Assembly (NCBI GenBank): GCA_947488905.1 | Contig: CANLBJ010000001.1 | Coordinates: forward strand, 248,001 to 312,000 | Direction of reading: 5' to 3' | Length of the DNA stretch: 64,000 nt | Source: Ulvibacter algarum | Lineage (GTDB): Bacteria; Bacteroidota; Bacteroidia; Flavobacteriales; Flavobacteriaceae | Shown: positions 1 to 64,000 of the stretch, piece after piece | Numbering within the stretch: the stretch's first letter is position 1 | Layout: each line of letters opens with the position of its first letter | Program-made: the position numbers and the translations under genes | The notes under the pieces: generated by a model | What the model was told of the DNA's origin: nothing | The model's database searches: none | The model's input: the letters and a program-made list of their open reading frames with translations, nothing else

Positions 1-414
1 AGCAGCAGCATCTACGTGTACGCCTTTGTTGCGCACATCAAAGGTGTCATCATTTAAACCATCTGCGACTATCTTGTTGCGCACTTTTACTTTTAGCTTT
101 AAAAAAGATTTTAGGTCTTGCTCCACAGCAATATTTAATCGCACATTTTCTAAAAAGTAAATGCCGTCAAGAAACGTTTTAAAATCTTCAAACCGTTTTG
201 CGGGTAGCGAAAGTTGGGCGTTAATCCCTTCGTGAGCCACATATATACGGCCTAGCACTTCGAGGTCATCCCAAGCTACAAATAAATGGTTTCTGAAAAG
301 TTCTGGATTGCCAATTTTGGCATATTGATAAAAAGAAAGCGTTAAACGGTCTTCTCCCGCTTGTTCTAAAAGTGTTGCTCTCTCTATCGCGCTTAATGTA
401 TTGTACAGTTGCAT
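1..414 (-). CDS. trhO: tRNA uridine(34) hydroxylase TrhO (rhodanese family), N-terminal part
   Basis: The first 138 codons of a gene that runs off the left edge of the window. The translation starts MQLYNTLSAIERATLLEQ and contains FYQYAKIGNP, LGRIYVAHEGINAQLS, VRLNIAVEQD and KVRNKIVADGLNDDTFDV, which are hallmarks of the TrhO/YceA family. TrhO makes 5-hydroxyuridine at the wobble base of tRNA with oxygen as substrate. The ATG lies at 412-414 and the frame is open to base 1. The rhodanese domain with its active-site cysteine would lie outside the window, so activity cannot be judged. The family match is by recognition of these motifs; confidence is high. Confidence 0.9.
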   Translation of the reverse strand, partial: MQLYNTLSAIERATLLEQAGEDRLTLSFYQYAKIGNPELFRNHLFVAWDDLEVLGRIYVAHEGINAQLSLPAKRFEDFKTFLDGIYFLENVRLNIAVEQDLKSFLKLKVKVRNKIVADGLNDDTFDVRNKGVHVDAAA

Positions 415-532
415 GCTATACTTGTTATTTAAGGGTTAAGAATATATTTTGAAAGACAAAGATAAAGGTTTTTAAGAAAAAGACCGCTATCGCTGTTAGA
501 GTATAGACTTAAGGATGTTGTGCTTCTTATCT

Positions 533-542
533 CTTCGGAAAT
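533..542 (+). repeat. Dispersed 10-mer CTTCGGAAAT (first of 11 copies)
   Basis: Exact copies on the plus strand start at 533, 7882, 27870, 31457, 37008, 55937 and 63275. Exact minus-strand copies (ATTTCCGAAG) start at 9857, 19170, 32441 and 47424. The 9-mer core CTTCGGAAA also occurs at 16888 and 25202, and reversed at 13716 and 57619. Copies fall in genes, in different reading frames, and between genes. The function is unknown. Confidence 0.75.
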
Positions 543-597
543 ATCAACGACATTAGAAATTAGCTCAAAATAAAAACATCATTAACCGTCTTGCAAA

Positions 598-670
598 ACT
601 TGTCGAAGCGCAACAACTTAACAAAATAGTAAACAGTAACAATTTACCCTTCGACATGCTCAGGGTGATA
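598..670. repeat. REP-like palindromic intergenic repeat
   Basis: In the gene-free stretch 415-719 the only structure I see is this pair of half sites plus the 10-mer at 533. The left half is CTTGTCGAAGCGCAACAA and the right half is CTTCGACATGCTCAGG. The same CTTCGAC-AGCTCAG family occurs at 31751, 52598-52727 and 58663-58796. It is probably a non-coding dispersed palindrome. Confidence 0.5.
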
Positions 671-719
671 ACTAAGGTTATTAAAAAAAGTAAATCTCAA
701 GATTAGCCCAAACGTTCAA

Positions 720-1400
720 TTAATCCTTATACTCTTTCTGAAGCTTCTCAATATCTAAAAGCAATCTATCAATATCTTCTGGCAATGTGCCATCATAAAA
801 ACCACGTACTCTTCTTTTCTTGTCTACAAGAGCAAAGTTTTCTGTGTGTACTAACCCATAAGGATCATCTGGGTTTTCTTTTGCAACCATATAAGATTTA
901 CGGGCAAGATCGTAGATTTCTATTTTAGAACCTGTAACAAGATTCCATTTTGATTCATCCACTCCTTTTTCTAAAGCGTATCTTTTTAATTGTGCAACGG
1001 TATCTATTTCTGGTGTCACCGTATGCGAGAGCAGGAGTATTTCTGGATTATCTTTTATTTTTTCTTGTATCTGCACCATATGATCTGTCATAATAGGGCA
1101 AATAGTCTGGCAAGTAGTGAAGAAAAAATCTGCTACATATATTTTGTCATTATAATCATCTTGGGTAATTGTTTTACCGTTTTGATTAGTAAGTTTAAAA
1201 TCTGCAATAGTGTGGTTTCTTTTAACGTGTTGTATCGTGCTATCTACAAGCTCTATGTTTAAACCTGTTCCTTTAGGCTGATATACAGGGAGTTTTGGTT
1301 CACCTGGCTTTAAAGCTCCATAGATTAAGTAAATAATTATCGCAGATAAAACGGCAAGTACGATCCAGAGCGTTTTGTATCTTAAAAAGAATGATTGCAT
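720..1400 (-). CDS. SCO1/SenC family copper-binding/thiol protein
   Basis: 226 residues with one N-terminal membrane anchor (about residues 11-30) followed by a periplasmic thioredoxin-like SCO domain. The signature CxxxCP is present as CQTICP (Cys97, Cys101), and the third metal ligand fits His185 in VHTENFAL. SCO proteins bind Cu and help build the CuA centre of cytochrome c oxidase or act as thiol reductases. It is divergent from rseP with a 154-base shared upstream region, so it is probably its own transcription unit. No oxidase genes are visible nearby, so the exact client is inferred only from the family. Confidence 0.88.
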   Translation of the reverse strand: MQSFFLRYKTLWIVLAVLSAIIIYLIYGALKPGEPKLPVYQPKGTGLNIELVDSTIQHVKRNHTIADFKLTNQNGKTITQDDYNDKIYVADFFFTTCQTICPIMTDHMVQIQEKIKDNPEILLLSHTVTPEIDTVAQLKRYALEKGVDESKWNLVTGSKIEIYDLARKSYMVAKENPDDPYGLVHTENFALVDKKRRVRGFYDGTLPEDIDRLLLDIEKLQKEYKD

Positions 1401-1522
1401 AATTTCTTAATATTTCAGCAAAAATACTGCCTAATAATGAAACCAACACGCCACAATTAAAAAAGATAGTGCGCCTTTTAAACAAGGGATTTTATCTATT
1501 TTTTTAGGAACGGGTAAAAGGT

Positions 1523-1530
1523 TACTTTTG
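1523..1530 (+). promoter_or_regulatory. Putative -7 box for rseP
   Basis: TACTTTTG matches the Bacteroidota -7 consensus TAnnTTTG and lies 24 bases before the rseP ATG. No convincing -33 TTTG is seen at the usual spacing, so the call is tentative. Confidence 0.4.
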
Positions 1531-1554
1531 CAATCTTAAATTGGAATCACATTT

Positions 1555-2889
1555 ATGGAAATTGCTATAAAAATTGGTCAGTTTTTACTGAGTTTATCTT
1601 TACTTATCGTGTTGCACGAGTTTGGACATTATTTCCCAGCGAAATTGTTTAAAACCCGTGTCGAAAAATTCTTTTTATTCTTTGATGTCAAATTTGCGCT
1701 ATTTCAGAAAAAAATAGGAGAAACTGTATACGGAATAGGATGGCTGCCGCTAGGTGGTTATGTGAAAATCTCTGGTATGATTGACGAGAGCATGGACACA
1801 GAAGCAATGGCAGAGGAGCCTAAAGAATGGGAGTTTAGAAGTAAACCAACATGGCAACGATTAATTATTATGCTAGGTGGTGTGACGGTAAACTTTTTAG
1901 TTGCTTGGTTTATCTATATAGGAATGATGGCTTTTTATGGAGAGACTTATATTGCTAATGAAAATATGAAGGATGGGTATGAGATCACAAACCCTTTAAT
2001 GAAAGAGGTTGGGTTTCAGTCTGGCGATAAAGTAGTTTCTATGAATGGTAAGGAGTACGAAAAGTACTCTGATATTCGTGCAAATTTCATCTTAGCAAAT
2101 GAGGTGGTTGTTGACCGTGATGGCACAGAAAAAACGATTGTTTTACCTCAAGATTTCTTAGGTAGATTAACAGATGCAGAAGATCGCACTACGTTTGAGC
2201 TTCGTTTTCCTTTTATTGTAGGCAGCTTTGATGAAAGCTCGTTAAATAAAGGTGGAGAGATACAAGAAGGAGATCAAGTAGTTGCTTTTGACGGAAAACC
2301 AATTAGTTTTTATGAAGAAATAAGAGCGATAACCGGTGACTATAAAGGACAAACAGTACCTGCTACAATAGTGCGTGATGGGATAAATAAAACGGTTAAC
2401 CTTAAAATAGATAATGACGGAAAAATGGGTATCTACTCAAAATCTTCTGTTTCATTTTTTAATGAACAAGGTCTTGTTACTCGCAAAGAGTATAGTTTTG
2501 GTGAGAGTATAGGGATGGGCTCTACTAAGTTTGTAGATAAAATGGGCTGGTATTGGGGTCAATTAACAAAGATTTTTACGCCTAGCACAGGCGCATATAA
2601 AGGTGTAGGTGGTTTTAAAGCGATCTACGATATTTTTCCAGATACTTGGGAGTGGGAAAACTTTTGGGGTATTACAGCTATCTTATCTATTATGCTTGGG
2701 GTGCTTAATTTAATGCCTATCCCTGCATTAGATGGTGGTCACGTAATGTTTTTACTATATGAAATGATAACAGGACGTAAGCCTGGTGATAAATTTTTAG
2801 AGTATGCACAGATTGTTGGTTTCTTTATTTTAATAGCGTTAGTGCTATTTGCAAACGGAAATGATATCTATCGTGCACTTTTTAAGTAA
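1555..2889 (+). CDS. rseP: RIP metalloprotease RseP (site-2 protease)
   Basis: 444 residues, normal for RseP. The zinc site HEFGH is at residues 21-25 in the first membrane segment, and the second catalytic motif LDGGH is at 392-396 near the C-terminus. Two PDZ-like segments lie between them (around 120-205 and 205-290), followed by the last membrane helix FFILIALVLFANG. The protein cleaves transmembrane anti-sigma factors and signal-peptide remnants within the inner membrane. The ATG at 1555 gives the expected short lead-in to HEFGH. It stands alone: SCO is divergent and a separately promoted tRNA follows. Confidence 0.95.
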   Translation: MEIAIKIGQFLLSLSLLIVLHEFGHYFPAKLFKTRVEKFFLFFDVKFALFQKKIGETVYGIGWLPLGGYVKISGMIDESMDTEAMAEEPKEWEFRSKPTWQRLIIMLGGVTVNFLVAWFIYIGMMAFYGETYIANENMKDGYEITNPLMKEVGFQSGDKVVSMNGKEYEKYSDIRANFILANEVVVDRDGTEKTIVLPQDFLGRLTDAEDRTTFELRFPFIVGSFDESSLNKGGEIQEGDQVVAFDGKPISFYEEIRAITGDYKGQTVPATIVRDGINKTVNLKIDNDGKMGIYSKSSVSFFNEQGLVTRKEYSFGESIGMGSTKFVDKMGWYWGQLTKIFTPSTGAYKGVGGFKAIYDIFPDTWEWENFWGITAILSIMLGVLNLMPIPALDGGHVMFLLYEMITGRKPGDKFLEYAQIVGFFILIALVLFANGNDIYRALFK

Positions 2890-2905
2890 AAAAATTGTTT
2901 AAATT

Positions 2906-2936
2906 TTTGCTGCATTTAAAAATTGAATTATATTTG
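2906..2936 (+). promoter_or_regulatory. Promoter of tRNA-Asn
   Basis: TTTG at 2906-2909 and TATATTTG at 2929-2936, separated by 19 bases, fit the Bacteroidota -33/-7 consensus. The box ends 41 bases before the tRNA. Confidence 0.7.
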
Positions 2937-2977
2937 CAACCGCTAAAGGCAATAGCCTTTAATTTTCTATATGAAAT

Positions 2978-3051
2978 TCCTCTTTAGCTCAGTTGGTTAG
3001 AGCATCTGACTGTTAATCAGAGGGTCCTTGGTTCGAGCCCAAGAAGAGGAG
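2978..3051 (+). tRNA. tRNA-Asn (anticodon GTT)
   Basis: A 74-base cloverleaf. The acceptor arms TCCTCTT (2978-2984) and AAGAGGA (3044-3050) pair fully and G3051 is the discriminator. The D arm is AGCTCAGTTGGTTAGAGC. The anticodon stem is TCTGA/TCAGA with loop CTGTTAA, giving anticodon GTT at 3012-3014. The T arm contains GGTTCGAGCCC. The CCA end is not encoded. Confidence 0.97.
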
Positions 3052-3060
3052 CGAAATTAA

Positions 3061-3090
3061 AGCCTTCACAGCAATGTGAGGGCTTTTTTT
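3061..3090 (+). terminator. Rho-independent terminator after tRNA-Asn
   Basis: AGCCTTCACA and TGTGAGGGCT form a 10-bp stem (one G-T pair) around GCAA and run into a T-tract. From here to 3299 I see no gene, only a weak ACTTATA/TATAAGT hairpin near 3242-3262. Confidence 0.85.
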
Positions 3091-3299
3091 ATGGAGTAAA
3101 CTAAGCTACAGTCTTTGCTTTTAAGGCTCTTAAAGGCGCTCTAGCGGCTATAAAATGAGCAAGTGGAATGTGTATACTAAATTGTTGAAGTCTTCTATAA
3201 TAGAGATGAGAAACTCTTTTAAAAGTGAATATGACACAAGTGACTTATAGTAGAATTATAAGTGTAAAATAGAGTCTATCTATAAGAGAGAGATAAAGC

Positions 3300-3334
3300 A
3301 AAAAAGCAGCACGAAATCGTGCTGCTTTTTATAT
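3300..3334. terminator. Bidirectional terminator
   Basis: GCAGCACGA/TCGTGCTGC forms a perfect 9-bp stem with A-run before and T-run after. It lies just past the 3' end of the minus-strand gene that ends at 3353, so it most likely terminates that gene. Confidence 0.85.
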
Positions 3335-3352
3335 TTAGTAATTATGCTTTAA

Positions 3353-4054
3353 TTACTCTGTACATTCAGAAAAAGTAATAGCGTGCTTAGCGAGATCTCT
3401 CCAAACTGGATCTGTATAAGTTTCTTTTACTTTATCACAGCTACCCCATAATGGAATAAACTCTTCATTATAATCTTTTTTCTTTAATCTAAATGCCGCA
3501 GCATCACCTTTTGCTACATAGTATGATTTTGCAATACCACCCGCAACTTTTAATGATCCTACACCTAGAGACATTGTTTTTTTAGCAAATGGGTCGTGGT
3601 AAATCTTAACCTCTTTACTAAATCCTGGATTTAAAAGCTGAACTAATAATTTTTTAGTTTTCTTTTTAATTTTTACATCTCTTAATTCAAAATAAGCATA
3701 CCCTCTATTTAAAAAATCTTGGTTTAGCTTTTCGTCATTCCAATTATCGACTACAGTTAAAAAATTCATTTTTTTACCTAAATTGTCAAGACCACTTGGA
3801 GGTAAATACATAAACTTAATTTCATCTGCATCAAACTTGTGCTTTTTACCGCTTCCGTCTTTTATTTTAACTTCTTCTACTAGACCTTTATCTCTATCAA
3901 GATCTTTGATGTTTCCACTTATTTCTGTACCATCAAGTAACGTTATGTAAGCTGTCTTCTTGTGTGAAAAACCAAATGTAGGGGTTAACAGGTCTTGTGC
4001 ATTTGCAGTACTAATTAACATTGTAAAAGCGATAATCGCGGTTATTTTTTTCAT
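3353..4054 (-). CDS. Secreted protein of unknown function
   Basis: 233 residues from the ATG at 4054. That start places a clean signal peptide, MKKITAIIAFTMLISTANAQ, at the N-terminus; an upstream in-frame ATG at 4087 would add a charged stretch before it and is less likely. The mature part opens with a strand-rich segment (AYITLLDGTEISGNIKDL) that resembles short beta modules seen in other Bacteroidota secreted proteins. A lysine-rich middle follows (KIKKKTKK), and two cysteines lie near the C-terminus. I do not recognise a family. It is monocistronic, with its own terminator downstream. Confidence 0.75.
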   Translation of the reverse strand: MKKITAIIAFTMLISTANAQDLLTPTFGFSHKKTAYITLLDGTEISGNIKDLDRDKGLVEEVKIKDGSGKKHKFDADEIKFMYLPPSGLDNLGKKMNFLTVVDNWNDEKLNQDFLNRGYAYFELRDVKIKKKTKKLLVQLLNPGFSKEVKIYHDPFAKKTMSLGVGSLKVAGGIAKSYYVAKGDAAAFRLKKKDYNEEFIPLWGSCDKVKETYTDPVWRDLAKHAITFSECTE

Positions 4055-4241
4055 ATTAAATTTTTTTTCGCCTGGGATTTCAGGCAATTCTAAAGTAAAA
4101 TTAGTTAAATATTTGCCTCTATATTCTATTATCTAATAAAACATATAATACTTAATGTGTAAAATGTGATTTGCTTCTTTTAAATAGAAACAAAAGAAGA
4201 AGGGATTAGTATTGTTAAAAACAAAATGTAGCTTTATGACA

Positions 4242-5279
4242 CTATTCTTTTTCTTGTTCCTTATATCTTAAAACTTCTTCTTTCTTTTTACTAATAACTT
4301 GATCAATATTATCTTTTGTAATTCTTTGACCAAAAGTATCTTCCTTACCTTCTAAAACAATATCTAACATTCTATCACCTATTACAGTACGAAAGTGAGA
4401 GGTCTCATAATACCAAAAGTTATTAGTTGTTATTTCATTTAAACCACTAAAGTCCCAATAAGGTGCTAACGCTGCTAGACCCTTTAAAAAAGAATAATAC
4501 TCTTTTAAATCTTGTTTTAAAAATGTAGCTTTATGCATTGGGTTTACAACAAATTCTATTTTAATGTTTTCTTTATTACAAAGTTCAATTAGTTGTGCTA
4601 TTTCTTTTAAAGCTAAATCAACTTTAGGGGTGTAGTAAAAAGCCCAAGTTGGTTTTTCAAACCTTTTATTAGCTACATATTTTTCTGGATTGTTAGTCGC
4701 CCATAAATCTTTAAAGCTACTTTGAGGCATCCCCGTGCCGTAAATGTCGTAAAATGGCTTGTTAGGATTATCAATTTGAGCCTCTATAGTTTTCTTTAAT
4801 TTTTTATCTGGTTTTAAAAAAACAAACTCAAAATAAGGATCATGCCAGTTTACATATCTTTTTCTTGGCACTTGATTGCTATGAACCTTATCGTCAACAT
4901 AATACGTTATATTATCTACCGCTATTAAAAGACGCTTAATCTGAACATCATTAGCTAACAATGTTTTTAAATCTATTATATGTTCTGACGGAAGCCCTTC
5001 AGAATAAGCTAAATTATACCATTTTCCAGGGATAGATATACTGTCTGGATTCATCTTTAAAGCCCTAGAACTTCCCATAATATAGCTATCATGCTTATTT
5101 GGATTATTAATTAAGTGCTTAACTTTTAAGAATCTTACATTAGGCTCTGTAAACTGGGTTTCCATATTACCTAATACTACGCCATAAGGGTCGTGTTTTA
5201 GATTATAATACACAACATAAGCAGGGCCTATGCAGAGAAGCAGGACAAATAACAATATTTTATATAAAAACTTTCTCAT
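4242..5279 (-). CDS. SGNH/DltD-like envelope protein paired with MBOAT
   Basis: 345 residues with an N-terminal membrane anchor (about 5-25) and a periplasmic SGNH-hydrolase-like fold. The nucleophile block is IMGSSRALK (Ser70/71), and a C-terminal ETSHFR carries a likely catalytic His295. Such proteins act beside MBOAT enzymes (DltD with DltB, AlgX/AlgJ with AlgI) to place acyl groups on extracytoplasmic polymers. The gene follows the MBOAT gene by two bases and is surely co-transcribed. The acyl donor and target polymer cannot be told from the sequence; acetylation of a surface polysaccharide is the simplest guess. Confidence 0.75.
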   Translation of the reverse strand: MRKFLYKILLFVLLLCIGPAYVVYYNLKHDPYGVVLGNMETQFTEPNVRFLKVKHLINNPNKHDSYIMGSSRALKMNPDSISIPGKWYNLAYSEGLPSEHIIDLKTLLANDVQIKRLLIAVDNITYYVDDKVHSNQVPRKRYVNWHDPYFEFVFLKPDKKLKKTIEAQIDNPNKPFYDIYGTGMPQSSFKDLWATNNPEKYVANKRFEKPTWAFYYTPKVDLALKEIAQLIELCNKENIKIEFVVNPMHKATFLKQDLKEYYSFLKGLAALAPYWDFSGLNEITTNNFWYYETSHFRTVIGDRMLDIVLEGKEDTFGQRITKDNIDQVISKKKEEVLRYKEQEKE

Positions 5280-5281
5280 CG

Positions 5282-6736
5282 TTAAAATTGAAAATAGATA
5301 AACTGCTGTTCATCAGTGTTCCACCACGTATATAGTACAAACAAAGCTATTGAATAATAAAACACATAACGTAGATATTTATTCCAGTTCATACCAAAAG
5401 AGGCTAGCGCATGTTCATCAGATCTTCCTTTCCAATCAATGCCTAGCATTATTAGAATATAAAGTACTGTCCACCCTACAGGGTTTGACGATCTAAATGC
5501 AACTGCGGTAAATAAATCTGTAGAAAAAATCTTTTTAAGAATAGTGAAAGCCTGATTTATATTTTCTGAACGGAAAAATATCCAAGCAATTACAGTGAGC
5601 CCAAAAGTAAGTAGCATTGCACCTAATTCTCTTAAAGTAGGGAGATTTTTACCCTCAGCAACTACATTAAGATAGTTTCTATTTTTATTAGATATAATTA
5701 AAGGCATAATGTACAATGCATTTAATGCTCCCCAAACAATAAAAGTCCAGTTTGCACCATGCCAAAAACCACTAACTATAAATATAATAAAGGTATTTCT
5801 TATTTTATTAAATGACCCTCCACGACTACCTCCTAGCGGAATATACACGTAATCTCTAAACCAAGTAGAAAGCGAAATATGCCATCTTCTCCAAAACTCT
5901 GCAACATCTCTAGAAAAGTAAGGTGTAGCAAAATTTTGGTTTAGTTTAAAACCAAACAATCTTGATGTTCCAATGGCAATATCACTGTATCCAGAAAAAT
6001 CTCCATAAATCTGGAAAGTAAAAAATAGTGCCCCAATTAAAAGAGTGCTTCCAGATGCTGTATCTGTAGATGCAAAAATAGTATTTGCATATTCTGCACA
6101 AGTATCTGCAATAACTACTTTCTTAAAAAAACCCCACAATATTTGTCGCAAACCATCCATTGCGTTGGCGTAGTTAAACTTTCGTTTTACAAAAAACTGG
6201 GGTAATAAATTTGTTGCCCGCTCTATTGGACCTGCAACGAGTTGAGGAAAAAAAGAAACGAATGCTGCAAAAGCAATGAAATCTTTAGTAGGTTTTAGTT
6301 TCTCTCTATAAACATCTATTGTGTAACTAAGCGTTTGAAAAGTGTAAAAACTAATCCCTACAGGCAGTATAATTTGTAAAGTAGATACGTGTAATTTTAA
6401 ACCTAAAAATGAAAACGCTTCTATAAAATTATCAATAAAAAAATTGAAATATTTAAAGTAACCAAGCAGCCCTATGTTTACGCAGATGCTTGTCCATAAA
6501 AGTAATTTCCTGAATTTAAGCTCTTTAAAATGAAGTAATCCTCGCCCTATAAAATAATCTACGACAGTGCTAAAAAGAATAAGCCCAAGAAACTTCCAGT
6601 CCCACCAACCATAAAAAAAATAGCTAATTACAACTATAAAAAAGTTTTGAAGCTTTAAGTTCTTTTTAAACACGAACCAATACAGCAAAAAGACTGTAGG
6701 CAAAAAGAGTGCAAAAGCAACAGAGTTAAATAACAT
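5282..6736 (-). CDS. MBOAT family O-acyltransferase (AlgI/DltB-like)
   Basis: 484 residues, polytopic, with the family landmarks QLVAGPIERA, GDFSGYSDIAIG and WRRWHISLSTWFRDYVYIPL. The invariant histidine lies in FWHGANW (His326). MBOAT proteins move acyl groups across the membrane to a periplasmic acceptor. Together with the SGNH-like gene two bases downstream this forms a two-gene acylation module. The threonine dehydrogenase gene ends 35 bases upstream on the same strand, so read-through is possible but the functions look unrelated. Confidence 0.92.
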   Translation of the reverse strand: MLFNSVAFALFLPTVFLLYWFVFKKNLKLQNFFIVVISYFFYGWWDWKFLGLILFSTVVDYFIGRGLLHFKELKFRKLLLWTSICVNIGLLGYFKYFNFFIDNFIEAFSFLGLKLHVSTLQIILPVGISFYTFQTLSYTIDVYREKLKPTKDFIAFAAFVSFFPQLVAGPIERATNLLPQFFVKRKFNYANAMDGLRQILWGFFKKVVIADTCAEYANTIFASTDTASGSTLLIGALFFTFQIYGDFSGYSDIAIGTSRLFGFKLNQNFATPYFSRDVAEFWRRWHISLSTWFRDYVYIPLGGSRGGSFNKIRNTFIIFIVSGFWHGANWTFIVWGALNALYIMPLIISNKNRNYLNVVAEGKNLPTLRELGAMLLTFGLTVIAWIFFRSENINQAFTILKKIFSTDLFTAVAFRSSNPVGWTVLYILIMLGIDWKGRSDEHALASFGMNWNKYLRYVFYYSIALFVLYTWWNTDEQQFIYFQF

Positions 6737-6771
6737 TATTATTGTTGTTTATTAATAGAACTTTAAAAAGA

Positions 6772-7722
6772 TTAAGAGTAGATATCCTTAAGATTCTTTA
6801 GCATTATCTCTGTCATCTCATCAAGATTCACCTCATGTTCCCAACCCCAATCTTTACGAGCAACACTATCATCAATAGTTTGTGGCCAAGAATCTGCAAT
6901 CTCTTGTCTAAAGTCTGGTTCATACTCAATAGTAAACTCTGGCATGTGTTTTTGTATACTTGCCTTTATCTCTTCTGGATTAAAACTCATCGCAGCTAGA
7001 TTATATGCGTTTCTAATTTTCACATCCTCTGGTGCGGCAAGCATAATGTTTACAGTAGCTCTAATTGCATCACTCATAAACATCATAGGCAGCGTGGTTT
7101 CTGCATTTAAAAAACAGATGTATTTATTATGTTTTAAAGCCTTATGGTAAATATCTACGGCATAATCTGTCGTCCCTCCACCAGGTTGTGTTTTATAACT
7201 AATAAGCCCAGGGTAACGTATACTTCTTACATCTACTCCATACTTATTATGATAATACTCACACCAGCGTTCTCCAGTTTGCTTGCTTATACCATAAACG
7301 GTAGATGGCTCCATAATGGTTTGTTGTGGCGTGTCTAGTTTAGGTGTAGTAGGGCCAAAAACAGCAATACTGGATGGCCAAAATATTTTTTCAATCTTGC
7401 CGTCTTTTGCTAAATTAAGCACATTAAAAAGAGAATTCATATTTAAATCCCAAGCTTTCATCGGAAATTTTTCTGCAGTGGCAGATAGCATAGCTGCCAT
7501 CAAATACACATCTGTTATCTCATAAGAAATAACTACATCTTGTATCGCGTCATAATCCATAGCGTCAAGAATCTCAAAAGGACCAGTTTTCATAACCTCA
7601 TCTGCAGCTTCTGCAATATCGCTAGCAATCACCTTATGGTTACCATAAATACCACGCAGATACATAGTTAATTCTGTTCCTATTTGCCCAGAGGCACCTA
7701 TTATGAGGATTCTTTTTTTCAT
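6772..7722 (-). CDS. L-threonine 3-dehydrogenase, SDR type
   Basis: 316 residues. The Rossmann motif GASGQIG is at 9-15, the catalytic Tyr143/Lys147 lie in YGISK, and the segments WPSSIAVFG and TLPMMFMSDAIRAT are typical of the short-chain NAD-dependent threonine dehydrogenases first described in flavobacteria. The enzyme oxidises L-threonine to 2-amino-3-ketobutyrate. A relic of this same gene, covering codons about 177-200, lies 17.8 kb away at 24931-25009 on the far side of the PUFA cluster. This copy is intact. Confidence 0.9.
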   Translation of the reverse strand: MKKRILIIGASGQIGTELTMYLRGIYGNHKVIASDIAEAADEVMKTGPFEILDAMDYDAIQDVVISYEITDVYLMAAMLSATAEKFPMKAWDLNMNSLFNVLNLAKDGKIEKIFWPSSIAVFGPTTPKLDTPQQTIMEPSTVYGISKQTGERWCEYYHNKYGVDVRSIRYPGLISYKTQPGGGTTDYAVDIYHKALKHNKYICFLNAETTLPMMFMSDAIRATVNIMLAAPEDVKIRNAYNLAAMSFNPEEIKASIQKHMPEFTIEYEPDFRQEIADSWPQTIDDSVARKDWGWEHEVNLDEMTEIMLKNLKDIYS

Positions 7723-7751
7723 TGTACACTATTATTTTAGGGGATAAAGAT

Positions 7752-7960
7752 ACTAATAAGTTCTTTTGTTAGATTTGCGCAAAATTACAATCAAAAAACT
7801 CACAAGCAGTTATATTTATAAAGCAAATTTGCAACGATTTAATATTCAGATACTATTCTTTAGATTACTGCTTTTTTCTTCCTTCGGAAATGTCAAAATC
7901 AATACCAACGTGGCTACACAAAACATCAATAAGGTAGAAATAGTCTTTAAAAAAGTCTAA
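7752..7960 (+). repeat. Left copy of duplicated flank of the PUFA cluster
   Basis: This segment aligns in the same orientation with 25001-25206 at roughly three quarters identity by eye. Shared blocks include ATTTGCGC-AAATTACAATCAAAA, a -7-like TAGATTTG/TAAATTTG, GCAACGA-TT and GTGGCTACACAA. It covers the promoter and first 40-odd codons of the lipoprotein gene that is intact at 25086. Confidence 0.85.
7829..7960 (+). pseudogene. Relic of the lipoprotein gene intact at 25086
   Basis: The ATG of the intact gene corresponds to TTG here (7829) and the lipobox FSSCG has become FSSFG, losing the lipidated cysteine. The frame ends in TAA at 7958-7960 after about 43 codons where the intact protein has 195. 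Residue pattern is preserved: LQRFNIQILFFRLLLFSSFG against MQRLHIKILLLSLLIFSSCG. The end of pfaE lies only 26 bases further on. It is a dead fragment, not a small gene. Confidence 0.85.
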
Positions 7961-7986
7961 GAAAAAATAGCACGTTTAGATTAGGT

Positions 7987-8652
7987 TTATACTTCCAGTA
8001 AATCTTCAATCTGAATGTGATTTACTTGTATCTCCATTTTTTCTTCCGTAGCAACAATACCATTAAACTCGGGATCAAAGTCAAAGGTTTTAAAATAATA
8101 ACGCTTCTCTTTAAAAATACCATAATGTTCATTTATCTCTAGTTGTTTTAAGTCTTTTAAAGCACACCCAGCGGCTTTTAACAACGCCTCTTTACGAACC
8201 CAAAACCAATAGAAGCGTTCTAAAGAGTTTTCAGCTTCCATTATTGACTTCCATTCTGTATCTGTAAATAAGTATTTAAACAGATTTAGATCAATATCCT
8301 TTTTCTTTTCAATGTCAATACCAACAGAAATTTTGGTACCAAATATCAATACCACGTACCAATTACTGTGAGAAAGTGAAAAATTATAGTCTGTAAAACT
8401 CGGTTTTCCATGTTCAGAATAATGTATTTTTTCTAGTAATGTTGTTGAAATTTCGTTTTCAATTAATACTTTTTTCAATAGTAACCTTCCGGTAACATAG
8501 CTCAGTGAGCTTTCTGTATCTAAATATCTGTTTGCCCTGTAATAAATGGACTCAGGGAGGTTTTTTAGCAATACTTCTTTCGTTAAAAAAGAATCATTTT
8601 CTTTCATTTTAACTACCCAAATCTTTTGCATTGCTTCTTTGTTATTAAACAT
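7987..8652 (-). CDS. pfaE: 4'-phosphopantetheinyl transferase, Sfp type (PfaE)
   Basis: 221 residues. The Sfp-type Mg/CoA motifs are present: GIDIE (111-115) and FYWFWVRKEALLKAAG (Lys154, Glu155), with the upstream YSEHGKPSF and FSLSHS blocks. The enzyme transfers phosphopantetheine from CoA to acyl carrier protein serines; here the evident clients are the four ACP domains of the adjacent PfaA. The gene is divergent from the TetR gene and shares a 97-base control region with paired palindromes. The start at 8652 is used here; ATG at 8631 would still keep every motif. Confidence 0.93.
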   Translation of the reverse strand: MFNNKEAMQKIWVVKMKENDSFLTKEVLLKNLPESIYYRANRYLDTESSLSYVTGRLLLKKVLIENEISTTLLEKIHYSEHGKPSFTDYNFSLSHSNWYVVLIFGTKISVGIDIEKKKDIDLNLFKYLFTDTEWKSIMEAENSLERFYWFWVRKEALLKAAGCALKDLKQLEINEHYGIFKEKRYYFKTFDFDPEFNGIVATEEKMEIQVNHIQIEDLLEV

Positions 8653-8697
8653 TTATGATAAAATAGTAAGTAGTCTCATTTATAATACCTTTTTTTG

Positions 8698-8735
8698 TGG
8701 TACCAAATCTAAAAAACTGGTACCAAAACATCAAA
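8698..8735 (-). promoter_or_regulatory. pfaE promoter overlapped by twin TGGTACCA operators
   Basis: Reading the minus strand, TTTG (8735-8732) and TAGATTTG (8711-8704) are separated by 20 bases, a good Bacteroidota promoter for pfaE. Two perfect 8-bp palindromes TGGTACCA lie at 8698-8705 and 8718-8725, 20 bp apart (about two helical turns). One overlaps the -7 box and the other lies between -33 and -7. This is where a dimeric TetR-type repressor would bind, and the adjacent TetR gene is the obvious candidate. The binding itself is inference. Confidence 0.7.
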
Positions 8736-8749
8736 TTTAAGTAAACTAA

Positions 8750-9364
8750 ATGATTACGAAGGAATATATTATAGAGATTACAACTCAGCTTTATTTAAAA
8801 AACGGTGTGAAAGCTGTCACTATTGCAGATATAAGCAAGGAGTTAAGTACATCTAAACGTACTATCTATAATCATTTTTTAGACAAGACAGATTTAATGC
8901 AAGCCTGCATAGAGCAGTATTTAGCTGTCATAAGAAGTAGTAATGACGAAATCATTAACACCTGTAGCTCTGCTATTGAAGCAATGGGTATGATTCATCA
9001 GCAGATATTAAAAAGAGCAGATTACAGCAACGCAAATTTTTATAAAGACATACTTAAAAACTATCCTAGCGTATTGAAAGACTCATACGTAAAGAATTCA
9101 GAATTTGCTTTTCGCGAATTACTTTATTTATCAAAATGGGGTGTTAAAGATGGTTTGTTTAGGAAAGATTTAGATCCAGAAGTGACTATGGCAACTGTGC
9201 AAACACTTCTAAAATTATGCAATAACACTACAAAATTTCCATCAGATCAATTTTCTAAGGCCAGACTTACAGAAGGTATTATGGTTACGTATTTAAGAGG
9301 ATTATGTACCGAAAAAGGACTTTTGGAAGTTGAAAAACAAAAACATCTATACTTAATAGACTAG
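8750..9364 (+). CDS. TetR family regulator of the PUFA cluster
   Basis: 204 residues with a TetR N-terminal helix-turn-helix (about residues 20-50, TIADISKELSTSKRTIYNHF) and a helical ligand-binding C-terminal part that I cannot assign to a subfamily. It starts the operon: pfaA begins six bases after its stop codon, so the regulator and synthase are likely made from one transcript. Paired TGGTACCA palindromes upstream suggest autoregulation and control of pfaE. The ligand could be an acyl-CoA or fatty acid, by analogy with FabR/FadR-type TetR members, but nothing in the sequence proves this. Confidence 0.88.
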   Translation: MITKEYIIEITTQLYLKNGVKAVTIADISKELSTSKRTIYNHFLDKTDLMQACIEQYLAVIRSSNDEIINTCSSAIEAMGMIHQQILKRADYSNANFYKDILKNYPSVLKDSYVKNSEFAFRELLYLSKWGVKDGLFRKDLDPEVTMATVQTLLKLCNNTTKFPSDQFSKARLTEGIMVTYLRGLCTEKGLLEVEKQKHLYLID

Positions 9365-9370
9365 AAATAT

Positions 9371-12300
9371 ATGGACACTATTAACAGTTCACTTAAAAAA
9401 ACACCAGTAGCGATTATTGGTTTATCTGCTATGTTTGCTGATGCAAGCAACGTAGATCAATTTTGGAATAATATTATCAGTCAAAAAGATAGTATAGTAG
9501 ACGTTCCAGAATCACGTTGGAAAATAGAAGATTATTACGATGCAGATCCAATGGTTGCAGATAAAACCTATTGTAAAAAAGGAGGTTTTATTCCTGATGT
9601 AGATTTTAACCCATTAGAATTTGGATTACCTCCAAATATTTTAGAGGTTACAGATGCTTCTCAATTATTGGCCTTAATTGCAGCTAGAGATGCATTTGAA
9701 GATGCTGGTTACGGGAGAGAATCAGAAAAATTTACAGCACTTTTAAAAGAAAAAACTGGAGTAATTTTAGGTGTTGGTGGTGGACAAAAATTAATCACAC
9801 CGCTTACTTCTAGATTACAAGCTCCTATTTGGGAAGCAGCTTTAAAAAGCAGTGGCATTTCCGAAGCAGATATACCGCATATTGTAGATAAAATGAAGAA
9901 GGCATACATAGGCTGGAATGAAAATTCTTTTCCTGGTATGTTGGGTAATGTGATCTCTGGCCGTATTACAAATCGGTTTGATTTAGGAGGCATTAACTCT
10001 GTAGTAGATGCGGCTTGTGCAGCGTCTCTTTCTGCTGTAAAAATGGCGGTTTCAGAATTAATAGAAGGTCGTTGTGATATGATGTTAACGGGAGGTGTAG
10101 ATACAGACAACTCTCCATTTATGTATATGTCATTCTCTAAAACGCCTGCCTTTTCAAGAAAAGGAAGTATTCGTCCTTTTGACACTGACTCTGACGGGAT
10201 GTTGATTGGAGAAGGAGTAGGAATGTTAGTTTTAAAAAGATTAGAAGACGCAGAACGTGATGGAGACAGAATTTACGGTCTTCTTACAGGAGTAGGTTCT
10301 TCTAGTGATGGTCGTTATAAGTCAGTGTATGCTCCACGTCCTCACGGGCAAGCATTAGCGATGCAACGTGCTTATGACGAGGCAGGATATGATGCATCTA
10401 CGGTAAAATTAATAGAAGGTCACGGTACTGCAACTGGAGCTGGTGATGCAGCAGAGTTTGAGTCTATGTCTATGGTTTTTGGTAAAAACGATGCTACAAA
10501 AAATCACATTGCCATTGGTTCTGTAAAGTCTCAAATAGGACATACTAAAGCTGCGGCTGGTGCTGCCGGAATGATTAAGGCTGCCTTAGCTTTATATCAT
10601 AAAGTGCTACCAGGAACTATTAACGTAACGAAGCCACATGATAAGTTTGGGATTGAAAAATCTCCTTTTTATGTGAATGCCGAAACGCGCCCTTGGTTTA
10701 AAAATGGTGTGCCACGTAGAGCTGGTTTATCTGCTTTTGGTTTTGGAGGCGTTAACGTCCATTTTGCGATGGAAGAATACGAAAAGAAAACGTCGTTTAC
10801 AGATAGAATTCACCAGTCTTTTAATAGCATATATTTAAAAGCTGCAAATGCAACAGACTTACAAACGAGCCTTAAAAATACTATTGACGCTTTAAAGTCT
10901 AATGAAGCATCAACTGCCTTTTATAATTTAAAAGAACTATCAAAGAATGGAACTGCGTTAGAAAACGAAGCACGTTTAGGTTTTGTTGCAGAATCTTTAG
11001 AAGATTGTATTTCTAAATTAGAAATAGCAACTAAACAATTAGAAAGTAATAAAGATGCTTGGTCGCATCCAAAAGGTATATTCTTTAGACCAACCGGAAT
11101 TTCAAGCACAACAAAAATTGCTTCATTATTCTCTGGTCAAGGTTCTCAATATGCTAATATGGCAAAAGAAGCTACTAGTAGTTTTGAGACCATACAACAA
11201 ACTATTGCTAGTTTTGACGCTAAAAAAGAATACAACTTAGCAAGTAAAATATATCCAAAACCAGTTTTCACGGATGAGGATAAGGCAACTTTAGAGAAGA
11301 ATATTACAAGTACAGATATCGCTCAACCGGCAATTGGGGCTATAAGTTTGGGTTATTATAACGTATTTAAAAACGCAGGTTTTGTAAGCGATATGGTTGC
11401 AGGACACAGTTTTGGTGAGCTTACTGCACTTTGCGCATCTGGCGCAATTAGCGAAAGTGATTATATGACACTTGCTATTGCTCGCGGTAATGCTATGGCA
11501 GGTAAAAATGCCAGTGGCGATGCTGGGACTATGCTGGCTGTTAAAGCGGCTGCTTCAGAAATTGAACCGTTAATTGCAGCTATTGCAGGAGTTTCAATTG
11601 CAAACATCAACTCTTCAAGCCAAATAGTTTTAGGCGGAACAACAGAAGGGATTACAAAAGCTAAAACAGTTTTAGACGCTAAAAAATTCCGTTCTATTTT
11701 ACTTCCGGTTGCTGCGGCATTCCACACAGATTGTGTTGGTCACGCTCAAAAGCCTTTTGAGAAAAGTATAAACGCTATTAAGTTTTCAAGCCCAGCAATC
11801 CCTGTGTATTCTAATTCTACAGGAAATGCATACCCAAAAGAGGCTAACAAAATTAAAGAAATACTAGGACAGCATATTTTAAATTCGGTTGATTTTAAAA
11901 GCGAAATAGAGAATATGTATGCTGCTGGAGCTAGAGTTTTTGTAGAGTTTGGACCTAAGTCTATTCTAACAAATCTGGTAAAAGACATATTAAAAGACAA
12001 AGAGCATTTTGTTATAGCTACAAATGCAAAGGCTACTAAAAATAGTGATTTACAAATTAGAGAAGCTGCAATTCAATTACAGGTTTTAGGTTGTAAAATA
12101 GATGCTATTGATAGTAATGCTCGACAAGAAAAAGCGCCACTAGCTCAGCCTAAAATGGCAGTAAAAATAGCCGGAAACAACTATGTAAGTCCTGCAACTC
12201 AAAAAGCGTATCAAGATGTATTGAATAACGGTTTTAAAGTTAGCGGAGCAACAGAAATTTACAAAACCGAAGAAGAAATTAAGGAAATTGAAGTAATCTC

Positions 12301-14002
12301 TGAAGTGATAAACGCAATTCCAACTTATACTAACGAAGACAGTAAAGAACAAGAAACAGAAGAAGATATGATGGTAGATGTTATTAAAAGTGCCATTGAT
12401 GGCATTAAAGAAAATCAATCTAAAACATTAGATATGTTCCAAACAATTTTGATGGAACAAAACAAACAAACAGCTCAGTTATTGGGTCTTTTATCAGGAA
12501 ATTTTTCAGCAGATCAAAATGTTTTAGAAGCTCCAAGTGCTCCTTTAAGTCTTGAAAATTCTGCTCCTGTTGAAGAAACCATTACAGCACCTATTACTCC
12601 TCAACCTTCAGAGCCTATTGCGGCTCAAGAACCTCAAACAATTGCAACGCCTGCTCCAGTAGCAGCGCCAGTTGTTGAGACAGTTGTTCCTACTCAAGGA
12701 AACTCAGAGATGTTAGATTTAATGTTAAGCGTGGTTGCAGACAAAACAGGTTATCCTGCAGAAATGTTAGAATTAAGCATGGATATGGAAGCAGATTTAG
12801 GTATCGACTCTATTAAACGTGTTGAGATTTTTGGAGCTATCACAGAGCAATCTGATAAACTAACCGATATTAATCCAAACGATTTAACAGAACTTAGAAC
12901 CTTACAAGAAATTGTAGACTACATTTCTAGTAAAGCGGGTATTAGCGCCTCTGCTCCTATTGCAGCAACTCAAACTATTGCAACGCCTGCTCCATTAGCA
13001 GCACCAGTTGTTGAGACTGTTGTTTCTTCTGAAGGAAACTCAGAAATGCTAGATTTAATGCTAAGCGTTGTTGCAGACAAAACGGGTTATCCTGCTGAAA
13101 TGTTAGAATTAAGTATGGATATGGAAGCAGATTTAGGTATCGATTCTATTAAACGTGTGGAAATTTTTGGAGCTATCACAGAGCAATCAGATAAACTAAC
13201 AGATATCAACCCTAACGATTTAACAGAACTTAGAACGCTACAAGAAATTGTAGATTACATCTCTAGTAAAGCGGGTATTAGTGCCTCTGCTCCTATTGCA
13301 GCAACTCAAACAATTGCAACGCCTGCTCCAGTAGCAGCGCCAGTTGTTGAGACAGTTACTTCTTCTGAAGGAAATTCAGAGATGCTAGATTTAATGCTAA
13401 GCGTAGTTGCAGATAAAACGGGTTATCCTGCTGAAATGTTAGAATTAAGCATGGATATGGAAGCAGATTTAGGTATCGATTCTATTAAACGTGTGGAAAT
13501 TTTTGGAGCTATCACAGAGCAATCTGATAAACTAACAGATATCAATCCAAACGATTTAACAGAGCTTAGAACGCTACAAGAAATTGTAGATTACATTTCT
13601 AGTAAAGCGGGTATTAGCGCTACTACAGAAACTGTAGTATCTAAACCAGAAGCAACTGTTACAGAAACAGTAGCTACAGATTTATTTTCTGCACCAGTAG
13701 ATGAAACAATTAACGTTTCCGAAGGGAATTCAGAGATGTTAGATTTAATGTTGAGCGTGGTTGCAGACAAGACAGGTTATCCAGCTGAGATGTTAGAACT
13801 AAGCATGGATATGGAAGCAGATTTAGGTATCGACTCTATTAAACGTGTTGAGATTTTCGGAGCTATCACAGAGCAATCAGATAAGTTAACCGATATTAAT
13901 CCAAACGATTTAACAGAGCTTAGAACGCTACAAGAAATTGTAGATTATATTTCTAGTAAAGCAGGCATTTCAACTAAAAAAAAAAGTCTAAGTCTAGCTT
14001 AG
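9371..14002 (+). CDS. pfaA: PUFA synthase subunit PfaA, KS-AT-ACPx4 part
   Basis: 1543 residues. In order: ketosynthase (about 10-470; Cys216 in DAACAAS, EGHGTATGAGD, GHTKAAAGAAG), malonyl-CoA:ACP acyltransferase (about 560-880; Ser680 in GHSFGE), a linker with a Pro/Ala-rich stretch, and four ACP domains with the attachment serine in LGIDSIKR at 1147, 1259, 1371 and 1489. In characterised PUFA synthases PfaA continues into KR and DH domains. Here the frame stops eight codons after an A10 tract (13976-13985) and KR-DH follows in the -1 frame. Either the two parts work as separate proteins or slippage on the A-run joins them. Four carrier domains is within the known range. Confidence 0.95.
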   Translation: MDTINSSLKKTPVAIIGLSAMFADASNVDQFWNNIISQKDSIVDVPESRWKIEDYYDADPMVADKTYCKKGGFIPDVDFNPLEFGLPPNILEVTDASQLLALIAARDAFEDAGYGRESEKFTALLKEKTGVILGVGGGQKLITPLTSRLQAPIWEAALKSSGISEADIPHIVDKMKKAYIGWNENSFPGMLGNVISGRITNRFDLGGINSVVDAACAASLSAVKMAVSELIEGRCDMMLTGGVDTDNSPFMYMSFSKTPAFSRKGSIRPFDTDSDGMLIGEGVGMLVLKRLEDAERDGDRIYGLLTGVGSSSDGRYKSVYAPRPHGQALAMQRAYDEAGYDASTVKLIEGHGTATGAGDAAEFESMSMVFGKNDATKNHIAIGSVKSQIGHTKAAAGAAGMIKAALALYHKVLPGTINVTKPHDKFGIEKSPFYVNAETRPWFKNGVPRRAGLSAFGFGGVNVHFAMEEYEKKTSFTDRIHQSFNSIYLKAANATDLQTSLKNTIDALKSNEASTAFYNLKELSKNGTALENEARLGFVAESLEDCISKLEIATKQLESNKDAWSHPKGIFFRPTGISSTTKIASLFSGQGSQYANMAKEATSSFETIQQTIASFDAKKEYNLASKIYPKPVFTDEDKATLEKNITSTDIAQPAIGAISLGYYNVFKNAGFVSDMVAGHSFGELTALCASGAISESDYMTLAIARGNAMAGKNASGDAGTMLAVKAAASEIEPLIAAIAGVSIANINSSSQIVLGGTTEGITKAKTVLDAKKFRSILLPVAAAFHTDCVGHAQKPFEKSINAIKFSSPAIPVYSNSTGNAYPKEANKIKEILGQHILNSVDFKSEIENMYAAGARVFVEFGPKSILTNLVKDILKDKEHFVIATNAKATKNSDLQIREAAIQLQVLGCKIDAIDSNARQEKAPLAQPKMAVKIAGNNYVSPATQKAYQDVLNNGFKVSGATEIYKTEEEIKEIEVISEVINAIPTYTNEDSKEQETEEDMMVDVIKSAIDGIKENQSKTLDMFQTILMEQNKQTAQLLGLLSGNFSADQNVLEAPSAPLSLENSAPVEETITAPITPQPSEPIAAQEPQTIATPAPVAAPVVETVVPTQGNSEMLDLMLSVVADKTGYPAEMLELSMDMEADLGIDSIKRVEIFGAITEQSDKLTDINPNDLTELRTLQEIVDYISSKAGISASAPIAATQTIATPAPLAAPVVETVVSSEGNSEMLDLMLSVVADKTGYPAEMLELSMDMEADLGIDSIKRVEIFGAITEQSDKLTDINPNDLTELRTLQEIVDYISSKAGISASAPIAATQTIATPAPVAAPVVETVTSSEGNSEMLDLMLSVVADKTGYPAEMLELSMDMEADLGIDSIKRVEIFGAITEQSDKLTDINPNDLTELRTLQEIVDYISSKAGISATTETVVSKPEATVTETVATDLFSAPVDETINVSEGNSEMLDLMLSVVADKTGYPAEMLELSMDMEADLGIDSIKRVEIFGAITEQSDKLTDINPNDLTELRTLQEIVDYISSKAGISTKKKSLSLA
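12698..13970 (+). repeat. Four tandem ACP-domain repeats within pfaA
   Basis: The repeat period is 336, 336 and 354 bases measured at the ACP serine codons (12809, 13145, 13481, 13835). The ACP cores, from GNSEMLDL to SSKAGIS, are identical at protein level. At DNA level they differ only at scattered, mostly third-position bases. The linkers between copies 1-3 repeat a Pro/Ala block (IATPAP-AAPVVETV); the linker before copy 4 is different. Such near-identity suggests recent duplication or gene conversion. Confidence 0.95.
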
Positions 14003-14053
14003 ACATTAATACTAAAGTAAGTGAGGAGAATACTTTTACACAAGCATTCTCCT
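13976..14053 (+). promoter_or_regulatory. A10 tract and hairpin at the pfaA frame break
   Basis: Ten A residues (13976-13985) are followed by G. The pfaA frame reads AAA AAA AAA AGT and stops at 14000-14002. The -1 frame is closed by TAA at 13975 but open from 13978 onward and runs without interruption into the KR-DH part. A perfect 8-bp stem AGGAGAAT/ATTCTCCT (14024-14031 with 14046-14053) follows. A-runs of this length are known sites of ribosomal or RNA polymerase slippage. A sequencing error in the homopolymer would look the same. Confidence 0.6.
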
Positions 14054-16491
14054 TGCCTACTAACTTTCACGGTGTACCAAGAAAATCAATTGGGCTAAAG
14101 TTTATTCCTAAAGTTGATGTTTTAGTACAGAACATTTCGGCATTAAAACCTGTAGTAATTACAGATGAAGGAAGCGATTTAACACTAGCTTTAAAAGCAA
14201 AGCTAGAAAGTGAAGGTCATAAAGTTATCGTGCTACAATTCGATACTTTTAAAAAGAACAGCGCTATTAAAGACGGTGTTGTTATTTCAGAAATAAACGA
14301 CCAAAACATTAAAACTGCTATAGATACCATCTTAGCTAAAAATGAAATTGGGGCTTTTATTTATCTACATCCACATTTTACTTTTTCTGGGCATAATTTT
14401 ACCGAGCATTTTGCTGTAGAACGTTCTTTATTAAAAGTAACTTTCTTATTAGCAAAATACTTACAAGCACCATTAAACGCTACTAGTAAAACACAACGTA
14501 CTGCTTTTATGACGGTGTCTCGTTTAGACGGAAAATTTGGGATGGACAAACGTTCTAATATTTCAATCATTGCAGGTGGTTTATCGGGTCTTACTAAATG
14601 TATGAATCTAGAATGGTCACCCGTATTTTGTAGAGCCGTTGATGCCAAACCAGAATTATCTTCAGAAGAAATAGCAAACAATTTATTTTTAGAATTACAC
14701 GATGCAGATGTTCGTTATGTAGATGTTGCCATCAATGATAATGGGCGTATGACCTATGATGTTGTTTCTAACGAAGTAAGCGCGACAGACACCTACAAAC
14801 AAACCGTCACAGACAAAGACGTGTTTTTAGTTGCTGGTGGTGGTAGAGGCGTTACAGCTACTTGTATTAAAGAGATGAATGTTTCTTTTAAATCTAAATT
14901 CATCTTGTTAGGAAGGTCTTCTTTAGATTTTGAACTACCAGCTTATGCTTTAACTGAAGACAATCCTGCGGCGCTTAAAAAGGCTATTATGCAGGAGATG
15001 AAAGATAGCGGCGAGAAAGTTTCTATCAAAGGTTTGAATAGCACGTTTAACAAGTATGTTGCTAAAAAAGAAATTGAAGAAACGATTGCTAACATTAAAG
15101 CAAATGGCGGTGATGCGGTATATGTTGCTGGAGATGTAACCAATTTAACCATCAAACCTGAATTGCTTAAAATTGAAAAGCAATGGGGAAAAATCACCGG
15201 AATTATTCACGGTGCAGGTCGCTTAGCAGATAAGTTGATTCAAGATAAAACAGAGGAGATTTTTGACAATGTTACTTCGGTGAAATTAGATGGTTTATTA
15301 AGCCTTCTAAAAATGGTAAATATTAATGAGTTAAGGCATTTAATTATGTTTTCATCTGTTGCTGGTTTCTACGGAAATGTGGGGCAATCAGACTATGCGA
15401 TGGCAAATGAAATATTAAGTACTGCGGCACATTTGTTTAGTACAAATCATCCAAACACGAAAGTTACTGCCATCAATTGGGGCGCTTGGGAAGGTGGAAT
15501 GGTGAGTCCAGAATTGCAAAAAATGTTTGAAGAAGCAGGTGTCTCTTTAGTGAATCATCCTGGAGGTGCAGCACGTTTTGTTCAAGAATTAAACGGGGCG
15601 TATCATAGCCAACCACAAGTAATTATTGGAGGAACTTTACCGGCAGGGATTTCAGATATATCAGGAGATCTTAAGACCTATACCATAAAACGAAATTTAA
15701 GTCTGAAAGACAATGCCTTTTTAAATCATCACGTGATTCAAGGAAGTCCAGTATTACCAATGGTAAATGCTACGGCGTGGATGGCAGATTCTTGTGTAAA
15801 GTTATTTCCAGATTATAAACTAGCAAGCATTGAAAATGTAAAACTGTTTAAAGGAATCGTTTTCGATGGCACTGAAAAGGATCAATATTTCACAGAAATT
15901 AAAGAACAAAGTAAAACAGCAGAGCGAATTGTTTGTGATGTTACTGTGTATAGTAAAGGTGCAAAACTACCTTTAAATCACTATCGTTCTAAAGTTACTT
16001 TAGTCCGAAAAAGAAGTGATAAACCTACATTTCAGACTCCTCAATTAAAAGAAAACAAAATTGACGGAGCTACTTTTTATAAAGATGGTTCTTTATTTCA
16101 CGGTGCTTTTTATCAAGGGATAGAAGAGGTGATTGCTATGGACGAAGATCAGGTTTTATTAAAATGTAAAGCACCTTCCGTTTCTTTTGAAGACCAAGGG
16201 CAGTTTCCTAGTACAAGTTTAAATGCTTTCTTCTTAGATATCCAATATCAAGGTATGGTGGTGTGGGTACAAAAATTTCATAATGGAGCGAATAGTTTGC
16301 CTTTACAAACTTTAAAAGGAATGGTTTATGGAGAAATTCCTGCAGACAAAAGTTTTTATGTACATATAAAAATACAAGAAAATTCTGCTGCAAAAATGAT
16401 TGCAGATTGCACGGTATTCGATGAAAATGGAGCGGTCTTTTTATTTACAGAAGGAGCAGGTTTAACTGTTTCTGAAGGGTTAAAATGGTAA
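14053..16491 (+). CDS. pfaA: PUFA synthase KR-DH part (C-terminal half of PfaA)
   Basis: 812 residues counted from TTG at 14053; the first in-frame ATG is about 150 codons later, inside conserved sequence. The ketoreductase domain has the NADPH motif AGGGRGVTA near residue 262 and the catalytic Tyr448 in DYAMANE. A polyketide-type dehydratase/hot-dog domain follows, with LNHHVIQGSPVLPM near 557-570. These are the domains that end PfaA in other bacteria. The coding frame extends back without a stop to the A10 tract, reading a linker-like sequence (SKSSLDINTKVSEENTF). I think this is the rest of PfaA, reached by -1 frameshifting or split by a one-base indel, rather than an independent gene. Confidence 0.85.
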   Translation: MPTNFHGVPRKSIGLKFIPKVDVLVQNISALKPVVITDEGSDLTLALKAKLESEGHKVIVLQFDTFKKNSAIKDGVVISEINDQNIKTAIDTILAKNEIGAFIYLHPHFTFSGHNFTEHFAVERSLLKVTFLLAKYLQAPLNATSKTQRTAFMTVSRLDGKFGMDKRSNISIIAGGLSGLTKCMNLEWSPVFCRAVDAKPELSSEEIANNLFLELHDADVRYVDVAINDNGRMTYDVVSNEVSATDTYKQTVTDKDVFLVAGGGRGVTATCIKEMNVSFKSKFILLGRSSLDFELPAYALTEDNPAALKKAIMQEMKDSGEKVSIKGLNSTFNKYVAKKEIEETIANIKANGGDAVYVAGDVTNLTIKPELLKIEKQWGKITGIIHGAGRLADKLIQDKTEEIFDNVTSVKLDGLLSLLKMVNINELRHLIMFSSVAGFYGNVGQSDYAMANEILSTAAHLFSTNHPNTKVTAINWGAWEGGMVSPELQKMFEEAGVSLVNHPGGAARFVQELNGAYHSQPQVIIGGTLPAGISDISGDLKTYTIKRNLSLKDNAFLNHHVIQGSPVLPMVNATAWMADSCVKLFPDYKLASIENVKLFKGIVFDGTEKDQYFTEIKEQSKTAERIVCDVTVYSKGAKLPLNHYRSKVTLVRKRSDKPTFQTPQLKENKIDGATFYKDGSLFHGAFYQGIEEVIAMDEDQVLLKCKAPSVSFEDQGQFPSTSLNAFFLDIQYQGMVVWVQKFHNGANSLPLQTLKGMVYGEIPADKSFYVHIKIQENSAAKMIADCTVFDENGAVFLFTEGAGLTVSEGLKW

Positions 16492-16530
16492 TAATATAGC
16501 GATTACTGTAAGCATACATTAAAACAACAA

Positions 16531-19500
16531 ATGAAAGAAAAAATAGCAATCATCGGTATGTCTTCCCTTTTTCCGGGGTCTAAAACGTTACAAGAGTTTT
16601 GGAACAACCTTATGGATAAAAAAGACTTAACCGGTATGGCAACAAAAGATGATTTTGGGGCAGACCCAGAACTCTTTTATCAAAAAGACAAGGGTGTAAT
16701 AGACCGTTGTTACTCTTTGCGCGGAGGATACATTAGAGATTATAATTTTAACAGTGCAGACTTTGGCTCTGAAGATTTAAGTGACTTAGACCAAATGTAT
16801 CAATGGGGTTTACAAGTCACAAAAGACGCTTTAATACACGGAGGTTATTGGGATAAAGACAAAGCTTTGGATACTTGTGGTGTAATCTTCGGAAACTTAT
16901 CATTTCCGACGAAATCTTCTCATAAAATTCTTGCGCCTATGTATACTGAAACGCTCGAAAAAGGAATAAAAAGTCTTTTGAAAGATGACAGTTTTAAAAT
17001 GCCATCAACAGAATTTGACATTCCGAAGAACAACCCAATAGAAGGGGATGTTTCAGAATTGGTTAAAAAAATTATTGGTTTAAAAGGAACAAACTTCGAT
17101 TTAGATGCTGCCTGTGCTTCCTCATTATATGCTATAAAGATGGCTTGTGATGAGTTGCTAACGGGTAAAGCAGATATGATGTTGGCTGGAGCCGTTTGCT
17201 CTTCAGATCAATTATTTATCCACATGGGCTTTTCTATTTTTCACGCCTATGCAGCACACGATAAAAAATACTCGCCACTAGATAAAGACTCTGCAGGCTT
17301 AGTGTCTTCTGAAGGTGCTGGGATGATTTTACTAAAACGTTTATCTGACGCAGAAAAAGATGGCGATAACATTATTGGTGTTATTTCTGGGATAGGATTA
17401 TCTAACGATGGAGCAGGAAAGTTTTTATTAAGCCCTAACCCAAAAGGACAAACGTTGGCGTATGAAAGAGCTTATAACGGGAGCATTTCAAAAGAAAACA
17501 CCTCGTATATAGAATGCCACGCAACAGGTACTCCGCTTGGCGATGTTACAGAAATAAACTCACTCGAAACCTTTTTTGGGGACAACCCAGACAAGCTGCG
17601 TTTAGGTTCTGTAAAGTCAAATATGGGGCATATGTTAACGGCGGCAGGAATGCCAAGTTTAATGAAAGTTTTGCTCTCTATGGAGCACAATGTTATTCCT
17701 CCGGGAATCAATATGTCTACGGCAATTCAGTCTGAAAAAGGATGGTTTAAGAGAGAGCAAATTATCGAAGAACCTTTAAAATGGGAAACAAATTATAAGC
17801 AAGCTGCTGTAAATTCTTTTGGTTTTGGAGGTACAAATGCCCATTTAGTGGTAGAGAATCATCACAAGGGAGAAAGCAAAAAGCACAAAGATGTTTCGTT
17901 AAAAGAAATGGCCATCACGAGTATGGAAGTTCATTTTGGCGACTGCAATAATCTAGATACTTTTTACAAATCTATTTTTGATGGCAAGCAACATTTTTCT
18001 GAAATGCCACAAGACAGATGGAAAGGCTTTGAAAAGAATAATGAGTTATTAGCTCAATTTGGATTGAATGCTGAAACGTCAATTAAAGGAAACTTTATTG
18101 ATGCCTTTGATATGGATTTAATGCGTTATAAAATCCAACCAAATGAAATAGGTACGATGGAACCTCAGCAGGCTTTAATTTTAAAAGTTGCAGACGAGGC
18201 TATCCAAAAATCAAGTTTAGAAAGAGGTGGTAACGTAGCAGTATTAATCGCTATGAATCCAGAACTAGCGATACACCATTATTTAGCTCGTTGGGATAGC
18301 GAATGGCAATTAGACAAGGCGCTAGACAGTGCAGAGGTTGATTTAGATGAAGCACAAAAAGCAACACTTCTAGCAGAGTGTCGTAATATTTTATACCAAA
18401 TAGGAAACGTACAAACGCCAAGCCAGCATACTAGTTTTGTTGGTAATATTATGTCGAGTCGTATTTCTGCTTTATGGGATTTTAACGGACCATCGTTCAC
18501 GATTACCAATGGAGATAATGGAACAACAAGAGCTTTAGAAGTAGCACAAAATATGTTGTCTTTAGGCGAAGTTGACGCTGTTGTTGTGGGAGCTGTAGAT
18601 TTTTCTGCAAGTATGGAAGCAGTGCTTTTACGAAATTTAGTGGATGCGGTTAACCAAAACAAAAAACCTAGTTTGTCTTTTAATGCAGACGATTACGGTT
18701 GGCTAATTGGTGAAGGAGCATCTGCCATTGTTTTAAAGGCAAGCGATGCTATTAATGAGAATGACACTGTTTACGCGACAATTGATGCCATTGGAGATAT
18801 ACCAACAGATAAAAATATTGCTTTACAAGAGTTAGTGGCTTCAGGGTTTAAGCTTGAGGATGAATTAGAACTAGCGCAATTAGCAGTAAATAAGCCAAAG
18901 AACAAAGTAGCCTTAGGTTCTGTAAAAACTACTATTGGGCATACTTTTGCAGCTTCTGGATTGGCTGCTATTGTTAAAACGGCGCTGTGTGTGTATCATC
19001 AATTTATTCCGGGGATTCCAAACTGGAATGCTGCGAAAAACGATTCATTTAAAAACAGTAACTACTATTTCCCTAATCAATCAAGACCTTGGGTAAATGA
19101 AAGAAAAAAACCTAGACAAGCACTTGTTAACTTAAGTTTAAATACTAGAGTTAAACTTTCGGAAGTAACATTTCCGAAGCAACAACAAATAGATAATTTT
19201 TTACAAAAGCATTTATTTGTTTTAAAAGGAAACACGCAAAAGGAACTTCAAGAAAGCTTAAACTTAATTAGCAAAGCTATTCTTGAAAACGACCTAGAAT
19301 TTGTTGCGCAAACCTTTTTTGATAAAGCTGCAAAAACGAAAACGACATACCGTATTGTTTTAATTGCCTCTACAGTCAAATCAATACAACAAGACATCCG
19401 TTTTATTGAAAGAAAACTAGAAGAAGCGTTTGCAAATACTACCGATATTAAATTGCCAAGCGGATCATTTTTTAGTCCGAACCCAAGTGCCACTAAAGGA

Positions 19501-22500
19501 GATTTAGCATTTGTGTATCCAGGTTCGGCAACTAGTTATGAAGGATTAGGGCAAGATTTATTTCAATTTTTCCCAAATCTTTTGAGTGATTTTGAACATC
19601 AAATTCCAAACTTAAGAGACTTCTTTGGCTTAGATTATTTATTCCCTAAAAAGCAAAATAGCGCAACACCTTCACCTAATATTCAAGACGACGCAATTTC
19701 TATGATGTCTGCGGGAGTGCTGTATGCAACCTTGTATACTCATATATTAAGAGAATATTTCGGCGTAAAGCCAAAAGCTGCCATGGGGTATTCTATGGGC
19801 GAATGTAGTTCTATGTGGTATGCCTTTGGGATATGGAATCCAAGTGAAGGCACTAAAATATTTAGAAATTCTCCCATATTTAAAAACAAGTTTTCTGGTG
19901 ATTTAGAATTGCTAGCAGATGAGTGGAATATTAGTACAAAAGAAGCTAAAGCAAGATGGCAAAGTTGGATTTTATTAGAAACGAAAGAAAAGGTTGAAGC
20001 CGAAATATCCAAGTTTGATAAAGTGTCCATCACTTTTGTAAACTCTGAAAAGGAGTTAATTATTTCGGGAGATAAAAACCAATGTGAGGCGTTAATTGCT
20101 ACTCTTAATTGTGCTTCGGTATTAGTGCCATTTCAAAACATAATCCATAATGAATTCTGTAAAAAAGAATACCACGGACTTATTGAAATGCACAATTTCC
20201 CTTTAGAAAATAAACCCGAAGTTGATTTTTACTCAAGTTTAACGGGTGATAAAATCACGATGGATTCGCTTACAATTGCTGAGAACTCAACAGAGGTTTG
20301 TTATAAAACAGTCGATTTTCCCGCTTTTGCAAAAAAGATGTCGTCAAATGGATTTAGCACATTTGTGGAGCTTGGGCCAAATAGTACTTGTACTAACTGG
20401 ATAAAAGATACGCTAGACCAAAACACACATTCGGCCAGTGCAATTGATAAAAAAGGGACGAGTTCAATACAGTCTTTATATGAGTGTTTAGCACAATTAA
20501 TTTCTAACGGAATTGACATTGATTTGGGTTTATTATACCCTAATAAAAATCAAAAGGATGTAAAAAAGCGCTTTACTAAAAAAGTAAAAACAGGAGGAAG
20601 ACCTGTATTTGATGTGTTACTTTCTGATGAAATGAAATCACAGTTTGCAACTATAAAACGAAAAGAAAAAGTAGAAAACACTACAAAAAAGTCAGGCTTA
20701 ATTGAGCCGAAAACTTCAACACCTATAGTAGAAAAAACAACTAGTATGACAGATTCTCAAATGCCAAACAACGCCACTAAATTGGGTGAAAATGGCTTGA
20801 AATTACAAGATTATAATGATCCAAATCATTTAAAAGATAAAAACATAATTTTCACTAAAGAAGATTTAATTGAATTTTCTGAAGGGAAAATAGGTAATGT
20901 TTTTGGTGCAGAATATAATGTTATTGACCAATATAAACGAAGAGTAATGTTACCGATGGATCCTTATTTATTGGTGAGTAGGGTTACAGGGTTAAATGCA
21001 AAATTAGGAGAATACAAGCCTTCTACAATGCAAACGGAGTATGATATTCCGTACAATTCTGGTTACGCTACTGATACGCAAATTCCTTGGGCAGTGTCTG
21101 TAGAGTCTGGACAATGTGATTTAATGTTGATTTCTTATTTAGGAATTGATCTTGAAAACAAGGGAGAGTATGTGTACCGTCTTTTAGACTGCACCTTAAC
21201 TTTTCTGGACGATTTACCTTTTGAAGGGCAAACCTTGAGATATGATATTTCTATAAATTCGTTTGTTAGAAATGGTCGTAACCTTTTGTTTTTCTTTAGT
21301 TATGAGTGTTTTGTTGAAGACCGCATGGTATTAAAAATGACCAATGGTGTCGCTGGTTTCTTTACTGACGAAGAGTTAGATAAAGGAAATGGTGTTGTCT
21401 ATACAGATAGTGAAAAGAATGCTTTATTAAATGTTGAAAAGAAGAAATTCATTCCTTTTTTAACTACAAAAAAGACTTCTTTTGATATTGAAGATTTAAG
21501 ACACCTTATCAATGGAGATGCTCATAAATGTTTTGATGACATTTCGTATTTCCCTAATGGAAGAAATGAATCAATAAGACTAGCACCAGAAAAAATGCTG
21601 ATGCTAGATCGTATTACTAAAGCAGATGTTCACGGTGGTGCTTATGGTTTAGGAGAAATTATCGCAGAAAAAGACCTGAGTCCAGATGATTGGTATTTCC
21701 CGTGTCATTTTAGAGATGATGAGGTTTTAGCAGGTTCATTACAAGCAGAAGGTGGCGGAAACTTATTGCGTTTCTTTATGATGATGCTAGGGTTACAACG
21801 TCTTAAAAAAGATGCCCGTTTTCAACCTATTTATGGAGTTGCACAAAAAGTAAGATGTAGAAAAGAAGTAACACCAAACGATAAAAAGCTAGTGTATCGC
21901 TTAGTGATTAAAGATATTGGGCTATTGCCAGATCCTTATGTAATTGGAGATTTAGAGATTATTGTAGATGGAGTAATTACGGTACATTTTGCTAATTTAG
22001 GATTACAGCTAAGAGAAAAAGACAACCCAAAATACTTAGAGCAACCTAAAAAAATAACAGAGAACGTATTATTAAACGAAACAGATATTGAGACTTTTGC
22101 TTTAGGAAGATTAGCAGATTGTTTTGGTCCCGAATATGCTGTTTATGATAATAGAGCTTTATCACGCCAGCCAAATACAGATTTACAAGTAGTAAGCCGT
22201 GTTATTAAAATTGATGGTGAACGTTTTGATTTTTCAAAGCCAACTAACATTTGGACGGAGTATGACGTGCCTCAAGATGTGTGGTATTACAAACAAAATG
22301 CATCTATGACAATGCCTTATGCGGTGTTGATGGAAATTGCATTACAGCCTTGTGGACTTTTGGGTGCTTACTTAGGAAGTACATTACAATTTCCGGAGAA
22401 AGATTTATACTTTAGAAACTTAGATGGTGATGGCGAAATGTTTGACTTACCAGCGGGTACTGACTTTAGAGGAAAGGTGATTAAAAACAAATCTACACTA

Positions 22501-23217
22501 ACATCTTCAACATCTTTAGGTGGTTTTGTAATTCAGAAATACTTGTTTGAAGTATCGGTTGAGGGACACGTTTTTTATAAAGGATTCTCTTCATTTGGAT
22601 TCTTTCCGCAGGAAGCATTAGCACAACAAGTAGGATTAGACAAAGGGGAAGATGTACCAGCGTGGTATGTTCAAAACAAGTTGACACCTAAGGATTATTT
22701 TCAAATAAAACTAGATTCTTTATATGCAAAAATGAAGTTGTATAAAGAGAATGACAAAGCAAGTATGTTTCGTTTAGCCGAAGACCAACTGGATTTATTA
22801 GACAGTGGTTTAGTGGTTAAAAACGGTGGGGAGTTTGGAAACGGATACATTCACTGTTCAAAAGAAATACATACGTACGATTGGTTTTTTACCTGCCATT
22901 TTTATTCAGATCCTGTAATGCCTGGCTCTTTAGGAGTTGAAGCTATTTCGCAAGCGATGCAGTTATTTGCTCTTCAGCAAGATTTAGGGAAAGACTTTAA
23001 AAACCCGCGTTTTGTTCAAGTAGAAAACAATAAAACTGAATGGAAATACCGTGGTCAAATAAAGATCAATGTGGAGAACATGCATCTAGAAGTGCATTTT
23101 AAAACCATTGAAAAAAGAGGAGATACTTTGGTTATGATTGCAAACGCATATCTCTGGAATGAAGGAACTAGAATTTACCAATTAACAGACTTGGCTTTAG
23201 GAATTCAAGAAGCTTAA
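16531..23217 (+). CDS. pfaC: PUFA synthase subunit PfaC with fused acyltransferase (KS-CLF-AT-DH-DH)
   Basis: 2228 residues. In order: ketosynthase (Cys195 in DAACASS, HATGTPLGD, SNMGHM); chain-length factor, a second KS fold in which the cysteine position reads TITNGDNGT (near 655-665); an acyltransferase with Ser1088 in GYSMGE; and two FabA-type double-hot-dog dehydratase/isomerase regions with CHFRDD (His1726) and CHFYSD (His2123). In Shewanella-type clusters the acyltransferase is a separate PfaB; no separate pfaB is present here. The fused order recalls the Pfa3 subunit of terrestrial myxobacteria. The two dehydratases set the position and cis geometry of the double bonds. It starts 39 bases after the KR-DH part. 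Confidence 0.95.
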   Translation: MKEKIAIIGMSSLFPGSKTLQEFWNNLMDKKDLTGMATKDDFGADPELFYQKDKGVIDRCYSLRGGYIRDYNFNSADFGSEDLSDLDQMYQWGLQVTKDALIHGGYWDKDKALDTCGVIFGNLSFPTKSSHKILAPMYTETLEKGIKSLLKDDSFKMPSTEFDIPKNNPIEGDVSELVKKIIGLKGTNFDLDAACASSLYAIKMACDELLTGKADMMLAGAVCSSDQLFIHMGFSIFHAYAAHDKKYSPLDKDSAGLVSSEGAGMILLKRLSDAEKDGDNIIGVISGIGLSNDGAGKFLLSPNPKGQTLAYERAYNGSISKENTSYIECHATGTPLGDVTEINSLETFFGDNPDKLRLGSVKSNMGHMLTAAGMPSLMKVLLSMEHNVIPPGINMSTAIQSEKGWFKREQIIEEPLKWETNYKQAAVNSFGFGGTNAHLVVENHHKGESKKHKDVSLKEMAITSMEVHFGDCNNLDTFYKSIFDGKQHFSEMPQDRWKGFEKNNELLAQFGLNAETSIKGNFIDAFDMDLMRYKIQPNEIGTMEPQQALILKVADEAIQKSSLERGGNVAVLIAMNPELAIHHYLARWDSEWQLDKALDSAEVDLDEAQKATLLAECRNILYQIGNVQTPSQHTSFVGNIMSSRISALWDFNGPSFTITNGDNGTTRALEVAQNMLSLGEVDAVVVGAVDFSASMEAVLLRNLVDAVNQNKKPSLSFNADDYGWLIGEGASAIVLKASDAINENDTVYATIDAIGDIPTDKNIALQELVASGFKLEDELELAQLAVNKPKNKVALGSVKTTIGHTFAASGLAAIVKTALCVYHQFIPGIPNWNAAKNDSFKNSNYYFPNQSRPWVNERKKPRQALVNLSLNTRVKLSEVTFPKQQQIDNFLQKHLFVLKGNTQKELQESLNLISKAILENDLEFVAQTFFDKAAKTKTTYRIVLIASTVKSIQQDIRFIERKLEEAFANTTDIKLPSGSFFSPNPSATKGDLAFVYPGSATSYEGLGQDLFQFFPNLLSDFEHQIPNLRDFFGLDYLFPKKQNSATPSPNIQDDAISMMSAGVLYATLYTHILREYFGVKPKAAMGYSMGECSSMWYAFGIWNPSEGTKIFRNSPIFKNKFSGDLELLADEWNISTKEAKARWQSWILLETKEKVEAEISKFDKVSITFVNSEKELIISGDKNQCEALIATLNCASVLVPFQNIIHNEFCKKEYHGLIEMHNFPLENKPEVDFYSSLTGDKITMDSLTIAENSTEVCYKTVDFPAFAKKMSSNGFSTFVELGPNSTCTNWIKDTLDQNTHSASAIDKKGTSSIQSLYECLAQLISNGIDIDLGLLYPNKNQKDVKKRFTKKVKTGGRPVFDVLLSDEMKSQFATIKRKEKVENTTKKSGLIEPKTSTPIVEKTTSMTDSQMPNNATKLGENGLKLQDYNDPNHLKDKNIIFTKEDLIEFSEGKIGNVFGAEYNVIDQYKRRVMLPMDPYLLVSRVTGLNAKLGEYKPSTMQTEYDIPYNSGYATDTQIPWAVSVESGQCDLMLISYLGIDLENKGEYVYRLLDCTLTFLDDLPFEGQTLRYDISINSFVRNGRNLLFFFSYECFVEDRMVLKMTNGVAGFFTDEELDKGNGVVYTDSEKNALLNVEKKKFIPFLTTKKTSFDIEDLRHLINGDAHKCFDDISYFPNGRNESIRLAPEKMLMLDRITKADVHGGAYGLGEIIAEKDLSPDDWYFPCHFRDDEVLAGSLQAEGGGNLLRFFMMMLGLQRLKKDARFQPIYGVAQKVRCRKEVTPNDKKLVYRLVIKDIGLLPDPYVIGDLEIIVDGVITVHFANLGLQLREKDNPKYLEQPKKITENVLLNETDIETFALGRLADCFGPEYAVYDNRALSRQPNTDLQVVSRVIKIDGERFDFSKPTNIWTEYDVPQDVWYYKQNASMTMPYAVLMEIALQPCGLLGAYLGSTLQFPEKDLYFRNLDGDGEMFDLPAGTDFRGKVIKNKSTLTSSTSLGGFVIQKYLFEVSVEGHVFYKGFSSFGFFPQEALAQQVGLDKGEDVPAWYVQNKLTPKDYFQIKLDSLYAKMKLYKENDKASMFRLAEDQLDLLDSGLVVKNGGEFGNGYIHCSKEIHTYDWFFTCHFYSDPVMPGSLGVEAISQAMQLFALQQDLGKDFKNPRFVQVENNKTEWKYRGQIKINVENMHLEVHFKTIEKRGDTLVMIANAYLWNEGTRIYQLTDLALGIQEA

Positions 23218-23301
23218 AAGAACTAATTATATAATAAACATTTAGCATTTCAGAAAAAATCAAAAATTTCTATAAGAAATGCCAAAATCAAAATACAAAA
23301 G

Positions 23302-24876
23302 ATGATTGACTTAAAATGGATAGGATCTCCTAGAGAGATTTCATTTGACTTAAAAGGGATGTCTGATAAATTGAAAAATACTGCCGTACCTTGTTACGTA
23401 GTGAAAGATTTATCAGGGCGAACTGGAATTACAAATACAGGAACAATTCAGTCTGAAGGAAAAGGGTTGTTTCTTGAAGCGATAGTGCCTGCGTTTACTG
23501 CAGAAGATTTTGGTGACGCTTCTTTTAAAGCAGATTACAACTTAAAGTATGCCTACAAAGGTGGCGCCATGGCAAATGGAATTGCGTCAACTGATATGGT
23601 AATCGCTTTAGGAAAAAAACAAATGATAGGTTCTTTTGGTGCGGCAGGGATGATCCCTTCGCGTGTAAAAGAAGCCATTGCGACTATTCAGAAAGCATTG
23701 CCAACTCAAGCATATGCTTGTAACCTTATCCACAGTCCTATTGAAAAAGCGCTGGAAGAAGGAGCGGTAAACTTATACATTGAACACGGAGTGAAGGTCG
23801 TAGAAGCTTCGGCATACATGAACTTATCTGAACAGATTGTAAAATATAGAGCAGTTGGTTTAAGTTTAGATGCAGATGGCGAGATTGTTATTGGTAATAA
23901 AGTGATTGGTAAAGTTTCTAGAAAGGAAGTAGCATTACGTTTTATGTCGCCAGCACCTGTTCAGTTTTTAGATAAATTATTAGCTGCCGGAAAAATAACA
24001 CAGCAACAATATGAGTTGGCTCAAAAAGTACCAATGGCAGATGATATAACGGTAGAAGCTGATTCTGGAGGACATACAGACAACCGTCCGTTAGTAGTAT
24101 TATTTCCTATCATTTTACAATTGAGAGATGAAATTCAGAAAAAATACAACTACAAAAAACAGATTAGAGTGGGCGCTGCAGGAGGAATAGGAACACCTGC
24201 TTCTGCCTTAGCTGCATTTAGTATGGGTGCCGCATACGTAGTAACGGGATCTATTAATCAAGCCTGTGTAGAATCTGGAACATCAGATAAAGTAAAGGAG
24301 TTACTCTCTAAAGTAGCCTCTACAGATGTAACGATGGCACCAGCGTCAGATATGTTTGAACTAGGCGTAGAATTACAAGTTTTAAAACGCGGAACCTTAT
24401 TTGGTGCTAGAGCGAAAAAACTATATGAAGTATATACGCGTTATGAAGGCATTGATGATATACCTGCAGAAGAAAGACTAAAACTGGAAACAAAAACCTT
24501 TAAAATGCCTTTAGAAAAGGTGTGGGAAGGTTGTGTTAGCTTCTTTGAAGAAAGAGATCCTGAGCAAATAGAAAAAGCACAAGGAAACCCTAAACGAAAA
24601 ATGGCTTTAATTTTCCGTTGGTACTTGGGGCTATCTTCTAACTGGGCCAATGCAGGTGATCCAGATAGAGTTATGGATTATCAAATATGGTGTGGCCCAG
24701 CAATGGGTGCTTTTAACGAGTGGACTAAAGATTCATACTTAAGTGAAGCAAAAAACAGAAAAGTTGCTGAGGTGGCTACTCATTTATTAGAAGGAGCTGC
24801 ATATTTACACAGAATAAACACTATTAAAGATCAAGGTGTTAATCTACCTCTTGACCTGTTGCATTTAAATATTTAA
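23302..24876 (+). CDS. pfaD: PUFA synthase enoyl reductase PfaD
   Basis: 524 residues, the usual PfaD size. It is an FMN-dependent TIM-barrel reductase related to 2-nitropropane dioxygenases: MANGIASTDMVIALGKK, GGHTDNRPL, VGAAGGIGTPAS and GAAYVVTGSINQAC form the flavin and active-site loops. PfaD reduces the enoyl intermediates at those cycles that yield saturated carbons. It is the last gene of the operon, 84 bases after pfaC, and is followed by a clear terminator. Confidence 0.95.
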   Translation: MIDLKWIGSPREISFDLKGMSDKLKNTAVPCYVVKDLSGRTGITNTGTIQSEGKGLFLEAIVPAFTAEDFGDASFKADYNLKYAYKGGAMANGIASTDMVIALGKKQMIGSFGAAGMIPSRVKEAIATIQKALPTQAYACNLIHSPIEKALEEGAVNLYIEHGVKVVEASAYMNLSEQIVKYRAVGLSLDADGEIVIGNKVIGKVSRKEVALRFMSPAPVQFLDKLLAAGKITQQQYELAQKVPMADDITVEADSGGHTDNRPLVVLFPIILQLRDEIQKKYNYKKQIRVGAAGGIGTPASALAAFSMGAAYVVTGSINQACVESGTSDKVKELLSKVASTDVTMAPASDMFELGVELQVLKRGTLFGARAKKLYEVYTRYEGIDDIPAEERLKLETKTFKMPLEKVWEGCVSFFEERDPEQIEKAQGNPKRKMALIFRWYLGLSSNWANAGDPDRVMDYQIWCGPAMGAFNEWTKDSYLSEAKNRKVAEVATHLLEGAAYLHRINTIKDQGVNLPLDLLHLNI

Positions 24877-24903
24877 AGAATCTATTGTAAAAAACGATAA
24901 AAT

Positions 24904-24940
24904 AAACCCAATCAATTAATGGTTGGGTTTATTATTTTTT
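24904..24940 (+). terminator. Terminator of the pfa operon
   Basis: AAACCCAA (24904-24911) pairs with TTGGGTTT (24923-24930), followed by ATTATTTTTT. The 3' arm touches the start of the threonine dehydrogenase relic. Confidence 0.85.
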
Positions 24941-25009
24941 AAAGCATTCTAGTATATGTATTCTGCATAATCTGTCGCCCCTACTCTAGTTTGCGTTTTA
25001 ACTAATATG
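24931..25009 (-). pseudogene. Relic of L-threonine 3-dehydrogenase gene
   Basis: The minus-strand reading gives KTQTRVGATDYAEYIY, a stop, then NALKNNK. It aligns with KTQPGGGTTDYAVDIY-HKALKHNK of the intact enzyme (codons about 177-200 of the gene at 6772-7722), with the key GCATAATCTGTCG-CCCT block shared at DNA level. The rest of the gene is missing. The junction to the lipoprotein promoter falls exactly at ACTAATATG (25001-25009), matching a 9-base direct repeat present twice in the intact arrangement (7198-7206 and 7752-7760). Confidence 0.85.
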
Positions 25010-25206
25010 TACTTTCGTTAAATTTGCGCTAAATTACAATCAAAATACCCGCAAGCCCTTATATTTGTAGTGCAACTACGCTACTATGCAACGACTTCAT
25101 ATTAAGATATTACTACTCAGTTTACTCATTTTTTCTTCCTGCGGAAATGACAAAGGCAACACCACATTGGCTACACAAGATACCAGTAAGTCAAAAACTA
25201 TCTTCG
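25001..25206 (+). repeat. Right copy of duplicated flank of the PUFA cluster
   Basis: This is the same-orientation partner of 7752-7960 and carries the promoter region and 5' end of the intact lipoprotein gene. With the adjoining dehydrogenase relic it reproduces, in order, the dehydrogenase-lipoprotein junction that lies left of the cluster. Confidence 0.85.
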
Positions 25207-25673
25207 GAAAAAATAACCACACTTCAGCTGTTGCAGCTCCTGCCCTAACAGAAATCATTGGACAATGGGGTGCTTATAACGATTTTACAGACGATATAAA
25301 TAAAGTGAACAGAAACACTATTGAAGGCCTTAAGGTGGTTTCTAATAGATTAGTAGTCTCTTCAGATTCTTTATACCGTTTTATTCCTGACACTTTAAAC
25401 ACAAAATCTATTTCTGCAAGATTGATGGTTTTACAAACAAGAATTAAACTTTTACAGCAAGAGATAGGGTTTGATCGCCTAGACTCAAGTAAGGTTGAGG
25501 AGCACATTTCAGAAATAAATAATGCCCACACAAACTTTATCACTCAAATGAATGAAAAGTTTATTAAAGACGGTATTAATCAAGAACAGAAAGATGTTGA
25601 AGATCGTGAAATAGAAAAGAGAAAACGAGATTCTATTTTTAATCTAGAATTAAAAGACAATAACCGCAACTAA
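25086..25673 (+). CDS. Lipoprotein of unknown function
   Basis: 195 residues. A lipoprotein signal is evident: LLLSLLIFSSCGND, with Cys19 or thereabouts as the lipidated residue. The remainder is helical and charged, with a pattern that looks coiled-coil like (SARLMVLQTRIKLLQQE, then a Glu/Lys/Arg-rich C-terminus). I do not recognise a family. A truncated, lipobox-less relic of it lies at 7829-7960 on the other side of the pfa cluster. TAAATTTG at 25019-25026 and TATATTTG at 25060-25067 are possible -7 boxes. Confidence 0.78.
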   Translation: MQRLHIKILLLSLLIFSSCGNDKGNTTLATQDTSKSKTIFGKNNHTSAVAAPALTEIIGQWGAYNDFTDDINKVNRNTIEGLKVVSNRLVVSSDSLYRFIPDTLNTKSISARLMVLQTRIKLLQQEIGFDRLDSSKVEEHISEINNAHTNFITQMNEKFIKDGINQEQKDVEDREIEKRKRDSIFNLELKDNNRN

Positions 25674-25728
25674 CTGTAACATTTATAGCCCAATAGCTAC
25701 TAAACAATTACACACTAATTAAATAAAA

Positions 25729-27798
25729 ATGAAAACAACCAAAATCACACTAGCGTTTGCTGCAAGTATTGCGCTAATGACAGCTCTTTCTTGCGACGAG
25801 AAAGACAACAAAACGGCTGCTGTAGATGATGTTGAGAGAGGGATTATCCTTTCTAACATGGACACAAGCCTGAGCCCTAAAGATGATTTCTACAACTACG
25901 TAAACGGTAGCTGGATGAAAAACACAGAAATTCCAGATGACCAAGTACGTTGGGGAGGTTTTGGTGTATTAAGAAAAAGTACAGATCAAGATGTATTGTC
26001 TATTCTAGACAAAGCAGATAAGAGCGGAAAATATAAAGCAGGTACTGACCAAGCAAAAGCAATTGCTATCTTTAACACAAAGCTAGATACTGTTGCTCGT
26101 GATAAAGCAGGAATTACGCCTTTACAACCTACACTAGATAAAATTGCTGCAGTAAAAACAGCAGATGAGTTTGTAAAATTAATGACGGTTAATGCAACTT
26201 CTGTATCACAACCTTTTATTGGGATTGCGGCTTTTTCTAACCCAAGCAATAGCTCAATAAACTCTGCATACCTTACACCAGGTGGATTAGGTTTGCCAGA
26301 CAGAGATTTTTACACAAATACAGATGCTAAGAGTATAGAGATTCGTGGTCAGTATGTAGATCACATTACACGTATGCTACAGTTTTTAGGCGATGATGAG
26401 GCAAGTGCAAGAGCACAGGCAGAAACAATTTTGGCTTTTGAAACTACACTAGCAACGCCTAGATTAGATAAAGTAGAGAGTCGTGATTTCAGAAATTTTA
26501 ACAACCCGAGATCTATTGCACAAATACAAGAAATGGTACCAACCGTTAACTGGGCAACTGCAATAAAAGATATGGGTGTAGAAAAAGAACTAGACACTTT
26601 AATTGTTATGCAACCTAAATATATGGCGGTTGTTAAAGATGTAATGAAAAAAGGTGATGTTGAGACTTGGAAAACAGTAGCAAGATGGGCAACATTTAAT
26701 AGTGCAACTGGAGCATTAACAACAGAAATTGAAAAAGCAAACTGGGATTTTTACAGTAAAACATTAAGTGGAGCTAAAAAACAACGCCCAGCAGATGAGC
26801 GTGCTCTAGGTACTGTAAATGGTACCGTAGGTGAAGCATTAGGTAAACTATATGTAGACGAAATGTTCCCGCCAGAAGCAAAAGAAAAAGCAGAAACAAT
26901 GATTGCTAACGTGATTGCTGCATACCAAGACCGTATTCAAAAACTAGACTGGATGAGCGAAGAGACTAAGGTAAAAGCTGTTGAAAAGCTTGATAAGTTT
27001 ACTGTAAAAATAGGGTATCCAGATTCTTGGGAAGACTATAGTACAATGGATGTAAGTGCAGACAAAAGCTATTATGATAACATTACTGCAGTAGGAGAAT
27101 GGGGCTTTAAAAAGAACCTTTCTGAGATTAACGAACCAGTAGATAGAACAGAATGGGGTATGTCACCACAAACAGTAAATGCATATTTTAATCCATTTAA
27201 CAATGAGATTGTTTTTCCTGCAGCTATTTTACAACCACCTTTCTACGATTATAAAGCAGATGATGCTGTAAACTATGGTGGTATTGGAGCTGTAATTGGT
27301 CACGAAATATCTCACGCATTTGATGATAGTGGAGCACGTTTTGACGGTGATGGAAACCTAGTAAACTGGTGGACAGAAGAAGATCTAAAGCAATTTGGCG
27401 AAAGAGGAACAGCCTTAGCAGAACAATATGATGCTATTGAAGTAGTAGATAGCGTATTTGTAAATGGTAAGTTCACACTAGGAGAAAACATAGGTGATCT
27501 AGGTGGTGTACTTGCTGCTTATGATGGTTTGCAACGTCACTACAAAGAAAACGGACGTCCAGAAGACGTAGATGGCTTTACAGCAGAACAACGTTTCTTT
27601 ATGAGCTGGGCAACCGTATGGAGAACTAAGCAACGCGAAGAGAGTCTAGTAAATCAAGTAAAAACAGACCCTCACACACCAGGAAGATGGAGAGCAACAG
27701 AGCCTCTTAAAAATGTAGATGCTTTTTATGAAGCTTTTAATATTGTAGAAGGAGACCCAATGTATGTAGCGCCAGAAAACAGAGTAAGAATCTGGTAG
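25729..27798 (+). CDS. M13 family metallopeptidase (neprilysin-like), lipoprotein
   Basis: 689 residues. The lipobox ALSC near residue 22 suggests an outer-membrane or periplasmic lipid anchor. The zinc-binding HEISH lies at 525-529, and the third ligand Glu586 is in the conserved ENIGDLGG, with NAYFNPFNNEIVFPA upstream. M13 enzymes cut oligopeptides up to roughly 40 residues. It has its own terminator. It begins 55 bases after the lipoprotein gene, so a shared transcript is possible. Confidence 0.95.
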   Translation: MKTTKITLAFAASIALMTALSCDEKDNKTAAVDDVERGIILSNMDTSLSPKDDFYNYVNGSWMKNTEIPDDQVRWGGFGVLRKSTDQDVLSILDKADKSGKYKAGTDQAKAIAIFNTKLDTVARDKAGITPLQPTLDKIAAVKTADEFVKLMTVNATSVSQPFIGIAAFSNPSNSSINSAYLTPGGLGLPDRDFYTNTDAKSIEIRGQYVDHITRMLQFLGDDEASARAQAETILAFETTLATPRLDKVESRDFRNFNNPRSIAQIQEMVPTVNWATAIKDMGVEKELDTLIVMQPKYMAVVKDVMKKGDVETWKTVARWATFNSATGALTTEIEKANWDFYSKTLSGAKKQRPADERALGTVNGTVGEALGKLYVDEMFPPEAKEKAETMIANVIAAYQDRIQKLDWMSEETKVKAVEKLDKFTVKIGYPDSWEDYSTMDVSADKSYYDNITAVGEWGFKKNLSEINEPVDRTEWGMSPQTVNAYFNPFNNEIVFPAAILQPPFYDYKADDAVNYGGIGAVIGHEISHAFDDSGARFDGDGNLVNWWTEEDLKQFGERGTALAEQYDAIEVVDSVFVNGKFTLGENIGDLGGVLAAYDGLQRHYKENGRPEDVDGFTAEQRFFMSWATVWRTKQREESLVNQVKTDPHTPGRWRATEPLKNVDAFYEAFNIVEGDPMYVAPENRVRIW

Positions 27799-27825
27799 GT
27801 TATCCAATAAAATAAATATTCTAAA

Positions 27826-27857
27826 ACCGTCCAGCTTTTGTTGGGCGGTTTTTTTGT
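27826..27857 (+). terminator. Terminator after the M13 peptidase gene
   Basis: ACCGTCCA pairs with TGGGCGGT (one G-T) and is followed by seven T residues. A CTTCGGAAAT 10-mer follows at 27870. Confidence 0.85.
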
Positions 27858-27914
27858 GCAGCTATTTATCTTCGGAAATTTTAAAACAGTATATTAGTGC
27901 TAAACATTTTTATA

Positions 27915-29051
27915 ATGACTAGACTCTATATAATAGCAATAAACATATATCTCCTCTTCGGTTTTTTAAGTACAACACTAATTGCTCAAACCACAAGCAT
28001 TCCAGACTCAAGTTTTGAGCAAGCTCTTATCAATCTAGGTATTGATAGTGATGGTGTTGTTAATACTGAAGTTGCGACAGCAGATATTGAAAATGTGATC
28101 TCGCTAGATGTTAGCAATTATCAAATAGAATTACTTACAGGAATAGAAGATTTTATCAATTTAGAAATTTTATTTGCAGGGTCAAATATATTTACTGCTG
28201 CTGGAGTAGATCTTACCAACAATAACAAATTAAAAGAATTATATATTGATCATTCTCAACTCACATCTATAGACCTTAGTGGCAACCCATTATTAGAGAT
28301 ACTGTATGTAGGTAATCAAGAAATAGATGTGGGACCATTTAGTGACATTACCTTTTTAGATGTAAGTGCTAATCCTTTATTGGAGACTCTAGACTTTACG
28401 TATATGTCAGCTACAATAATGCCAGCTACAATAGTATTGGGTAATAATGATGCGTTAAAAGAGCTTCGGGGCTCGTTAGTTAATATAGAATCTATTAATC
28501 TTAATGAAGCTATGCAAATTGAAGATTTACAACTAGGTAGTTTCACAGGTCCTGATTATATTCAGGTTTCTGTTCCCAACCTTAATCTTAGTGACCATTT
28601 AAACTTAGAATCTGTTATAATTCAAAACTCCGATATACAAGCACTGAGTTTAAAAAACGGAAATAATGATACTATTCAGTTTATAGGAAGGGAAAATGAT
28701 GACTTGGTTTGTATTGAAGTTGATGAATCTTCTGCTGCAATGATGGGCCAAGCACCATATGATACTTGGTTAATAGATGATACTTCTGTATTTAGTGAGG
28801 ATTGTTATTTAGAAACTCCTTCTTACAAAGGTGTCGAATTAGTAATTTACCCTAATCCTACAACAGATAATCTTTATATTGATACAAGTCCTGATGTTTT
28901 CAATACTACAATTTATAATACTTCAGGAAAACTAGTTAGAACCAACAATTCAAGTAAGACTCTTGATGTCAGTGGTTTATTAAATGGTGTTTATTTTCTA
29001 GAAATAAACACCAATCAAGGAAAAGCAATAACCTCTTTTGTGAAGCAATAA
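27915..29051 (+). CDS. LRR-like secreted protein with T9SS type A sorting domain
   Basis: 378 residues from ATG 27915, which gives the signal peptide TRLYIIAINIYLLFGFLS...LIAQ; a GTG six codons upstream is less likely. The body has degenerate leucine-rich units (LDVSANPLLETLDF, LDLSGNPLLEILYV types). The last ~75 residues form a type IX secretion C-terminal domain: IYPNPTTDNLYI, IYNTSGKLV, LDVSGLLNGVYFLEI. The protein is therefore exported by the Por system and probably attached to the cell surface. The gene at 39150-40526 is a paralogue of the same design. The ligand is unknown. Confidence 0.88.
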   Translation: MTRLYIIAINIYLLFGFLSTTLIAQTTSIPDSSFEQALINLGIDSDGVVNTEVATADIENVISLDVSNYQIELLTGIEDFINLEILFAGSNIFTAAGVDLTNNNKLKELYIDHSQLTSIDLSGNPLLEILYVGNQEIDVGPFSDITFLDVSANPLLETLDFTYMSATIMPATIVLGNNDALKELRGSLVNIESINLNEAMQIEDLQLGSFTGPDYIQVSVPNLNLSDHLNLESVIIQNSDIQALSLKNGNNDTIQFIGRENDDLVCIEVDESSAAMMGQAPYDTWLIDDTSVFSEDCYLETPSYKGVELVIYPNPTTDNLYIDTSPDVFNTTIYNTSGKLVRTNNSSKTLDVSGLLNGVYFLEINTNQGKAITSFVKQ

Positions 29052-29087
29052 TTTTACAGCGGTTTTCTTTCGTCAATGTATTTCGAG

Positions 29088-29095
29088 TAACTTTG
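29088..29095 (+). promoter_or_regulatory. Putative -7 box for trpS
   Basis: TAACTTTG fits TAnnTTTG and lies 46 bases before the trpS ATG. No clean -33 element is seen. Confidence 0.4.
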
Positions 29096-29141
29096 TAATT
29101 CGAATGAACTCGAAATAAAAGTTGAATAAAAAACGAAACAA

Positions 29142-30107
29142 ATGAGAATCCTCACAGGAATTCAGAGCACAGGAACACCACATTTAGGAAACATTCTAGG
29201 GGCATTATTGCCAGCAATCGCAATGTCAAATGACGCTAACAACGAGTCTTTTCTATTCATTGCAGACATGCATTCCCTTACCCAAATAAAAGACGGTGAG
29301 ACTTTAAGAGAGAACACATATAGTACTGCAGCAACCTGGCTGGCCTTAGGTCTCGATGTAGAAAAAACGGTTTTTTATCGCCAGAGTGACATCCCTCAAG
29401 TAACAGAGTTGTCTTGGTATTTAAGCTGCTTTTTCCCTTATAAACGATTAATGCTTGCTCATAGTTTTAAAGACAAAGCTGATAGACTGGATGATGTAAA
29501 TGCTGGACTATTTACCTATCCTATGCTTATGGCAGCAGATATTCTTATATATGATGCAGAGATCATCCCGGTAGGGAAAGACCAAATGCAACATATAGAA
29601 ATGACACGAGATGTTGCATCACGTTTTCACGCACAACTGGGAGAAACTTTTGTAATGCCAGAAGGTAAAGTAAAAGAAGATACGATGCTTATTCCTGGTA
29701 CAGACGGAGCAAAAATGAGTAAGTCTAAAGGTAATACCATCAACATATTTTTGCCAGAAAAAAAGTTACGCAAACAAGTAATGAGCATTGAGACAGACAG
29801 CACGCCTCTTGAAGAGCCTAAAGACTGGAGCACTTGCAACTGTTTTACAATCTATACTTTATTAGCTTCGGAAGCTGAAATTGCACAAATGAAAGCAAAT
29901 TATGAAGGCGGAAATTACGGTTACGGCCATGCTAAGCAAGCTCTTTATGAACTTATTTTAGCCAAGTTTGAAACACCGCGTGAGCGTTATAACCATTTTA
30001 TGGAAAATAAAAATGAGATTGATGATGCTTTAAAGATAGGTGCAGAAAAAGCGACTCTAGTTGCTAATGAAGTACTTAAAAGAGTGCGCGCTAAAGTTGG
30101 GTACTAG
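29142..30107 (+). CDS. trpS: Tryptophanyl-tRNA synthetase
   Basis: 321 residues, normal for the bacterial enzyme. The class I signatures are TPHLGN (12-17, HIGH equivalent) and KMSKS (191-195). Other family segments are FLFIADMHSLT, DIPQVTELSWYLSCF and PMLMAADILIYDA, the last forming the tryptophan pocket region. It charges tRNA-Trp. It appears monocistronic. Confidence 0.97.
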   Translation: MRILTGIQSTGTPHLGNILGALLPAIAMSNDANNESFLFIADMHSLTQIKDGETLRENTYSTAATWLALGLDVEKTVFYRQSDIPQVTELSWYLSCFFPYKRLMLAHSFKDKADRLDDVNAGLFTYPMLMAADILIYDAEIIPVGKDQMQHIEMTRDVASRFHAQLGETFVMPEGKVKEDTMLIPGTDGAKMSKSKGNTINIFLPEKKLRKQVMSIETDSTPLEEPKDWSTCNCFTIYTLLASEAEIAQMKANYEGGNYGYGHAKQALYELILAKFETPRERYNHFMENKNEIDDALKIGAEKATLVANEVLKRVRAKVGY

Positions 30108-30176
30108 TTAGTAGGCAGTGACAGTGGTGATTTACAGTGTAAATTTTTAAGGTCGAGATTACTTGGGCTGCAAATG

Positions 30177-30311
30177 GACGGTTTGAATCACGATCTTTCG
30201 CTTCGCTCTCTGCACGATGCACGACAAATAAAACATTTCTATATAAACTATGGATAATTTGGTCGTGAGTCGTGCAGTCCCGCCTGCGGGACGATCGTGA
30301 ATCAAACCGTC
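30177..30311. repeat. 135-bp nested imperfect palindrome
   Basis: The outer arms GACGGTTTGAATCACGATC (30177-30195) and GATCGTGAATCAAACCGTC (30293-30311) match at 18 of 19 positions. Inner arms TGCACGATGCACGAC (30211-30225) and GTCGTGAGTCGTGCA (30262-30276) also pair, and TCCCGC/GCGGGA forms a small hairpin inside one arm. It has no ORF. It could be a MITE or REP-type element, or a structured RNA. It lies between trpS and the end of the polysaccharide cluster. Confidence 0.75.
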
Positions 30312-30345
30312 TTACCCTATCACAATTGTCAATGAAAAAGATTTA

Positions 30346-31653
30346 CTAAATCCTTGAAGCAAACTGTTTTAGTTTACCACGGTTTGCGCGGTCTAAAACC
30401 GAAACTTTATTACATGTAACGGTCAATCCTTCTTCTAGATAGGTAATAACGGCTACTTTTATCTTTTGAGTTTCGCTGTTGGTTAATACCTTATCTGCTA
30501 CATAAGTGATCTTAAAGTGGTCAAGAGCGGTTTGTTCAATGATAAACTCCTTTACATTACCATCATCTTCTATAACGCTTTTAGTTACATAATAGAAAGT
30601 TAATCCAGGTACTTGTTTACCGCTAGGCAGTTTTGCGACATCGTTTGTTCTACCTACTAGTTTTTCTAAGATTGGTTTTTTTGCTGTACTCTTTTTAGAG
30701 ATAACCCCGTTATCACCTATGTCATAACGTATCATTGGGTGCGCCTTATTGTATAAAGATGTAATGATAATACGCCCGGGCATCCCATTAGGTACAGGCT
30801 TATTATTGTCGTCTAAGATCTCTACAAAAAGTGTTTCGCTGTTTAAGACAAATTCTCCTTTTTGGTTTTCAAAAGCGATGAGGTCTAGCTCGCTCGCGCC
30901 ATACTCGTTGTAAACAGAAACTCCAAAGGTGGTTTCCATTAGTTTCTTATCTGTATCGTAAAGCATTTCGCTAGTGACTATACAGCAAGTTAACGAAGGA
31001 CAAACATCTTTTAAAACAATCTCTTTCTTCTTTAGGTACTTTGCAAATAGCACTATAGAGCTTGTATAGCCATTGATATACTCAAAAGGTTTTTGAGTAA
31101 ATACTTTTAAAAATTCTTCCAGCTTTTTATCAGACAAATCAAAAATAGGAAAGCGATACCTACTACTTAACTTGTCTTTAAGTCGTTCTTTTTGATAGCC
31201 TATTTTATCAAGCGGAATACCATAAAAACGTGCTTGCAATGAAGTATTAAAATCAATACCGTGCCAAGCAAAACGAGTCATAATCTCTGCCCACGTTAAA
31301 GCGTGACACATCTTATCTTTTGCAAACACAAAAGGGTGACCACTGCTACCAGAAGTTTTATTTACATAGACATTTTTCTCAGAAAATCCTTTTGACAATC
31401 GCTTAGCAAGTGACTTTTGCAGGTCTGCTTTTGTCATCACAGGTACCTCATCCCAGCTTCGGAAATGTGATAAATTTGAAAACTCTTTATAAAAAACATT
31501 CTCCCTTAGATGATGAGAGACAATTTCTTCTTTCATCTTTGTGACATATTCTGAGTAGTCTTCTTCACTGATATCCTGAATTTCTTGCAACCTTAACTTT
31601 GCTTCCTTAATAGGGAAGCCTTTGAGTTTTAAGGTTGTTTCAAAGAGGTTCAA
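30346..31653 (-). CDS. CapK/PaaK-like adenylate-forming enzyme
   Basis: 435 residues of the phenylacetate-CoA ligase superfamily. The ATP loop is KTSGSSGHPF (99-108), the second motif is YGASELDLIAFE (near 255), followed by IRYDIGDNG. CapK-type relatives are common in capsule and exopolysaccharide clusters, where their substrate is not known. This is the last gene of the minus-strand polysaccharide cluster, separated by 175 bases from the next gene upstream. The role in polysaccharide modification is inferred from position. Confidence 0.82.
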   Translation of the reverse strand: MNLFETTLKLKGFPIKEAKLRLQEIQDISEEDYSEYVTKMKEEIVSHHLRENVFYKEFSNLSHFRSWDEVPVMTKADLQKSLAKRLSKGFSEKNVYVNKTSGSSGHPFVFAKDKMCHALTWAEIMTRFAWHGIDFNTSLQARFYGIPLDKIGYQKERLKDKLSSRYRFPIFDLSDKKLEEFLKVFTQKPFEYINGYTSSIVLFAKYLKKKEIVLKDVCPSLTCCIVTSEMLYDTDKKLMETTFGVSVYNEYGASELDLIAFENQKGEFVLNSETLFVEILDDNNKPVPNGMPGRIIITSLYNKAHPMIRYDIGDNGVISKKSTAKKPILEKLVGRTNDVAKLPSGKQVPGLTFYYVTKSVIEDDGNVKEFIIEQTALDHFKITYVADKVLTNSETQKIKVAVITYLEEGLTVTCNKVSVLDRANRGKLKQFASRI

Positions 31654-31750
31654 GATTATGTTGATTTTATTGGCAAGGTATGAAAATAGAGATTACTTCA
31701 AATAGTTTTTAATAATTGGATTGGGGTTTAACTTTTGACCTTTATAAGGA

Positions 31751-31772
31751 CTTCGGCAAGCTCAGTGTGACA
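31751..31772 (+). repeat. REP-like half site
   Basis: CTTCGGCAAGCTCAGTGTGACA is a member of the CTTCGAC-AGCTCAG-TGACA family seen at 598-670, 52598-52727 and 58663-58796. It is unpaired here. Confidence 0.6.
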
Positions 31773-31828
31773 GTAGACTTGCTTTTATAAGAACTTCATC
31801 CTACTATAAGCTAGAGATAGCGCGGTGC

Positions 31829-32647
31829 TCAATCTGCCACTGTGCTTTTAATATATTTAGGCCGCTCCATAAAATACTCCCAGAAAAATTGCACTAAGCA
31901 GTAGCCAGATTTTAACCAAGAATAATCCAAATACGTTCTGTAAAATGCGAAGTTATATTTTATTAATTTCCATTTATTAGCACTCATAGAATCAAGGTGT
32001 ACTCTATAAAAGGCGAGGTCTTCTTGTAAACCTAATGCTGGTTTTTCGCTTATTTTGATAGCTTCTAGCCATACCGCCCAATCTTGACGTTTCCGAATAT
32101 TAGGAGCTATAATTTTGCCTAATGTTTTTGCATTGTACATTCCTGTAAGATTACCAATGTAGTTATTCTTGTGTTGTTTTTTATAAGATAAAGTTTGCAA
32201 GGCTTCTACTCTTTTATTTAACGAGTTTCCTTGTTCGTCTATCTGAAGGTAGCTCGCAAAACTTACGTCACAATCATTCTCTTGCATAAATTTAAGCTGT
32301 TTTTCTAGCTTATTTTTATGCCAGAGGTCATCTGCGTCCAGAAAGGCGATATAGTCGCCTGTAGCTTCGGTTGTGGCTTGATTACGGCAATGAGCGGCGC
32401 CTTTGTTTAATGAATTAGGGTAAAACTTGATGCGGGTATCATTTCCGAAGAAATCACGCACAATTGTGGGACCATTATCTGTTGAGGCATCATCTACAAT
32501 AAGCAGCTCCCAGTTTTGATAGCTCTGGTCTATAACAGACTGAATGGTTTTTGCAATAAAAGGAGCAGCATTATACAGCGGCGTGATAATGGAAACCAAC
32601 GGCTGCGCGGTTGTATTAATATGCTTTTTCTTCTCCTCTAATGGCAT
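31829..32647 (-). CDS. Glycosyltransferase family 2
   Basis: 272 residues with a GT-A fold: the N-terminal VSIITPLYNAAPFIAKTI, the nucleotide-binding LLIVDDAST and FLDADDLWH with the DxD-type acidic cluster. It would add one sugar to the lipid-linked repeat unit on the cytoplasmic face. It overlaps the preceding gene by 32 bases, so the two are translationally linked. Donor and acceptor cannot be told. Confidence 0.9.
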   Translation of the reverse strand: MPLEEKKKHINTTAQPLVSIITPLYNAAPFIAKTIQSVIDQSYQNWELLIVDDASTDNGPTIVRDFFGNDTRIKFYPNSLNKGAAHCRNQATTEATGDYIAFLDADDLWHKNKLEKQLKFMQENDCDVSFASYLQIDEQGNSLNKRVEALQTLSYKKQHKNNYIGNLTGMYNAKTLGKIIAPNIRKRQDWAVWLEAIKISEKPALGLQEDLAFYRVHLDSMSANKWKLIKYNFAFYRTYLDYSWLKSGYCLVQFFWEYFMERPKYIKSTVAD

Positions 32648-33971
32648 TAAACACTGTTTTAAAAACTACTTTAAGGTCTAAGAATAGTGACCAATTTTCT
32701 AAATAAAATATATCGTACTTAACACGATTAATAATGTCATTATCTGTCTCTATTTCGCCTCTAAACCCGCTCACTTGTGCAAGACCCGTGATACCTGGCT
32801 TTATAAAGTGGCGCACCATAAACTTGTCTATACGCTCTGCATACATATGTGTGTGGCTTACCATATGAGGGCGCGGCCCCACGACAGACATATCTCCTTT
32901 AAGTACATTTATAAATTGAGGAAGCTCATCCATACTTGTTTTACGAATTATTTTTCCTACTCTAGTAATGCGCTCATCTCCCCTAGTTGCTTGAAATAAA
33001 TGAGCATCTGGACTAGGACGCATACTCCTAAACTTATAGCAGTAAAACTCTTTATAATCAAGACCATTACGGCGTTGTTTAAAAAAGACCGGACCTTTAG
33101 ATTCTAGTTTTATAATAATCCCTAGTAGGGGCGTAAGCCATGAAAGGATAAATATAATAACGCCAAGTGACATCACAATGTCAAATGAGCGTTTTATAAA
33201 CTTATTAAGTGCCTCATCCATAGGTATTTTACGCATAGATAATATAGGTAAAAAGCCGTAGTAGGTAAAGTCTAGTTTCTTACTGTAAATCTCTTTGTTA
33301 TCTGGTAAAAATTTAAGAACTTTTAAGTTGTTGTCTGCAAAATCAATGATCTTGCCCATATTTTCATTAGAGGTCTCCCCTATTGAGGTATAAATCTCGT
33401 CAATGTTATTCTTTAAAATGTAATTAAAAGTGTCTTCTATGTCTTCCTTTTTATCTCCTTTTAGGTTAAAGGTTTTTTGAAGTTCATACCCGTACTCTGG
33501 GTTTGATGTAAAAAATTTTCTTAGTTGTTCTGTCTTATTATTGAGACCATAAATAACAACTCTTCTTTGATTTCCTTTTAGATATATTCTATACTTTTTA
33601 AGTAAAAAGAACACCGCAAACTTCACAATACTTATCCCCAAGATAACCCAAAGCACATAAGCTACAATCTTCCAGGGGTCTTTTGTTATTTGATTATAAA
33701 AACCAAAAAATGCAAAGACAATTAAAAAGAATACAACCCCTTGCTTAGCTAAAGAAGATAGTATGTTCTGTACGTGTGTAAAACGATAAATCTCATAAAA
33801 TTGAATTTTAAGAGATAACACAATCCAAGCGAGAGAAACAAAAATGATGTAATTTAAAAAGATAAATCTGTCCTCAAAAAAAGGCGCAGCTAGCACATGA
33901 ATGATACTTAAATCAATCATATAATTTATAGGCTTAATAAACCCAGAATATCGTCCTGTTTTAAATATCAT
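32616..33971 (-). CDS. Exopolysaccharide polyprenyl glycosylphosphotransferase
   Basis: 451 residues. Several N-terminal membrane spans and a CoA-binding-like domain (VVIYGLNNKTEQ) are followed by a C-terminal bacterial sugar transferase domain: KRSFDIVMSLGVIIF, KSKGPVFFKQRR-type (KLESKGPVFFKQRRNG), YKFRSM, TSMDELPQFINVLKGDMS and VGPRP. It resembles WcaJ/EpsE/TuaA and would start repeat-unit synthesis by moving sugar-1-phosphate to undecaprenyl phosphate. The decarboxylase gene ends two bases upstream. Confidence 0.92.
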   Translation of the reverse strand: MIFKTGRYSGFIKPINYMIDLSIIHVLAAPFFEDRFIFLNYIIFVSLAWIVLSLKIQFYEIYRFTHVQNILSSLAKQGVVFFLIVFAFFGFYNQITKDPWKIVAYVLWVILGISIVKFAVFFLLKKYRIYLKGNQRRVVIYGLNNKTEQLRKFFTSNPEYGYELQKTFNLKGDKKEDIEDTFNYILKNNIDEIYTSIGETSNENMGKIIDFADNNLKVLKFLPDNKEIYSKKLDFTYYGFLPILSMRKIPMDEALNKFIKRSFDIVMSLGVIIFILSWLTPLLGIIIKLESKGPVFFKQRRNGLDYKEFYCYKFRSMRPSPDAHLFQATRGDERITRVGKIIRKTSMDELPQFINVLKGDMSVVGPRPHMVSHTHMYAERIDKFMVRHFIKPGITGLAQVSGFRGEIETDNDIINRVKYDIFYLENWSLFLDLKVVFKTVFNAIRGEEKAY

Positions 33972-33973
33972 AC

Positions 33974-34960
33974 CTAGTTAATATGCTTAGAAAAATCTTT
34001 ATGTTCACTTCTATTCAATTCTTCTTGAGAGAGACTTTTAAAGTACTCATAGGTTTTTTGCATTCCTTCTTCTCTGCTCGTTTGAGGCTCCCACCCTAAA
34101 AGTTCTTTTGCCTTGCTAATATCTGGGCGACGCTGCATTGGGTCATCTTTAGGCAAAGGCTTGTAGATTATTTTTTGATCTGTGCCTGTGAGTTTAATAA
34201 TCTCTTCTGCAAAGTCTTTTATGGTAATCTCATCTGGGTTCCCTATGTTTACGGGTAAGGTATAGTCACTCATTAATAACTTAAAGAGCCCGTCTACCTC
34301 ATCATCAACATAACAGAAAGATCGTGTTTGCATACCATCACCAAATACAGTGAGGTCCTCCCCTCTTAATGCTTGCCCAATAAATGCCGGAATTACACGA
34401 CCGTCATTGAGTCTCATTCTTGGTCCATACGTATTAAAAATTCTAGCTATTCTAGTATCTATACCGTGAAAACGATGATACGCCATAGTGATAGATTCTT
34501 GAAAACGTTTTGCTTCATCATAAACTCCCCTTGGGCCTATTGTGTTAACGTGACCGTAATACTCTTCTGTTTGTGGGTGTTCTTTAGGATCACCATACAC
34601 CTCAGATGTAGAAGCAATCATAAAACGCGCCTCTTTAACACGAGCTAACCCTAATAAGTTGTGTGTACCTAAAGACCCAACCTTTAGCGTTTGTATTGGT
34701 ATTTTTAAATAATCAATAGGGCTTGCGGGTGATGCAAAATGTAATATATAATCGAGCTTACCCGGCACGTGAACAAATTTTGTCACATCGTGGTGATAAA
34801 AATCAAAATCAGGTAGTTTAAAGAGATGCTCAATATTCTTGAGGTCTCCCGTGATAAGGTTATCCATACCGATGACTTCAAAGCCTTCTGCGATAAATTT
34901 ATCACATAAATGAGACCCTAAAAATCCTGCGGCACCTGTTATTAAAACTCGTTTTTTCAT
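33974..34960 (-). CDS. UDP-glucuronate decarboxylase (UDP-xylose synthase)
   Basis: 328 residues of the extended SDR family. GAAGFLG (9-15) binds [11 protein letters not shown] and Tyr147/Lys151 (YDEAK) form the catalytic set, and [13 protein letters not shown] and [14 protein letters not shown] are typical of the decarboxylase branch. It turns UDP-glucuronate into UDP-xylose. The UDP-glucose dehydrogenase that supplies the substrate is encoded just upstream, which supports the assignment. Confidence 0.92.
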
Positions 34961-35088
34961 ATTTCGACTCCGCTCAATATGCGGTATTTTAAATTTTCAC
35001 ACTTCAATTGTTGTTGAGGATATTCTTAGTCAGAAATGTCTTTCTTTTCTCCCATTTAGACAAGCCAGGCAGGATTGTTATAACCTAA

Positions 35089-36387
35089 CTATCTCCCTAT
35101 ACTAATATAAGTAAAGCCTTCTCTTTTCATCTCTGCTGTGTCATACAGATTACGACCATCAAACACTACTGCGTTATTCAAGCTTGTTTTAAGCTTATCT
35201 AAATCTGGTGTTCTAAATATGCTCCATTCTGTACAGATAATTAATGCATCTGCCCCTTCTATGGCCTCATACATTGATTTTGCATACTCAAGAGAGTTGC
35301 CAAACTGCTTCTCAATATTATCCATTGCTTCTGGATCAAAAACCGTTAAGGTTGCGCCTTGTTCTAACAAGCCTTTCATCATATAAATAGATGGTGCTTC
35401 TCTTACGTCATCTGTTTCTGGTTTAAATGCTAAACCCCAGATGGCAAATTTCTTTCCTTTAATATTTCCGGAGAAATGATTACTAATACGCGGTAACAAT
35501 ATGGTTTTTTGACGCTCATTTACATCAATCACAGCATCGAGTATTTTAAAATCGTATCCTTCATCTTTTCCTGCCTTTTGCAATGCTTTTACATCTTTAG
35601 GAAAACAAGATCCTCCATACCCAATACCTGGAAATAAAAATCTTTTACCAATACGTGAGTCTGTCCCCATACCTACGCGCACTTTATCTACATCTGCTCC
35701 TACCTTCTCACAGTAGTTAGCAATCTCATTCATGAATGTGATTTTTGTGGCTAAAAATGAGTTGGCCGCATATTTTGTTAACTCTGCAGACTTCTCATCC
35801 ATAACAATCACAGGGTTTCCTGAACGTACAAAAGGGCCATAGAGTTTTTGCATTAATGCTGTCGCTCTATCACTAGAAGAACCAATAACAATACGTTCTG
35901 GTTTTAAAAAATCATCTACAGCAAAACCTTCTCTCAAAAATTCTGGGTTAGAAACCACATCAAAATCACAACCTGCATTTTTTGCAATAATCGCGTTTAC
36001 TTTTTCTGCAGTCCCTACTGGTACCGTACTCTTGTCTACGATAACTTTATAACTTTTAATTAGTTTACCTATTTCTTCTGAAACGCCAAGTACATAACTT
36101 AAATCTGCAGATCCATCTTCATCTTCTGGTGTAGGTAATGCTAAAAAGACAATCTCTCCAAAATCTAACCCTTCTTGTAATGATGTAGTAAATTTTAATC
36201 TATCTGCTTTTATATTACGCTCAAACAATACATCTAAGTGTGGCTCATAAATAGGCACTTCTCCCGCACGCATTTTTGCCACCTTTTTTTCATCAATATC
36301 TACACAAAGCACCTCGTTACCTGTTTCTGCTAAACACGTACCCGTTACTAAACCTACATATCCTGTTCCTATTACTGCTATTTTCAT
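35089..36387 (-). CDS. ugd: UDP-glucose 6-dehydrogenase
   Basis: 432 residues. The N-terminal NAD motif is GTGYVGLVTG (7-16), EFLREGFAVDDFLKPERIVIG marks the substrate region, and the catalytic cysteine lies in GYGGSCFPKD. It oxidises UDP-glucose to UDP-glucuronate, feeding the neighbouring decarboxylase and possibly glucuronosyl transfer into the polymer. Confidence 0.95.
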   Translation of the reverse strand: MKIAVIGTGYVGLVTGTCLAETGNEVLCVDIDEKKVAKMRAGEVPIYEPHLDVLFERNIKADRLKFTTSLQEGLDFGEIVFLALPTPEDEDGSADLSYVLGVSEEIGKLIKSYKVIVDKSTVPVGTAEKVNAIIAKNAGCDFDVVSNPEFLREGFAVDDFLKPERIVIGSSSDRATALMQKLYGPFVRSGNPVIVMDEKSAELTKYAANSFLATKITFMNEIANYCEKVGADVDKVRVGMGTDSRIGKRFLFPGIGYGGSCFPKDVKALQKAGKDEGYDFKILDAVIDVNERQKTILLPRISNHFSGNIKGKKFAIWGLAFKPETDDVREAPSIYMMKGLLEQGATLTVFDPEAMDNIEKQFGNSLEYAKSMYEAIEGADALIICTEWSIFRTPDLDKLKTSLNNAVVFDGRNLYDTAEMKREGFTYISIGR

Positions 36388-36432
36388 TGTAAAATTTTAA
36401 TTCTTAGATTCCTTATAATCAGAAACCTATAA

Positions 36433-37557
36433 TCAACTATACTTTTTATAAATTGTCTCGAGCTTCTCAATATTATTATCAATATTAAACTCTGCATGGA
36501 AACGTGTGAGTGTATTCTGTTCCATTGTTTTTCTCATACTGTCATCACTCAAAAGTGCAAAAATACGATTTGCCATGACTTCTACCCCATCTTGCGGGAC
36601 AACATATCCGTTATGCCCATCTTTCACTAAATCTCTATTGCCATCTGCATCTGTAACCACACAAGCTTTACCCATAGCCATAGCCTCTATTACAGAATAA
36701 GGAAGTCCTTCATAACGGGAGGCAGACACATAGAGGTCGGCATTTTTTACATATCCAAAAAGTTCTTCTCTAGCAATCCAAGGGATTAAAGTAATATTAT
36801 CAATGAGATCCTCATTTTTTATAAGCGCCTCTACAGCTTCTTTATTAGGGCTATAAACTCCCACTCCTAAGACGACAAGATGTATATCTGGTTGCTTCTC
36901 TTTTAGGATTTTTACAACAGTAACGAGCATTTCAATGTTTTTCTGGTAAGAAGGCCTCCCTACTGTACAGATATAAGGAGTTTTAATATTCTGTTGAGGC
37001 ACTTTTACTTCGGAAATATTAATGGGTTGCACACAGTTATTCATCACAATAGCTCGTGATTCTTTGTAACCTACTTTATTAAGCCCTTGGTTTCTTTCTG
37101 AAATGGAGCATGCTAATAAAATGGAATTAAAATGTTTAAAAAGACGCTCTATCCCAATAAAAACTGTTCGTTTTAATGAGCTATCAGCACTTAAAAATGA
37201 AAATGCGTGTGGTGTATATAACACATTAACTTTGTAAAATAAGGAAGCCGCTCTTGCTATGATACCGCCTTTTGCGCTATGTGCATGTATCACATCTGGG
37301 CGTTCTTTTTTAAGAATTTTTATGGTTTGCCGAATTGCCTTTAGATCTTTAAAGATACTTATCTCACGCTGTATAGGCACTGTATAACTCAAAACAGTCT
37401 CCCCGTTTTTGTCTGAAAAAGGATCTGTTGGTCCTTCTACTCCTCTTATAACGATATTCTCAACTATATTTGGGTCTAATGCATTCAGGTTAATACGAAG
37501 CCACATATCTACTCCTCCAACTGCATTTAAAATATGGGCTACTTTAATTTTAGACAT
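36433..37557 (-). CDS. Glycosyltransferase family 4
   Basis: 374 residues with a GT-B fold. The N-terminal half has DVIHAHSAKGGIIARAA; the C-terminal half has VGRPSYQKNIEMLV and the retaining-transferase motif ASRYEGLPYSVIEAMAMGKACVVTDADGNRDLV (E-x7-E type). It starts three bases before the end of the next upstream gene's stop spacing, consistent with one operon. Sugar specificity is unknown. Confidence 0.92.
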   Translation of the reverse strand: MSKIKVAHILNAVGGVDMWLRINLNALDPNIVENIVIRGVEGPTDPFSDKNGETVLSYTVPIQREISIFKDLKAIRQTIKILKKERPDVIHAHSAKGGIIARAASLFYKVNVLYTPHAFSFLSADSSLKRTVFIGIERLFKHFNSILLACSISERNQGLNKVGYKESRAIVMNNCVQPINISEVKVPQQNIKTPYICTVGRPSYQKNIEMLVTVVKILKEKQPDIHLVVLGVGVYSPNKEAVEALIKNEDLIDNITLIPWIAREELFGYVKNADLYVSASRYEGLPYSVIEAMAMGKACVVTDADGNRDLVKDGHNGYVVPQDGVEVMANRIFALLSDDSMRKTMEQNTLTRFHAEFNIDNNIEKLETIYKKYS

Positions 37558-37560
37558 TTC

Positions 37561-39105
37561 TTATTTCTGATCTTTTATATTGTAAACACCATCTCTATAA
37601 AATGGAAATTCCGTTCTATTTTCATATCCAGCAATTACCGCCTTTTGATAAAATTCCTTAGAGGTTAAAAGAGATTTAATGATTTCTTTTTCTGTGGCTC
37701 CTTTCTTTAATGTTTTCTGCCAGTGTTTTTGATTTTCTGGAGAAGCGTCCCTTTTTAAAACTTTTTGGTAGAGTTGATTAATCATTTTAGTTTGCGCATC
37801 CATTTTTAGCTCTCCAGGACTCTCTGCTGTCATTAATTCTTTACTTAAAAAGGAATCTAATAATAGTGACATATTTGTGTTATCTACCACTTGAGAAGCT
37901 TCTTGTTCTAGTTGATTTTTAGCTGGTCTATCTCTATTAAACGTAGTATATAAATGTATGATGTAATCTTCGCTCCCGTGCGCTATGTCTTCTATTTTAT
38001 ATTTATATGTTAACGCCGCGGTTTTATACGAGTACTTTGTAAACGACTCTTCCCATTTAATTAGGCCGTAGTAAGCTTCCTTAGGATGTTCATAATCTAT
38101 ATTATCATCTAAGTGCTGTTGATCTAAAAGTTCGTATACAAAATAGCCCTGCACATATTCGCGATTTTTTAAGTCATCTACAAAGCTATTGTTCCAAAAA
38201 GCCATATTGTCCTCGGATTCATTATAGGTGCCATCAATTTGATTTATTTCCGTAATCCAAATTGGTTTTTTAAAACGATCATTCAATAATTTGAGAACAT
38301 CTTCTCCCGTGGTTTTTACTATCAAAGGATTAAAAACCGTTCCTTGATTAGAATACCAATGCCAGCTAATAATATCATAAGGAGTGTTGTTTTGTTGTAG
38401 ATATTCAAAAAAGCCCCAATGTTTCCATCCGGCACTATTAATTAATGTTTTTGAAGTTGGGTCAGCCTCCTTAACTCCATCATGGAGCCCTTTAAAATAT
38501 GAAATCATAACATCAAAGGCGGGGAGATCATAGTGCTCAATCTTATCACCATCTGTGTTAGGAAAAATAAGCCTTAGGTCTCTCTCATTTCCTAATTCAT
38601 AGTAATCAAAGTAATCTTTGTGAGCAGAGGCAAATCCGTATGCCTTTTTTTTAGCAATCTTATAAGCCTCATCAATTGTCATAGTAGGATCGTAATCTTT
38701 TAAATGAAATACTGGTAAAAGCTTAACCTTGTTTTTTACAGACGCGGCTAGTGTTTCTTTCCACCTCCTTGCATAACTGGGATATATTGTCACTTGACCG
38801 TTCTCATCAGTTATAACGTTAATCCGGTAATAATCCATTTGAAATTCATTCAATAGATTGTATTGTAATGCTGTAGAGTTATCAGCAAAATAAGCTGGGC
38901 TGTCAATGGGGTGCCCATTAATACCCCATATAAACTGGGAGGCTAATGTAACCGGAGATTTTTTAGGCTGCATAGATCTATCATATCTAGCAATTGTTGA
39001 TGTCTTTTTAAATGCATAATCATCTGCTGCCACTATAGAGCTGAGACTTGACCCGCAAGAGTTAAACATTAAAGCTAAAATAATAAAGGTTAATGCTTTT
39101 CTCAT
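37561..39105 (-). CDS. Lipoprotein, GH-A-like glycosidase with DUF4214-like tail
   Basis: 514 residues. The lipobox FNSCGSS puts the lipidated cysteine at 17. The central part looks like a (beta/alpha)8 glycosidase of clan GH-A: ELGNE with Glu174 as likely acid/base and WITE with Glu286 as likely nucleophile. The last ~110 residues contain two units resembling DUF4214 (YIIHLYTTFNRDRPAKNQ and INQLYQKVLKRDASPENQ). It lies inside the polysaccharide operon, so trimming or releasing the polymer is a reasonable guess. I cannot assign a GH family. Confidence 0.65.
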   Translation of the reverse strand: MRKALTFIILALMFNSCGSSLSSIVAADDYAFKKTSTIARYDRSMQPKKSPVTLASQFIWGINGHPIDSPAYFADNSTALQYNLLNEFQMDYYRINVITDENGQVTIYPSYARRWKETLAASVKNKVKLLPVFHLKDYDPTMTIDEAYKIAKKKAYGFASAHKDYFDYYELGNERDLRLIFPNTDGDKIEHYDLPAFDVMISYFKGLHDGVKEADPTSKTLINSAGWKHWGFFEYLQQNNTPYDIISWHWYSNQGTVFNPLIVKTTGEDVLKLLNDRFKKPIWITEINQIDGTYNESEDNMAFWNNSFVDDLKNREYVQGYFVYELLDQQHLDDNIDYEHPKEAYYGLIKWEESFTKYSYKTAALTYKYKIEDIAHGSEDYIIHLYTTFNRDRPAKNQLEQEASQVVDNTNMSLLLDSFLSKELMTAESPGELKMDAQTKMINQLYQKVLKRDASPENQKHWQKTLKKGATEKEIIKSLLTSKEFYQKAVIAGYENRTEFPFYRDGVYNIKDQK

Positions 39106-39149
39106 TTTTGATATATTGTATTTTTCTGGAAAGTAAATTTGATTGTCAC

Positions 39150-40526
39150 TTATTTCTTAATGATCTGAACAACCTCTGCGTAACCCTCATCATCTGTAAT
39201 ATGAGCAAAGTAAACGCCCGCTTTTAATTGATTAATAGTTATAACATCTGTATAGTTTTCGTCTAAAACAACTGTGCCAGCAGGATTATAAAGGGTTATA
39301 TTTTTAATCGCTTTTTTTGAGGTTACAGTAAACGTATCACTTGCTGGTACTGGGTACACCACAAATTGACTCACCTCATCAAACTCATTTGCGTTTAATA
39401 CAAAGTCATCACAAGTTTCATTATTATAAATATCAACATCGTGACCTACTTGATCTAAAATATAATCCTTTAAAATACTATTAGAGCTAATATCTAGGCA
39501 AACTGTGTTTAATAGAGGAAGGTCATTAAAGTTTGAAGCACCGAGTAGAAGCTCCATTTTCCAGTTTGAATCATTGCGTAAATTTATCGTTTCTAAAAGA
39601 GGATTGTTTTGACATTGAATAAAAGAAACACTTGTGTTTGTGAGGTCTAAACTAGTTAATTGGTTGTTAAAGCACTTAAGTCTTTGTGATCCATTGATAA
39701 CGTTTGGTGTATTTATTATTAGTGATTGTAATAAGTTGTTTTCGCAAGAAATTTCAACCTGATCTGTTGTCTCATTATTAACAATTAGTTCGGTTAATAA
39801 GTTATTTTGACAATTTATAAATTCTAATGATTGAGAAGGCAACAAAAGAGTTTCTAATTTATTTCTTTTGCAATCTAACAACCAAAGATCATTAAAGTTG
39901 CTCAAATCTAAATTAACCAAGTTTGTGTCATTAATTGTTAAAACATACAAATTAACCAAATGATCAATGTTTATCGTGTCAATATTCATTTCAATAAGGT
40001 CTAATCCAATAATATTTGAATTGTTACTCAAATCAATATTATTAAAATCATCAATATTTAAATTTCTAAGGGAAAGACTGAATAACAACGGGTTATTTGA
40101 AAGGTCTAGATTTGTTACAAGCGGGGTGTTCAAATATAAAATTTCTAATAACGGGTTATTTGAAAGATCTAGTTCTATAATATTTGATGGGTGTAGAGAT
40201 AATTGTGTTAATTGTGTGAAGTTGCTAAGATCAATATTATTATATCCATGCTCATATATTCGCAAATCTCGGATATTGATAAAATTTTCTAAACCCGTTA
40301 AGTCTGTAATGATTCCAGAGTTTTGAGATAACTCGATGTTTTCTGCCCCACCAATTCCATAAACGTTAGCCTCTGCAACATCTATCTCTCCATCATTGTT
40401 AGTATCAATAGAAGGGCTCTGTTCGTTTAATAATTCTTGTTTTAAATTTTCATCTGGAAAATCTATGATTTGAGAATTACTTATAAATGGCAGTAAAGCA
40501 AGTATTATAAAATATATCTTTTTCAT
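39150..40526 (-). CDS. LRR-like secreted protein with T9SS type A sorting domain
   Basis: 458 residues with signal peptide KIYFIILALLPFISNSQ. About a dozen degenerate leucine-rich units (LDLSNNPLLEILYL type) are followed by a type IX C-terminal domain: VYPVPASDTFTV, LYNPAGTVVLDE and LKAGVYFAHI. It is a paralogue of the gene at 27915-29051. Its ATG overlaps the stop of the upstream ligase-like gene by four bases, so it is translated within the polysaccharide operon. A surface adhesin that holds the polymer is one possibility. Confidence 0.85.
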   Translation of the reverse strand: MKKIYFIILALLPFISNSQIIDFPDENLKQELLNEQSPSIDTNNDGEIDVAEANVYGIGGAENIELSQNSGIITDLTGLENFINIRDLRIYEHGYNNIDLSNFTQLTQLSLHPSNIIELDLSNNPLLEILYLNTPLVTNLDLSNNPLLFSLSLRNLNIDDFNNIDLSNNSNIIGLDLIEMNIDTINIDHLVNLYVLTINDTNLVNLDLSNFNDLWLLDCKRNKLETLLLPSQSLEFINCQNNLLTELIVNNETTDQVEISCENNLLQSLIINTPNVINGSQRLKCFNNQLTSLDLTNTSVSFIQCQNNPLLETINLRNDSNWKMELLLGASNFNDLPLLNTVCLDISSNSILKDYILDQVGHDVDIYNNETCDDFVLNANEFDEVSQFVVYPVPASDTFTVTSKKAIKNITLYNPAGTVVLDENYTDVITINQLKAGVYFAHITDDEGYAEVVQIIKK

Positions 40527-41740
40527 GCTTCTGAAATTTTATTTGTTGTGGTATTTGTTACCAAAACGTACATTAATATGATACCAAAATAATAGGCTCC
40601 TATTTGTCTGTGAAAATAATTTTCTACAAGGCCAAATAAAATAATCGTAATAATTAGTGCTGTGGGAAAAAACTCTTTTTTATGCTTAAACCAAAGGTAG
40701 CCTAATCCCAAGACAAATAAAAGCAATGCTATAATACCCGCAGATAAGTAAATATCAATATACTGATTATGAGAATTGTATTTTCTATATAAAAACCAAC
40801 CCTTCCTTTCTTCTTCTATGTCAGCAGTTTTATAACAGTCCATTAACGCCTCTTTGGCTCCTTTAAAACCTAATCCTGATAAAACAGCAGGATTATTTTT
40901 TGCTATATCATAACTACAAGCCCAAATAACCACTCGTGGCTCATTATTAAGCGCCCTGTCTATAAGTGAAAGACTTTCATTGTCAAACTTATTGTAAAAA
41001 AACCTAGCTCTAAGATTCTCGTTTAAAGCAAAAGCTGAAATAATTACAATTGCTATCCCGACAATTGTTTTAACAACAACACCTTTATTAGGTAACTTGT
41101 AAAATAGGCGAAGAATGGCTAAAAATATGACAGTAAGGATTGCCATTCTCGCAGCAATTAAAAAAATAAAAGTCACATTGATAATAATATTTGCTAGATA
41201 CCACTTGTTGTAGGTAGAAAACTTATTTGTTATATTTTTATAGGATATCAGAATACTAAAAATGCATAGTAAACCCAGATAAAGCCTATCAATTAAAAGA
41301 GTAGTAAGCGGATTTCCATTATTTCCAAAGTCAAAAGTACCTGTGTTCTTTATAAGCACTAGAATATTAAAGACAGAGTAAAGTATTGCAACTAAACTTG
41401 AGAATATGATAGCATTATTTAACTTTTTATAATCTTGAATAGGTATGAATAAAAGTGCGAGCCCGATACCTAATCCTGCTTTTTCCAGAAAGAAAAGATT
41501 GTTTTCCCATCTATCTAATAGGGCTGTTTGTATAACAATAAAAAGATAAAAGGCTATAAAGATATATGCTGCTTTTTTGTCTATTTTTTTAAAATCTTCT
41601 TTGCAAACTATAAAAGGAAACGAGATAGCGAGAATAGCTAGTAATATATTAGGCCACGCACGCACATAAACATCAAAAGGTAAGATGAAAATTAATGCAG
41701 CAAAAACAAACGGGTATATGGCGCTTAAAATTGGTTTCAT
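40523..41740 (-). CDS. O-antigen ligase/polymerase (Wzy/WaaL-like) membrane protein
   Basis: 405 residues with about ten to twelve membrane spans and one large periplasmic loop (roughly residues 255-330), where YRKYNSHNQYIDIYLSAG is the segment commonly conserved in the ligase/polymerase family. It may polymerise repeat units or transfer the finished chain. A second protein of this class is encoded at 42519-43940, so the roles could be split between them. The start is ATG at 41740. Confidence 0.82.
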   Translation of the reverse strand: MKPILSAIYPFVFAALIFILPFDVYVRAWPNILLAILAISFPFIVCKEDFKKIDKKAAYIFIAFYLFIVIQTALLDRWENNLFFLEKAGLGIGLALLFIPIQDYKKLNNAIIFSSLVAILYSVFNILVLIKNTGTFDFGNNGNPLTTLLIDRLYLGLLCIFSILISYKNITNKFSTYNKWYLANIIINVTFIFLIAARMAILTVIFLAILRLFYKLPNKGVVVKTIVGIAIVIISAFALNENLRARFFYNKFDNESLSLIDRALNNEPRVVIWACSYDIAKNNPAVLSGLGFKGAKEALMDCYKTADIEEERKGWFLYRKYNSHNQYIDIYLSAGIIALLLFVLGLGYLWFKHKKEFFPTALIITIILFGLVENYFHRQIGAYYFGIILMYVLVTNTTTNKISEA

Positions 41741-41758
41741 TTTGATTCTATTTTGATT

Positions 41759-42553
41759 CTATTTTGAGGCTACACTTTTTTTTACTGTATTTGAAAAACC
41801 TCTAGAAATAAATAACAAGGGTAAATTTCTAATAAGCCCAGCAATTGGATAAAATCCAAAATAAAAATGATTTAAAATTATATTAATTCTGCTTTTTACT
41901 TGCTGTTTTCTGTTTTGTGAAGATATAGAGTTTGAGTTAACTTCATAAATCAACAAATCTTCAGGCAGGTTAGCTACTTTATACTTTTTTAAAATATTAA
42001 AAAAGTAAGCATAATCTTCTGCACTCTTATAATTAGTAGGATACATACCCACCTTTTCTATAATGTCTTTTTTAAAAACAACTGTGGGGTGCACAAACAT
42101 GTTATTAAAATACATCATATTTTTTATTTTCTTATGCTCTAATGGATGTTTTAAAGTAAAGAGGTGGTTTTGATCCTCATCTACCATTTCTGCATATGTA
42201 CCCAACAAAGCAATGTCTGGGTGTTTGTTTAGGTAATCAAGCTGCTTTGTGTATTTGTTTTTACGGTTTAAATCACCACAGTCTAAGCGGCCCACAAACT
42301 TATATTTTTTAGTGTTTATTATTTTTAAACCCTCATTTAAAGCACGTTCACACCCAACATTGTTTGGCAATAATTCAAGAAACACTTTACCATTTTTATA
42401 AATACCCTCTAAATCTAGTTTTGTAGGCTTTAATTTACTACCATCATCTATTATTAAAACATCCACAGAAATATTTTCATCTATAGAGGCTAATGATTTA
42501 TGTAATCCCTCAACATCATTATAATGAGGCATCAAGACTATGAGTTTTGTCAT
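41759..42553 (-). CDS. Glycosyltransferase family 2
   Basis: 264 residues. The GT-A motifs are LIVLMPHYNDVEGLHKSL, VLIIDDGSK and VGRLDCGDLN, where the usual DxD reads DCGD. FVHPTVVFKKDIIE and KSAEDYAYFFNILKKY mark the acceptor side. It overlaps the upstream Wzy-like gene by 35 bases. Its base composition is AT-rich, like the genes around it. Confidence 0.88.
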   Translation of the reverse strand: MTKLIVLMPHYNDVEGLHKSLASIDENISVDVLIIDDGSKLKPTKLDLEGIYKNGKVFLELLPNNVGCERALNEGLKIINTKKYKFVGRLDCGDLNRKNKYTKQLDYLNKHPDIALLGTYAEMVDEDQNHLFTLKHPLEHKKIKNMMYFNNMFVHPTVVFKKDIIEKVGMYPTNYKSAEDYAYFFNILKKYKVANLPEDLLIYEVNSNSISSQNRKQQVKSRINIILNHFYFGFYPIAGLIRNLPLLFISRGFSNTVKKSVASK

Positions 42554-43940
42554 AACTTACTTTTTTATTGATTAATATTAGAACTGCCAATGAGATCCAA
42601 AAACCGTATATTCTTAAACTATCTATCTGAAACCAATTAAGTAATATTCCTGAAAAGCTGATGAGTAAAGCAATCGCAATAAAGGTCACGTGTTTTTCTC
42701 GCATATATAATTTTAGACAAGCCCGAAAAACAATGTAGAGAAAAAAACCAAAAGTCAAAAACCCTAGGATACCTGTTTCTGTAAGCATCCTCATATAAAT
42801 ATTATACGATGGGGGAAATGATTTTAAATGCTTATTTTGATACCATTGGGGGAACTCGTAATTTTTGTTTTTTGCCCAAAAAGGATATTTATAACGAGTT
42901 TCAAATGCCTGCATTCCCCAACCCACTCCCACTACTGGGTTTTCTTTAAAAACTTCAAATAGTGCTACTTGAATACCAAGTCTTGTTTTATTTGAAATAG
43001 AGTTATTATCTGTTTTATTGTTCATCCTAGTAAAATCTAGAGATGCAACTTTTTCTGAAACAACACTCGTAATTTGCTTATTGTAGACAATTAAAGTAAT
43101 ACTCAATAAAAATATACCAACAATAGCAACTACATTAAATGTTCTTCTGAAACTCGAAAACATATAATATGATAGCCCTACTCCTACTCCTGCTTGAAAA
43201 ATAACCACAACAAGTGCGGTTCTTGATTTTGATAATATCGCCAAAACCAAAACGGCTAAAAAAGGCAAATATCTAATTGATTTTTTAGAGGTGAAAATGT
43301 AGCTAAACATAAATCCTGCTATCGTTATTAAATACGTTCCTAATGCCGGAGGCTCAAAAGTAAGAGATGAAATTCTGGAATGGCGATAATCTGGTATCGG
43401 ATTTGCAAAAGGTAAATAATCTAATGCTTTTAAAAGTGGTGTTAAAAAACCCGCTCCGGAAATCACTAAAAACTCTATTACTCCTGTAACAAAAACAAAA
43501 ATAAAGGAGATAAAAAAAGTTTTTCTTACTAGTTTAAAAAACTGTAATGCTCCTATGTCTCTTCCTACATTAATAAAAACATAGAAAAAAATAAACGCAG
43601 ACAAGAGAATAGATATCAATTGTCTTATAAATCGTTCTATACCGGTTGTAAACTTCAAATAATATCCCATTATCTGAGGCAGATTAATCGCAGTAACTAA
43701 TAATATTACTGCTAAAAAAGCCAAAAAAGAAAGATATATCTTTGAGCTAAAGGGAAAATAAAACTTTTTTACAATTAATTGGTGGGCAACTAGAAAAACA
43801 AATGCGACAAGAAAAAATACGGGAGAGGAGTCTGTCCCAAACTCACCTAAAACTTTAAAAATTTTAGGCACATCACTGTTAAAGGGTATAAAAAACACCC
43901 CTAAAAAAAATAAAAAATGATATGTTTTTTTTAGCAACAT
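42519..43940 (-). CDS. O-antigen polymerase/ligase-like membrane protein
   Basis: 473 residues with about twelve membrane spans. The long periplasmic loop contains NPVVGVGWGMQAFETRY and SYNIYMRMLTETGILGFLTF, the Wzy_C-like segment that recurs in O-antigen ligase/polymerase proteins. It is probably the polymerase of the Wzx/Wzy pathway, with the protein at 40523-41740 as a second member. The sequence alone does not decide which of the two polymerises. Confidence 0.82.
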   Translation of the reverse strand: MLLKKTYHFLFFLGVFFIPFNSDVPKIFKVLGEFGTDSSPVFFLVAFVFLVAHQLIVKKFYFPFSSKIYLSFLAFLAVILLVTAINLPQIMGYYLKFTTGIERFIRQLISILLSAFIFFYVFINVGRDIGALQFFKLVRKTFFISFIFVFVTGVIEFLVISGAGFLTPLLKALDYLPFANPIPDYRHSRISSLTFEPPALGTYLITIAGFMFSYIFTSKKSIRYLPFLAVLVLAILSKSRTALVVVIFQAGVGVGLSYYMFSSFRRTFNVVAIVGIFLLSITLIVYNKQITSVVSEKVASLDFTRMNNKTDNNSISNKTRLGIQVALFEVFKENPVVGVGWGMQAFETRYKYPFWAKNKNYEFPQWYQNKHLKSFPPSYNIYMRMLTETGILGFLTFGFFLYIVFRACLKLYMREKHVTFIAIALLISFSGILLNWFQIDSLRIYGFWISLAVLILINKKVSYDKTHSLDASL

Positions 43941-43945
43941 AATGA

Positions 43946-44929
43946 CTATTTCAATGCTAATAATTTTGCCTCTAATTCTTTATCGTCTAGAACCAAATGA
44001 GATGCAGGCATTTCTTTTAACCAAGTATTATAGAAACGGCTGTTTTTACCATAATCGTTATCTATCATTATAGTAGGTACCTCCAGCAATAAAGATAAGA
44101 TATGACCGTGTAATCGCGTCGAAACAACCTGAGAATAACTTGAAATAAAGCTTACGCCTTTTTGTATTAAATATTCTTTATCTCTAATAACTCCAACACC
44201 AAACGTAGTGTCTTTTTTGTCTTTTGACACAAGTTTTTTACCCACCTCTCTATTAATACGTTCATACACTCTCATCGAAAAATGAAAGGGTGTATTCTGG
44301 AAGGTTGGCCAGTCTTTATGATCAAAAGCATTGTACTTTGAATATTCAAAAGCACTAGAAATCTCTCTGTCAATTCTTTTTAACAGTAACTTTTTTGTGT
44401 TAGCAGAACTTTTTTGCCACTTGTTCATATCCATACAAAAAGCCATATCTGGCACCATTATTATTTTATTTGAAAAGTGCTTTTTTAGCAAATCAAAAGA
44501 ATGTTGATCTCTAGCACAAATAGTGACATTTTTATGTGTTGCAAAACGCTTAGCGTCTTTTTTAATCTGTGCTTCATCATAATACTGTACAGATTGCGGA
44601 AAAACAACAATATCATTATCAGTATAAGTTTCAATCACTTTCATTCTAAAACCTTGATGTTCTTCCCAAACATCACCAAAATTACCTCCACCATGTAATA
44701 AAATCAAAGTGTTTTTGTCAAAAGGTCTCCAGTCAAAATAGAATAATGAAGTAGAGTACGAAGGCTCAATATTTAACTTTTCTAAAAAATCAATCTCTCC
44801 TTGCCATATTAATTGATCCCCTATATTTACATGGTCTGGTGTATTTAATAAAACACAGTCTTCTCTCATCAAGGGAGAAAGCTGCTTTATAATTTCATTT
44901 TGTAAATCTTGTATAGACTTAAAAGACAT
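43946..44929 (-). CDS. Polysaccharide pyruvyl transferase family protein
   Basis: 327 residues. ILLHGGGNFGDVWEEHQ, IVVFPQSVQYYDE, ICARDQHSFDLLKKHF and the C-terminal STRLHGHILSLLLEVP with DNDYGKNSRFY are the family's landmarks. Members attach pyruvate ketals from phosphoenolpyruvate to sugars and give the polymer negative charge. It sits between the flippase and polymerase genes, with gaps of two and five bases. Confidence 0.92.
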   Translation of the reverse strand: MSFKSIQDLQNEIIKQLSPLMREDCVLLNTPDHVNIGDQLIWQGEIDFLEKLNIEPSYSTSLFYFDWRPFDKNTLILLHGGGNFGDVWEEHQGFRMKVIETYTDNDIVVFPQSVQYYDEAQIKKDAKRFATHKNVTICARDQHSFDLLKKHFSNKIIMVPDMAFCMDMNKWQKSSANTKKLLLKRIDREISSAFEYSKYNAFDHKDWPTFQNTPFHFSMRVYERINREVGKKLVSKDKKDTTFGVGVIRDKEYLIQKGVSFISSYSQVVSTRLHGHILSLLLEVPTIMIDNDYGKNSRFYNTWLKEMPASHLVLDDKELEAKLLALK

Positions 44930-44931
44930 AT

Positions 44932-46224
44932 CTAATTTGATTTTTTTGTTAACTTCACTTTTTTTGAATAAAAATAATATACTACACTTACAAACACTAT
45001 TATAGTCATAAAGTAAGTAAGAGCAACACCTGTATAACCATAATTCTTAATGGCAAAATAACCAACAGAAAGCATACTCGTTAGGGCTATAAGATGCGCA
45101 TAAAAAAATGGAGCAGTTATCTCTAGAGACTTTAGAGCGATACTTATTGGTCTCACTAAAAACATAGCTAACTGAGCCAAGGTAAAAAGTGTGATTAATA
45201 ATAAGCCATTGCCATATTTAACTTCATATAAAAAATTATAGAAAAATATTGCAAATAGAAATACTATTGCCATAAGCAAAAGAACATAAACTGTGTTTTT
45301 AGCATACAAGCTTTTAACAAGTGTTCTAACGGTTTGATCAGAATTTTCATTTATTTTTTTTGAAAAATATGGTGTGTAATAATTCTCAATAGAAATGATA
45401 AAGATATTGACCATTCCTAGAATATTGTGTGATGTTTTAACTTTACTTATTCCAAAATCACTCACCATTAATTCTTTAGAAAAAATATACAATCCTTGAC
45501 TGTAACCCCAATAAGCAATACCTCCTATTATAATCCATTTAGAATAACTATAGTGCTTACCTAAAACTTCTTTAACAAAATTAGTATGCTTAATAGCTTG
45601 TAATGACTTAAAAGTAAACACTCCTTTTATGACTAATACCATCCCTAAATAACCAACAGCAATAGCGTATGCAATACCATATACCAAAACAATGATGTTT
45701 AAACTGAGTTGATCTTGATAAAGGTAAACGCCTATAAAAAAAACTATATTAAGTAAAATAGATGAAATTATAGTATGGTATAGTTTTATTGAAAAACTTG
45801 CAAAAAAATATTTTTTTATGACGTCAAATGATGACATTAAAAAAGGAATACTAAATACATAAATATAGGAGATTGATATGTTTTGCTCTTTTAAGAAAAG
45901 ATAACACGCAAGTGCTAATATTGCACTAACAATTAAGTTGGTACAGAGTAACAAAGACACATATGATTCTTTTTTATTACTCCAATATTTATTTAAAAGC
46001 ACTAATGAAGGCGCAGATAGTAAAAATGTGCAAAAAATAAATATAAAAAATATGTAGCTCTGAAAAATCACAAAGGCACTAAATACCTCAACATTAGCAA
46101 TTTTTGACAATAAAAAAATAGAAGCAAAATTAAAAAGAGAAAAAAAAGCTTGATCATATAACATCAAGAAGCGGTTCTCCTTGAGCAATTGTAGCTTTGT
46201 TAAATGACTTTTTTTTATTGACAT
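44932..46224 (-). CDS. Wzx-like oligosaccharide flippase
   Basis: 430 residues, about twelve membrane spans, with the MATE/MOP-type pattern of polysaccharide exporters and few charged residues within spans. It would flip undecaprenyl-linked repeat units to the periplasm. Identification rests on topology, length and position between Wzz-like and pyruvyl transferase genes rather than on a strong motif. Confidence 0.78.
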   Translation of the reverse strand: MSIKKSHLTKLQLLKENRFLMLYDQAFFSLFNFASIFLLSKIANVEVFSAFVIFQSYIFFIFIFCTFLLSAPSLVLLNKYWSNKKESYVSLLLCTNLIVSAILALACYLFLKEQNISISYIYVFSIPFLMSSFDVIKKYFFASFSIKLYHTIISSILLNIVFFIGVYLYQDQLSLNIIVLVYGIAYAIAVGYLGMVLVIKGVFTFKSLQAIKHTNFVKEVLGKHYSYSKWIIIGGIAYWGYSQGLYIFSKELMVSDFGISKVKTSHNILGMVNIFIISIENYYTPYFSKKINENSDQTVRTLVKSLYAKNTVYVLLLMAIVFLFAIFFYNFLYEVKYGNGLLLITLFTLAQLAMFLVRPISIALKSLEITAPFFYAHLIALTSMLSVGYFAIKNYGYTGVALTYFMTIIVFVSVVYYFYSKKVKLTKKSN

Positions 46225-46268
46225 ACTGTTATTTCAACAAACTACGAGTTAGTGGTGATACTTTACGC

Positions 46269-47237
46269 TTATTTATTAGTTTTCATTATAGCGACTCTCT
46301 TGTAAAGGTCCTTAAGCCAAGAAAATATAATAAACAAAACTACTAGTAGCAATGGTAGCAATATGTGCATACTATCTATTAAAGTCATTCTATAGCTCAA
46401 TGCTTTATTATTTATAACATATACAACATCATCCGTTTTTAAAAGACTGGTCTTTAAAAATGATATCCTATCAAGTAATTTACGCTTCTCCTCTAATAAG
46501 AAATGTAAATTGGTTGTTTCTTTACTTTCAAATGTAAATTGAGCTCCACTAACTCCAGGAAGAGAATCTTTATAACTAAAAAATACAGCGTCAATTCCGT
46601 CAATACTTTTTTGATGACTTTTTATCTGTGTCTTTATCTCTTCAATACCAATTACTTTAGCTTTTTGAAAATAAGAATTATCATTTAAATAATTTAAAAT
46701 CCCATCAAATACTTTACTTGTTGCGAGGGTATTAAATTCTAAAGTAACTCTATGATATTGATACTCATTAATAAAAGCCTCAGAAAGCAATAAATCTTCT
46801 TGAAAATCTGCCTCAGATAAATATTGTTCTAATACCCTACCGTCATCATCTGTACTTGCTATTAAATCTACAATGCTAATAATAGGTTCTATCTCTACAT
46901 CAGTGATTGTCGCATTGTCTATGTCAAAACCATATTTTTCTCTAAACCAAGACTCCCTTTCATTTGCTTTTAATTTTTCTAAAGCATCATAAACATAATT
47001 TGAACTTTCAAAATTGTTTTGAATAATTAAAACTGATTGATAGCCACCACCATAATTTTTCTTTAAAAAAAATCCACCTCCAATTCCTAAAACTAAAAGT
47101 AACAATATTATTAACCAGTTTCTCAAGACAAATTGTACACAGTCAAAAAGCCTTACTAAAAAACTGCGCCATAAATCACCCAATTTTTTAAATAACATCC
47201 CTAAATCAATCTCATCATTTGTATGTTGCTGTTCCAT
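46269..47237 (-). CDS. Wzz-like chain-length determinant protein
   Basis: 322 residues with two membrane spans, one near residues 40-57 (NWLIILLLLVLGIGGGFFL) and one near 290-308 (LLPLLLVVLFIIFSW). A periplasmic, partly coiled-coil domain lies between them. This topology is typical of Wzz/polysaccharide co-polymerases that set chain length. The cytoplasmic tyrosine kinase domain found in fused types is absent. It begins eight bases after rfbD. Confidence 0.75.
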   Translation of the reverse strand: MEQQHTNDEIDLGMLFKKLGDLWRSFLVRLFDCVQFVLRNWLIILLLLVLGIGGGFFLKKNYGGGYQSVLIIQNNFESSNYVYDALEKLKANERESWFREKYGFDIDNATITDVEIEPIISIVDLIASTDDDGRVLEQYLSEADFQEDLLLSEAFINEYQYHRVTLEFNTLATSKVFDGILNYLNDNSYFQKAKVIGIEEIKTQIKSHQKSIDGIDAVFFSYKDSLPGVSGAQFTFESKETTNLHFLLEEKRKLLDRISFLKTSLLKTDDVVYVINNKALSYRMTLIDSMHILLPLLLVVLFIIFSWLKDLYKRVAIMKTNK

Positions 47238-47245
47238 ATATTAAT

Positions 47246-48100
47246 CTATCCTAAAGTGGTTATTAGTTGTTGTAAGCTGTCTTTCCAGTCTGGGGCACTC
47301 TTTCCTAGCAATTGATCTATTTTTGACGTAGAAAGCACGCTATATGCTGGTCGTTTGGCAAAAGTAGGATAATGGTCGGTTTTAGCAAGTTTTGTATTGC
47401 TTAAAAGTGGTGATGCCTTAAATATTTCCGAAGCAAAGTCATACCAAGTGCCTTCTCCCATATTGCTGTAATGATATATCCCGTACTTTTTTTCTTCTGT
47501 AACGATAAGACTCCAGATAACTTGGGCCAAATCATTTGCATTTGTAGGTGTTCCCACTTGCTCTGTGGTAATTGTCAACGCTTTACCTGCGGCAGCAAAA
47601 TTAAGCATAGAGTTTAAAAAATTATGCCCGTATTGAGAGTATAACCAAGACGTGCGCAAAATAAAAAACCGATCTGTCGTTTTTGTAAGCAATGCTTCTC
47701 CTTTAAGCTTTGACGAGCCATACACGTTAATTGGGTTTGTAGCATCTGTCTCTACGTATGGATCTTCTTTAGTTCCATCAAAAACATAATCTGTTGATAT
47801 CTGGATAAAAGTCCCTCCTTGTTTTTTACAAGCTTCTGCAAGATTCTTCACCCCTTCTGCATTTATTAAGAATGCTTGTTCTTGATCACTTTCTGCTTTC
47901 TCCACATTAGTATATGCTGCAGTATTTACAACATAGTCATACGCGTTGTTTCTGAAATGTGCCTCAATCGCTTCCGCATCTGCTATGTCAAGATCTGCTC
48001 TAGAAAAATAGTTTACCACATACTTCTCGCCAATAGGTGCTGCATATTTTATACATCTACCCAATTGCCCATTTGCTCCTGTGATTAAAATCTTTTTCAT
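47246..48100 (-). CDS. rfbD: dTDP-4-dehydrorhamnose reductase
   Basis: 284 residues from the ATG at 48100, which puts KKILITGANGQLG at the N-terminus; an upstream in-frame ATG at 48139 overlaps rfbC and is unlikely. INTAAYTNVEKAE, STDYVFDGTK, YGSSKLKGE and TSWLYSQYG are conserved. It makes dTDP-L-rhamnose, the last step of the pathway. One base separates it from rfbC. The rfbA and rfbB genes for the first two steps are not in this window. Confidence 0.95.
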   Translation of the reverse strand: MKKILITGANGQLGRCIKYAAPIGEKYVVNYFSRADLDIADAEAIEAHFRNNAYDYVVNTAAYTNVEKAESDQEQAFLINAEGVKNLAEACKKQGGTFIQISTDYVFDGTKEDPYVETDATNPINVYGSSKLKGEALLTKTTDRFFILRTSWLYSQYGHNFLNSMLNFAAAGKALTITTEQVGTPTNANDLAQVIWSLIVTEEKKYGIYHYSNMGEGTWYDFASEIFKASPLLSNTKLAKTDHYPTFAKRPAYSVLSTSKIDQLLGKSAPDWKDSLQQLITTLG

Positions 48101-48101
48101 A

Positions 48102-48650
48102 TTACTCCTGCATGGCTTTCTCAAAACTAGGAAGCTCAATATCTTTTGCAGATACTATTAATTGTTCTTCAGGAAGATGCCAATCTAAATTTAAGGTTGC
48201 GTCATTATAAATGATTCCTCCTTCAGATTCTTTATTATAAAGGTTATCACATTTGTAAGCAAAAACAGAAGTTTCTGAAAGTGTAATAAACCCATGGGCA
48301 AAACCTCTTGGTACAAATAATTGTTTGTGATTTACATCATCAAGAATGATAGAAAAATGTTGTCCAAAAGTGGGCGAATCTTTTCTAATATCAACCACAA
48401 TATCTTTCACTTTTCCACTCACAACTCGCACTAATTTTGCTTGAGAAAAGTCTCCTTTTTGATAGTGTAATCCTCTTAAAACTCCTCTCGTACTCATGGA
48501 CTGATTGTCTTGTACAAAGTCTGTAAAAAGCCCCGTGATTTTATTAAAATTCTTCTTATTAAACGTTTCAATAAAGACCCCTCGTTCATCTTCAAAAACA
48601 GATGGCTCGAGAATAAAACAGTCTTTTAATGGGGTAGGGGTTAATGTCAT
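48102..48650 (-). CDS. rfbC: dTDP-4-dehydrorhamnose 3,5-epimerase
   Basis: 182 residues. FIETFNKKNF, FVQDNQSMSTRGVLRGLHYQ (split here into its usual two blocks), KLVRVVSGKVKDIVVDIR and PRGFAHGF are the family's active-site and fold segments, including the catalytic His in RGLHYQ. It is the first gene of the polysaccharide cluster, with a good promoter about 75-100 bases upstream. Confidence 0.95.
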   Translation of the reverse strand: MTLTPTPLKDCFILEPSVFEDERGVFIETFNKKNFNKITGLFTDFVQDNQSMSTRGVLRGLHYQKGDFSQAKLVRVVSGKVKDIVVDIRKDSPTFGQHFSIILDDVNHKQLFVPRGFAHGFITLSETSVFAYKCDNLYNKESEGGIIYNDATLNLDWHLPEEQLIVSAKDIELPSFEKAMQE

Positions 48651-48723
48651 TTTTGTTTAGTTTTCTCTTCAGGTATTTACCGCCTATTTATTGATATTCT
48701 TGTTAAATATGTTTGTTTAAGAT

Positions 48724-48753
48724 CAAATTTATTGTCTAATCTTTAAAAACAAA
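48724..48753 (-). promoter_or_regulatory. Promoter of the polysaccharide cluster
   Basis: On the minus strand TTTG (48753-48750) and TAAATTTG (48731-48724) are separated by 18 bases, a full Bacteroidota promoter. No terminator is obvious between here and 30.3 kb, so much of the cluster may be one transcript. Confidence 0.65.
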
Positions 48754-48834
48754 GTATCATACTAATATTGAACAAAAATCTAATTGGGTCGCCTAAAATC
48801 GATGCTTTGTTGTTTGTCAAAAAATATTTTTAGA

Positions 48835-50526
48835 TTAGTCTAATATAGTTTTTAACATTTTTTCGGTGATTAAATAGGTTGGTTTCACTCCTGTAGTTCC
48901 TAATCCACCAGAAGCTAAAGTACTTCCTGTTTCTAATGGATTATCACTCGCATAATATGCGTATAAAACTTTAACTTTTCGCTTTATGCTATTTCTTATT
49001 TTTGAGGCTGCTTGTATTGCTTTTTGGTAATGCGCCCCTTCCATTTCTAGTCCAATTACATCCCAAGTAGAGGTGTTAAAAAACTTTAAAATATCTCTGT
49101 TTTGTAGTGATGTTCCCATCACAGAAATCATCGCTCCCGTACACACTTTTACATCGTCATCTGCAAACATAGATTTCTTTAATTTATTCTTAAAAGGATA
49201 GTTGTCTGCAGTCCCTTCAAAAATGTGTGCATTAGGTATCATTATGTCTCCTTTTCCTCCTTCAAGAATTCCTGCTTTTCCCATTATACAAATAGAATCT
49301 ACATTCATATAATGTGCTTTTTTATGCTTCATGAAAGGTTTTAAAAGTTCATCCATGGTTTCATAAGCTTGCTCACCAAAAGCATAATCCATCACCACAA
49401 TAACTGGTTTTTCTTCTTCTGGTATTTCAGCAACAGAAACATAACACTCTGCAGGTAATTGTGCAGTATCAAAAATTTGAACGTCTATGTTTGTACCACT
49501 TTCATCTTTTAAAAACGTCATCCCTCCAGCTAATGCTGCTTTTGTCACCTTCTGTCTTAAAGATTTATTATCACTACTACTTAGTGCCTCATAAATCTGC
49601 ATATGCGATTTTTTCTTTAACTCAGTTTTTAGCGCAACGGGAGTAAAAAGTGTATTCATTACACTGTGCATATTTGCACTAATAATGTGTAGCGGTCTTT
49701 CTAAGAGCCCTTTTTCATCTAACACTTGCTTTATACGTGTTGCCCATCGTTCTCCATGTATATGGTGTCCTAGTCGCTCTCTTAATACAGGGCTAAATGT
49801 TATTACACGCTTATCATCATTAAGCACCTCATCTATAGCTAGTTTTCCTAAATAATAAATAATATTTAAAAAACGATTACTATCATTAGGCAAAGCAAAA
49901 CTTGCGTATACTGAAGAAACTTCTTCAAAAGTTCTACCTAAAAAATTAGCCGTATGGGTTAGTGCAACTTCACGTTCTTGCTGCGTTAAGTCTTCTTTTT
50001 TAAGTGCCGCTTCTTCAAGTTTTGTCCAGTCGCGAATTAATGTACCTTTTTCACTAACCACCACACGCTTCATTATTTTGTGTGATTCTATATATAGAAA
50101 AGTAAGGTGGGTGAGTATGTCATAAATTTCAGATCGCCCACGGGTAATCTCAATATTCATTTGTTCTTCGTCTATACGGTAGCAATTACGACGCCTTTTT
50201 GGCGGCACAATAGGAGTAAAGTGGCTTTTACCATAACCCTCATCACTGGTAAGGTTAATGTAGCGACATTCTTCAATACCGTATGGTAAACGATCTATAA
50301 CGTATAATAAACCTTGCAGTTCAATTTTATCGTCGGCAATAGAGCCGTATATCTCTGGGCGCAGTGTTAAAAGAGATTCTCTTAAAGACTCTCCACTAAC
50401 TCCCATAGGTTTATAAAACCCACGATTAAATAGGTGTCGCATGGTAATATAAAGGCGCTCAATGGCGCCGCTGCTCTCTTGAGCTCTTGTTCTGTGGTGT
50501 GATTTTCCTTCTGTCATATGTTGCAA
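48835..50526 (-). CDS. Conserved protein with nucleoside-phosphorylase-like C-terminal half
   Basis: 563 residues, soluble, no signal peptide. The C-terminal half contains MGKAGILEGGKGDIMIP, TGAMISVMGT and GLEMEGAHYQKAIQ. The last recalls the D/E-MEG catalytic segment of purine nucleoside phosphorylase/MTA nucleosidase enzymes, and the first recalls their G-x-KGD phosphate or base loops. The N-terminal half is not recognisable to me beyond being helical. It resembles uncharacterised proteins widespread in Bacteroidota. An enzymatic role in nucleoside or nucleotide breakdown is inference only. Confidence 0.7.
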   Translation of the reverse strand: MQHMTEGKSHHRTRAQESSGAIERLYITMRHLFNRGFYKPMGVSGESLRESLLTLRPEIYGSIADDKIELQGLLYVIDRLPYGIEECRYINLTSDEGYGKSHFTPIVPPKRRRNCYRIDEEQMNIEITRGRSEIYDILTHLTFLYIESHKIMKRVVVSEKGTLIRDWTKLEEAALKKEDLTQQEREVALTHTANFLGRTFEEVSSVYASFALPNDSNRFLNIIYYLGKLAIDEVLNDDKRVITFSPVLRERLGHHIHGERWATRIKQVLDEKGLLERPLHIISANMHSVMNTLFTPVALKTELKKKSHMQIYEALSSSDNKSLRQKVTKAALAGGMTFLKDESGTNIDVQIFDTAQLPAECYVSVAEIPEEEKPVIVVMDYAFGEQAYETMDELLKPFMKHKKAHYMNVDSICIMGKAGILEGGKGDIMIPNAHIFEGTADNYPFKNKLKKSMFADDDVKVCTGAMISVMGTSLQNRDILKFFNTSTWDVIGLEMEGAHYQKAIQAASKIRNSIKRKVKVLYAYYASDNPLETGSTLASGGLGTTGVKPTYLITEKMLKTILD

Positions 50527-50577
50527 AGATACGATTAATCGATATCCTTTAATAAATTGTTTGGGTCTTGTCTAGTG

Positions 50578-50820
50578 TCATAAAGAGAAGTAATTGTCTA
50601 TGGTGTAGAACAATGTAGTTTGCTTTGTTAAAACACTCCTATAAAAACCTGGAAATCCATCTATCTTAGGGCTACTTTCAGGAAATTGATTTAACTGTTT
50701 CATTTTCTCATCTAGCTTTAAGGTAAATTCTTTTCGAATTAAATGCCCATATTTATGGAGAATCATAGTTGAAATCTGCTCATATTGAGAGGCTGCTTTA
50801 TCAGAAAAATTGATTTTCAA
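50578..50820 (-). pseudogene. ParE/RelE-like toxin, frameshifted at C-terminus
   Basis: 80 residues in the open frame: NFSDKAASQYEQISTMIL, KMKQLNQFPESSPK, and ends FYTIDNYFSL then TGA. In ParE proteins this point is followed by a DTRQDP-type tail. That tail is present here but in another frame: SLYDTRQDPNNLLKDID ending at TAA (50537-50535). A one-base change has cut off about 14 residues. The toxin may be inactive, or the change may be a sequencing error. The start overlaps the antitoxin gene by four bases, the classic coupled arrangement. Confidence 0.72.
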
Positions 50821-51041
50821 TGGTCTAATTTTTTCTTCAATTCATCCCAAGAAATTACTTTTCCTTCCTTTATTTGTTGAATCCCCAGCTCAATATCTGC
50901 CTTTTGAGCTTCGGTTAAAACCTCAAAAGCATCTTCAATTTGTTCTTCTTCAAGCAATAAGCCTATTCTGGCCAATAATGCTTCGTCTTCTGTCTCTAAA
51001 ATAGCCTTAGCATACTTTATTTTCTCTTCGTGCACATTCAT
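50817..51041 (-). CDS. Antitoxin of ParE-type toxin-antitoxin pair
   Basis: 74 residues, acidic and helical (ILETEDEALLARIGLLLEEEQ, then TEAQKADIELGIQQIKEGKVISWDELKKKL). The C-terminal segment is typical of antitoxins that accompany ParE/RelE proteins in Bacteroidota. It precedes and overlaps the toxin gene by four bases. It should neutralise the toxin by direct binding and repress the operon, as in the family generally. Confidence 0.8.
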   Translation of the reverse strand: MNVHEEKIKYAKAILETEDEALLARIGLLLEEEQIEDAFEVLTEAQKADIELGIQQIKEGKVISWDELKKKLDH

Positions 51042-51079
51042 AACACTCTGTTTTTAGTAAAGATAGAGAAATTATCGCT

Positions 51080-52567
51080 TTATTTTACAATCATCTTATC
51101 TGCAATCTTACGATCATTAGATAGCCTAGGCACTTTATTTTGCCCACCTAATTTGCCTTGTGATTTCATGTATTTCTGAAATGCGCCAGGTTCTAAACTC
51201 GCTATTTTTAATGGCTGTAAGACTTTACCTTGTATCAAATCATAATAATAGCTGTTCTGTGTTTGCATAGACTGGTCTATAAAATCTGCTACAGCTTGCA
51301 AGTCTTTTGGGGCATCTTCAAATTCAACTAACCATTCGTGATAGGGGAGTTCTTCGCTTACTGCTAGTTGTGGCGCTACTGTAAATTCTGAAATACTAAA
51401 ACCAAAAGCATCCATAGCTTCTTTCATAGCTTGCTCTACTTCTTTACCAATCACGTGCTCTCCAAATGCCGAAATAAAATGTTTTATACGACCAGAAACT
51501 ACTAATCTATAGGGCTTAGTAGATGTAAACATCACGGTGTCGCCTATGTTATAACACCACAAACCAGCGTTAGAGGTTATTAGCAAGACATAATTAACAC
51601 CTATTTCTACTTCACCAATGGTTAATCGTTTTGGCGTTTCAGAAAAGAAATCATCTGCTTTTACAAACTCGTAAAACATGCCGCTATCTAACTGTAATAA
51701 TAATCCTTTCTCTGTCTGCGAATCTTGAAAGGCAAAGAAGCCTTCACTAGCCGGAAACAACTCAATGCTATCTACCTTACGACCTATGAGCGCCTCAAAT
51801 TTTGCGCGATACGGTTCATAATTTACTCCACCATAGATAAACAGGTTAAAGTTCTTAAAAAGGTCTCCTACTTTTTTATCTGTAGCTGTTTGTAATCGTT
51901 CAAAGTACATTTGCACCCAAGATGGTATCCCGCTTATCACGGTCATGTCTTCTCCCTTGGTTTCTTCTACAATAGCATCTACTTTAGTCTCCCAGTCTTC
52001 TATACAATTTGTCGCCAAGCTAGGCATCCTATTTTTCTGAAGATAACTAGGCACATAATGCGCAACGATACCAGAAAGTCTACCTAACCCAATGCCGTTT
52101 TTCTCTGTCATTTCTGGGCTTCCTTGCAAGAAAATCATCTTCCCGTCTACAAAATCTGCTTTTCCTGTTTCATGAATGTAACAGAGTATTGCATTTCTAG
52201 CAGCTTTTATGTGTGTAGGCATAGACTCTTTTGTGAGCGGAATATACTTTGCACCACTTGTAGTACCACTTGTTTTTGCAAAATAAAGTGGTTTTCCCGG
52301 CCATAGTATATCTTCTTTACCCGCCACTACTTGATCTACATAAGATCGAAGCTGCTCGTAATCACGAATGGGTACCTGCTTCACAAAATCTGAGTGGGTC
52401 TTTATTTGAGAAAAGTGATGGTCTTGCCCAAATTGTGTGTTCTCGGCACTTTTCAGCAATGATAAAAACACCGCTTGTTGCGTTTCTACAGGATGATCCA
52501 TCCATTTCTTCATTTTGCGGACAACAATGCCGGCAAATATTTTTGCACCAAAAGATTTAATAGACAT
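51080..52567 (-). CDS. GH3 auxin-responsive promoter family protein (acyl-adenylating)
   Basis: 495 residues. TSGTTSGAKYIPLT is the ATP loop of the adenylate-forming superfamily. LFPASEGFFAFQD and YLIGDTVMFTS-type (CYNIGDTVMFTS) blocks, and SGRIKHFISAFGEHV, place it in the GH3 group. Plant GH3 enzymes join amino acids to hormones; bacterial members have no settled substrate. It is monocistronic, with REP-like arms upstream. Confidence 0.85.
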   Translation of the reverse strand: MSIKSFGAKIFAGIVVRKMKKWMDHPVETQQAVFLSLLKSAENTQFGQDHHFSQIKTHSDFVKQVPIRDYEQLRSYVDQVVAGKEDILWPGKPLYFAKTSGTTSGAKYIPLTKESMPTHIKAARNAILCYIHETGKADFVDGKMIFLQGSPEMTEKNGIGLGRLSGIVAHYVPSYLQKNRMPSLATNCIEDWETKVDAIVEETKGEDMTVISGIPSWVQMYFERLQTATDKKVGDLFKNFNLFIYGGVNYEPYRAKFEALIGRKVDSIELFPASEGFFAFQDSQTEKGLLLQLDSGMFYEFVKADDFFSETPKRLTIGEVEIGVNYVLLITSNAGLWCYNIGDTVMFTSTKPYRLVVSGRIKHFISAFGEHVIGKEVEQAMKEAMDAFGFSISEFTVAPQLAVSEELPYHEWLVEFEDAPKDLQAVADFIDQSMQTQNSYYYDLIQGKVLQPLKIASLEPGAFQKYMKSQGKLGGQNKVPRLSNDRKIADKMIVK

Positions 52568-52597
52568 TTTATAGTTTTGTTATTTATTTAAGCCAAA

Positions 52598-52727
52598 TGT
52601 CACACTGAGCGCAGTCGAAGTGCTTATAAAAGCCTTGGTTTTAACACTAGTGCGAAAATTTAATTTATATGCAGCAGTCGTTGTAAATTATGATGTTTGT
52701 TGGTCTTCGACTGCGCTCAGACTGACA
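52598..52727. repeat. REP-like inverted repeat pair
   Basis: Left arm TGTCACACTGAGCGCAGTCG (continuing AAG, 52598-52620) and right arm CTTCGACTGCGCTCAGACTG (continuing ACA, 52705-52727) are inverted copies matching at 21 of 23 positions around an 84-base AT-rich spacer. It lies between GH3 and M23 genes and has no ORF of its own. Confidence 0.8.
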
Positions 52728-52754
52728 TTACCATTTTATAATAAAATGTGTGAT

Positions 52755-53621
52755 TTACTCAAAATCAATAAAATTAGTAGGGTCCATAGGCACGCCATCC
52801 ATCCATAACTCAAAATGTAAATGAGGCCCTGTGCTTAATTCTCCTGTGTTTCCTGCAATGGCAATTACCTCACCCGCTTTTACAAGATCTCCTTGTGTTT
52901 TTAACAAAGAAGCGTTGTGTTTATAGGCGCTAATAAAATTGTTTGCGTGTTTTAACAGTATCACATATCCTGTATCTGCAGACCATTCTGCAAATATAAC
53001 AGTACCGTCTGCCGCAGCTTTTATAGGTGCATCTTTTACCGTCACGACATCTACTGCATAATGCTTTTCTTCTGGTTTAAAACCTTCAGAGATGACTCCT
53101 TTTACGGGAGTAGAAAAAGCAATGTTTGCCACCGTAAGATCTGTCAAGGGGTTGTATTTATCTTCTTGATCTACCTTATCACGCAATGCAAGATCTCGCT
53201 GCGAAGCATTTAAGTCTACATCACTTGCTTCTAACTTTGCAGCTTCTACAATACTGTCTTTGTTAAACATCACTGTTTTTACATCGCCAGAAAGTACTTT
53301 TCTTATAGAAGAAATATATTCTTTATTTATTGTTATTTCTTGACGTAAGGAGTCTGCTGTAAACTGTAATGAAGTCGCTTGCTTTTTTAAAGAAGTAGAA
53401 GAGTAGCCAGGTATGTACTCTCGTAAAGGAGTAAAGGCTATAATTATTGTGGTTATACCAATTAAAAATAACGCAGATAAAATGCTAAAAACAAACACAT
53501 TGAGGCGGTTTAACTTAAATGAAAACCGCTCTTCAAAGGTATTCTCATTAAGCACCACAAGCCGATAGGTGTGGAGTAATTTTTTTTTAATCTTTTTTCC
53601 TCTTTTTTCTTTTTCTGCCAT
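52755..53621 (-). CDS. M23 family peptidase
   Basis: 288 residues. A cytoplasmic basic N-terminus, one membrane span (FVFSILSALFLIGITTIII), a helical region, then a LytM/M23 domain with HYAVD (first zinc ligands) and GPHLHFELW (HxH). It is a periplasmic peptidoglycan endopeptidase or an activator of amidases. The catalytic residues look complete. It is divergent from tatA. Confidence 0.92.
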   Translation of the reverse strand: MAEKEKRGKKIKKKLLHTYRLVVLNENTFEERFSFKLNRLNVFVFSILSALFLIGITTIIIAFTPLREYIPGYSSTSLKKQATSLQFTADSLRQEITINKEYISSIRKVLSGDVKTVMFNKDSIVEAAKLEASDVDLNASQRDLALRDKVDQEDKYNPLTDLTVANIAFSTPVKGVISEGFKPEEKHYAVDVVTVKDAPIKAAADGTVIFAEWSADTGYVILLKHANNFISAYKHNASLLKTQGDLVKAGEVIAIAGNTGELSTGPHLHFELWMDGVPMDPTNFIDFE

Positions 53622-53703
53622 AAGTTACAAGACAAGGGCTGCCATCATTATTACACAAATATAATGCAATATCTATTGGGTTGCTAAACTCCTTCTTAAA
53701 ACG

Positions 53704-53732
53704 TTGTATGTACTAATTTCTTGTTACCTTTG
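53704..53732 (+). promoter_or_regulatory. tatA promoter
   Basis: TTG at 53704-53706 and TACCTTTG at 53725-53732 are separated by 18 bases, a good Bacteroidota promoter. The box ends 18 bases before the tatA ATG, which gives a very short leader. Confidence 0.65.
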
Positions 53733-53750
53733 CTAAATAATTATTCTATT

Positions 53751-53930
53751 ATGACAGCATTATTTATACCCCTAGCAATAGGACCGTGGCAAATAGCCCT
53801 TATCGTTTTAGCAGTTTTATTACTTTTTGGCGGTAAAAAAATACCAGAATTGATGCGCGGCCTAGGTAGCGGAATCAAAGAATTTAAAGATGCCTCAAAA
53901 GAAGAGGAAGAAGAGAAGAAGATAGACTAA
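53751..53930 (+). CDS. tatA: Twin-arginine translocase subunit TatA
   Basis: 59 residues from ATG 53751. A single N-terminal membrane helix ([17 protein letters not shown]) is followed by the hinge [20 protein letters not shown] amphipathic helix and an acidic-basic tail, the standard TatA layout. An upstream in-frame TTG at 53721 lies within the promoter and is rejected. TatC is not in this window. Confidence 0.93.
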
Positions 53931-53961
53931 GTTCTTTCTTTTTTATTTCAGAAATTTTAAT

Positions 53962-54004
53962 AAAAAGACCCAATAGGCACATGTTGCTTATTGGGTCTTT
54001 TTTA
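53962..54004. terminator. Bidirectional terminator between tatA and cbpM
   Basis: AAAGACCCAATA pairs with TATTGGGTCTTT-type sequence (CTTATTGGGTCTTT), A-run before and T-run after. It serves the convergent tatA and cbpA-cbpM units. A near-copy lies at 55953-55995. Confidence 0.88.
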
Positions 54005-54053
54005 TTGATACGGCTTATTTGAAGAATGAAGTTATAAACTTTGTAATACTACA

Positions 54054-54347
54054 TTAATCTTCATATAGCCTGAGACGGTTTTGTACTGTTATAAGCTTAG
54101 ACTGTAGCGTGTCTATTTTATCTAATAAATTAAAAATGGTGTCAATACCTTCAATATTTATGTTTAGGTCTTGATGTATTCTAATTATTTTATCTATATC
54201 ACTAGCCTTTTCTTTCTGTAAAAAGTGGGTTTGTTCTATGGTTACAATTTCAATTAAGCCCATCTCATTTAGAGAGTCAAAAAAAGACATTTCAACTTTA
54301 TAATGGGTGCATAAATTGTTTAGTGGAATAAAGTTATCTAAACTCAT
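54054..54347 (-). CDS. cbpM: Chaperone modulator CbpM-like protein
   Basis: 97 residues with an N-terminal MerR-like helix-turn-helix (LNNLCTHYKVEMSFFDSL) and a C-terminal coiled coil (IFNLLDKIDTLQSKLITVQNRL). CbpM binds the J-domain of CbpA and inhibits it in E. coli. It overlaps cbpA by four bases, so the two are translationally coupled. Confidence 0.88.
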   Translation of the reverse strand: MSLDNFIPLNNLCTHYKVEMSFFDSLNEMGLIEIVTIEQTHFLQKEKASDIDKIIRIHQDLNINIEGIDTIFNLLDKIDTLQSKLITVQNRLRLYED

Positions 54348-55231
54348 GATGATCTTAAATTAGTTAGTTTCTCAAACAATTCTTTTTCTTCATTTGTAAG
54401 CTTTGTAGGCAAAACAACATTGTAGGTTATATATAAATCTCCAAACTCACCCTCTTTCTTATAAACAGGGAAGCCTTTACCTTTTAATTTGACTTTAGTA
54501 CCAGTTTGTGTTTCTGGTTTTACTTTAAGTTTTACCTTACCCTCAAAGGTGTCTACCGTAATCTCACCACCTAAAATAGCTACATATAAATCAACATCTA
54601 CCGTGCTGTAAAGGTTATTTTTGTCTCTTTTAAATTGTGTGGAGTTTTCTACAGAAAAGCGAATAATTAAATCTCCTTTAGGCCCATTATTTACACCTTC
54701 ACCTCCTTGGCCTTTAACCTTTATTACTTGGCCGTTTTTAACCCCTGCAGGTATTGTTAAGCGTATGCTCTTACCATTAACGTTTAGGGTTCTTTTATGG
54801 GTTTTATAGACATCTTTTATATCTAGATTTAAATCTGCATTAAAATCTTGCCCTCTATACTTGACGCTCCCTCCTTGTCTACCTTGGCCACCAAACATTG
54901 ATTCAAAAAAATCTGAATAATCCCCACCACCAAAGTCGCCGGTTTGTTGACGTTGATATGATTGTTGTGACTGTTGTTGCTTTCTGGCTTTTTCTATCTC
55001 ATCTGCGTGTTTCCAGTCTTTACCGTGAGCATCATACTTTTTTCTGTTTTCAGGGTTGCTCAATACCTCATTAGCTTCGTTTATTTTCTTGAAGCTTTCT
55101 TCAGCTTTTTTATCATTCGGGTTTAAATCTGGATGATGTTTACGAGCTAATTTCCTGTAAGCTTTTTTAATATCACTTGCGGTAGCTTTTTTATCAAGGC
55201 CAAGTACTTTATAATAATCTATAAATGCCAT
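54344..55231 (-). CDS. cbpA: DnaJ-type co-chaperone CbpA
   Basis: 295 residues. The J domain (about 4-70) has the HPD motif in KHHPDLNPND, then a Gly/Gln-rich linker (QQQSQQSYQRQQ, FGGGDYSDFFESMFGG), then two substrate-binding beta domains (LTIPAGVKNGQVIKVKGQG). The zinc-finger CxxCxGxG repeats of DnaJ are absent, which fits CbpA. It stimulates DnaK and in E. coli also binds curved DNA. The BLUF gene ends 56 bases upstream on the same strand. Confidence 0.92.
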   Translation of the reverse strand: MAFIDYYKVLGLDKKATASDIKKAYRKLARKHHPDLNPNDKKAEESFKKINEANEVLSNPENRKKYDAHGKDWKHADEIEKARKQQQSQQSYQRQQTGDFGGGDYSDFFESMFGGQGRQGGSVKYRGQDFNADLNLDIKDVYKTHKRTLNVNGKSIRLTIPAGVKNGQVIKVKGQGGEGVNNGPKGDLIIRFSVENSTQFKRDKNNLYSTVDVDLYVAILGGEITVDTFEGKVKLKVKPETQTGTKVKLKGKGFPVYKKEGEFGDLYITYNVVLPTKLTNEEKELFEKLTNLRSS

Positions 55232-55287
55232 CTAGTATGTTATTAACTTCTTGCTCAATAGTTTTAATATTAAAAGCTTTAAAAGTG

Positions 55288-55731
55288 TTAGTCTGTGGTT
55301 CCGTAAATTTGTTCTTTTGTTAGTTTATCCTGTAAATAAGATGCCACTTCTGGAAGTTTGTTTAATAATCTGTCTATAAATTTAGGGTCTGTTATATCAT
55401 TAGTAATACCCGGAATTAAACTCAATGTAGGGTCTTCAAAATCTGCACAACCCATAGACCAATTTGGAAAAAGACGCTCGCTAACTTCAGTGTCTCTAAT
55501 TATATCAATTTTATTGTGGCGAGTATCATTTGATATACGATTAAATAAATCTGCTACATCTGCATTTTCTCCCTCTATAATTTGAAGAAAACAACCTTCT
55601 CTATGAATTAATACTCCACTAATGTTATCAATACTATTATAACCTCTAGACTCGTGCAATAAGTCTAATAAGTCACGTTTACAAAACTTGCTTGTTGCGT
55701 GGCTTGTGTACACAATACGTCGTAGATTCAT
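55288..55731 (-). CDS. BLUF-domain blue-light sensor
   Basis: 147 residues, essentially a single BLUF domain with a short C-terminal extension. The flavin-site residues all appear at the spacing known from AppA and BlrB: Tyr8 (RRIVYTS), Asn32, Gln50 (GCFLQIIEG), Trp91 and Met93 (NWSMG). It binds FAD and changes hydrogen bonding on blue light. No output domain is fused, so it must act on a partner protein. It lies immediately upstream of cbpA-cbpM with no terminator visible between. Confidence 0.93.
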   Translation of the reverse strand: MNLRRIVYTSHATSKFCKRDLLDLLHESRGYNSIDNISGVLIHREGCFLQIIEGENADVADLFNRISNDTRHNKIDIIRDTEVSERLFPNWSMGCADFEDPTLSLIPGITNDITDPKFIDRLLNKLPEVASYLQDKLTKEQIYGTTD

Positions 55732-55952
55732 ATATGATAATTTGGTTATTTACTAAGCAATAAAATTATGTAATTTAAAGATATAAAAAATTGACTTTTA
55801 TCAGTTTATACCTATTAAAACAATTTTTTTATAGAAATTGACTTTAGGGCTATTTTTATCAATAATGCATTGACAAGGGGTTCGGGTTGTTTTATAAATA
55901 TTAAAAAGGCTATCTAGAAGCTTCAGTTTCTTTTTGCTTCGGAAATAGTATT

Positions 55953-55995
55953 AAAAAAGACCCAATAGGCACTAGTTGCTTATTGGGTCTTTTTT
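55953..55995. terminator. Bidirectional terminator, near-copy of the one at 53962
   Basis: AAAAGACCCAATA/TATTGGGTCTTTT stem with the same interior (GGCAC-AGTTGCT) as the terminator at 53962. In the gene-free stretch 55732-56064 the other items are a CTTCGGAAAT 10-mer at 55937 and the cassette end at 56035-56048; the rest is AT-rich with no structure I can support. Confidence 0.8.
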
Positions 55996-56034
55996 GTAAG
56001 AATTAATGTGGGAGTTTATTAGTTATATACGCAT

Positions 56035-56048
56035 GTTAGTGGCAGGTG
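56035..56048. repeat. Cassette-end inverted repeat (with 56762-56775)
   Basis: GTTAGTGGCAGGTG here is the inverted partner of CACTTGCCACTAAC at 56762-56775 (13 of 14). The pair brackets exactly one gene, as the R'' and R' core sites of an integron cassette do. The rest of an attC-like site would lie to the left but seems truncated near the terminator. Confidence 0.6.
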
Positions 56049-56064
56049 TTTCCGCGTTGCTTAT

Positions 56065-56739
56065 TCATTTTCCAATCATCAATAATATTTCGTTAGCACT
56101 TCTATGGTCATTGTCTTTATTAGCAATTTCAAAGTAACTTCTTGCTCTTTCGATTGATTTATCGACAACTTCTCCATTCAAATAATAAAGTCCGATATAA
56201 TAATACGCATCTTCAATTTCATATTCATAATTACTCGAATAAGTTTTATTCTCAACTATTGTTTCAAATATTTTCAGTGCTTGTTTTTTATCAGCTTTTG
56301 TTCCAATACCAAAATAATAACAATAGGCTAATTGAATTACCATTGATTTTCCTAATTCTTTTTCTTTCAAATAACATTCAAAGCTTTTTTCAAACTTTTC
56401 TAAGTCACGATATATTGTTGCAAGGTTATGAGCTGCGATTGGACTTTTATTTTCGATTGCTTCTTTATATAGTAGGATTGCGTAATCGATGTTCTTTTGG
56501 CAATATTCTCCTTCGCTATAAAAATCAGCAAGCCTTGTTTTAGACTCAATGTGACCATTTTCAGATGCTTTTCTATAAGTTTCGAAAGCTTTTTTCTTAT
56601 CAATTTCTACAATTATCTTTTCGTCAATTATTAATCCGTGGTCAAAATAGTTCGCTATATCATACAACGTTTCAAAATCAGCAGAATTAATTTCCGCAAT
56701 AATATTATTCCAATCCTGTATGTTTTCTATTGGTTTCAA
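56065..56739 (-). CDS. Sel1/TPR-like repeat protein in a cassette-like unit
   Basis: 224 residues with four to five Sel1-like helical repeats (ASENGHIESKTRLADFYSEG, KSPIAAHNLATIYRDLEK, MVIQLAYCYYFGIGTKADKK, YEIEDAYYYIGLYYLNGE). No signal peptide is seen, so it is probably cytoplasmic. Such repeats mediate protein contacts. The gene is enclosed by the 14-base inverted repeat described at 56035 and 56762 and is transcribed in the same direction as the next cassette-like gene. The biological role is unknown. Confidence 0.82.
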   Translation of the reverse strand: MKPIENIQDWNNIIAEINSADFETLYDIANYFDHGLIIDEKIIVEIDKKKAFETYRKASENGHIESKTRLADFYSEGEYCQKNIDYAILLYKEAIENKSPIAAHNLATIYRDLEKFEKSFECYLKEKELGKSMVIQLAYCYYFGIGTKADKKQALKIFETIVENKTYSSNYEYEIEDAYYYIGLYYLNGEVVDKSIERARSYFEIANKDNDHRSANEILLMIGK

Positions 56740-56761
56740 TTTTAACGTAATGTTTTTTTTA

Positions 56762-56971
56762 CACTTGCCACTAACGTCTCTGTATATGAGCAGTGCGAAT
56801 GAAGAAAGGCGAAAGCCTTTCGGACGTACACGAGCTGGTTTTTACAAATTTCGATTATTAATTTTTTTGAGGAATAAGTCGAATTTGTTAAAATTCGGCG
56901 GCCTCCCAAATATACCTTTACTTTTAATTAAGCACAAACTCCCGCATTGCTTATATGCGTTGTTGTAACAC
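56762..56971 (-). other. attC-like recombination site between two cassette-like genes
   Basis: A ~210-base non-coding element. Its ends form imperfect arms: GTATATGAGCAGTGCGAATG (56782-56801) against the inverse of CCCGCATTGCTTATATGC (56941-56958). Inside are two short perfect hairpins: CGAATTTGTTAAAATTCG (56879-56896) and GAAAGGCGAAAGCCTTTC. The outer core GTTGTAACAC (56962-56971) is complementary to GTGTTACAAC at 57443-57452, and the inner core TGCCACTAAC is complementary to the site at 56035. This pairing, each cassette's 3' core matching its own 5' core, is the logic of integron attC sites. The assignment is inference. Confidence 0.55.
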
Positions 56972-56973
56972 GT

Positions 56974-57426
56974 TTATTTCGCAATTAATTTACCCAAAAC
57001 AACCCCAAAAATTATACTCGGAAATAGATTTAATATTAGGAATAAAAGTAATGGTAAAGAAAAATATTCAATTAAAGATTCATTACTATTATTTGGATAA
57101 TCAAAATATGCAACAACAAAACCACCGATAATCCCAAAAATAGATATAACATAGAGACCTAATATTCCACTTATTTTCGAATTCCAATTTCTTTCATATA
57201 TATATATGTGAATTTTTGGTCCTATTATTAAGCTTCCAAATAACATAAAAATAAATGCTACAATTAGATTTACTGGAAAATCCATAATAAACATCATTAA
57301 ACCTCTAATGGGATAATTATAATCAGTCAGAAGCATTGCCCAAATAAGTATTGCGCAGACTAAACTGATACACATAATTAATATTGTATACGATTTTACT
57401 TTATTTAGCGATTTAATATTCTTCAC
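56974..57426 (-). CDS. Small membrane protein in a cassette-like unit
   Basis: 150 residues, starting at GTG, with four predicted membrane spans (YTILIMCISLVCAILIWAML, PVNLIVAFIFMLFGSLI, GILGLYVISIFGIIGGFVVAY, LLLFLILNLFPSIIFGVVLG). I recognise no family. It is enclosed by the inverted pair GTTGTAACAC-GTTT (56962-) and AAAT-GTGTTACAAC (57439-57452), 13 of 14 matching. Like many integron cassette genes, it is a short protein of unknown function. Confidence 0.75.
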   Translation of the reverse strand: MKNIKSLNKVKSYTILIMCISLVCAILIWAMLLTDYNYPIRGLMMFIMDFPVNLIVAFIFMLFGSLIIGPKIHIYIYERNWNSKISGILGLYVISIFGIIGGFVVAYFDYPNNSNESLIEYFSLPLLLFLILNLFPSIIFGVVLGKLIAK

Positions 57427-57438
57427 AAATTTTTTCTC

Positions 57439-57534
57439 AAATGTGTTACAACTCGTTATATGATAAACTTTGTCATGGTTATCCCGTAAAATTATCGGGT
57501 TAACATTGAAAAGTAGTCATGGTTATCCCGTAAA
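57439..57534. repeat. Cassette boundary and 19-base direct repeats
   Basis: AAATGTGTTACAAC (57439-57452) is the right boundary of the membrane-protein cassette. Next to it, GTCATGGTTATCCCGTAAA occurs twice, at 57472-57490 and 57516-57534 (period 44). Between them, CCCG and CGGG form an inverted pair. No ORF is present. Confidence 0.7.
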
Positions 57535-57562
57535 GCTACAATAAAATATCAATTTAAAGAAC

Positions 57563-57605
57563 ACAAAAAAAGAAACCCCACTCATCTTAAAGATTAACGG
57601 GGTTT
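57563..57605 (-). terminator. Terminator of the DUF4837 lipoprotein gene
   Basis: On the minus strand AAACCCC and GGGGTTT form a 7-bp stem, followed by CTTTTTTT. It lies 31 bases past the gene's stop codon. Confidence 0.75.
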
Positions 57606-57635
57606 AAATATTTTAACGTTTCCGAAGTAATAAAA

Positions 57636-58628
57636 CTATTCTTCTTTCTCTGCGGTTTTAAGCTTTGCAGATTTTAAAATAGAGATCAGCTCAAACTGTA
57701 AATCTCTTTTCTCTTCTGAAGGCGCATACACAAAGCCTTCAAGTATTAACCATCTATTGTTTTTCTCATCCATCACAGCATAGTTTACAAACGGTCCAGC
57801 CATATACTGGTCTTTAACTTCCCAGATTCCCTTAGTCTCATAGGTAAACATACCGTCTAATTCTGCCTCAAAAATATATGGTGCATAAGCTCCCTCTGTG
57901 ATGTACTGGCCACCTTCTTCTACGGGCATTAAACGAGAACCAACGGTGTCTCTCATATTGATTATATCTGCTATGGCGCTGTCTTTTCTAATAGTATTTA
58001 ATGGTACTTCATAAACAATAATGTTTGTACTCCCAGATTTAAGGTTTTTACGTAACCAGAAAAAATCGTCGTTTTCTCTAACAAAACGGTATGCAGATGG
58101 TAATCTCATAGTTACTCCCATCTTCTCTATTAAGCTAGGTACGGGTAACAACTGAATGTTCGTACGTTTTTGTCGCTCTTTAATTTCTGTTTCTTTAAAA
58201 CTTTTAATAATAGAATCGCTATTTTCTTCTAATAATTTTACCAATCCTTCTTCTGTTAATGCTTCTACAACGGCTCCTGTTTGTGGGCTAGCATATGTGT
58301 CTTCATTTAAGCCGGCTTTCTCTTCGTCTCCTATCGTTACATGTAAAAATAGGCGAGAAGTGCGCGCAAAGCCTGTAAAAGCCTCTGGCGTCATCTGGCG
58401 CATATTAAACAATGGCTCGTCTTGTGGTAGCCCATCTGTAGGAGCAGCAAATTTTTCTCTTATAATCTCACCCACAGGTCCATTCCAGAGTTCATTATCA
58501 ATCACTAATTGCAAGCTGTTTATATGGCCTACAGAGTTAGTGAGTATTCGTTTTGTTTTAGTGTCACCATCACAAGATGATAGGGTGAATACAAAAAGAG
58601 TAATACAAGCTAGAAATACATTTTTCAT
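57636..58628 (-). CDS. DUF4837 family lipoprotein
   Basis: 330 residues from ATG 58628, which places the signal MKNVFLACITLFVFTLSSCDG at the N-terminus; an in-frame ATG at 58670 is rejected for that reason. Features include SLQLVIDNELWNGPVGEIIRE, FTGFARTSRLFLHVTIG and PYIFEAELDGMFTYETKGIWEV. The family is conserved in Bacteroidota without a known function. It is monocistronic. Confidence 0.85.
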   Translation of the reverse strand: MKNVFLACITLFVFTLSSCDGDTKTKRILTNSVGHINSLQLVIDNELWNGPVGEIIREKFAAPTDGLPQDEPLFNMRQMTPEAFTGFARTSRLFLHVTIGDEEKAGLNEDTYASPQTGAVVEALTEEGLVKLLEENSDSIIKSFKETEIKERQKRTNIQLLPVPSLIEKMGVTMRLPSAYRFVRENDDFFWLRKNLKSGSTNIIVYEVPLNTIRKDSAIADIINMRDTVGSRLMPVEEGGQYITEGAYAPYIFEAELDGMFTYETKGIWEVKDQYMAGPFVNYAVMDEKNNRWLILEGFVYAPSEEKRDLQFELISILKSAKLKTAEKEE

Positions 58629-58662
58629 AATGATGTGTTTTACTATTTGGTCTGTTTTTATG

Positions 58663-58796
58663 CTTCTCAAGGCTCAGCACGACAAAGCTTACTAATTGTG
58701 TTTTCTTCACTGTCACCCTGAGCTTGTCGAAGGGCAACAATTGGAATACGTTTAAAATTTCTTCTTTTGTTGTGCTTCGACAAGCTCAGCATGACA
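58663..58796. repeat. Three REP-like half sites
   Basis: A degenerate copy CTTCTCAAGGCTCAGCACGA (58663-58682, continuing CAAAG), then TGTCACCCTGAGCTTGTCGA (58711-58730, continuing AG) in one orientation, then CTTCGACAAGCTCAGCATGA (58775-58794, continuing CA) in the other. The last two form an inverted pair around a 42-base spacer. It fills the space between the DUF4837 and transglycosylase genes. Confidence 0.75.
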
Positions 58797-58816
58797 AAGT
58801 ATGAATTGATTAGTAG

Positions 58817-60547
58817 CTATTCAGAAACAACTAATTTCATACCAATTTTGAGATTATTGTTACTAATATCGTTCCACTTTTTAATTTTATCTACAGTAAC
58901 TCCATCAAATTTTTGGGCGATGGTCCATAAAGAGTCTCCGCTTGCCACAGTGTATACGTTTTTGCCAGTCATGTCAATTACCTTTTTAGGTTTTGAGCTA
59001 CTGCTACCATTAGATGAAGGCAGTTTTCTTGGGTGAACCGTAAGACGTTGTCCTATTTTTAAATTATTACTTCTTAAGTTATTCCAACTTTTTAAATTTC
59101 TTACTGAAACGCCATATTTATCAGCAATTTTACCTAAATAATCACCACTTTTTACGCGATACCTTACTTGAGAACTTTGCTCTAACAATTCTGGCAAGGG
59201 TTTTTCTTTTTTATCAAACTCAGCTTGAGCATACGCATACACTGCAGACTCGTTATTTACAAAAACACCTGTTTGATCAATAGGCAATCTAAGATAATAT
59301 TTTTCATCTTTTAAATAGGGGATAACACCTAGCTTATATGCTGGGTTTAAAAACTCAATCTCGTCAATAGGTAGGTTTGTAACTGTCGCAATCTGATCAA
59401 AAGTGATTTGTTTTTTAATATGAATTGTGTCTGTTGCTATAAATGGGTATCGAGGTCCATTGCTTTTAAAACCGTGCTCCTCTGCATACTCAAAAATATA
59501 CATGGTTGCTAAAAAAGCAGGAACATAACCCGCTGTTTCACGTGGAAGATGTGGTCTAATATTCCAATAATTTTTATACCCTCCAGAACGACGGATGGCT
59601 TTTGACACATTTCCTGGGCCAGAATTATAGGCTGCTAACGCTAAATCCCAATCTCCTAATCTCGTGTATAAACTATTTAAATATTTACTAGCAGCTTCTG
59701 TGGCAAGTAATGGGTCACTACGCTCGTCTACATAACTGTTTACGTCAAGGTCAAACATTTTACCAGTAGCAAACATAAATTGCCATAATCCTGTCGCACC
59801 CACTCTAGACTGGGCTCGTGGGTCTAATGCAGACTCTACAATTGCAAGATACTTCATCTCTAATGGCAGATTGTAACGGTCTAATGTTTCTTCAAACATA
59901 GGAAAGTAATAATCGCTTAACGCCATTAATCTACCCATTGCAGTCCTTCTATTTTTAAGGTAGTTTTTAATTACACTCTCTAAAGCAGGGTTGTATTCTA
60001 CTGTAAAAGGAGTTCTTGCATCTAGCTCTTTTAATCGTTGTTTTAATATTTCCGTAGGGAGTTCTTCATAGGCTACAGGTATATATGTCTCTGCATCAAT
60101 GGCTCCATACATTTCTTCAAAACGGTTACTGCTGTATAATTCTGCAAGCCATAAACTGTCCATTTTTCTCGCCATTGCCATATCTGCCAGTGTAAACTGT
60201 GGGTTTCCTAAAGCTAGGGTAGTGGGAGTGATAATTTGTGAGTCTGGTATTGCTGAAATGTTCGTGTCATTAACAATTGCGCCATTTTTTTCTATTTTGA
60301 CAATAGTGCCCGCTTTTAGGGTGTCTTGAACAATTGTTGTGTTTCTCTCTATCTTTGTAATAGTACCTGCTTTAACAGTATCTACCACATGTTGTGAAGA
60401 AATAACTGTAGTAGAATCTACAATAATAGGGGTTTGTGCAGCACTAAAAAGTGACGTTAATGCACAGCAAAAAAAGATTGTTTTTTTCAAAAGAATAGTG
60501 AGATTAGTCTTGCATTGCTTTAATTCCTGGAAGCGTTTTTCCTTCAA
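58817..60547 (-). CDS. LysM lytic transglycosylase (MltD-like)
   Basis: 576 residues from ATG 60547. The start overlaps the end of pgk by 44 bases; TTG at 60490 would give a more usual signal peptide (KKTIFFCCALTSLFSAAQ) with no overlap, so the start is uncertain. The SLT domain has the catalytic Glu in AIVESALDPRA, then GLWQFM and AYNSGPGNV. Two LysM domains close the protein (YRVKSGDYLGKIADKYGV and YTVASGDSLWTIAQKFDG), which bind peptidoglycan. It cuts glycan strands to anhydro-muropeptides. Confidence 0.92.
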   Translation of the reverse strand: MKEKRFQELKQCKTNLTILLKKTIFFCCALTSLFSAAQTPIIVDSTTVISSQHVVDTVKAGTITKIERNTTIVQDTLKAGTIVKIEKNGAIVNDTNISAIPDSQIITPTTLALGNPQFTLADMAMARKMDSLWLAELYSSNRFEEMYGAIDAETYIPVAYEELPTEILKQRLKELDARTPFTVEYNPALESVIKNYLKNRRTAMGRLMALSDYYFPMFEETLDRYNLPLEMKYLAIVESALDPRAQSRVGATGLWQFMFATGKMFDLDVNSYVDERSDPLLATEAASKYLNSLYTRLGDWDLALAAYNSGPGNVSKAIRRSGGYKNYWNIRPHLPRETAGYVPAFLATMYIFEYAEEHGFKSNGPRYPFIATDTIHIKKQITFDQIATVTNLPIDEIEFLNPAYKLGVIPYLKDEKYYLRLPIDQTGVFVNNESAVYAYAQAEFDKKEKPLPELLEQSSQVRYRVKSGDYLGKIADKYGVSVRNLKSWNNLRSNNLKIGQRLTVHPRKLPSSNGSSSSKPKKVIDMTGKNVYTVASGDSLWTIAQKFDGVTVDKIKKWNDISNNNLKIGMKLVVSE

Positions 60548-61691
60548 GCATCTCTAGCATAGCGCCACCTCCAGTAGAAACGTAACTTACCTTTTTGCTT
60601 AAATTAAATTGCTTAACTGCAGCAACAGAATCACCTCCACCTACAAGTGAAAACGCACCATTTTTTGTAGCCTCTGCAATGGCATTACCCAAGTGGATTG
60701 TTCCTTTTGCAAAAGGTTCCATTTCAAAAACACCTACAGGTCCGTTCCATAATATAGTTTTAGATTCTAAAATTACAGCTTCAAATATCTTATTAGTTTC
60801 TTCACCGGCATCAAGGCCCATCCATCCTTCTGGTATTTCTCCAGCATTTGCTGTTTCTGTTGAGGCAAGTTCAGAAAAACTATCTGCAATAATCGCGTCT
60901 ACCGGTAAATGAACAGAAACATTTTTTTCTTTGGCTTTTTCTAATATTTCTAAAGCTAGATCTTGCTTATCATCTTCTACAAGTGATGCTCCTATATTGC
61001 CGCCTTGCGCCTTAATAAAGGTAAAAGCCATCCCTCCACCTATAATAAGGTGGTCTATTTTATCTAGAATATTCTCTAAAACCGTAATTTTTGAAGATAC
61101 TTTAGCCCCCCCAATTACTGCTGTAACTGGTTTTTTACTATCTGAAAGCACCTTGTTTACATTCTCTATTTCTGAAGCTAAAAGTAAACCTAAGCATTTA
61201 TTATCTGGAAAAAACTCTGCAATAATAGCAGTAGAAGCGTGCGCTCTATGTGCCGTACCAAAAGCATCATTCACATATATATCACCAAGCTTAGATAATG
61301 CCTCTGCAAAATCACGATCTCCTGCCGTTTCTTCTGGGTGATAACGAAGATTTTCTAATAATAAAATCTCGCCTTCTTCTAGAGAAGCTGCTGCAGTTTC
61401 TGCTGCAACACCTATACAGTCTTCAGAAAATTTTATATTTATTCCTAATATTTCTGAAGCCTTTGAGATAATATTTCTAAGTGAAAATTCTTCTTCTTTA
61501 TTTTTAGGACGCCCTAAGTGAGACATTAAAATACAGCTCCCGCCATCTTCTAGTATCTTATAAATAGTAGGCTTTGCAGCTTCTATGCGTGTAGCATCTG
61601 TCACCTCTTTGTCATCATTAAGCGGGACATTAAAATCTACTCTAATGATTGCTTTTTTACCCTTAAAATTAAAGTCGTTTACCGTTTTCAT
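60504..61691 (-). CDS. pgk: Phosphoglycerate kinase
   Basis: 395 residues from ATG 61691, giving MKTVNDFNFKGKKAIIRVDF, the normal N-terminus; an upstream in-frame ATG at 61742 is rejected. RVDFNVPL, LMSHLGRPK, LLENLRYHPEE, AVIGGAKVSSKI and VGGGDSVAA cover substrate and nucleotide binding. It is a glycolytic enzyme making ATP from 1,3-bisphosphoglycerate. The transglycosylase gene follows and may be co-transcribed. Confidence 0.97.
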   Translation of the reverse strand: MKTVNDFNFKGKKAIIRVDFNVPLNDDKEVTDATRIEAAKPTIYKILEDGGSCILMSHLGRPKNKEEEFSLRNIISKASEILGINIKFSEDCIGVAAETAAASLEEGEILLLENLRYHPEETAGDRDFAEALSKLGDIYVNDAFGTAHRAHASTAIIAEFFPDNKCLGLLLASEIENVNKVLSDSKKPVTAVIGGAKVSSKITVLENILDKIDHLIIGGGMAFTFIKAQGGNIGASLVEDDKQDLALEILEKAKEKNVSVHLPVDAIIADSFSELASTETANAGEIPEGWMGLDAGEETNKIFEAVILESKTILWNGPVGVFEMEPFAKGTIHLGNAIAEATKNGAFSLVGGGDSVAAVKQFNLSKKVSYVSTGGGAMLEMLEGKTLPGIKAMQD

Positions 61692-61742
61692 GAGTCTTTT
61701 TGTTAAGCGATAAAGATACATTTTTTGAAGTAAAATCTGCAA

Positions 61743-62936
61743 ATGAGATTAACTGCTAGTTTTGCTGTTAATTACTTAGTTTTGCACGTGGATTTTAATC
61801 AAGTAATAGGGCAGGAGCACATAAAAGCTCATTTACAGACTTCTGTAGATAACGGGCGCGTTGCACACGCACAACTTTTTGTGGGTAAAGCAGGTACAGG
61901 TTTATTACCTATGGCTATTGCCTATGCAAGTGCCTTGCTTAGCGCACCGCACCAAAAAGGATCTCCAGAATACTTACTCACAAAAGAAAGAGTAGGTAAA
62001 CTAGCGCATCCAGATTTAAACTTTGTTTTTCCTGTAAACACTAATGATAAAATAAAGAAACATCCTGTTTCAGATTTGTTTCTACCTGAGTGGCGTGAGT
62101 TTGTAGCAAACAACCCATACGGATCTGCTTTTGAGTGGCTTTCTTCTTTAGGTATTGCAAAAAAACAAGGAAACATAAAAGTAGATGAAGCACTAGAGAT
62201 TGTAAAAAAATTGTCGCTAAAATCTTATGAAGGTGGTTATAAAATAATCATCATCTGGATGGCAGATACAATGAATACAGACTGTGCAAATAAAATATTG
62301 AAGCTAGTAGAAGAGCCTCCAAAAAACACAGTTTTACTCTTACTTACTGAAAAAGAAGAACTTATATTAAATACCATCCGTTCTAGGTGTCAAAAACTTG
62401 ATTTCCCTTTATTATCAGAGGCACAAATATCAAAACAACTTATTGATGTTCAACACATTGACGCCACAAAAGCACAAAACGTTAGTAGACTAGCTCAAGG
62501 TGATTATGATAAAGCATTACAGCTTTTAGACGATGATAGCGATGACGGTCTTTTTGAACAGTGGTTTTTAACTTGGGTGAGAAACGCATTTTTAGCTAAA
62601 GGAAATAAAAAGGCGATTCAAGCTTTATTAAAATGGAGTGAAGATCTTGCTAAAGAAGGCCGTGAAACTCAAAAGAAATTTCTCTCTTACTGTATAGAAT
62701 TTTTTAGACAAGCATTGCTAAAAAATTATGGTGCAGAATCTTTAGTCTTTTTTAAAGCACACGATGCAAAATTTGATTTGAAAAAATTTGCTCCTTTTGT
62801 TCATCAAAATAATATTTTTGAAATTACAGAACAACTTCAAGATGCTGCTTATCACATTGAGCGAAATGGAAATGCAAAAATCATCTTTGCAGATCTGTCA
62901 ATTAAGTTAACTCGACTTATTCACAAAAAGCAGTAG
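61743..62936 (+). CDS. holB: DNA polymerase III subunit delta'
   Basis: 397 residues from ATG 61743. GTG at 61788 (DFNQVIGQEHIKAHL) is the likelier true start, because the family begins at that point and a -7-like TAGTTTTG lies at 61777-61784. The AAA+ fold is seen in AHAQLFVGKAGTGLLPMAIAYA, where the Walker A lysine is missing as expected for delta', and in IIIIWMADTMNTDCANKILKLVEEPP with sensor TIRSRCQ. It is a clamp-loader subunit. Confidence 0.92.
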   Translation: MRLTASFAVNYLVLHVDFNQVIGQEHIKAHLQTSVDNGRVAHAQLFVGKAGTGLLPMAIAYASALLSAPHQKGSPEYLLTKERVGKLAHPDLNFVFPVNTNDKIKKHPVSDLFLPEWREFVANNPYGSAFEWLSSLGIAKKQGNIKVDEALEIVKKLSLKSYEGGYKIIIIWMADTMNTDCANKILKLVEEPPKNTVLLLLTEKEELILNTIRSRCQKLDFPLLSEAQISKQLIDVQHIDATKAQNVSRLAQGDYDKALQLLDDDSDDGLFEQWFLTWVRNAFLAKGNKKAIQALLKWSEDLAKEGRETQKKFLSYCIEFFRQALLKNYGAESLVFFKAHDAKFDLKKFAPFVHQNNIFEITEQLQDAAYHIERNGNAKIIFADLSIKLTRLIHKKQ

Positions 62937-63085
62937 TATTACTTTTTTCTATTGTTATAAAAAATATTATTTATATTTCTTATAAAACCAGCTCAAATAG
63001 CGATATCACAAAGAGCAGAACGCTAAATTTACGATACAGAACACCATCCACACCACAAAACGTGCTTAGAACGCTTTATTTTGCT

Positions 63086-63931
63086 TTAAGAGCCTTTTTT
63101 GAAGCAATAAATTAGAGAAGAATACTCTTTTGTACGTTTTGCCTTAATGTTAGATTTAAAACCAATCCAAAAAGCTTTTAATGAAAATGAAGCTCCCGTT
63201 TTATATTTTTCTGAAAGTAGACTTACATAAAAAGAATCAAACAACATGGGTTTGGTTTTTACAAGTTTTAAATTCTTCGGAAATATTCTTTTCATTGAAT
63301 CTTGAGAAAAATGCCAAAGATGTCTTGGCACATCAAAAGCTGCCCAGTACTCTTTATAATAATTTGCATCAAAAGATTTATAGTTAGGAACTGCAATAAT
63401 TAAATGTCCAGTATCATTTAAAAGTGACTCTAGTTTTTGGCAAGTTTCTTCTAAATTAGGAATGTGTTCTAAGACATGCCAAAGCGTAATTACATCATAT
63501 TTTTTACCAGCTACATTTTCAATTTCTTCTAGTAAATTAATTCCTTTTTTCTCAGCGAGATTTCTAGCTTGCTTGTTTACTTCAATTCCAGAAACCGTCC
63601 AGTCATTTTGTTTTGCAACATTTAAAAAATCTCCTGTTCCAGCTCCAATATCTAATAAAGACCCTTCACTTTTATTTAATTCTGAAATGAGCTTTACTTT
63701 GTTTTTAAGTGAATACGTTTTTACAGTTTGGTACAAAAAAGCAAATAATCCTTTCTTCTTATCTGTGTGTGAAATGTAATCTTCAGATTCATAATAGGAG
63801 GGAAGAGATGCTGCAGAAGGTTGTGGAGTTGTGATTAACATTTCTCTTTCTGCATCGTATTTCAATGTAAAAGACTCCCCAGAAACTAGGAAGTCTTTTA
63901 CGGTAATATCTACTTGTTTTTGTTCTTTCAA
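63086..63931 (-). CDS. Class I SAM-dependent methyltransferase
   Basis: 281 residues. The SAM-binding motif is LLDIGAGTGDFL (near 92-103), and VITLWHVLEHIPNLEE with HLIIAVPNYKS follows, typical of the Methyltransf_23 group. An N-terminal segment (ITTPQPSAASLPSYYESEDY) resembles that of methyltransferases from cell-surface sugar clusters in Bacteroidota. No partner gene is within view, so the substrate is unknown. Confidence 0.88.
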   Translation of the reverse strand: MKEQKQVDITVKDFLVSGESFTLKYDAEREMLITTPQPSAASLPSYYESEDYISHTDKKKGLFAFLYQTVKTYSLKNKVKLISELNKSEGSLLDIGAGTGDFLNVAKQNDWTVSGIEVNKQARNLAEKKGINLLEEIENVAGKKYDVITLWHVLEHIPNLEETCQKLESLLNDTGHLIIAVPNYKSFDANYYKEYWAAFDVPRHLWHFSQDSMKRIFPKNLKLVKTKPMLFDSFYVSLLSEKYKTGASFSLKAFWIGFKSNIKAKRTKEYSSLIYCFKKGS

Positions 63932-64000
63932 TTTTTGGTAATGTTATTATAGATTACTATGTCCATTAGAGTGCAGTCAAAAACTTTCACGCATTAACAA

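Follow-up and report, generated by a model that had tools for sequence, protein, structure and literature searches.

How did a 17-kb cassette for polyunsaturated fats come to lie between two divergent chromosomal genes without any visible means of moving there? In the window analyzed here, a stretch of 64,000 nucleotides of a Ulvibacter algarum contig (CANLBJ010000001.1), six genes (PPTase, TetR, pfaA1, pfaA2, pfaBC, and pfaD) sit where a dehydrogenase and a lipoprotein gene formerly shared a divergent promoter region of 0.11 kb (Table 1). A preliminary description of the locus had proposed that the dehydrogenase-lipoprotein unit is directly repeated around the cassette and that a circular DNA integrated there by a single crossover. 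No replicon or plasmid, integrase, or transposase gene was found among the six genes between the two copies, and the GC content of the cassette (36.3%, compared to 33.6 and 34.0% on the flanks) is not informative.

Table 1. Coordinates of the features in the window
Feature	Position	Strand	Basis
tRNA-Asn; 3' side borders the genus-variable region and is the place of pfa in P. marinus	2978..3052	+	ARAGORN
Intact L-threonine dehydrogenase, left copy	6772..7722	-	PDB 2yy7, E 4e-144; assigned by sequence
Left copy of duplicated unit: dehydrogenase 5' part, shared upstream region, lipoprotein gene 5' part	7123..7960	.	alignments
Lipoprotein relic: TTG start, lipobox Cys changed to Phe, 43 codons then stop	7829..7960	+	
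Left junction between lipoprotein relic and PPTase 3' end	7961..7986	.	
4'-Phosphopantetheinyl transferase (PPTase, pfaE-like)	7987..8652	-	PF01648; same place in 4 other flavobacterial cassettes
TetR-family regulator	8750..9364	+	PF00440
pfaA1: KS-AT-4 ACP	9371..14002	+	TIGR02813, PF00550 with 4 stretches
pfaA2: KR and dehydratase-like domains	14053..16491	+	domain matches
pfaBC: two KS (second presumably chain-length factor), AT, two FabA-like domains	16531..23217	+	
pfaD, enoyl reductase	23302..24876	+	TIGR02814, E 8.5e-199
pfaD terminator-like hairpin with T-tract	24905..24939	+	read from sequence
Dehydrogenase relic, right copy, matching 7123-7197	24928..25000	-	
Shared upstream region, right copy, promoter side of lipoprotein gene, TATATTTG kept	25001..25085	.	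alignment
Intact lipoprotein gene, right copy	25086..25673	+	78% aa in G005, 70% in G009

The cassette resembles the Type D pfa clusters of marine Bacteroidetes which, in the portion consulted of Shulse and Allen 2011 (PMC3098273), have pfaA split into pfaA1 and pfaA2, as in Psychroflexus torquis and Ulvibacter sp. SCB49, and pfaB fused with pfaC in the order KS-CLF-AT-DH2. Here too, pfaA comprises KS-AT-ACPn plus a separate KR gene, and the fused pfaB-pfaC holds two KS, one AT, and two FabA-like domains, the identity of the CLF being presumed. The cassette differs in having four ACP (PP-binding stretches; four 300-nt repeats) compared to the five described in that portion of the source; the repeats lie at 12628-13953 with a spacing of ~336 to 354 bp. 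Moreover, the pfaA1 of Patiriisocius marinus is 111 codons shorter, i.e., about one ACP repeat, so that the two sister species apparently have different numbers of ACP and "Type D-like" is the safe name. A further trait of Type D clusters is the production of arachidonic and eicosapentaenoic acid. The six-gene order is common to P. marinus (genome G006, taken as KCTC 32322, NZ_BKCG01000001.1), Psychroserpens jangbogonensis, Maribacter antarcticus, and the MAG NORP129. Among 397 genomes sampled from the family, 7 gave a pfaD match (E ≤ 1e-50), U. algarum and P. marinus included, four of the seven being close. Two MAG contigs labelled Klebsiella pneumoniae and Akkermansia muciniphila (L064, L073), perhaps mis-binned, carry pfaD relatives at 49 to 50% amino acid identity, and another genome (G013, L032 1501-1806) has a pfaD fragment with 47% amino acid identity over 102 residues and three in-frame stops, perhaps the relic of a lost cassette.

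The case for a duplicated insertion site rests on two aligned blocks. Local alignment of 7000-8100 with 24877-25700 matched 7752-7954 to 25001-25213 at 161 of 202 positions (80%), with a score of 160 compared to a maximum of 34 among 200 dinucleotide shuffles, and a second block joined 7123-7204 to 24928-25007 (79% over 82 positions, E 3e-14 in a 6 kb x 6 kb comparison). With the ~554 bp that the right copy lacks included, the unit runs from 7123 to ~7960 (0.83 kb); its original length is uncertain because the relic ends have decayed. The dehydrogenase-lipoprotein copies keep identical order and orientation on both sides of the cassette, and the alignments, far above chance, thus demonstrate the direct repeat and supply the flank identity on which the preliminary description had made its proposal depend. 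A chance match or two unrelated paralogues would be a practically negligible explanation, contradicted by this score and E value. Moreover, the 3.55-Mb U. algarum genome, queried with either copy, returned only both copies and one 25-base match elsewhere, without a further copy among the candidates scored (40 among 104 and 83 first-look candidates). The island borders, described beforehand as near exact, are indeed tight, with 51 bp from pfaD to the right relic and at most 32 bp from the left relic to the PPTase gene. The limits proposed for the relics themselves required adjustment: both relics are present, but the right one starts within the T-tract of the pfaD terminator at ~24928 and not at 24931; on the left, given as 7829-7960, the alignment runs to 7954 and the frame stops at 7960.

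The two copies have decayed reciprocally, each having retained one gene plus the upstream side of that gene, which agrees with the earlier assignment of an intact dehydrogenase and a lipoprotein relic on the left and the reverse on the right. The left dehydrogenase matches the gene of 9 of the 10 congeners at 77 to 89% amino acid identity, the tenth (G009) having contig-edge pieces only, and the ATG start of the left lipoprotein gene has become TTG. In the right copy, the dehydrogenase relic jumps straight to the upstream region, and the ~554 bp between ACTAATAAG at 7198 and ACTAATAAG at 7752 are absent; a loss bounded by two ACTAATAAG is as expected for a deletion between short repeats. The intact lipoprotein had no match in Pfam and NCBIfam scans. 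Upstream of it, TATATTTG occupies the same position in the right copy, G005, and G009, and the left copy has TATATTTA instead; the promoter consensus of Bacteroidetes is TAnnTTTG. Over 39 codons of the lipoprotein relic, left and right differ by dS 0.36 and dN 0.30, and in the same N-terminal piece, the intact genes differ by 0.43 and 0.41 (right versus G009) and by 0.63 and 0.24 (right versus G005). Relaxed selection read from these rates was discarded as proof of decay, because the intact genes also diverge strongly there; the lost start, the lost lipobox Cys, and the truncation show that the lipoprotein relic has decayed.

The state of the site before the insertion can be read from relatives. 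The dehydrogenase and lipoprotein genes are adjoining and divergent in all 10 congeners searched, with gaps of 114 to 246 bp (the G009 contig carries just the first 23 dehydrogenase codons), as the preliminary description had anticipated for relatives without pfa. A DNA search with the duplicated unit matched each of these 10 genomes exactly once, two copies being present in U. algarum only. The adjacent pair and the single DNA match thus establish the empty site as the ancestral state, which had been claimed to be clear. A pfaD gene was found in one of the 10 congeners, P. marinus. Completeness is 96% for G005, 77% for G010, and 59% for G009, for which only the intact junction consequently counts. 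The duplication was seen in the pfa-bearing U. algarum genome only, and relics standing without pfa, named beforehand as the contrary case, were seen in none of the 10 congeners. Beyond these, 24 genomes gave a lipoprotein match (58 searched besides U. algarum), and the pair is adjacent in 20, with 114 to 338 bp between; in three of the other four, the best matches do not lie together. The fourth, G023 of another genus, has 5.1 kb between the dehydrogenase and the lipoprotein match (L101 8092-13143), with open reading frames of 447 and 812 amino acids inside. Tandem duplications being common events, the pair could have been duplicated first and pfa inserted later; this is very unlikely given that 0 of 10 congeners have a second DNA match to the unit and that the insertion would have had to strike the exact junction.

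The two copies resemble each other somewhat more than they resemble those of other congeners. Over 7752-7945, identities are 150/194 for left and right, 138/194 for left and G005, and 153/202 for right and G005, and 10 sites group left and right against G005 and G009, compared to 5 and 2 for the alternatives. The maximum likelihood tree unites left and right, 6.6 log units better than the alternatives (AU p 0.041 for both), which the KH and SH tests did not reject (p 0.061); a six-taxon tree from both blocks has supports of 48 to 71%. The right dehydrogenase relic matches the gene of its own genome at 58 of 73 positions, compared to 48, 52, and 50 of 73 for G005, G006, and G008. As far as these sequences tell, the grouping of left and right has modest support, and the duplication most likely arose in the U. 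algarum lineage after its split from G005 and G009; a donor closer to this lineage than these two is conceivable. Compared with P. marinus, both window copies are of U. algarum type. P. marinus was discarded as the direct source of the duplicated piece, since its lipoprotein shows 34% identity and the intergenic region could not be aligned.

The pfa genes themselves tell another history. The pfaA2, pfaBC, and pfaD genes are 94 to 96% identical to those of P. marinus, compared to 83.8% for rpoB, and pfaA1 about 90% only, over its first 1050 codons. The dS values between the two species are 0.16 for pfaA2, 0.19 for pfaBC, 0.28 for pfaD, 0.43 for the first 1050 codons of pfaA1, 0.56 for TetR, and 2.26 for PPTase, compared to 1.07 for rpoB and, for four neighboring native genes, 1.02 (M13 peptidase), 1.62 (dehydrogenase), 1.83 (720-1400), and 2.39 (1555-2889). 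In 250-column windows, identity is 66 to 75% in PPTase and ~85 to 92% up to 11.4 kb; from 11.7 kb on, it is mostly 92 to 100%, with 81 to 91% in the ACP repeats. These values indicate that pfaA-pfaD came to be shared only once the two species had separated and that the cassette is a mosaic, with breaks near 8.7 and 11.6 kb; with a PPTase dS of 2.26, it is not one recent transfer. The horizontal origin put forward for the cluster is thus demonstrated for pfaA-pfaD (dS 0.16 to 0.56 over the cassette genes other than PPTase), but PPTase does not follow P. marinus, so that no single history covers the whole cluster. In the rpoB comparison, the partner of U. algarum is G009, and P. marinus joins G008 and G010 (G005 has no rpoB match), and no pfaD match was found in G008, G009, and G010, the last two being the 59% and 77% complete genomes. 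Two acquisitions are the simplest reading. Patchy pfa clusters are ascribed to horizontal transfer in the consulted portion of PMC3098273.

In P. marinus, the cassette lies a few kilobases away from the corresponding site, between tRNA-Asn and the same dehydrogenase, which follows pfaD after 4.1 kb in the same relative orientation. Both borders of this cassette carry a 33-bp copy of the tRNA terminator (1000859-1000891 and 1017567-1017598; 97%, E 9e-9). The 23-bp core of this repeat has two exact copies in that genome, both bordering pfa, and the pattern with up to 3 mismatches has three copies, the exact two again bordering pfa. The genus has further terminators of this kind (another in P. 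marinus at C4:213161, 88%, and one in L057), which weakens the repeat as evidence. In the window, homology past the tRNA-Asn terminator stops at 3092-3095 in comparison with six congeners (G009, P. marinus, G001, G010, G002, and G004), which marks 3053-3095 as a variable spot. Two candidate explanations were discarded: the terminator was not transferred from P. marinus with pfa, being conserved with the tRNA at 95 to 99% in these six genomes, and an integrase-type genomic island at the tRNA does not fit cassette genes that lack an integrase and begin 4.9 kb from tRNA-Asn. Downstream of pfaD, both genomes carry ACC(G)CAATCAATTA, whose alignment score was reached by 0 of 1000 base shuffles; the shared part, 24906-24918, is the first half of the hairpin, and the likeness to P. 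marinus ends in the loop.

Elsewhere in the family, no direct repeat around the pfa clusters of Psychroserpens, Maribacter, and NORP129 was convincing, the best match (E 0.009) being inverted. In a comparison of nine right and six left flanks, from which the L077 left flank was not used further, L088 12665-12764 of Psychroserpens and L090 15780-15879 of Maribacter are 85% identical over 100 bp just past the PPTase stop, so that these two cassettes have a common left edge. The pfa island of Vibrio splendidus 12B01, present in few strains and missing from close relatives, is called a perfect insertion, with no flanking duplication mentioned in the portion of PMC3098273 consulted; the flanks here are duplicated.

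Altogether, we favor at a probability of roughly 45% that a circularized fragment carrying pfaD, part of the dehydrogenase gene, and part of the lipoprotein gene integrated by one crossover. The donor fragment would have had pfaD beside the dehydrogenase and part of the lipoprotein gene, an order also seen in P. marinus, where 4.1 kb lies between, and its two ends, at the broken lipoprotein gene and at PPTase, would have been joined into a circle. Within the dehydrogenase-lipoprotein segment, a single RecA-type crossover would then have inserted the circle and directly duplicated ~0.83 kb of the site (7123-7960). The order lipoprotein'-PPTase...pfaD-dehydrogenase', with flanks of the own lineage, follows from a circle and one crossover, and both divergent genes survived because each retained a complete copy together with its upstream region. 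The truncated partner genes would subsequently have decayed, the right dehydrogenase start region through the deletion between the ACTAATAAG repeats and the left lipoprotein gene through loss of its start codon, lipobox, and TATATTTG element, and pfaA-pfaD, but not PPTase, would have been shared with the P. marinus lineage later or simultaneously. Flanking direct repeats of a recipient segment and an uninterrupted single copy in relatives, the marks of single-crossover (Campbell) integration, are both present. A similar outcome is known from Escherichia coli, where, in the portion of PMC3240628 consulted, a linearized plasmid gave a duplication-diagnostic PCR product in 56 of 60 clones of the class examined, and 14 sequenced clones had duplications of 109 to 950 bp, attributed there to a single crossover of a circular molecule. 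There too part of the homologous locus stands as a direct duplication on both sides of the insert, but in a laboratory lacZ construct, whereas the cassette here is a natural one of 17 kb with an old, decayed duplication.

Thus, the facts of the preliminary description were right and its mechanism is plausibly right: the direct duplication and the empty ancestral state stand, but the circle is not proven because the six genes of the interval include no replicon, integrase, or transposase gene, both copies look own-lineage, and a tandem duplication gives the same junctions. No genome was found to carry a fragment with pfa beside an own-lineage dehydrogenase. The main rival, which we consider possible though not probable, involves no circle: pfa would first have occupied its P. 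marinus position, between tRNA-Asn and the dehydrogenase; a tandem duplication would have copied the segment from pfa to the truncated lipoprotein gene, and the first pfa would have been lost. Such a local duplication accounts for the same junctions and for a cassette within ~5 kb and in the same orientation in two species; it requires a further large deletion, and 3053-6772 holds no pfa remnant (tblastn best E 0.15; DNA matches at chance level) and no match to the kinase found 3' of pfa in P. marinus, whose best homologue (36%) lies on another contig. These missing leftovers are weak evidence, since they may have been deleted. An insertion of a pfa fragment in one step, independent of the P. 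marinus location, in which repair or template switching at a broken end left a long duplication of the target, would agree with the tight borders and with the lack of mobile-element genes in the cassette, but turns the neighborhood common with P. marinus into a coincidence, and we hold it to be unlikely. The chance of two independent insertions within ~5 kb in the same orientation is roughly 0.1 to 0.2% by our own estimate, which assumes uniform sites and would rise with a local hot spot; this favors the models linked to P. marinus.

A broader view, in our opinion decidedly doubtful, is that flavobacteria pass on the Type D-like pfa cassette as a circle that lacks an integrase and enters chromosomes by single crossovers at short shared stretches. 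It would have entered through the 33-bp tRNA terminator in P. marinus and through 0.83 kb of dehydrogenase-lipoprotein DNA here, each entry leaving a direct repeat, with pfaA-pfaD later homogenized between species.

No mention of this island was found in literature titles and abstract openings, and the consulted text of PMC3098273 does not describe an insertion site for Type D clusters. New in this study is that P. marinus carries the same cassette a few kilobases away, bracketed by the 33-bp terminator repeat. The locus is a real and well-preserved insertion scar with a parallel case in a sister species; events of this kind are known, and the footprint here is unusually clear. The entry of 17 kb without mobility genes into a chromosome is seldom visible, and its footprint has been kept here as a target duplication, an empty site in close relatives, reciprocal decay, and a sister-species cassette a few kilobases away. 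It illustrates that two genes can both survive an insertion into the divergent promoter that they share.
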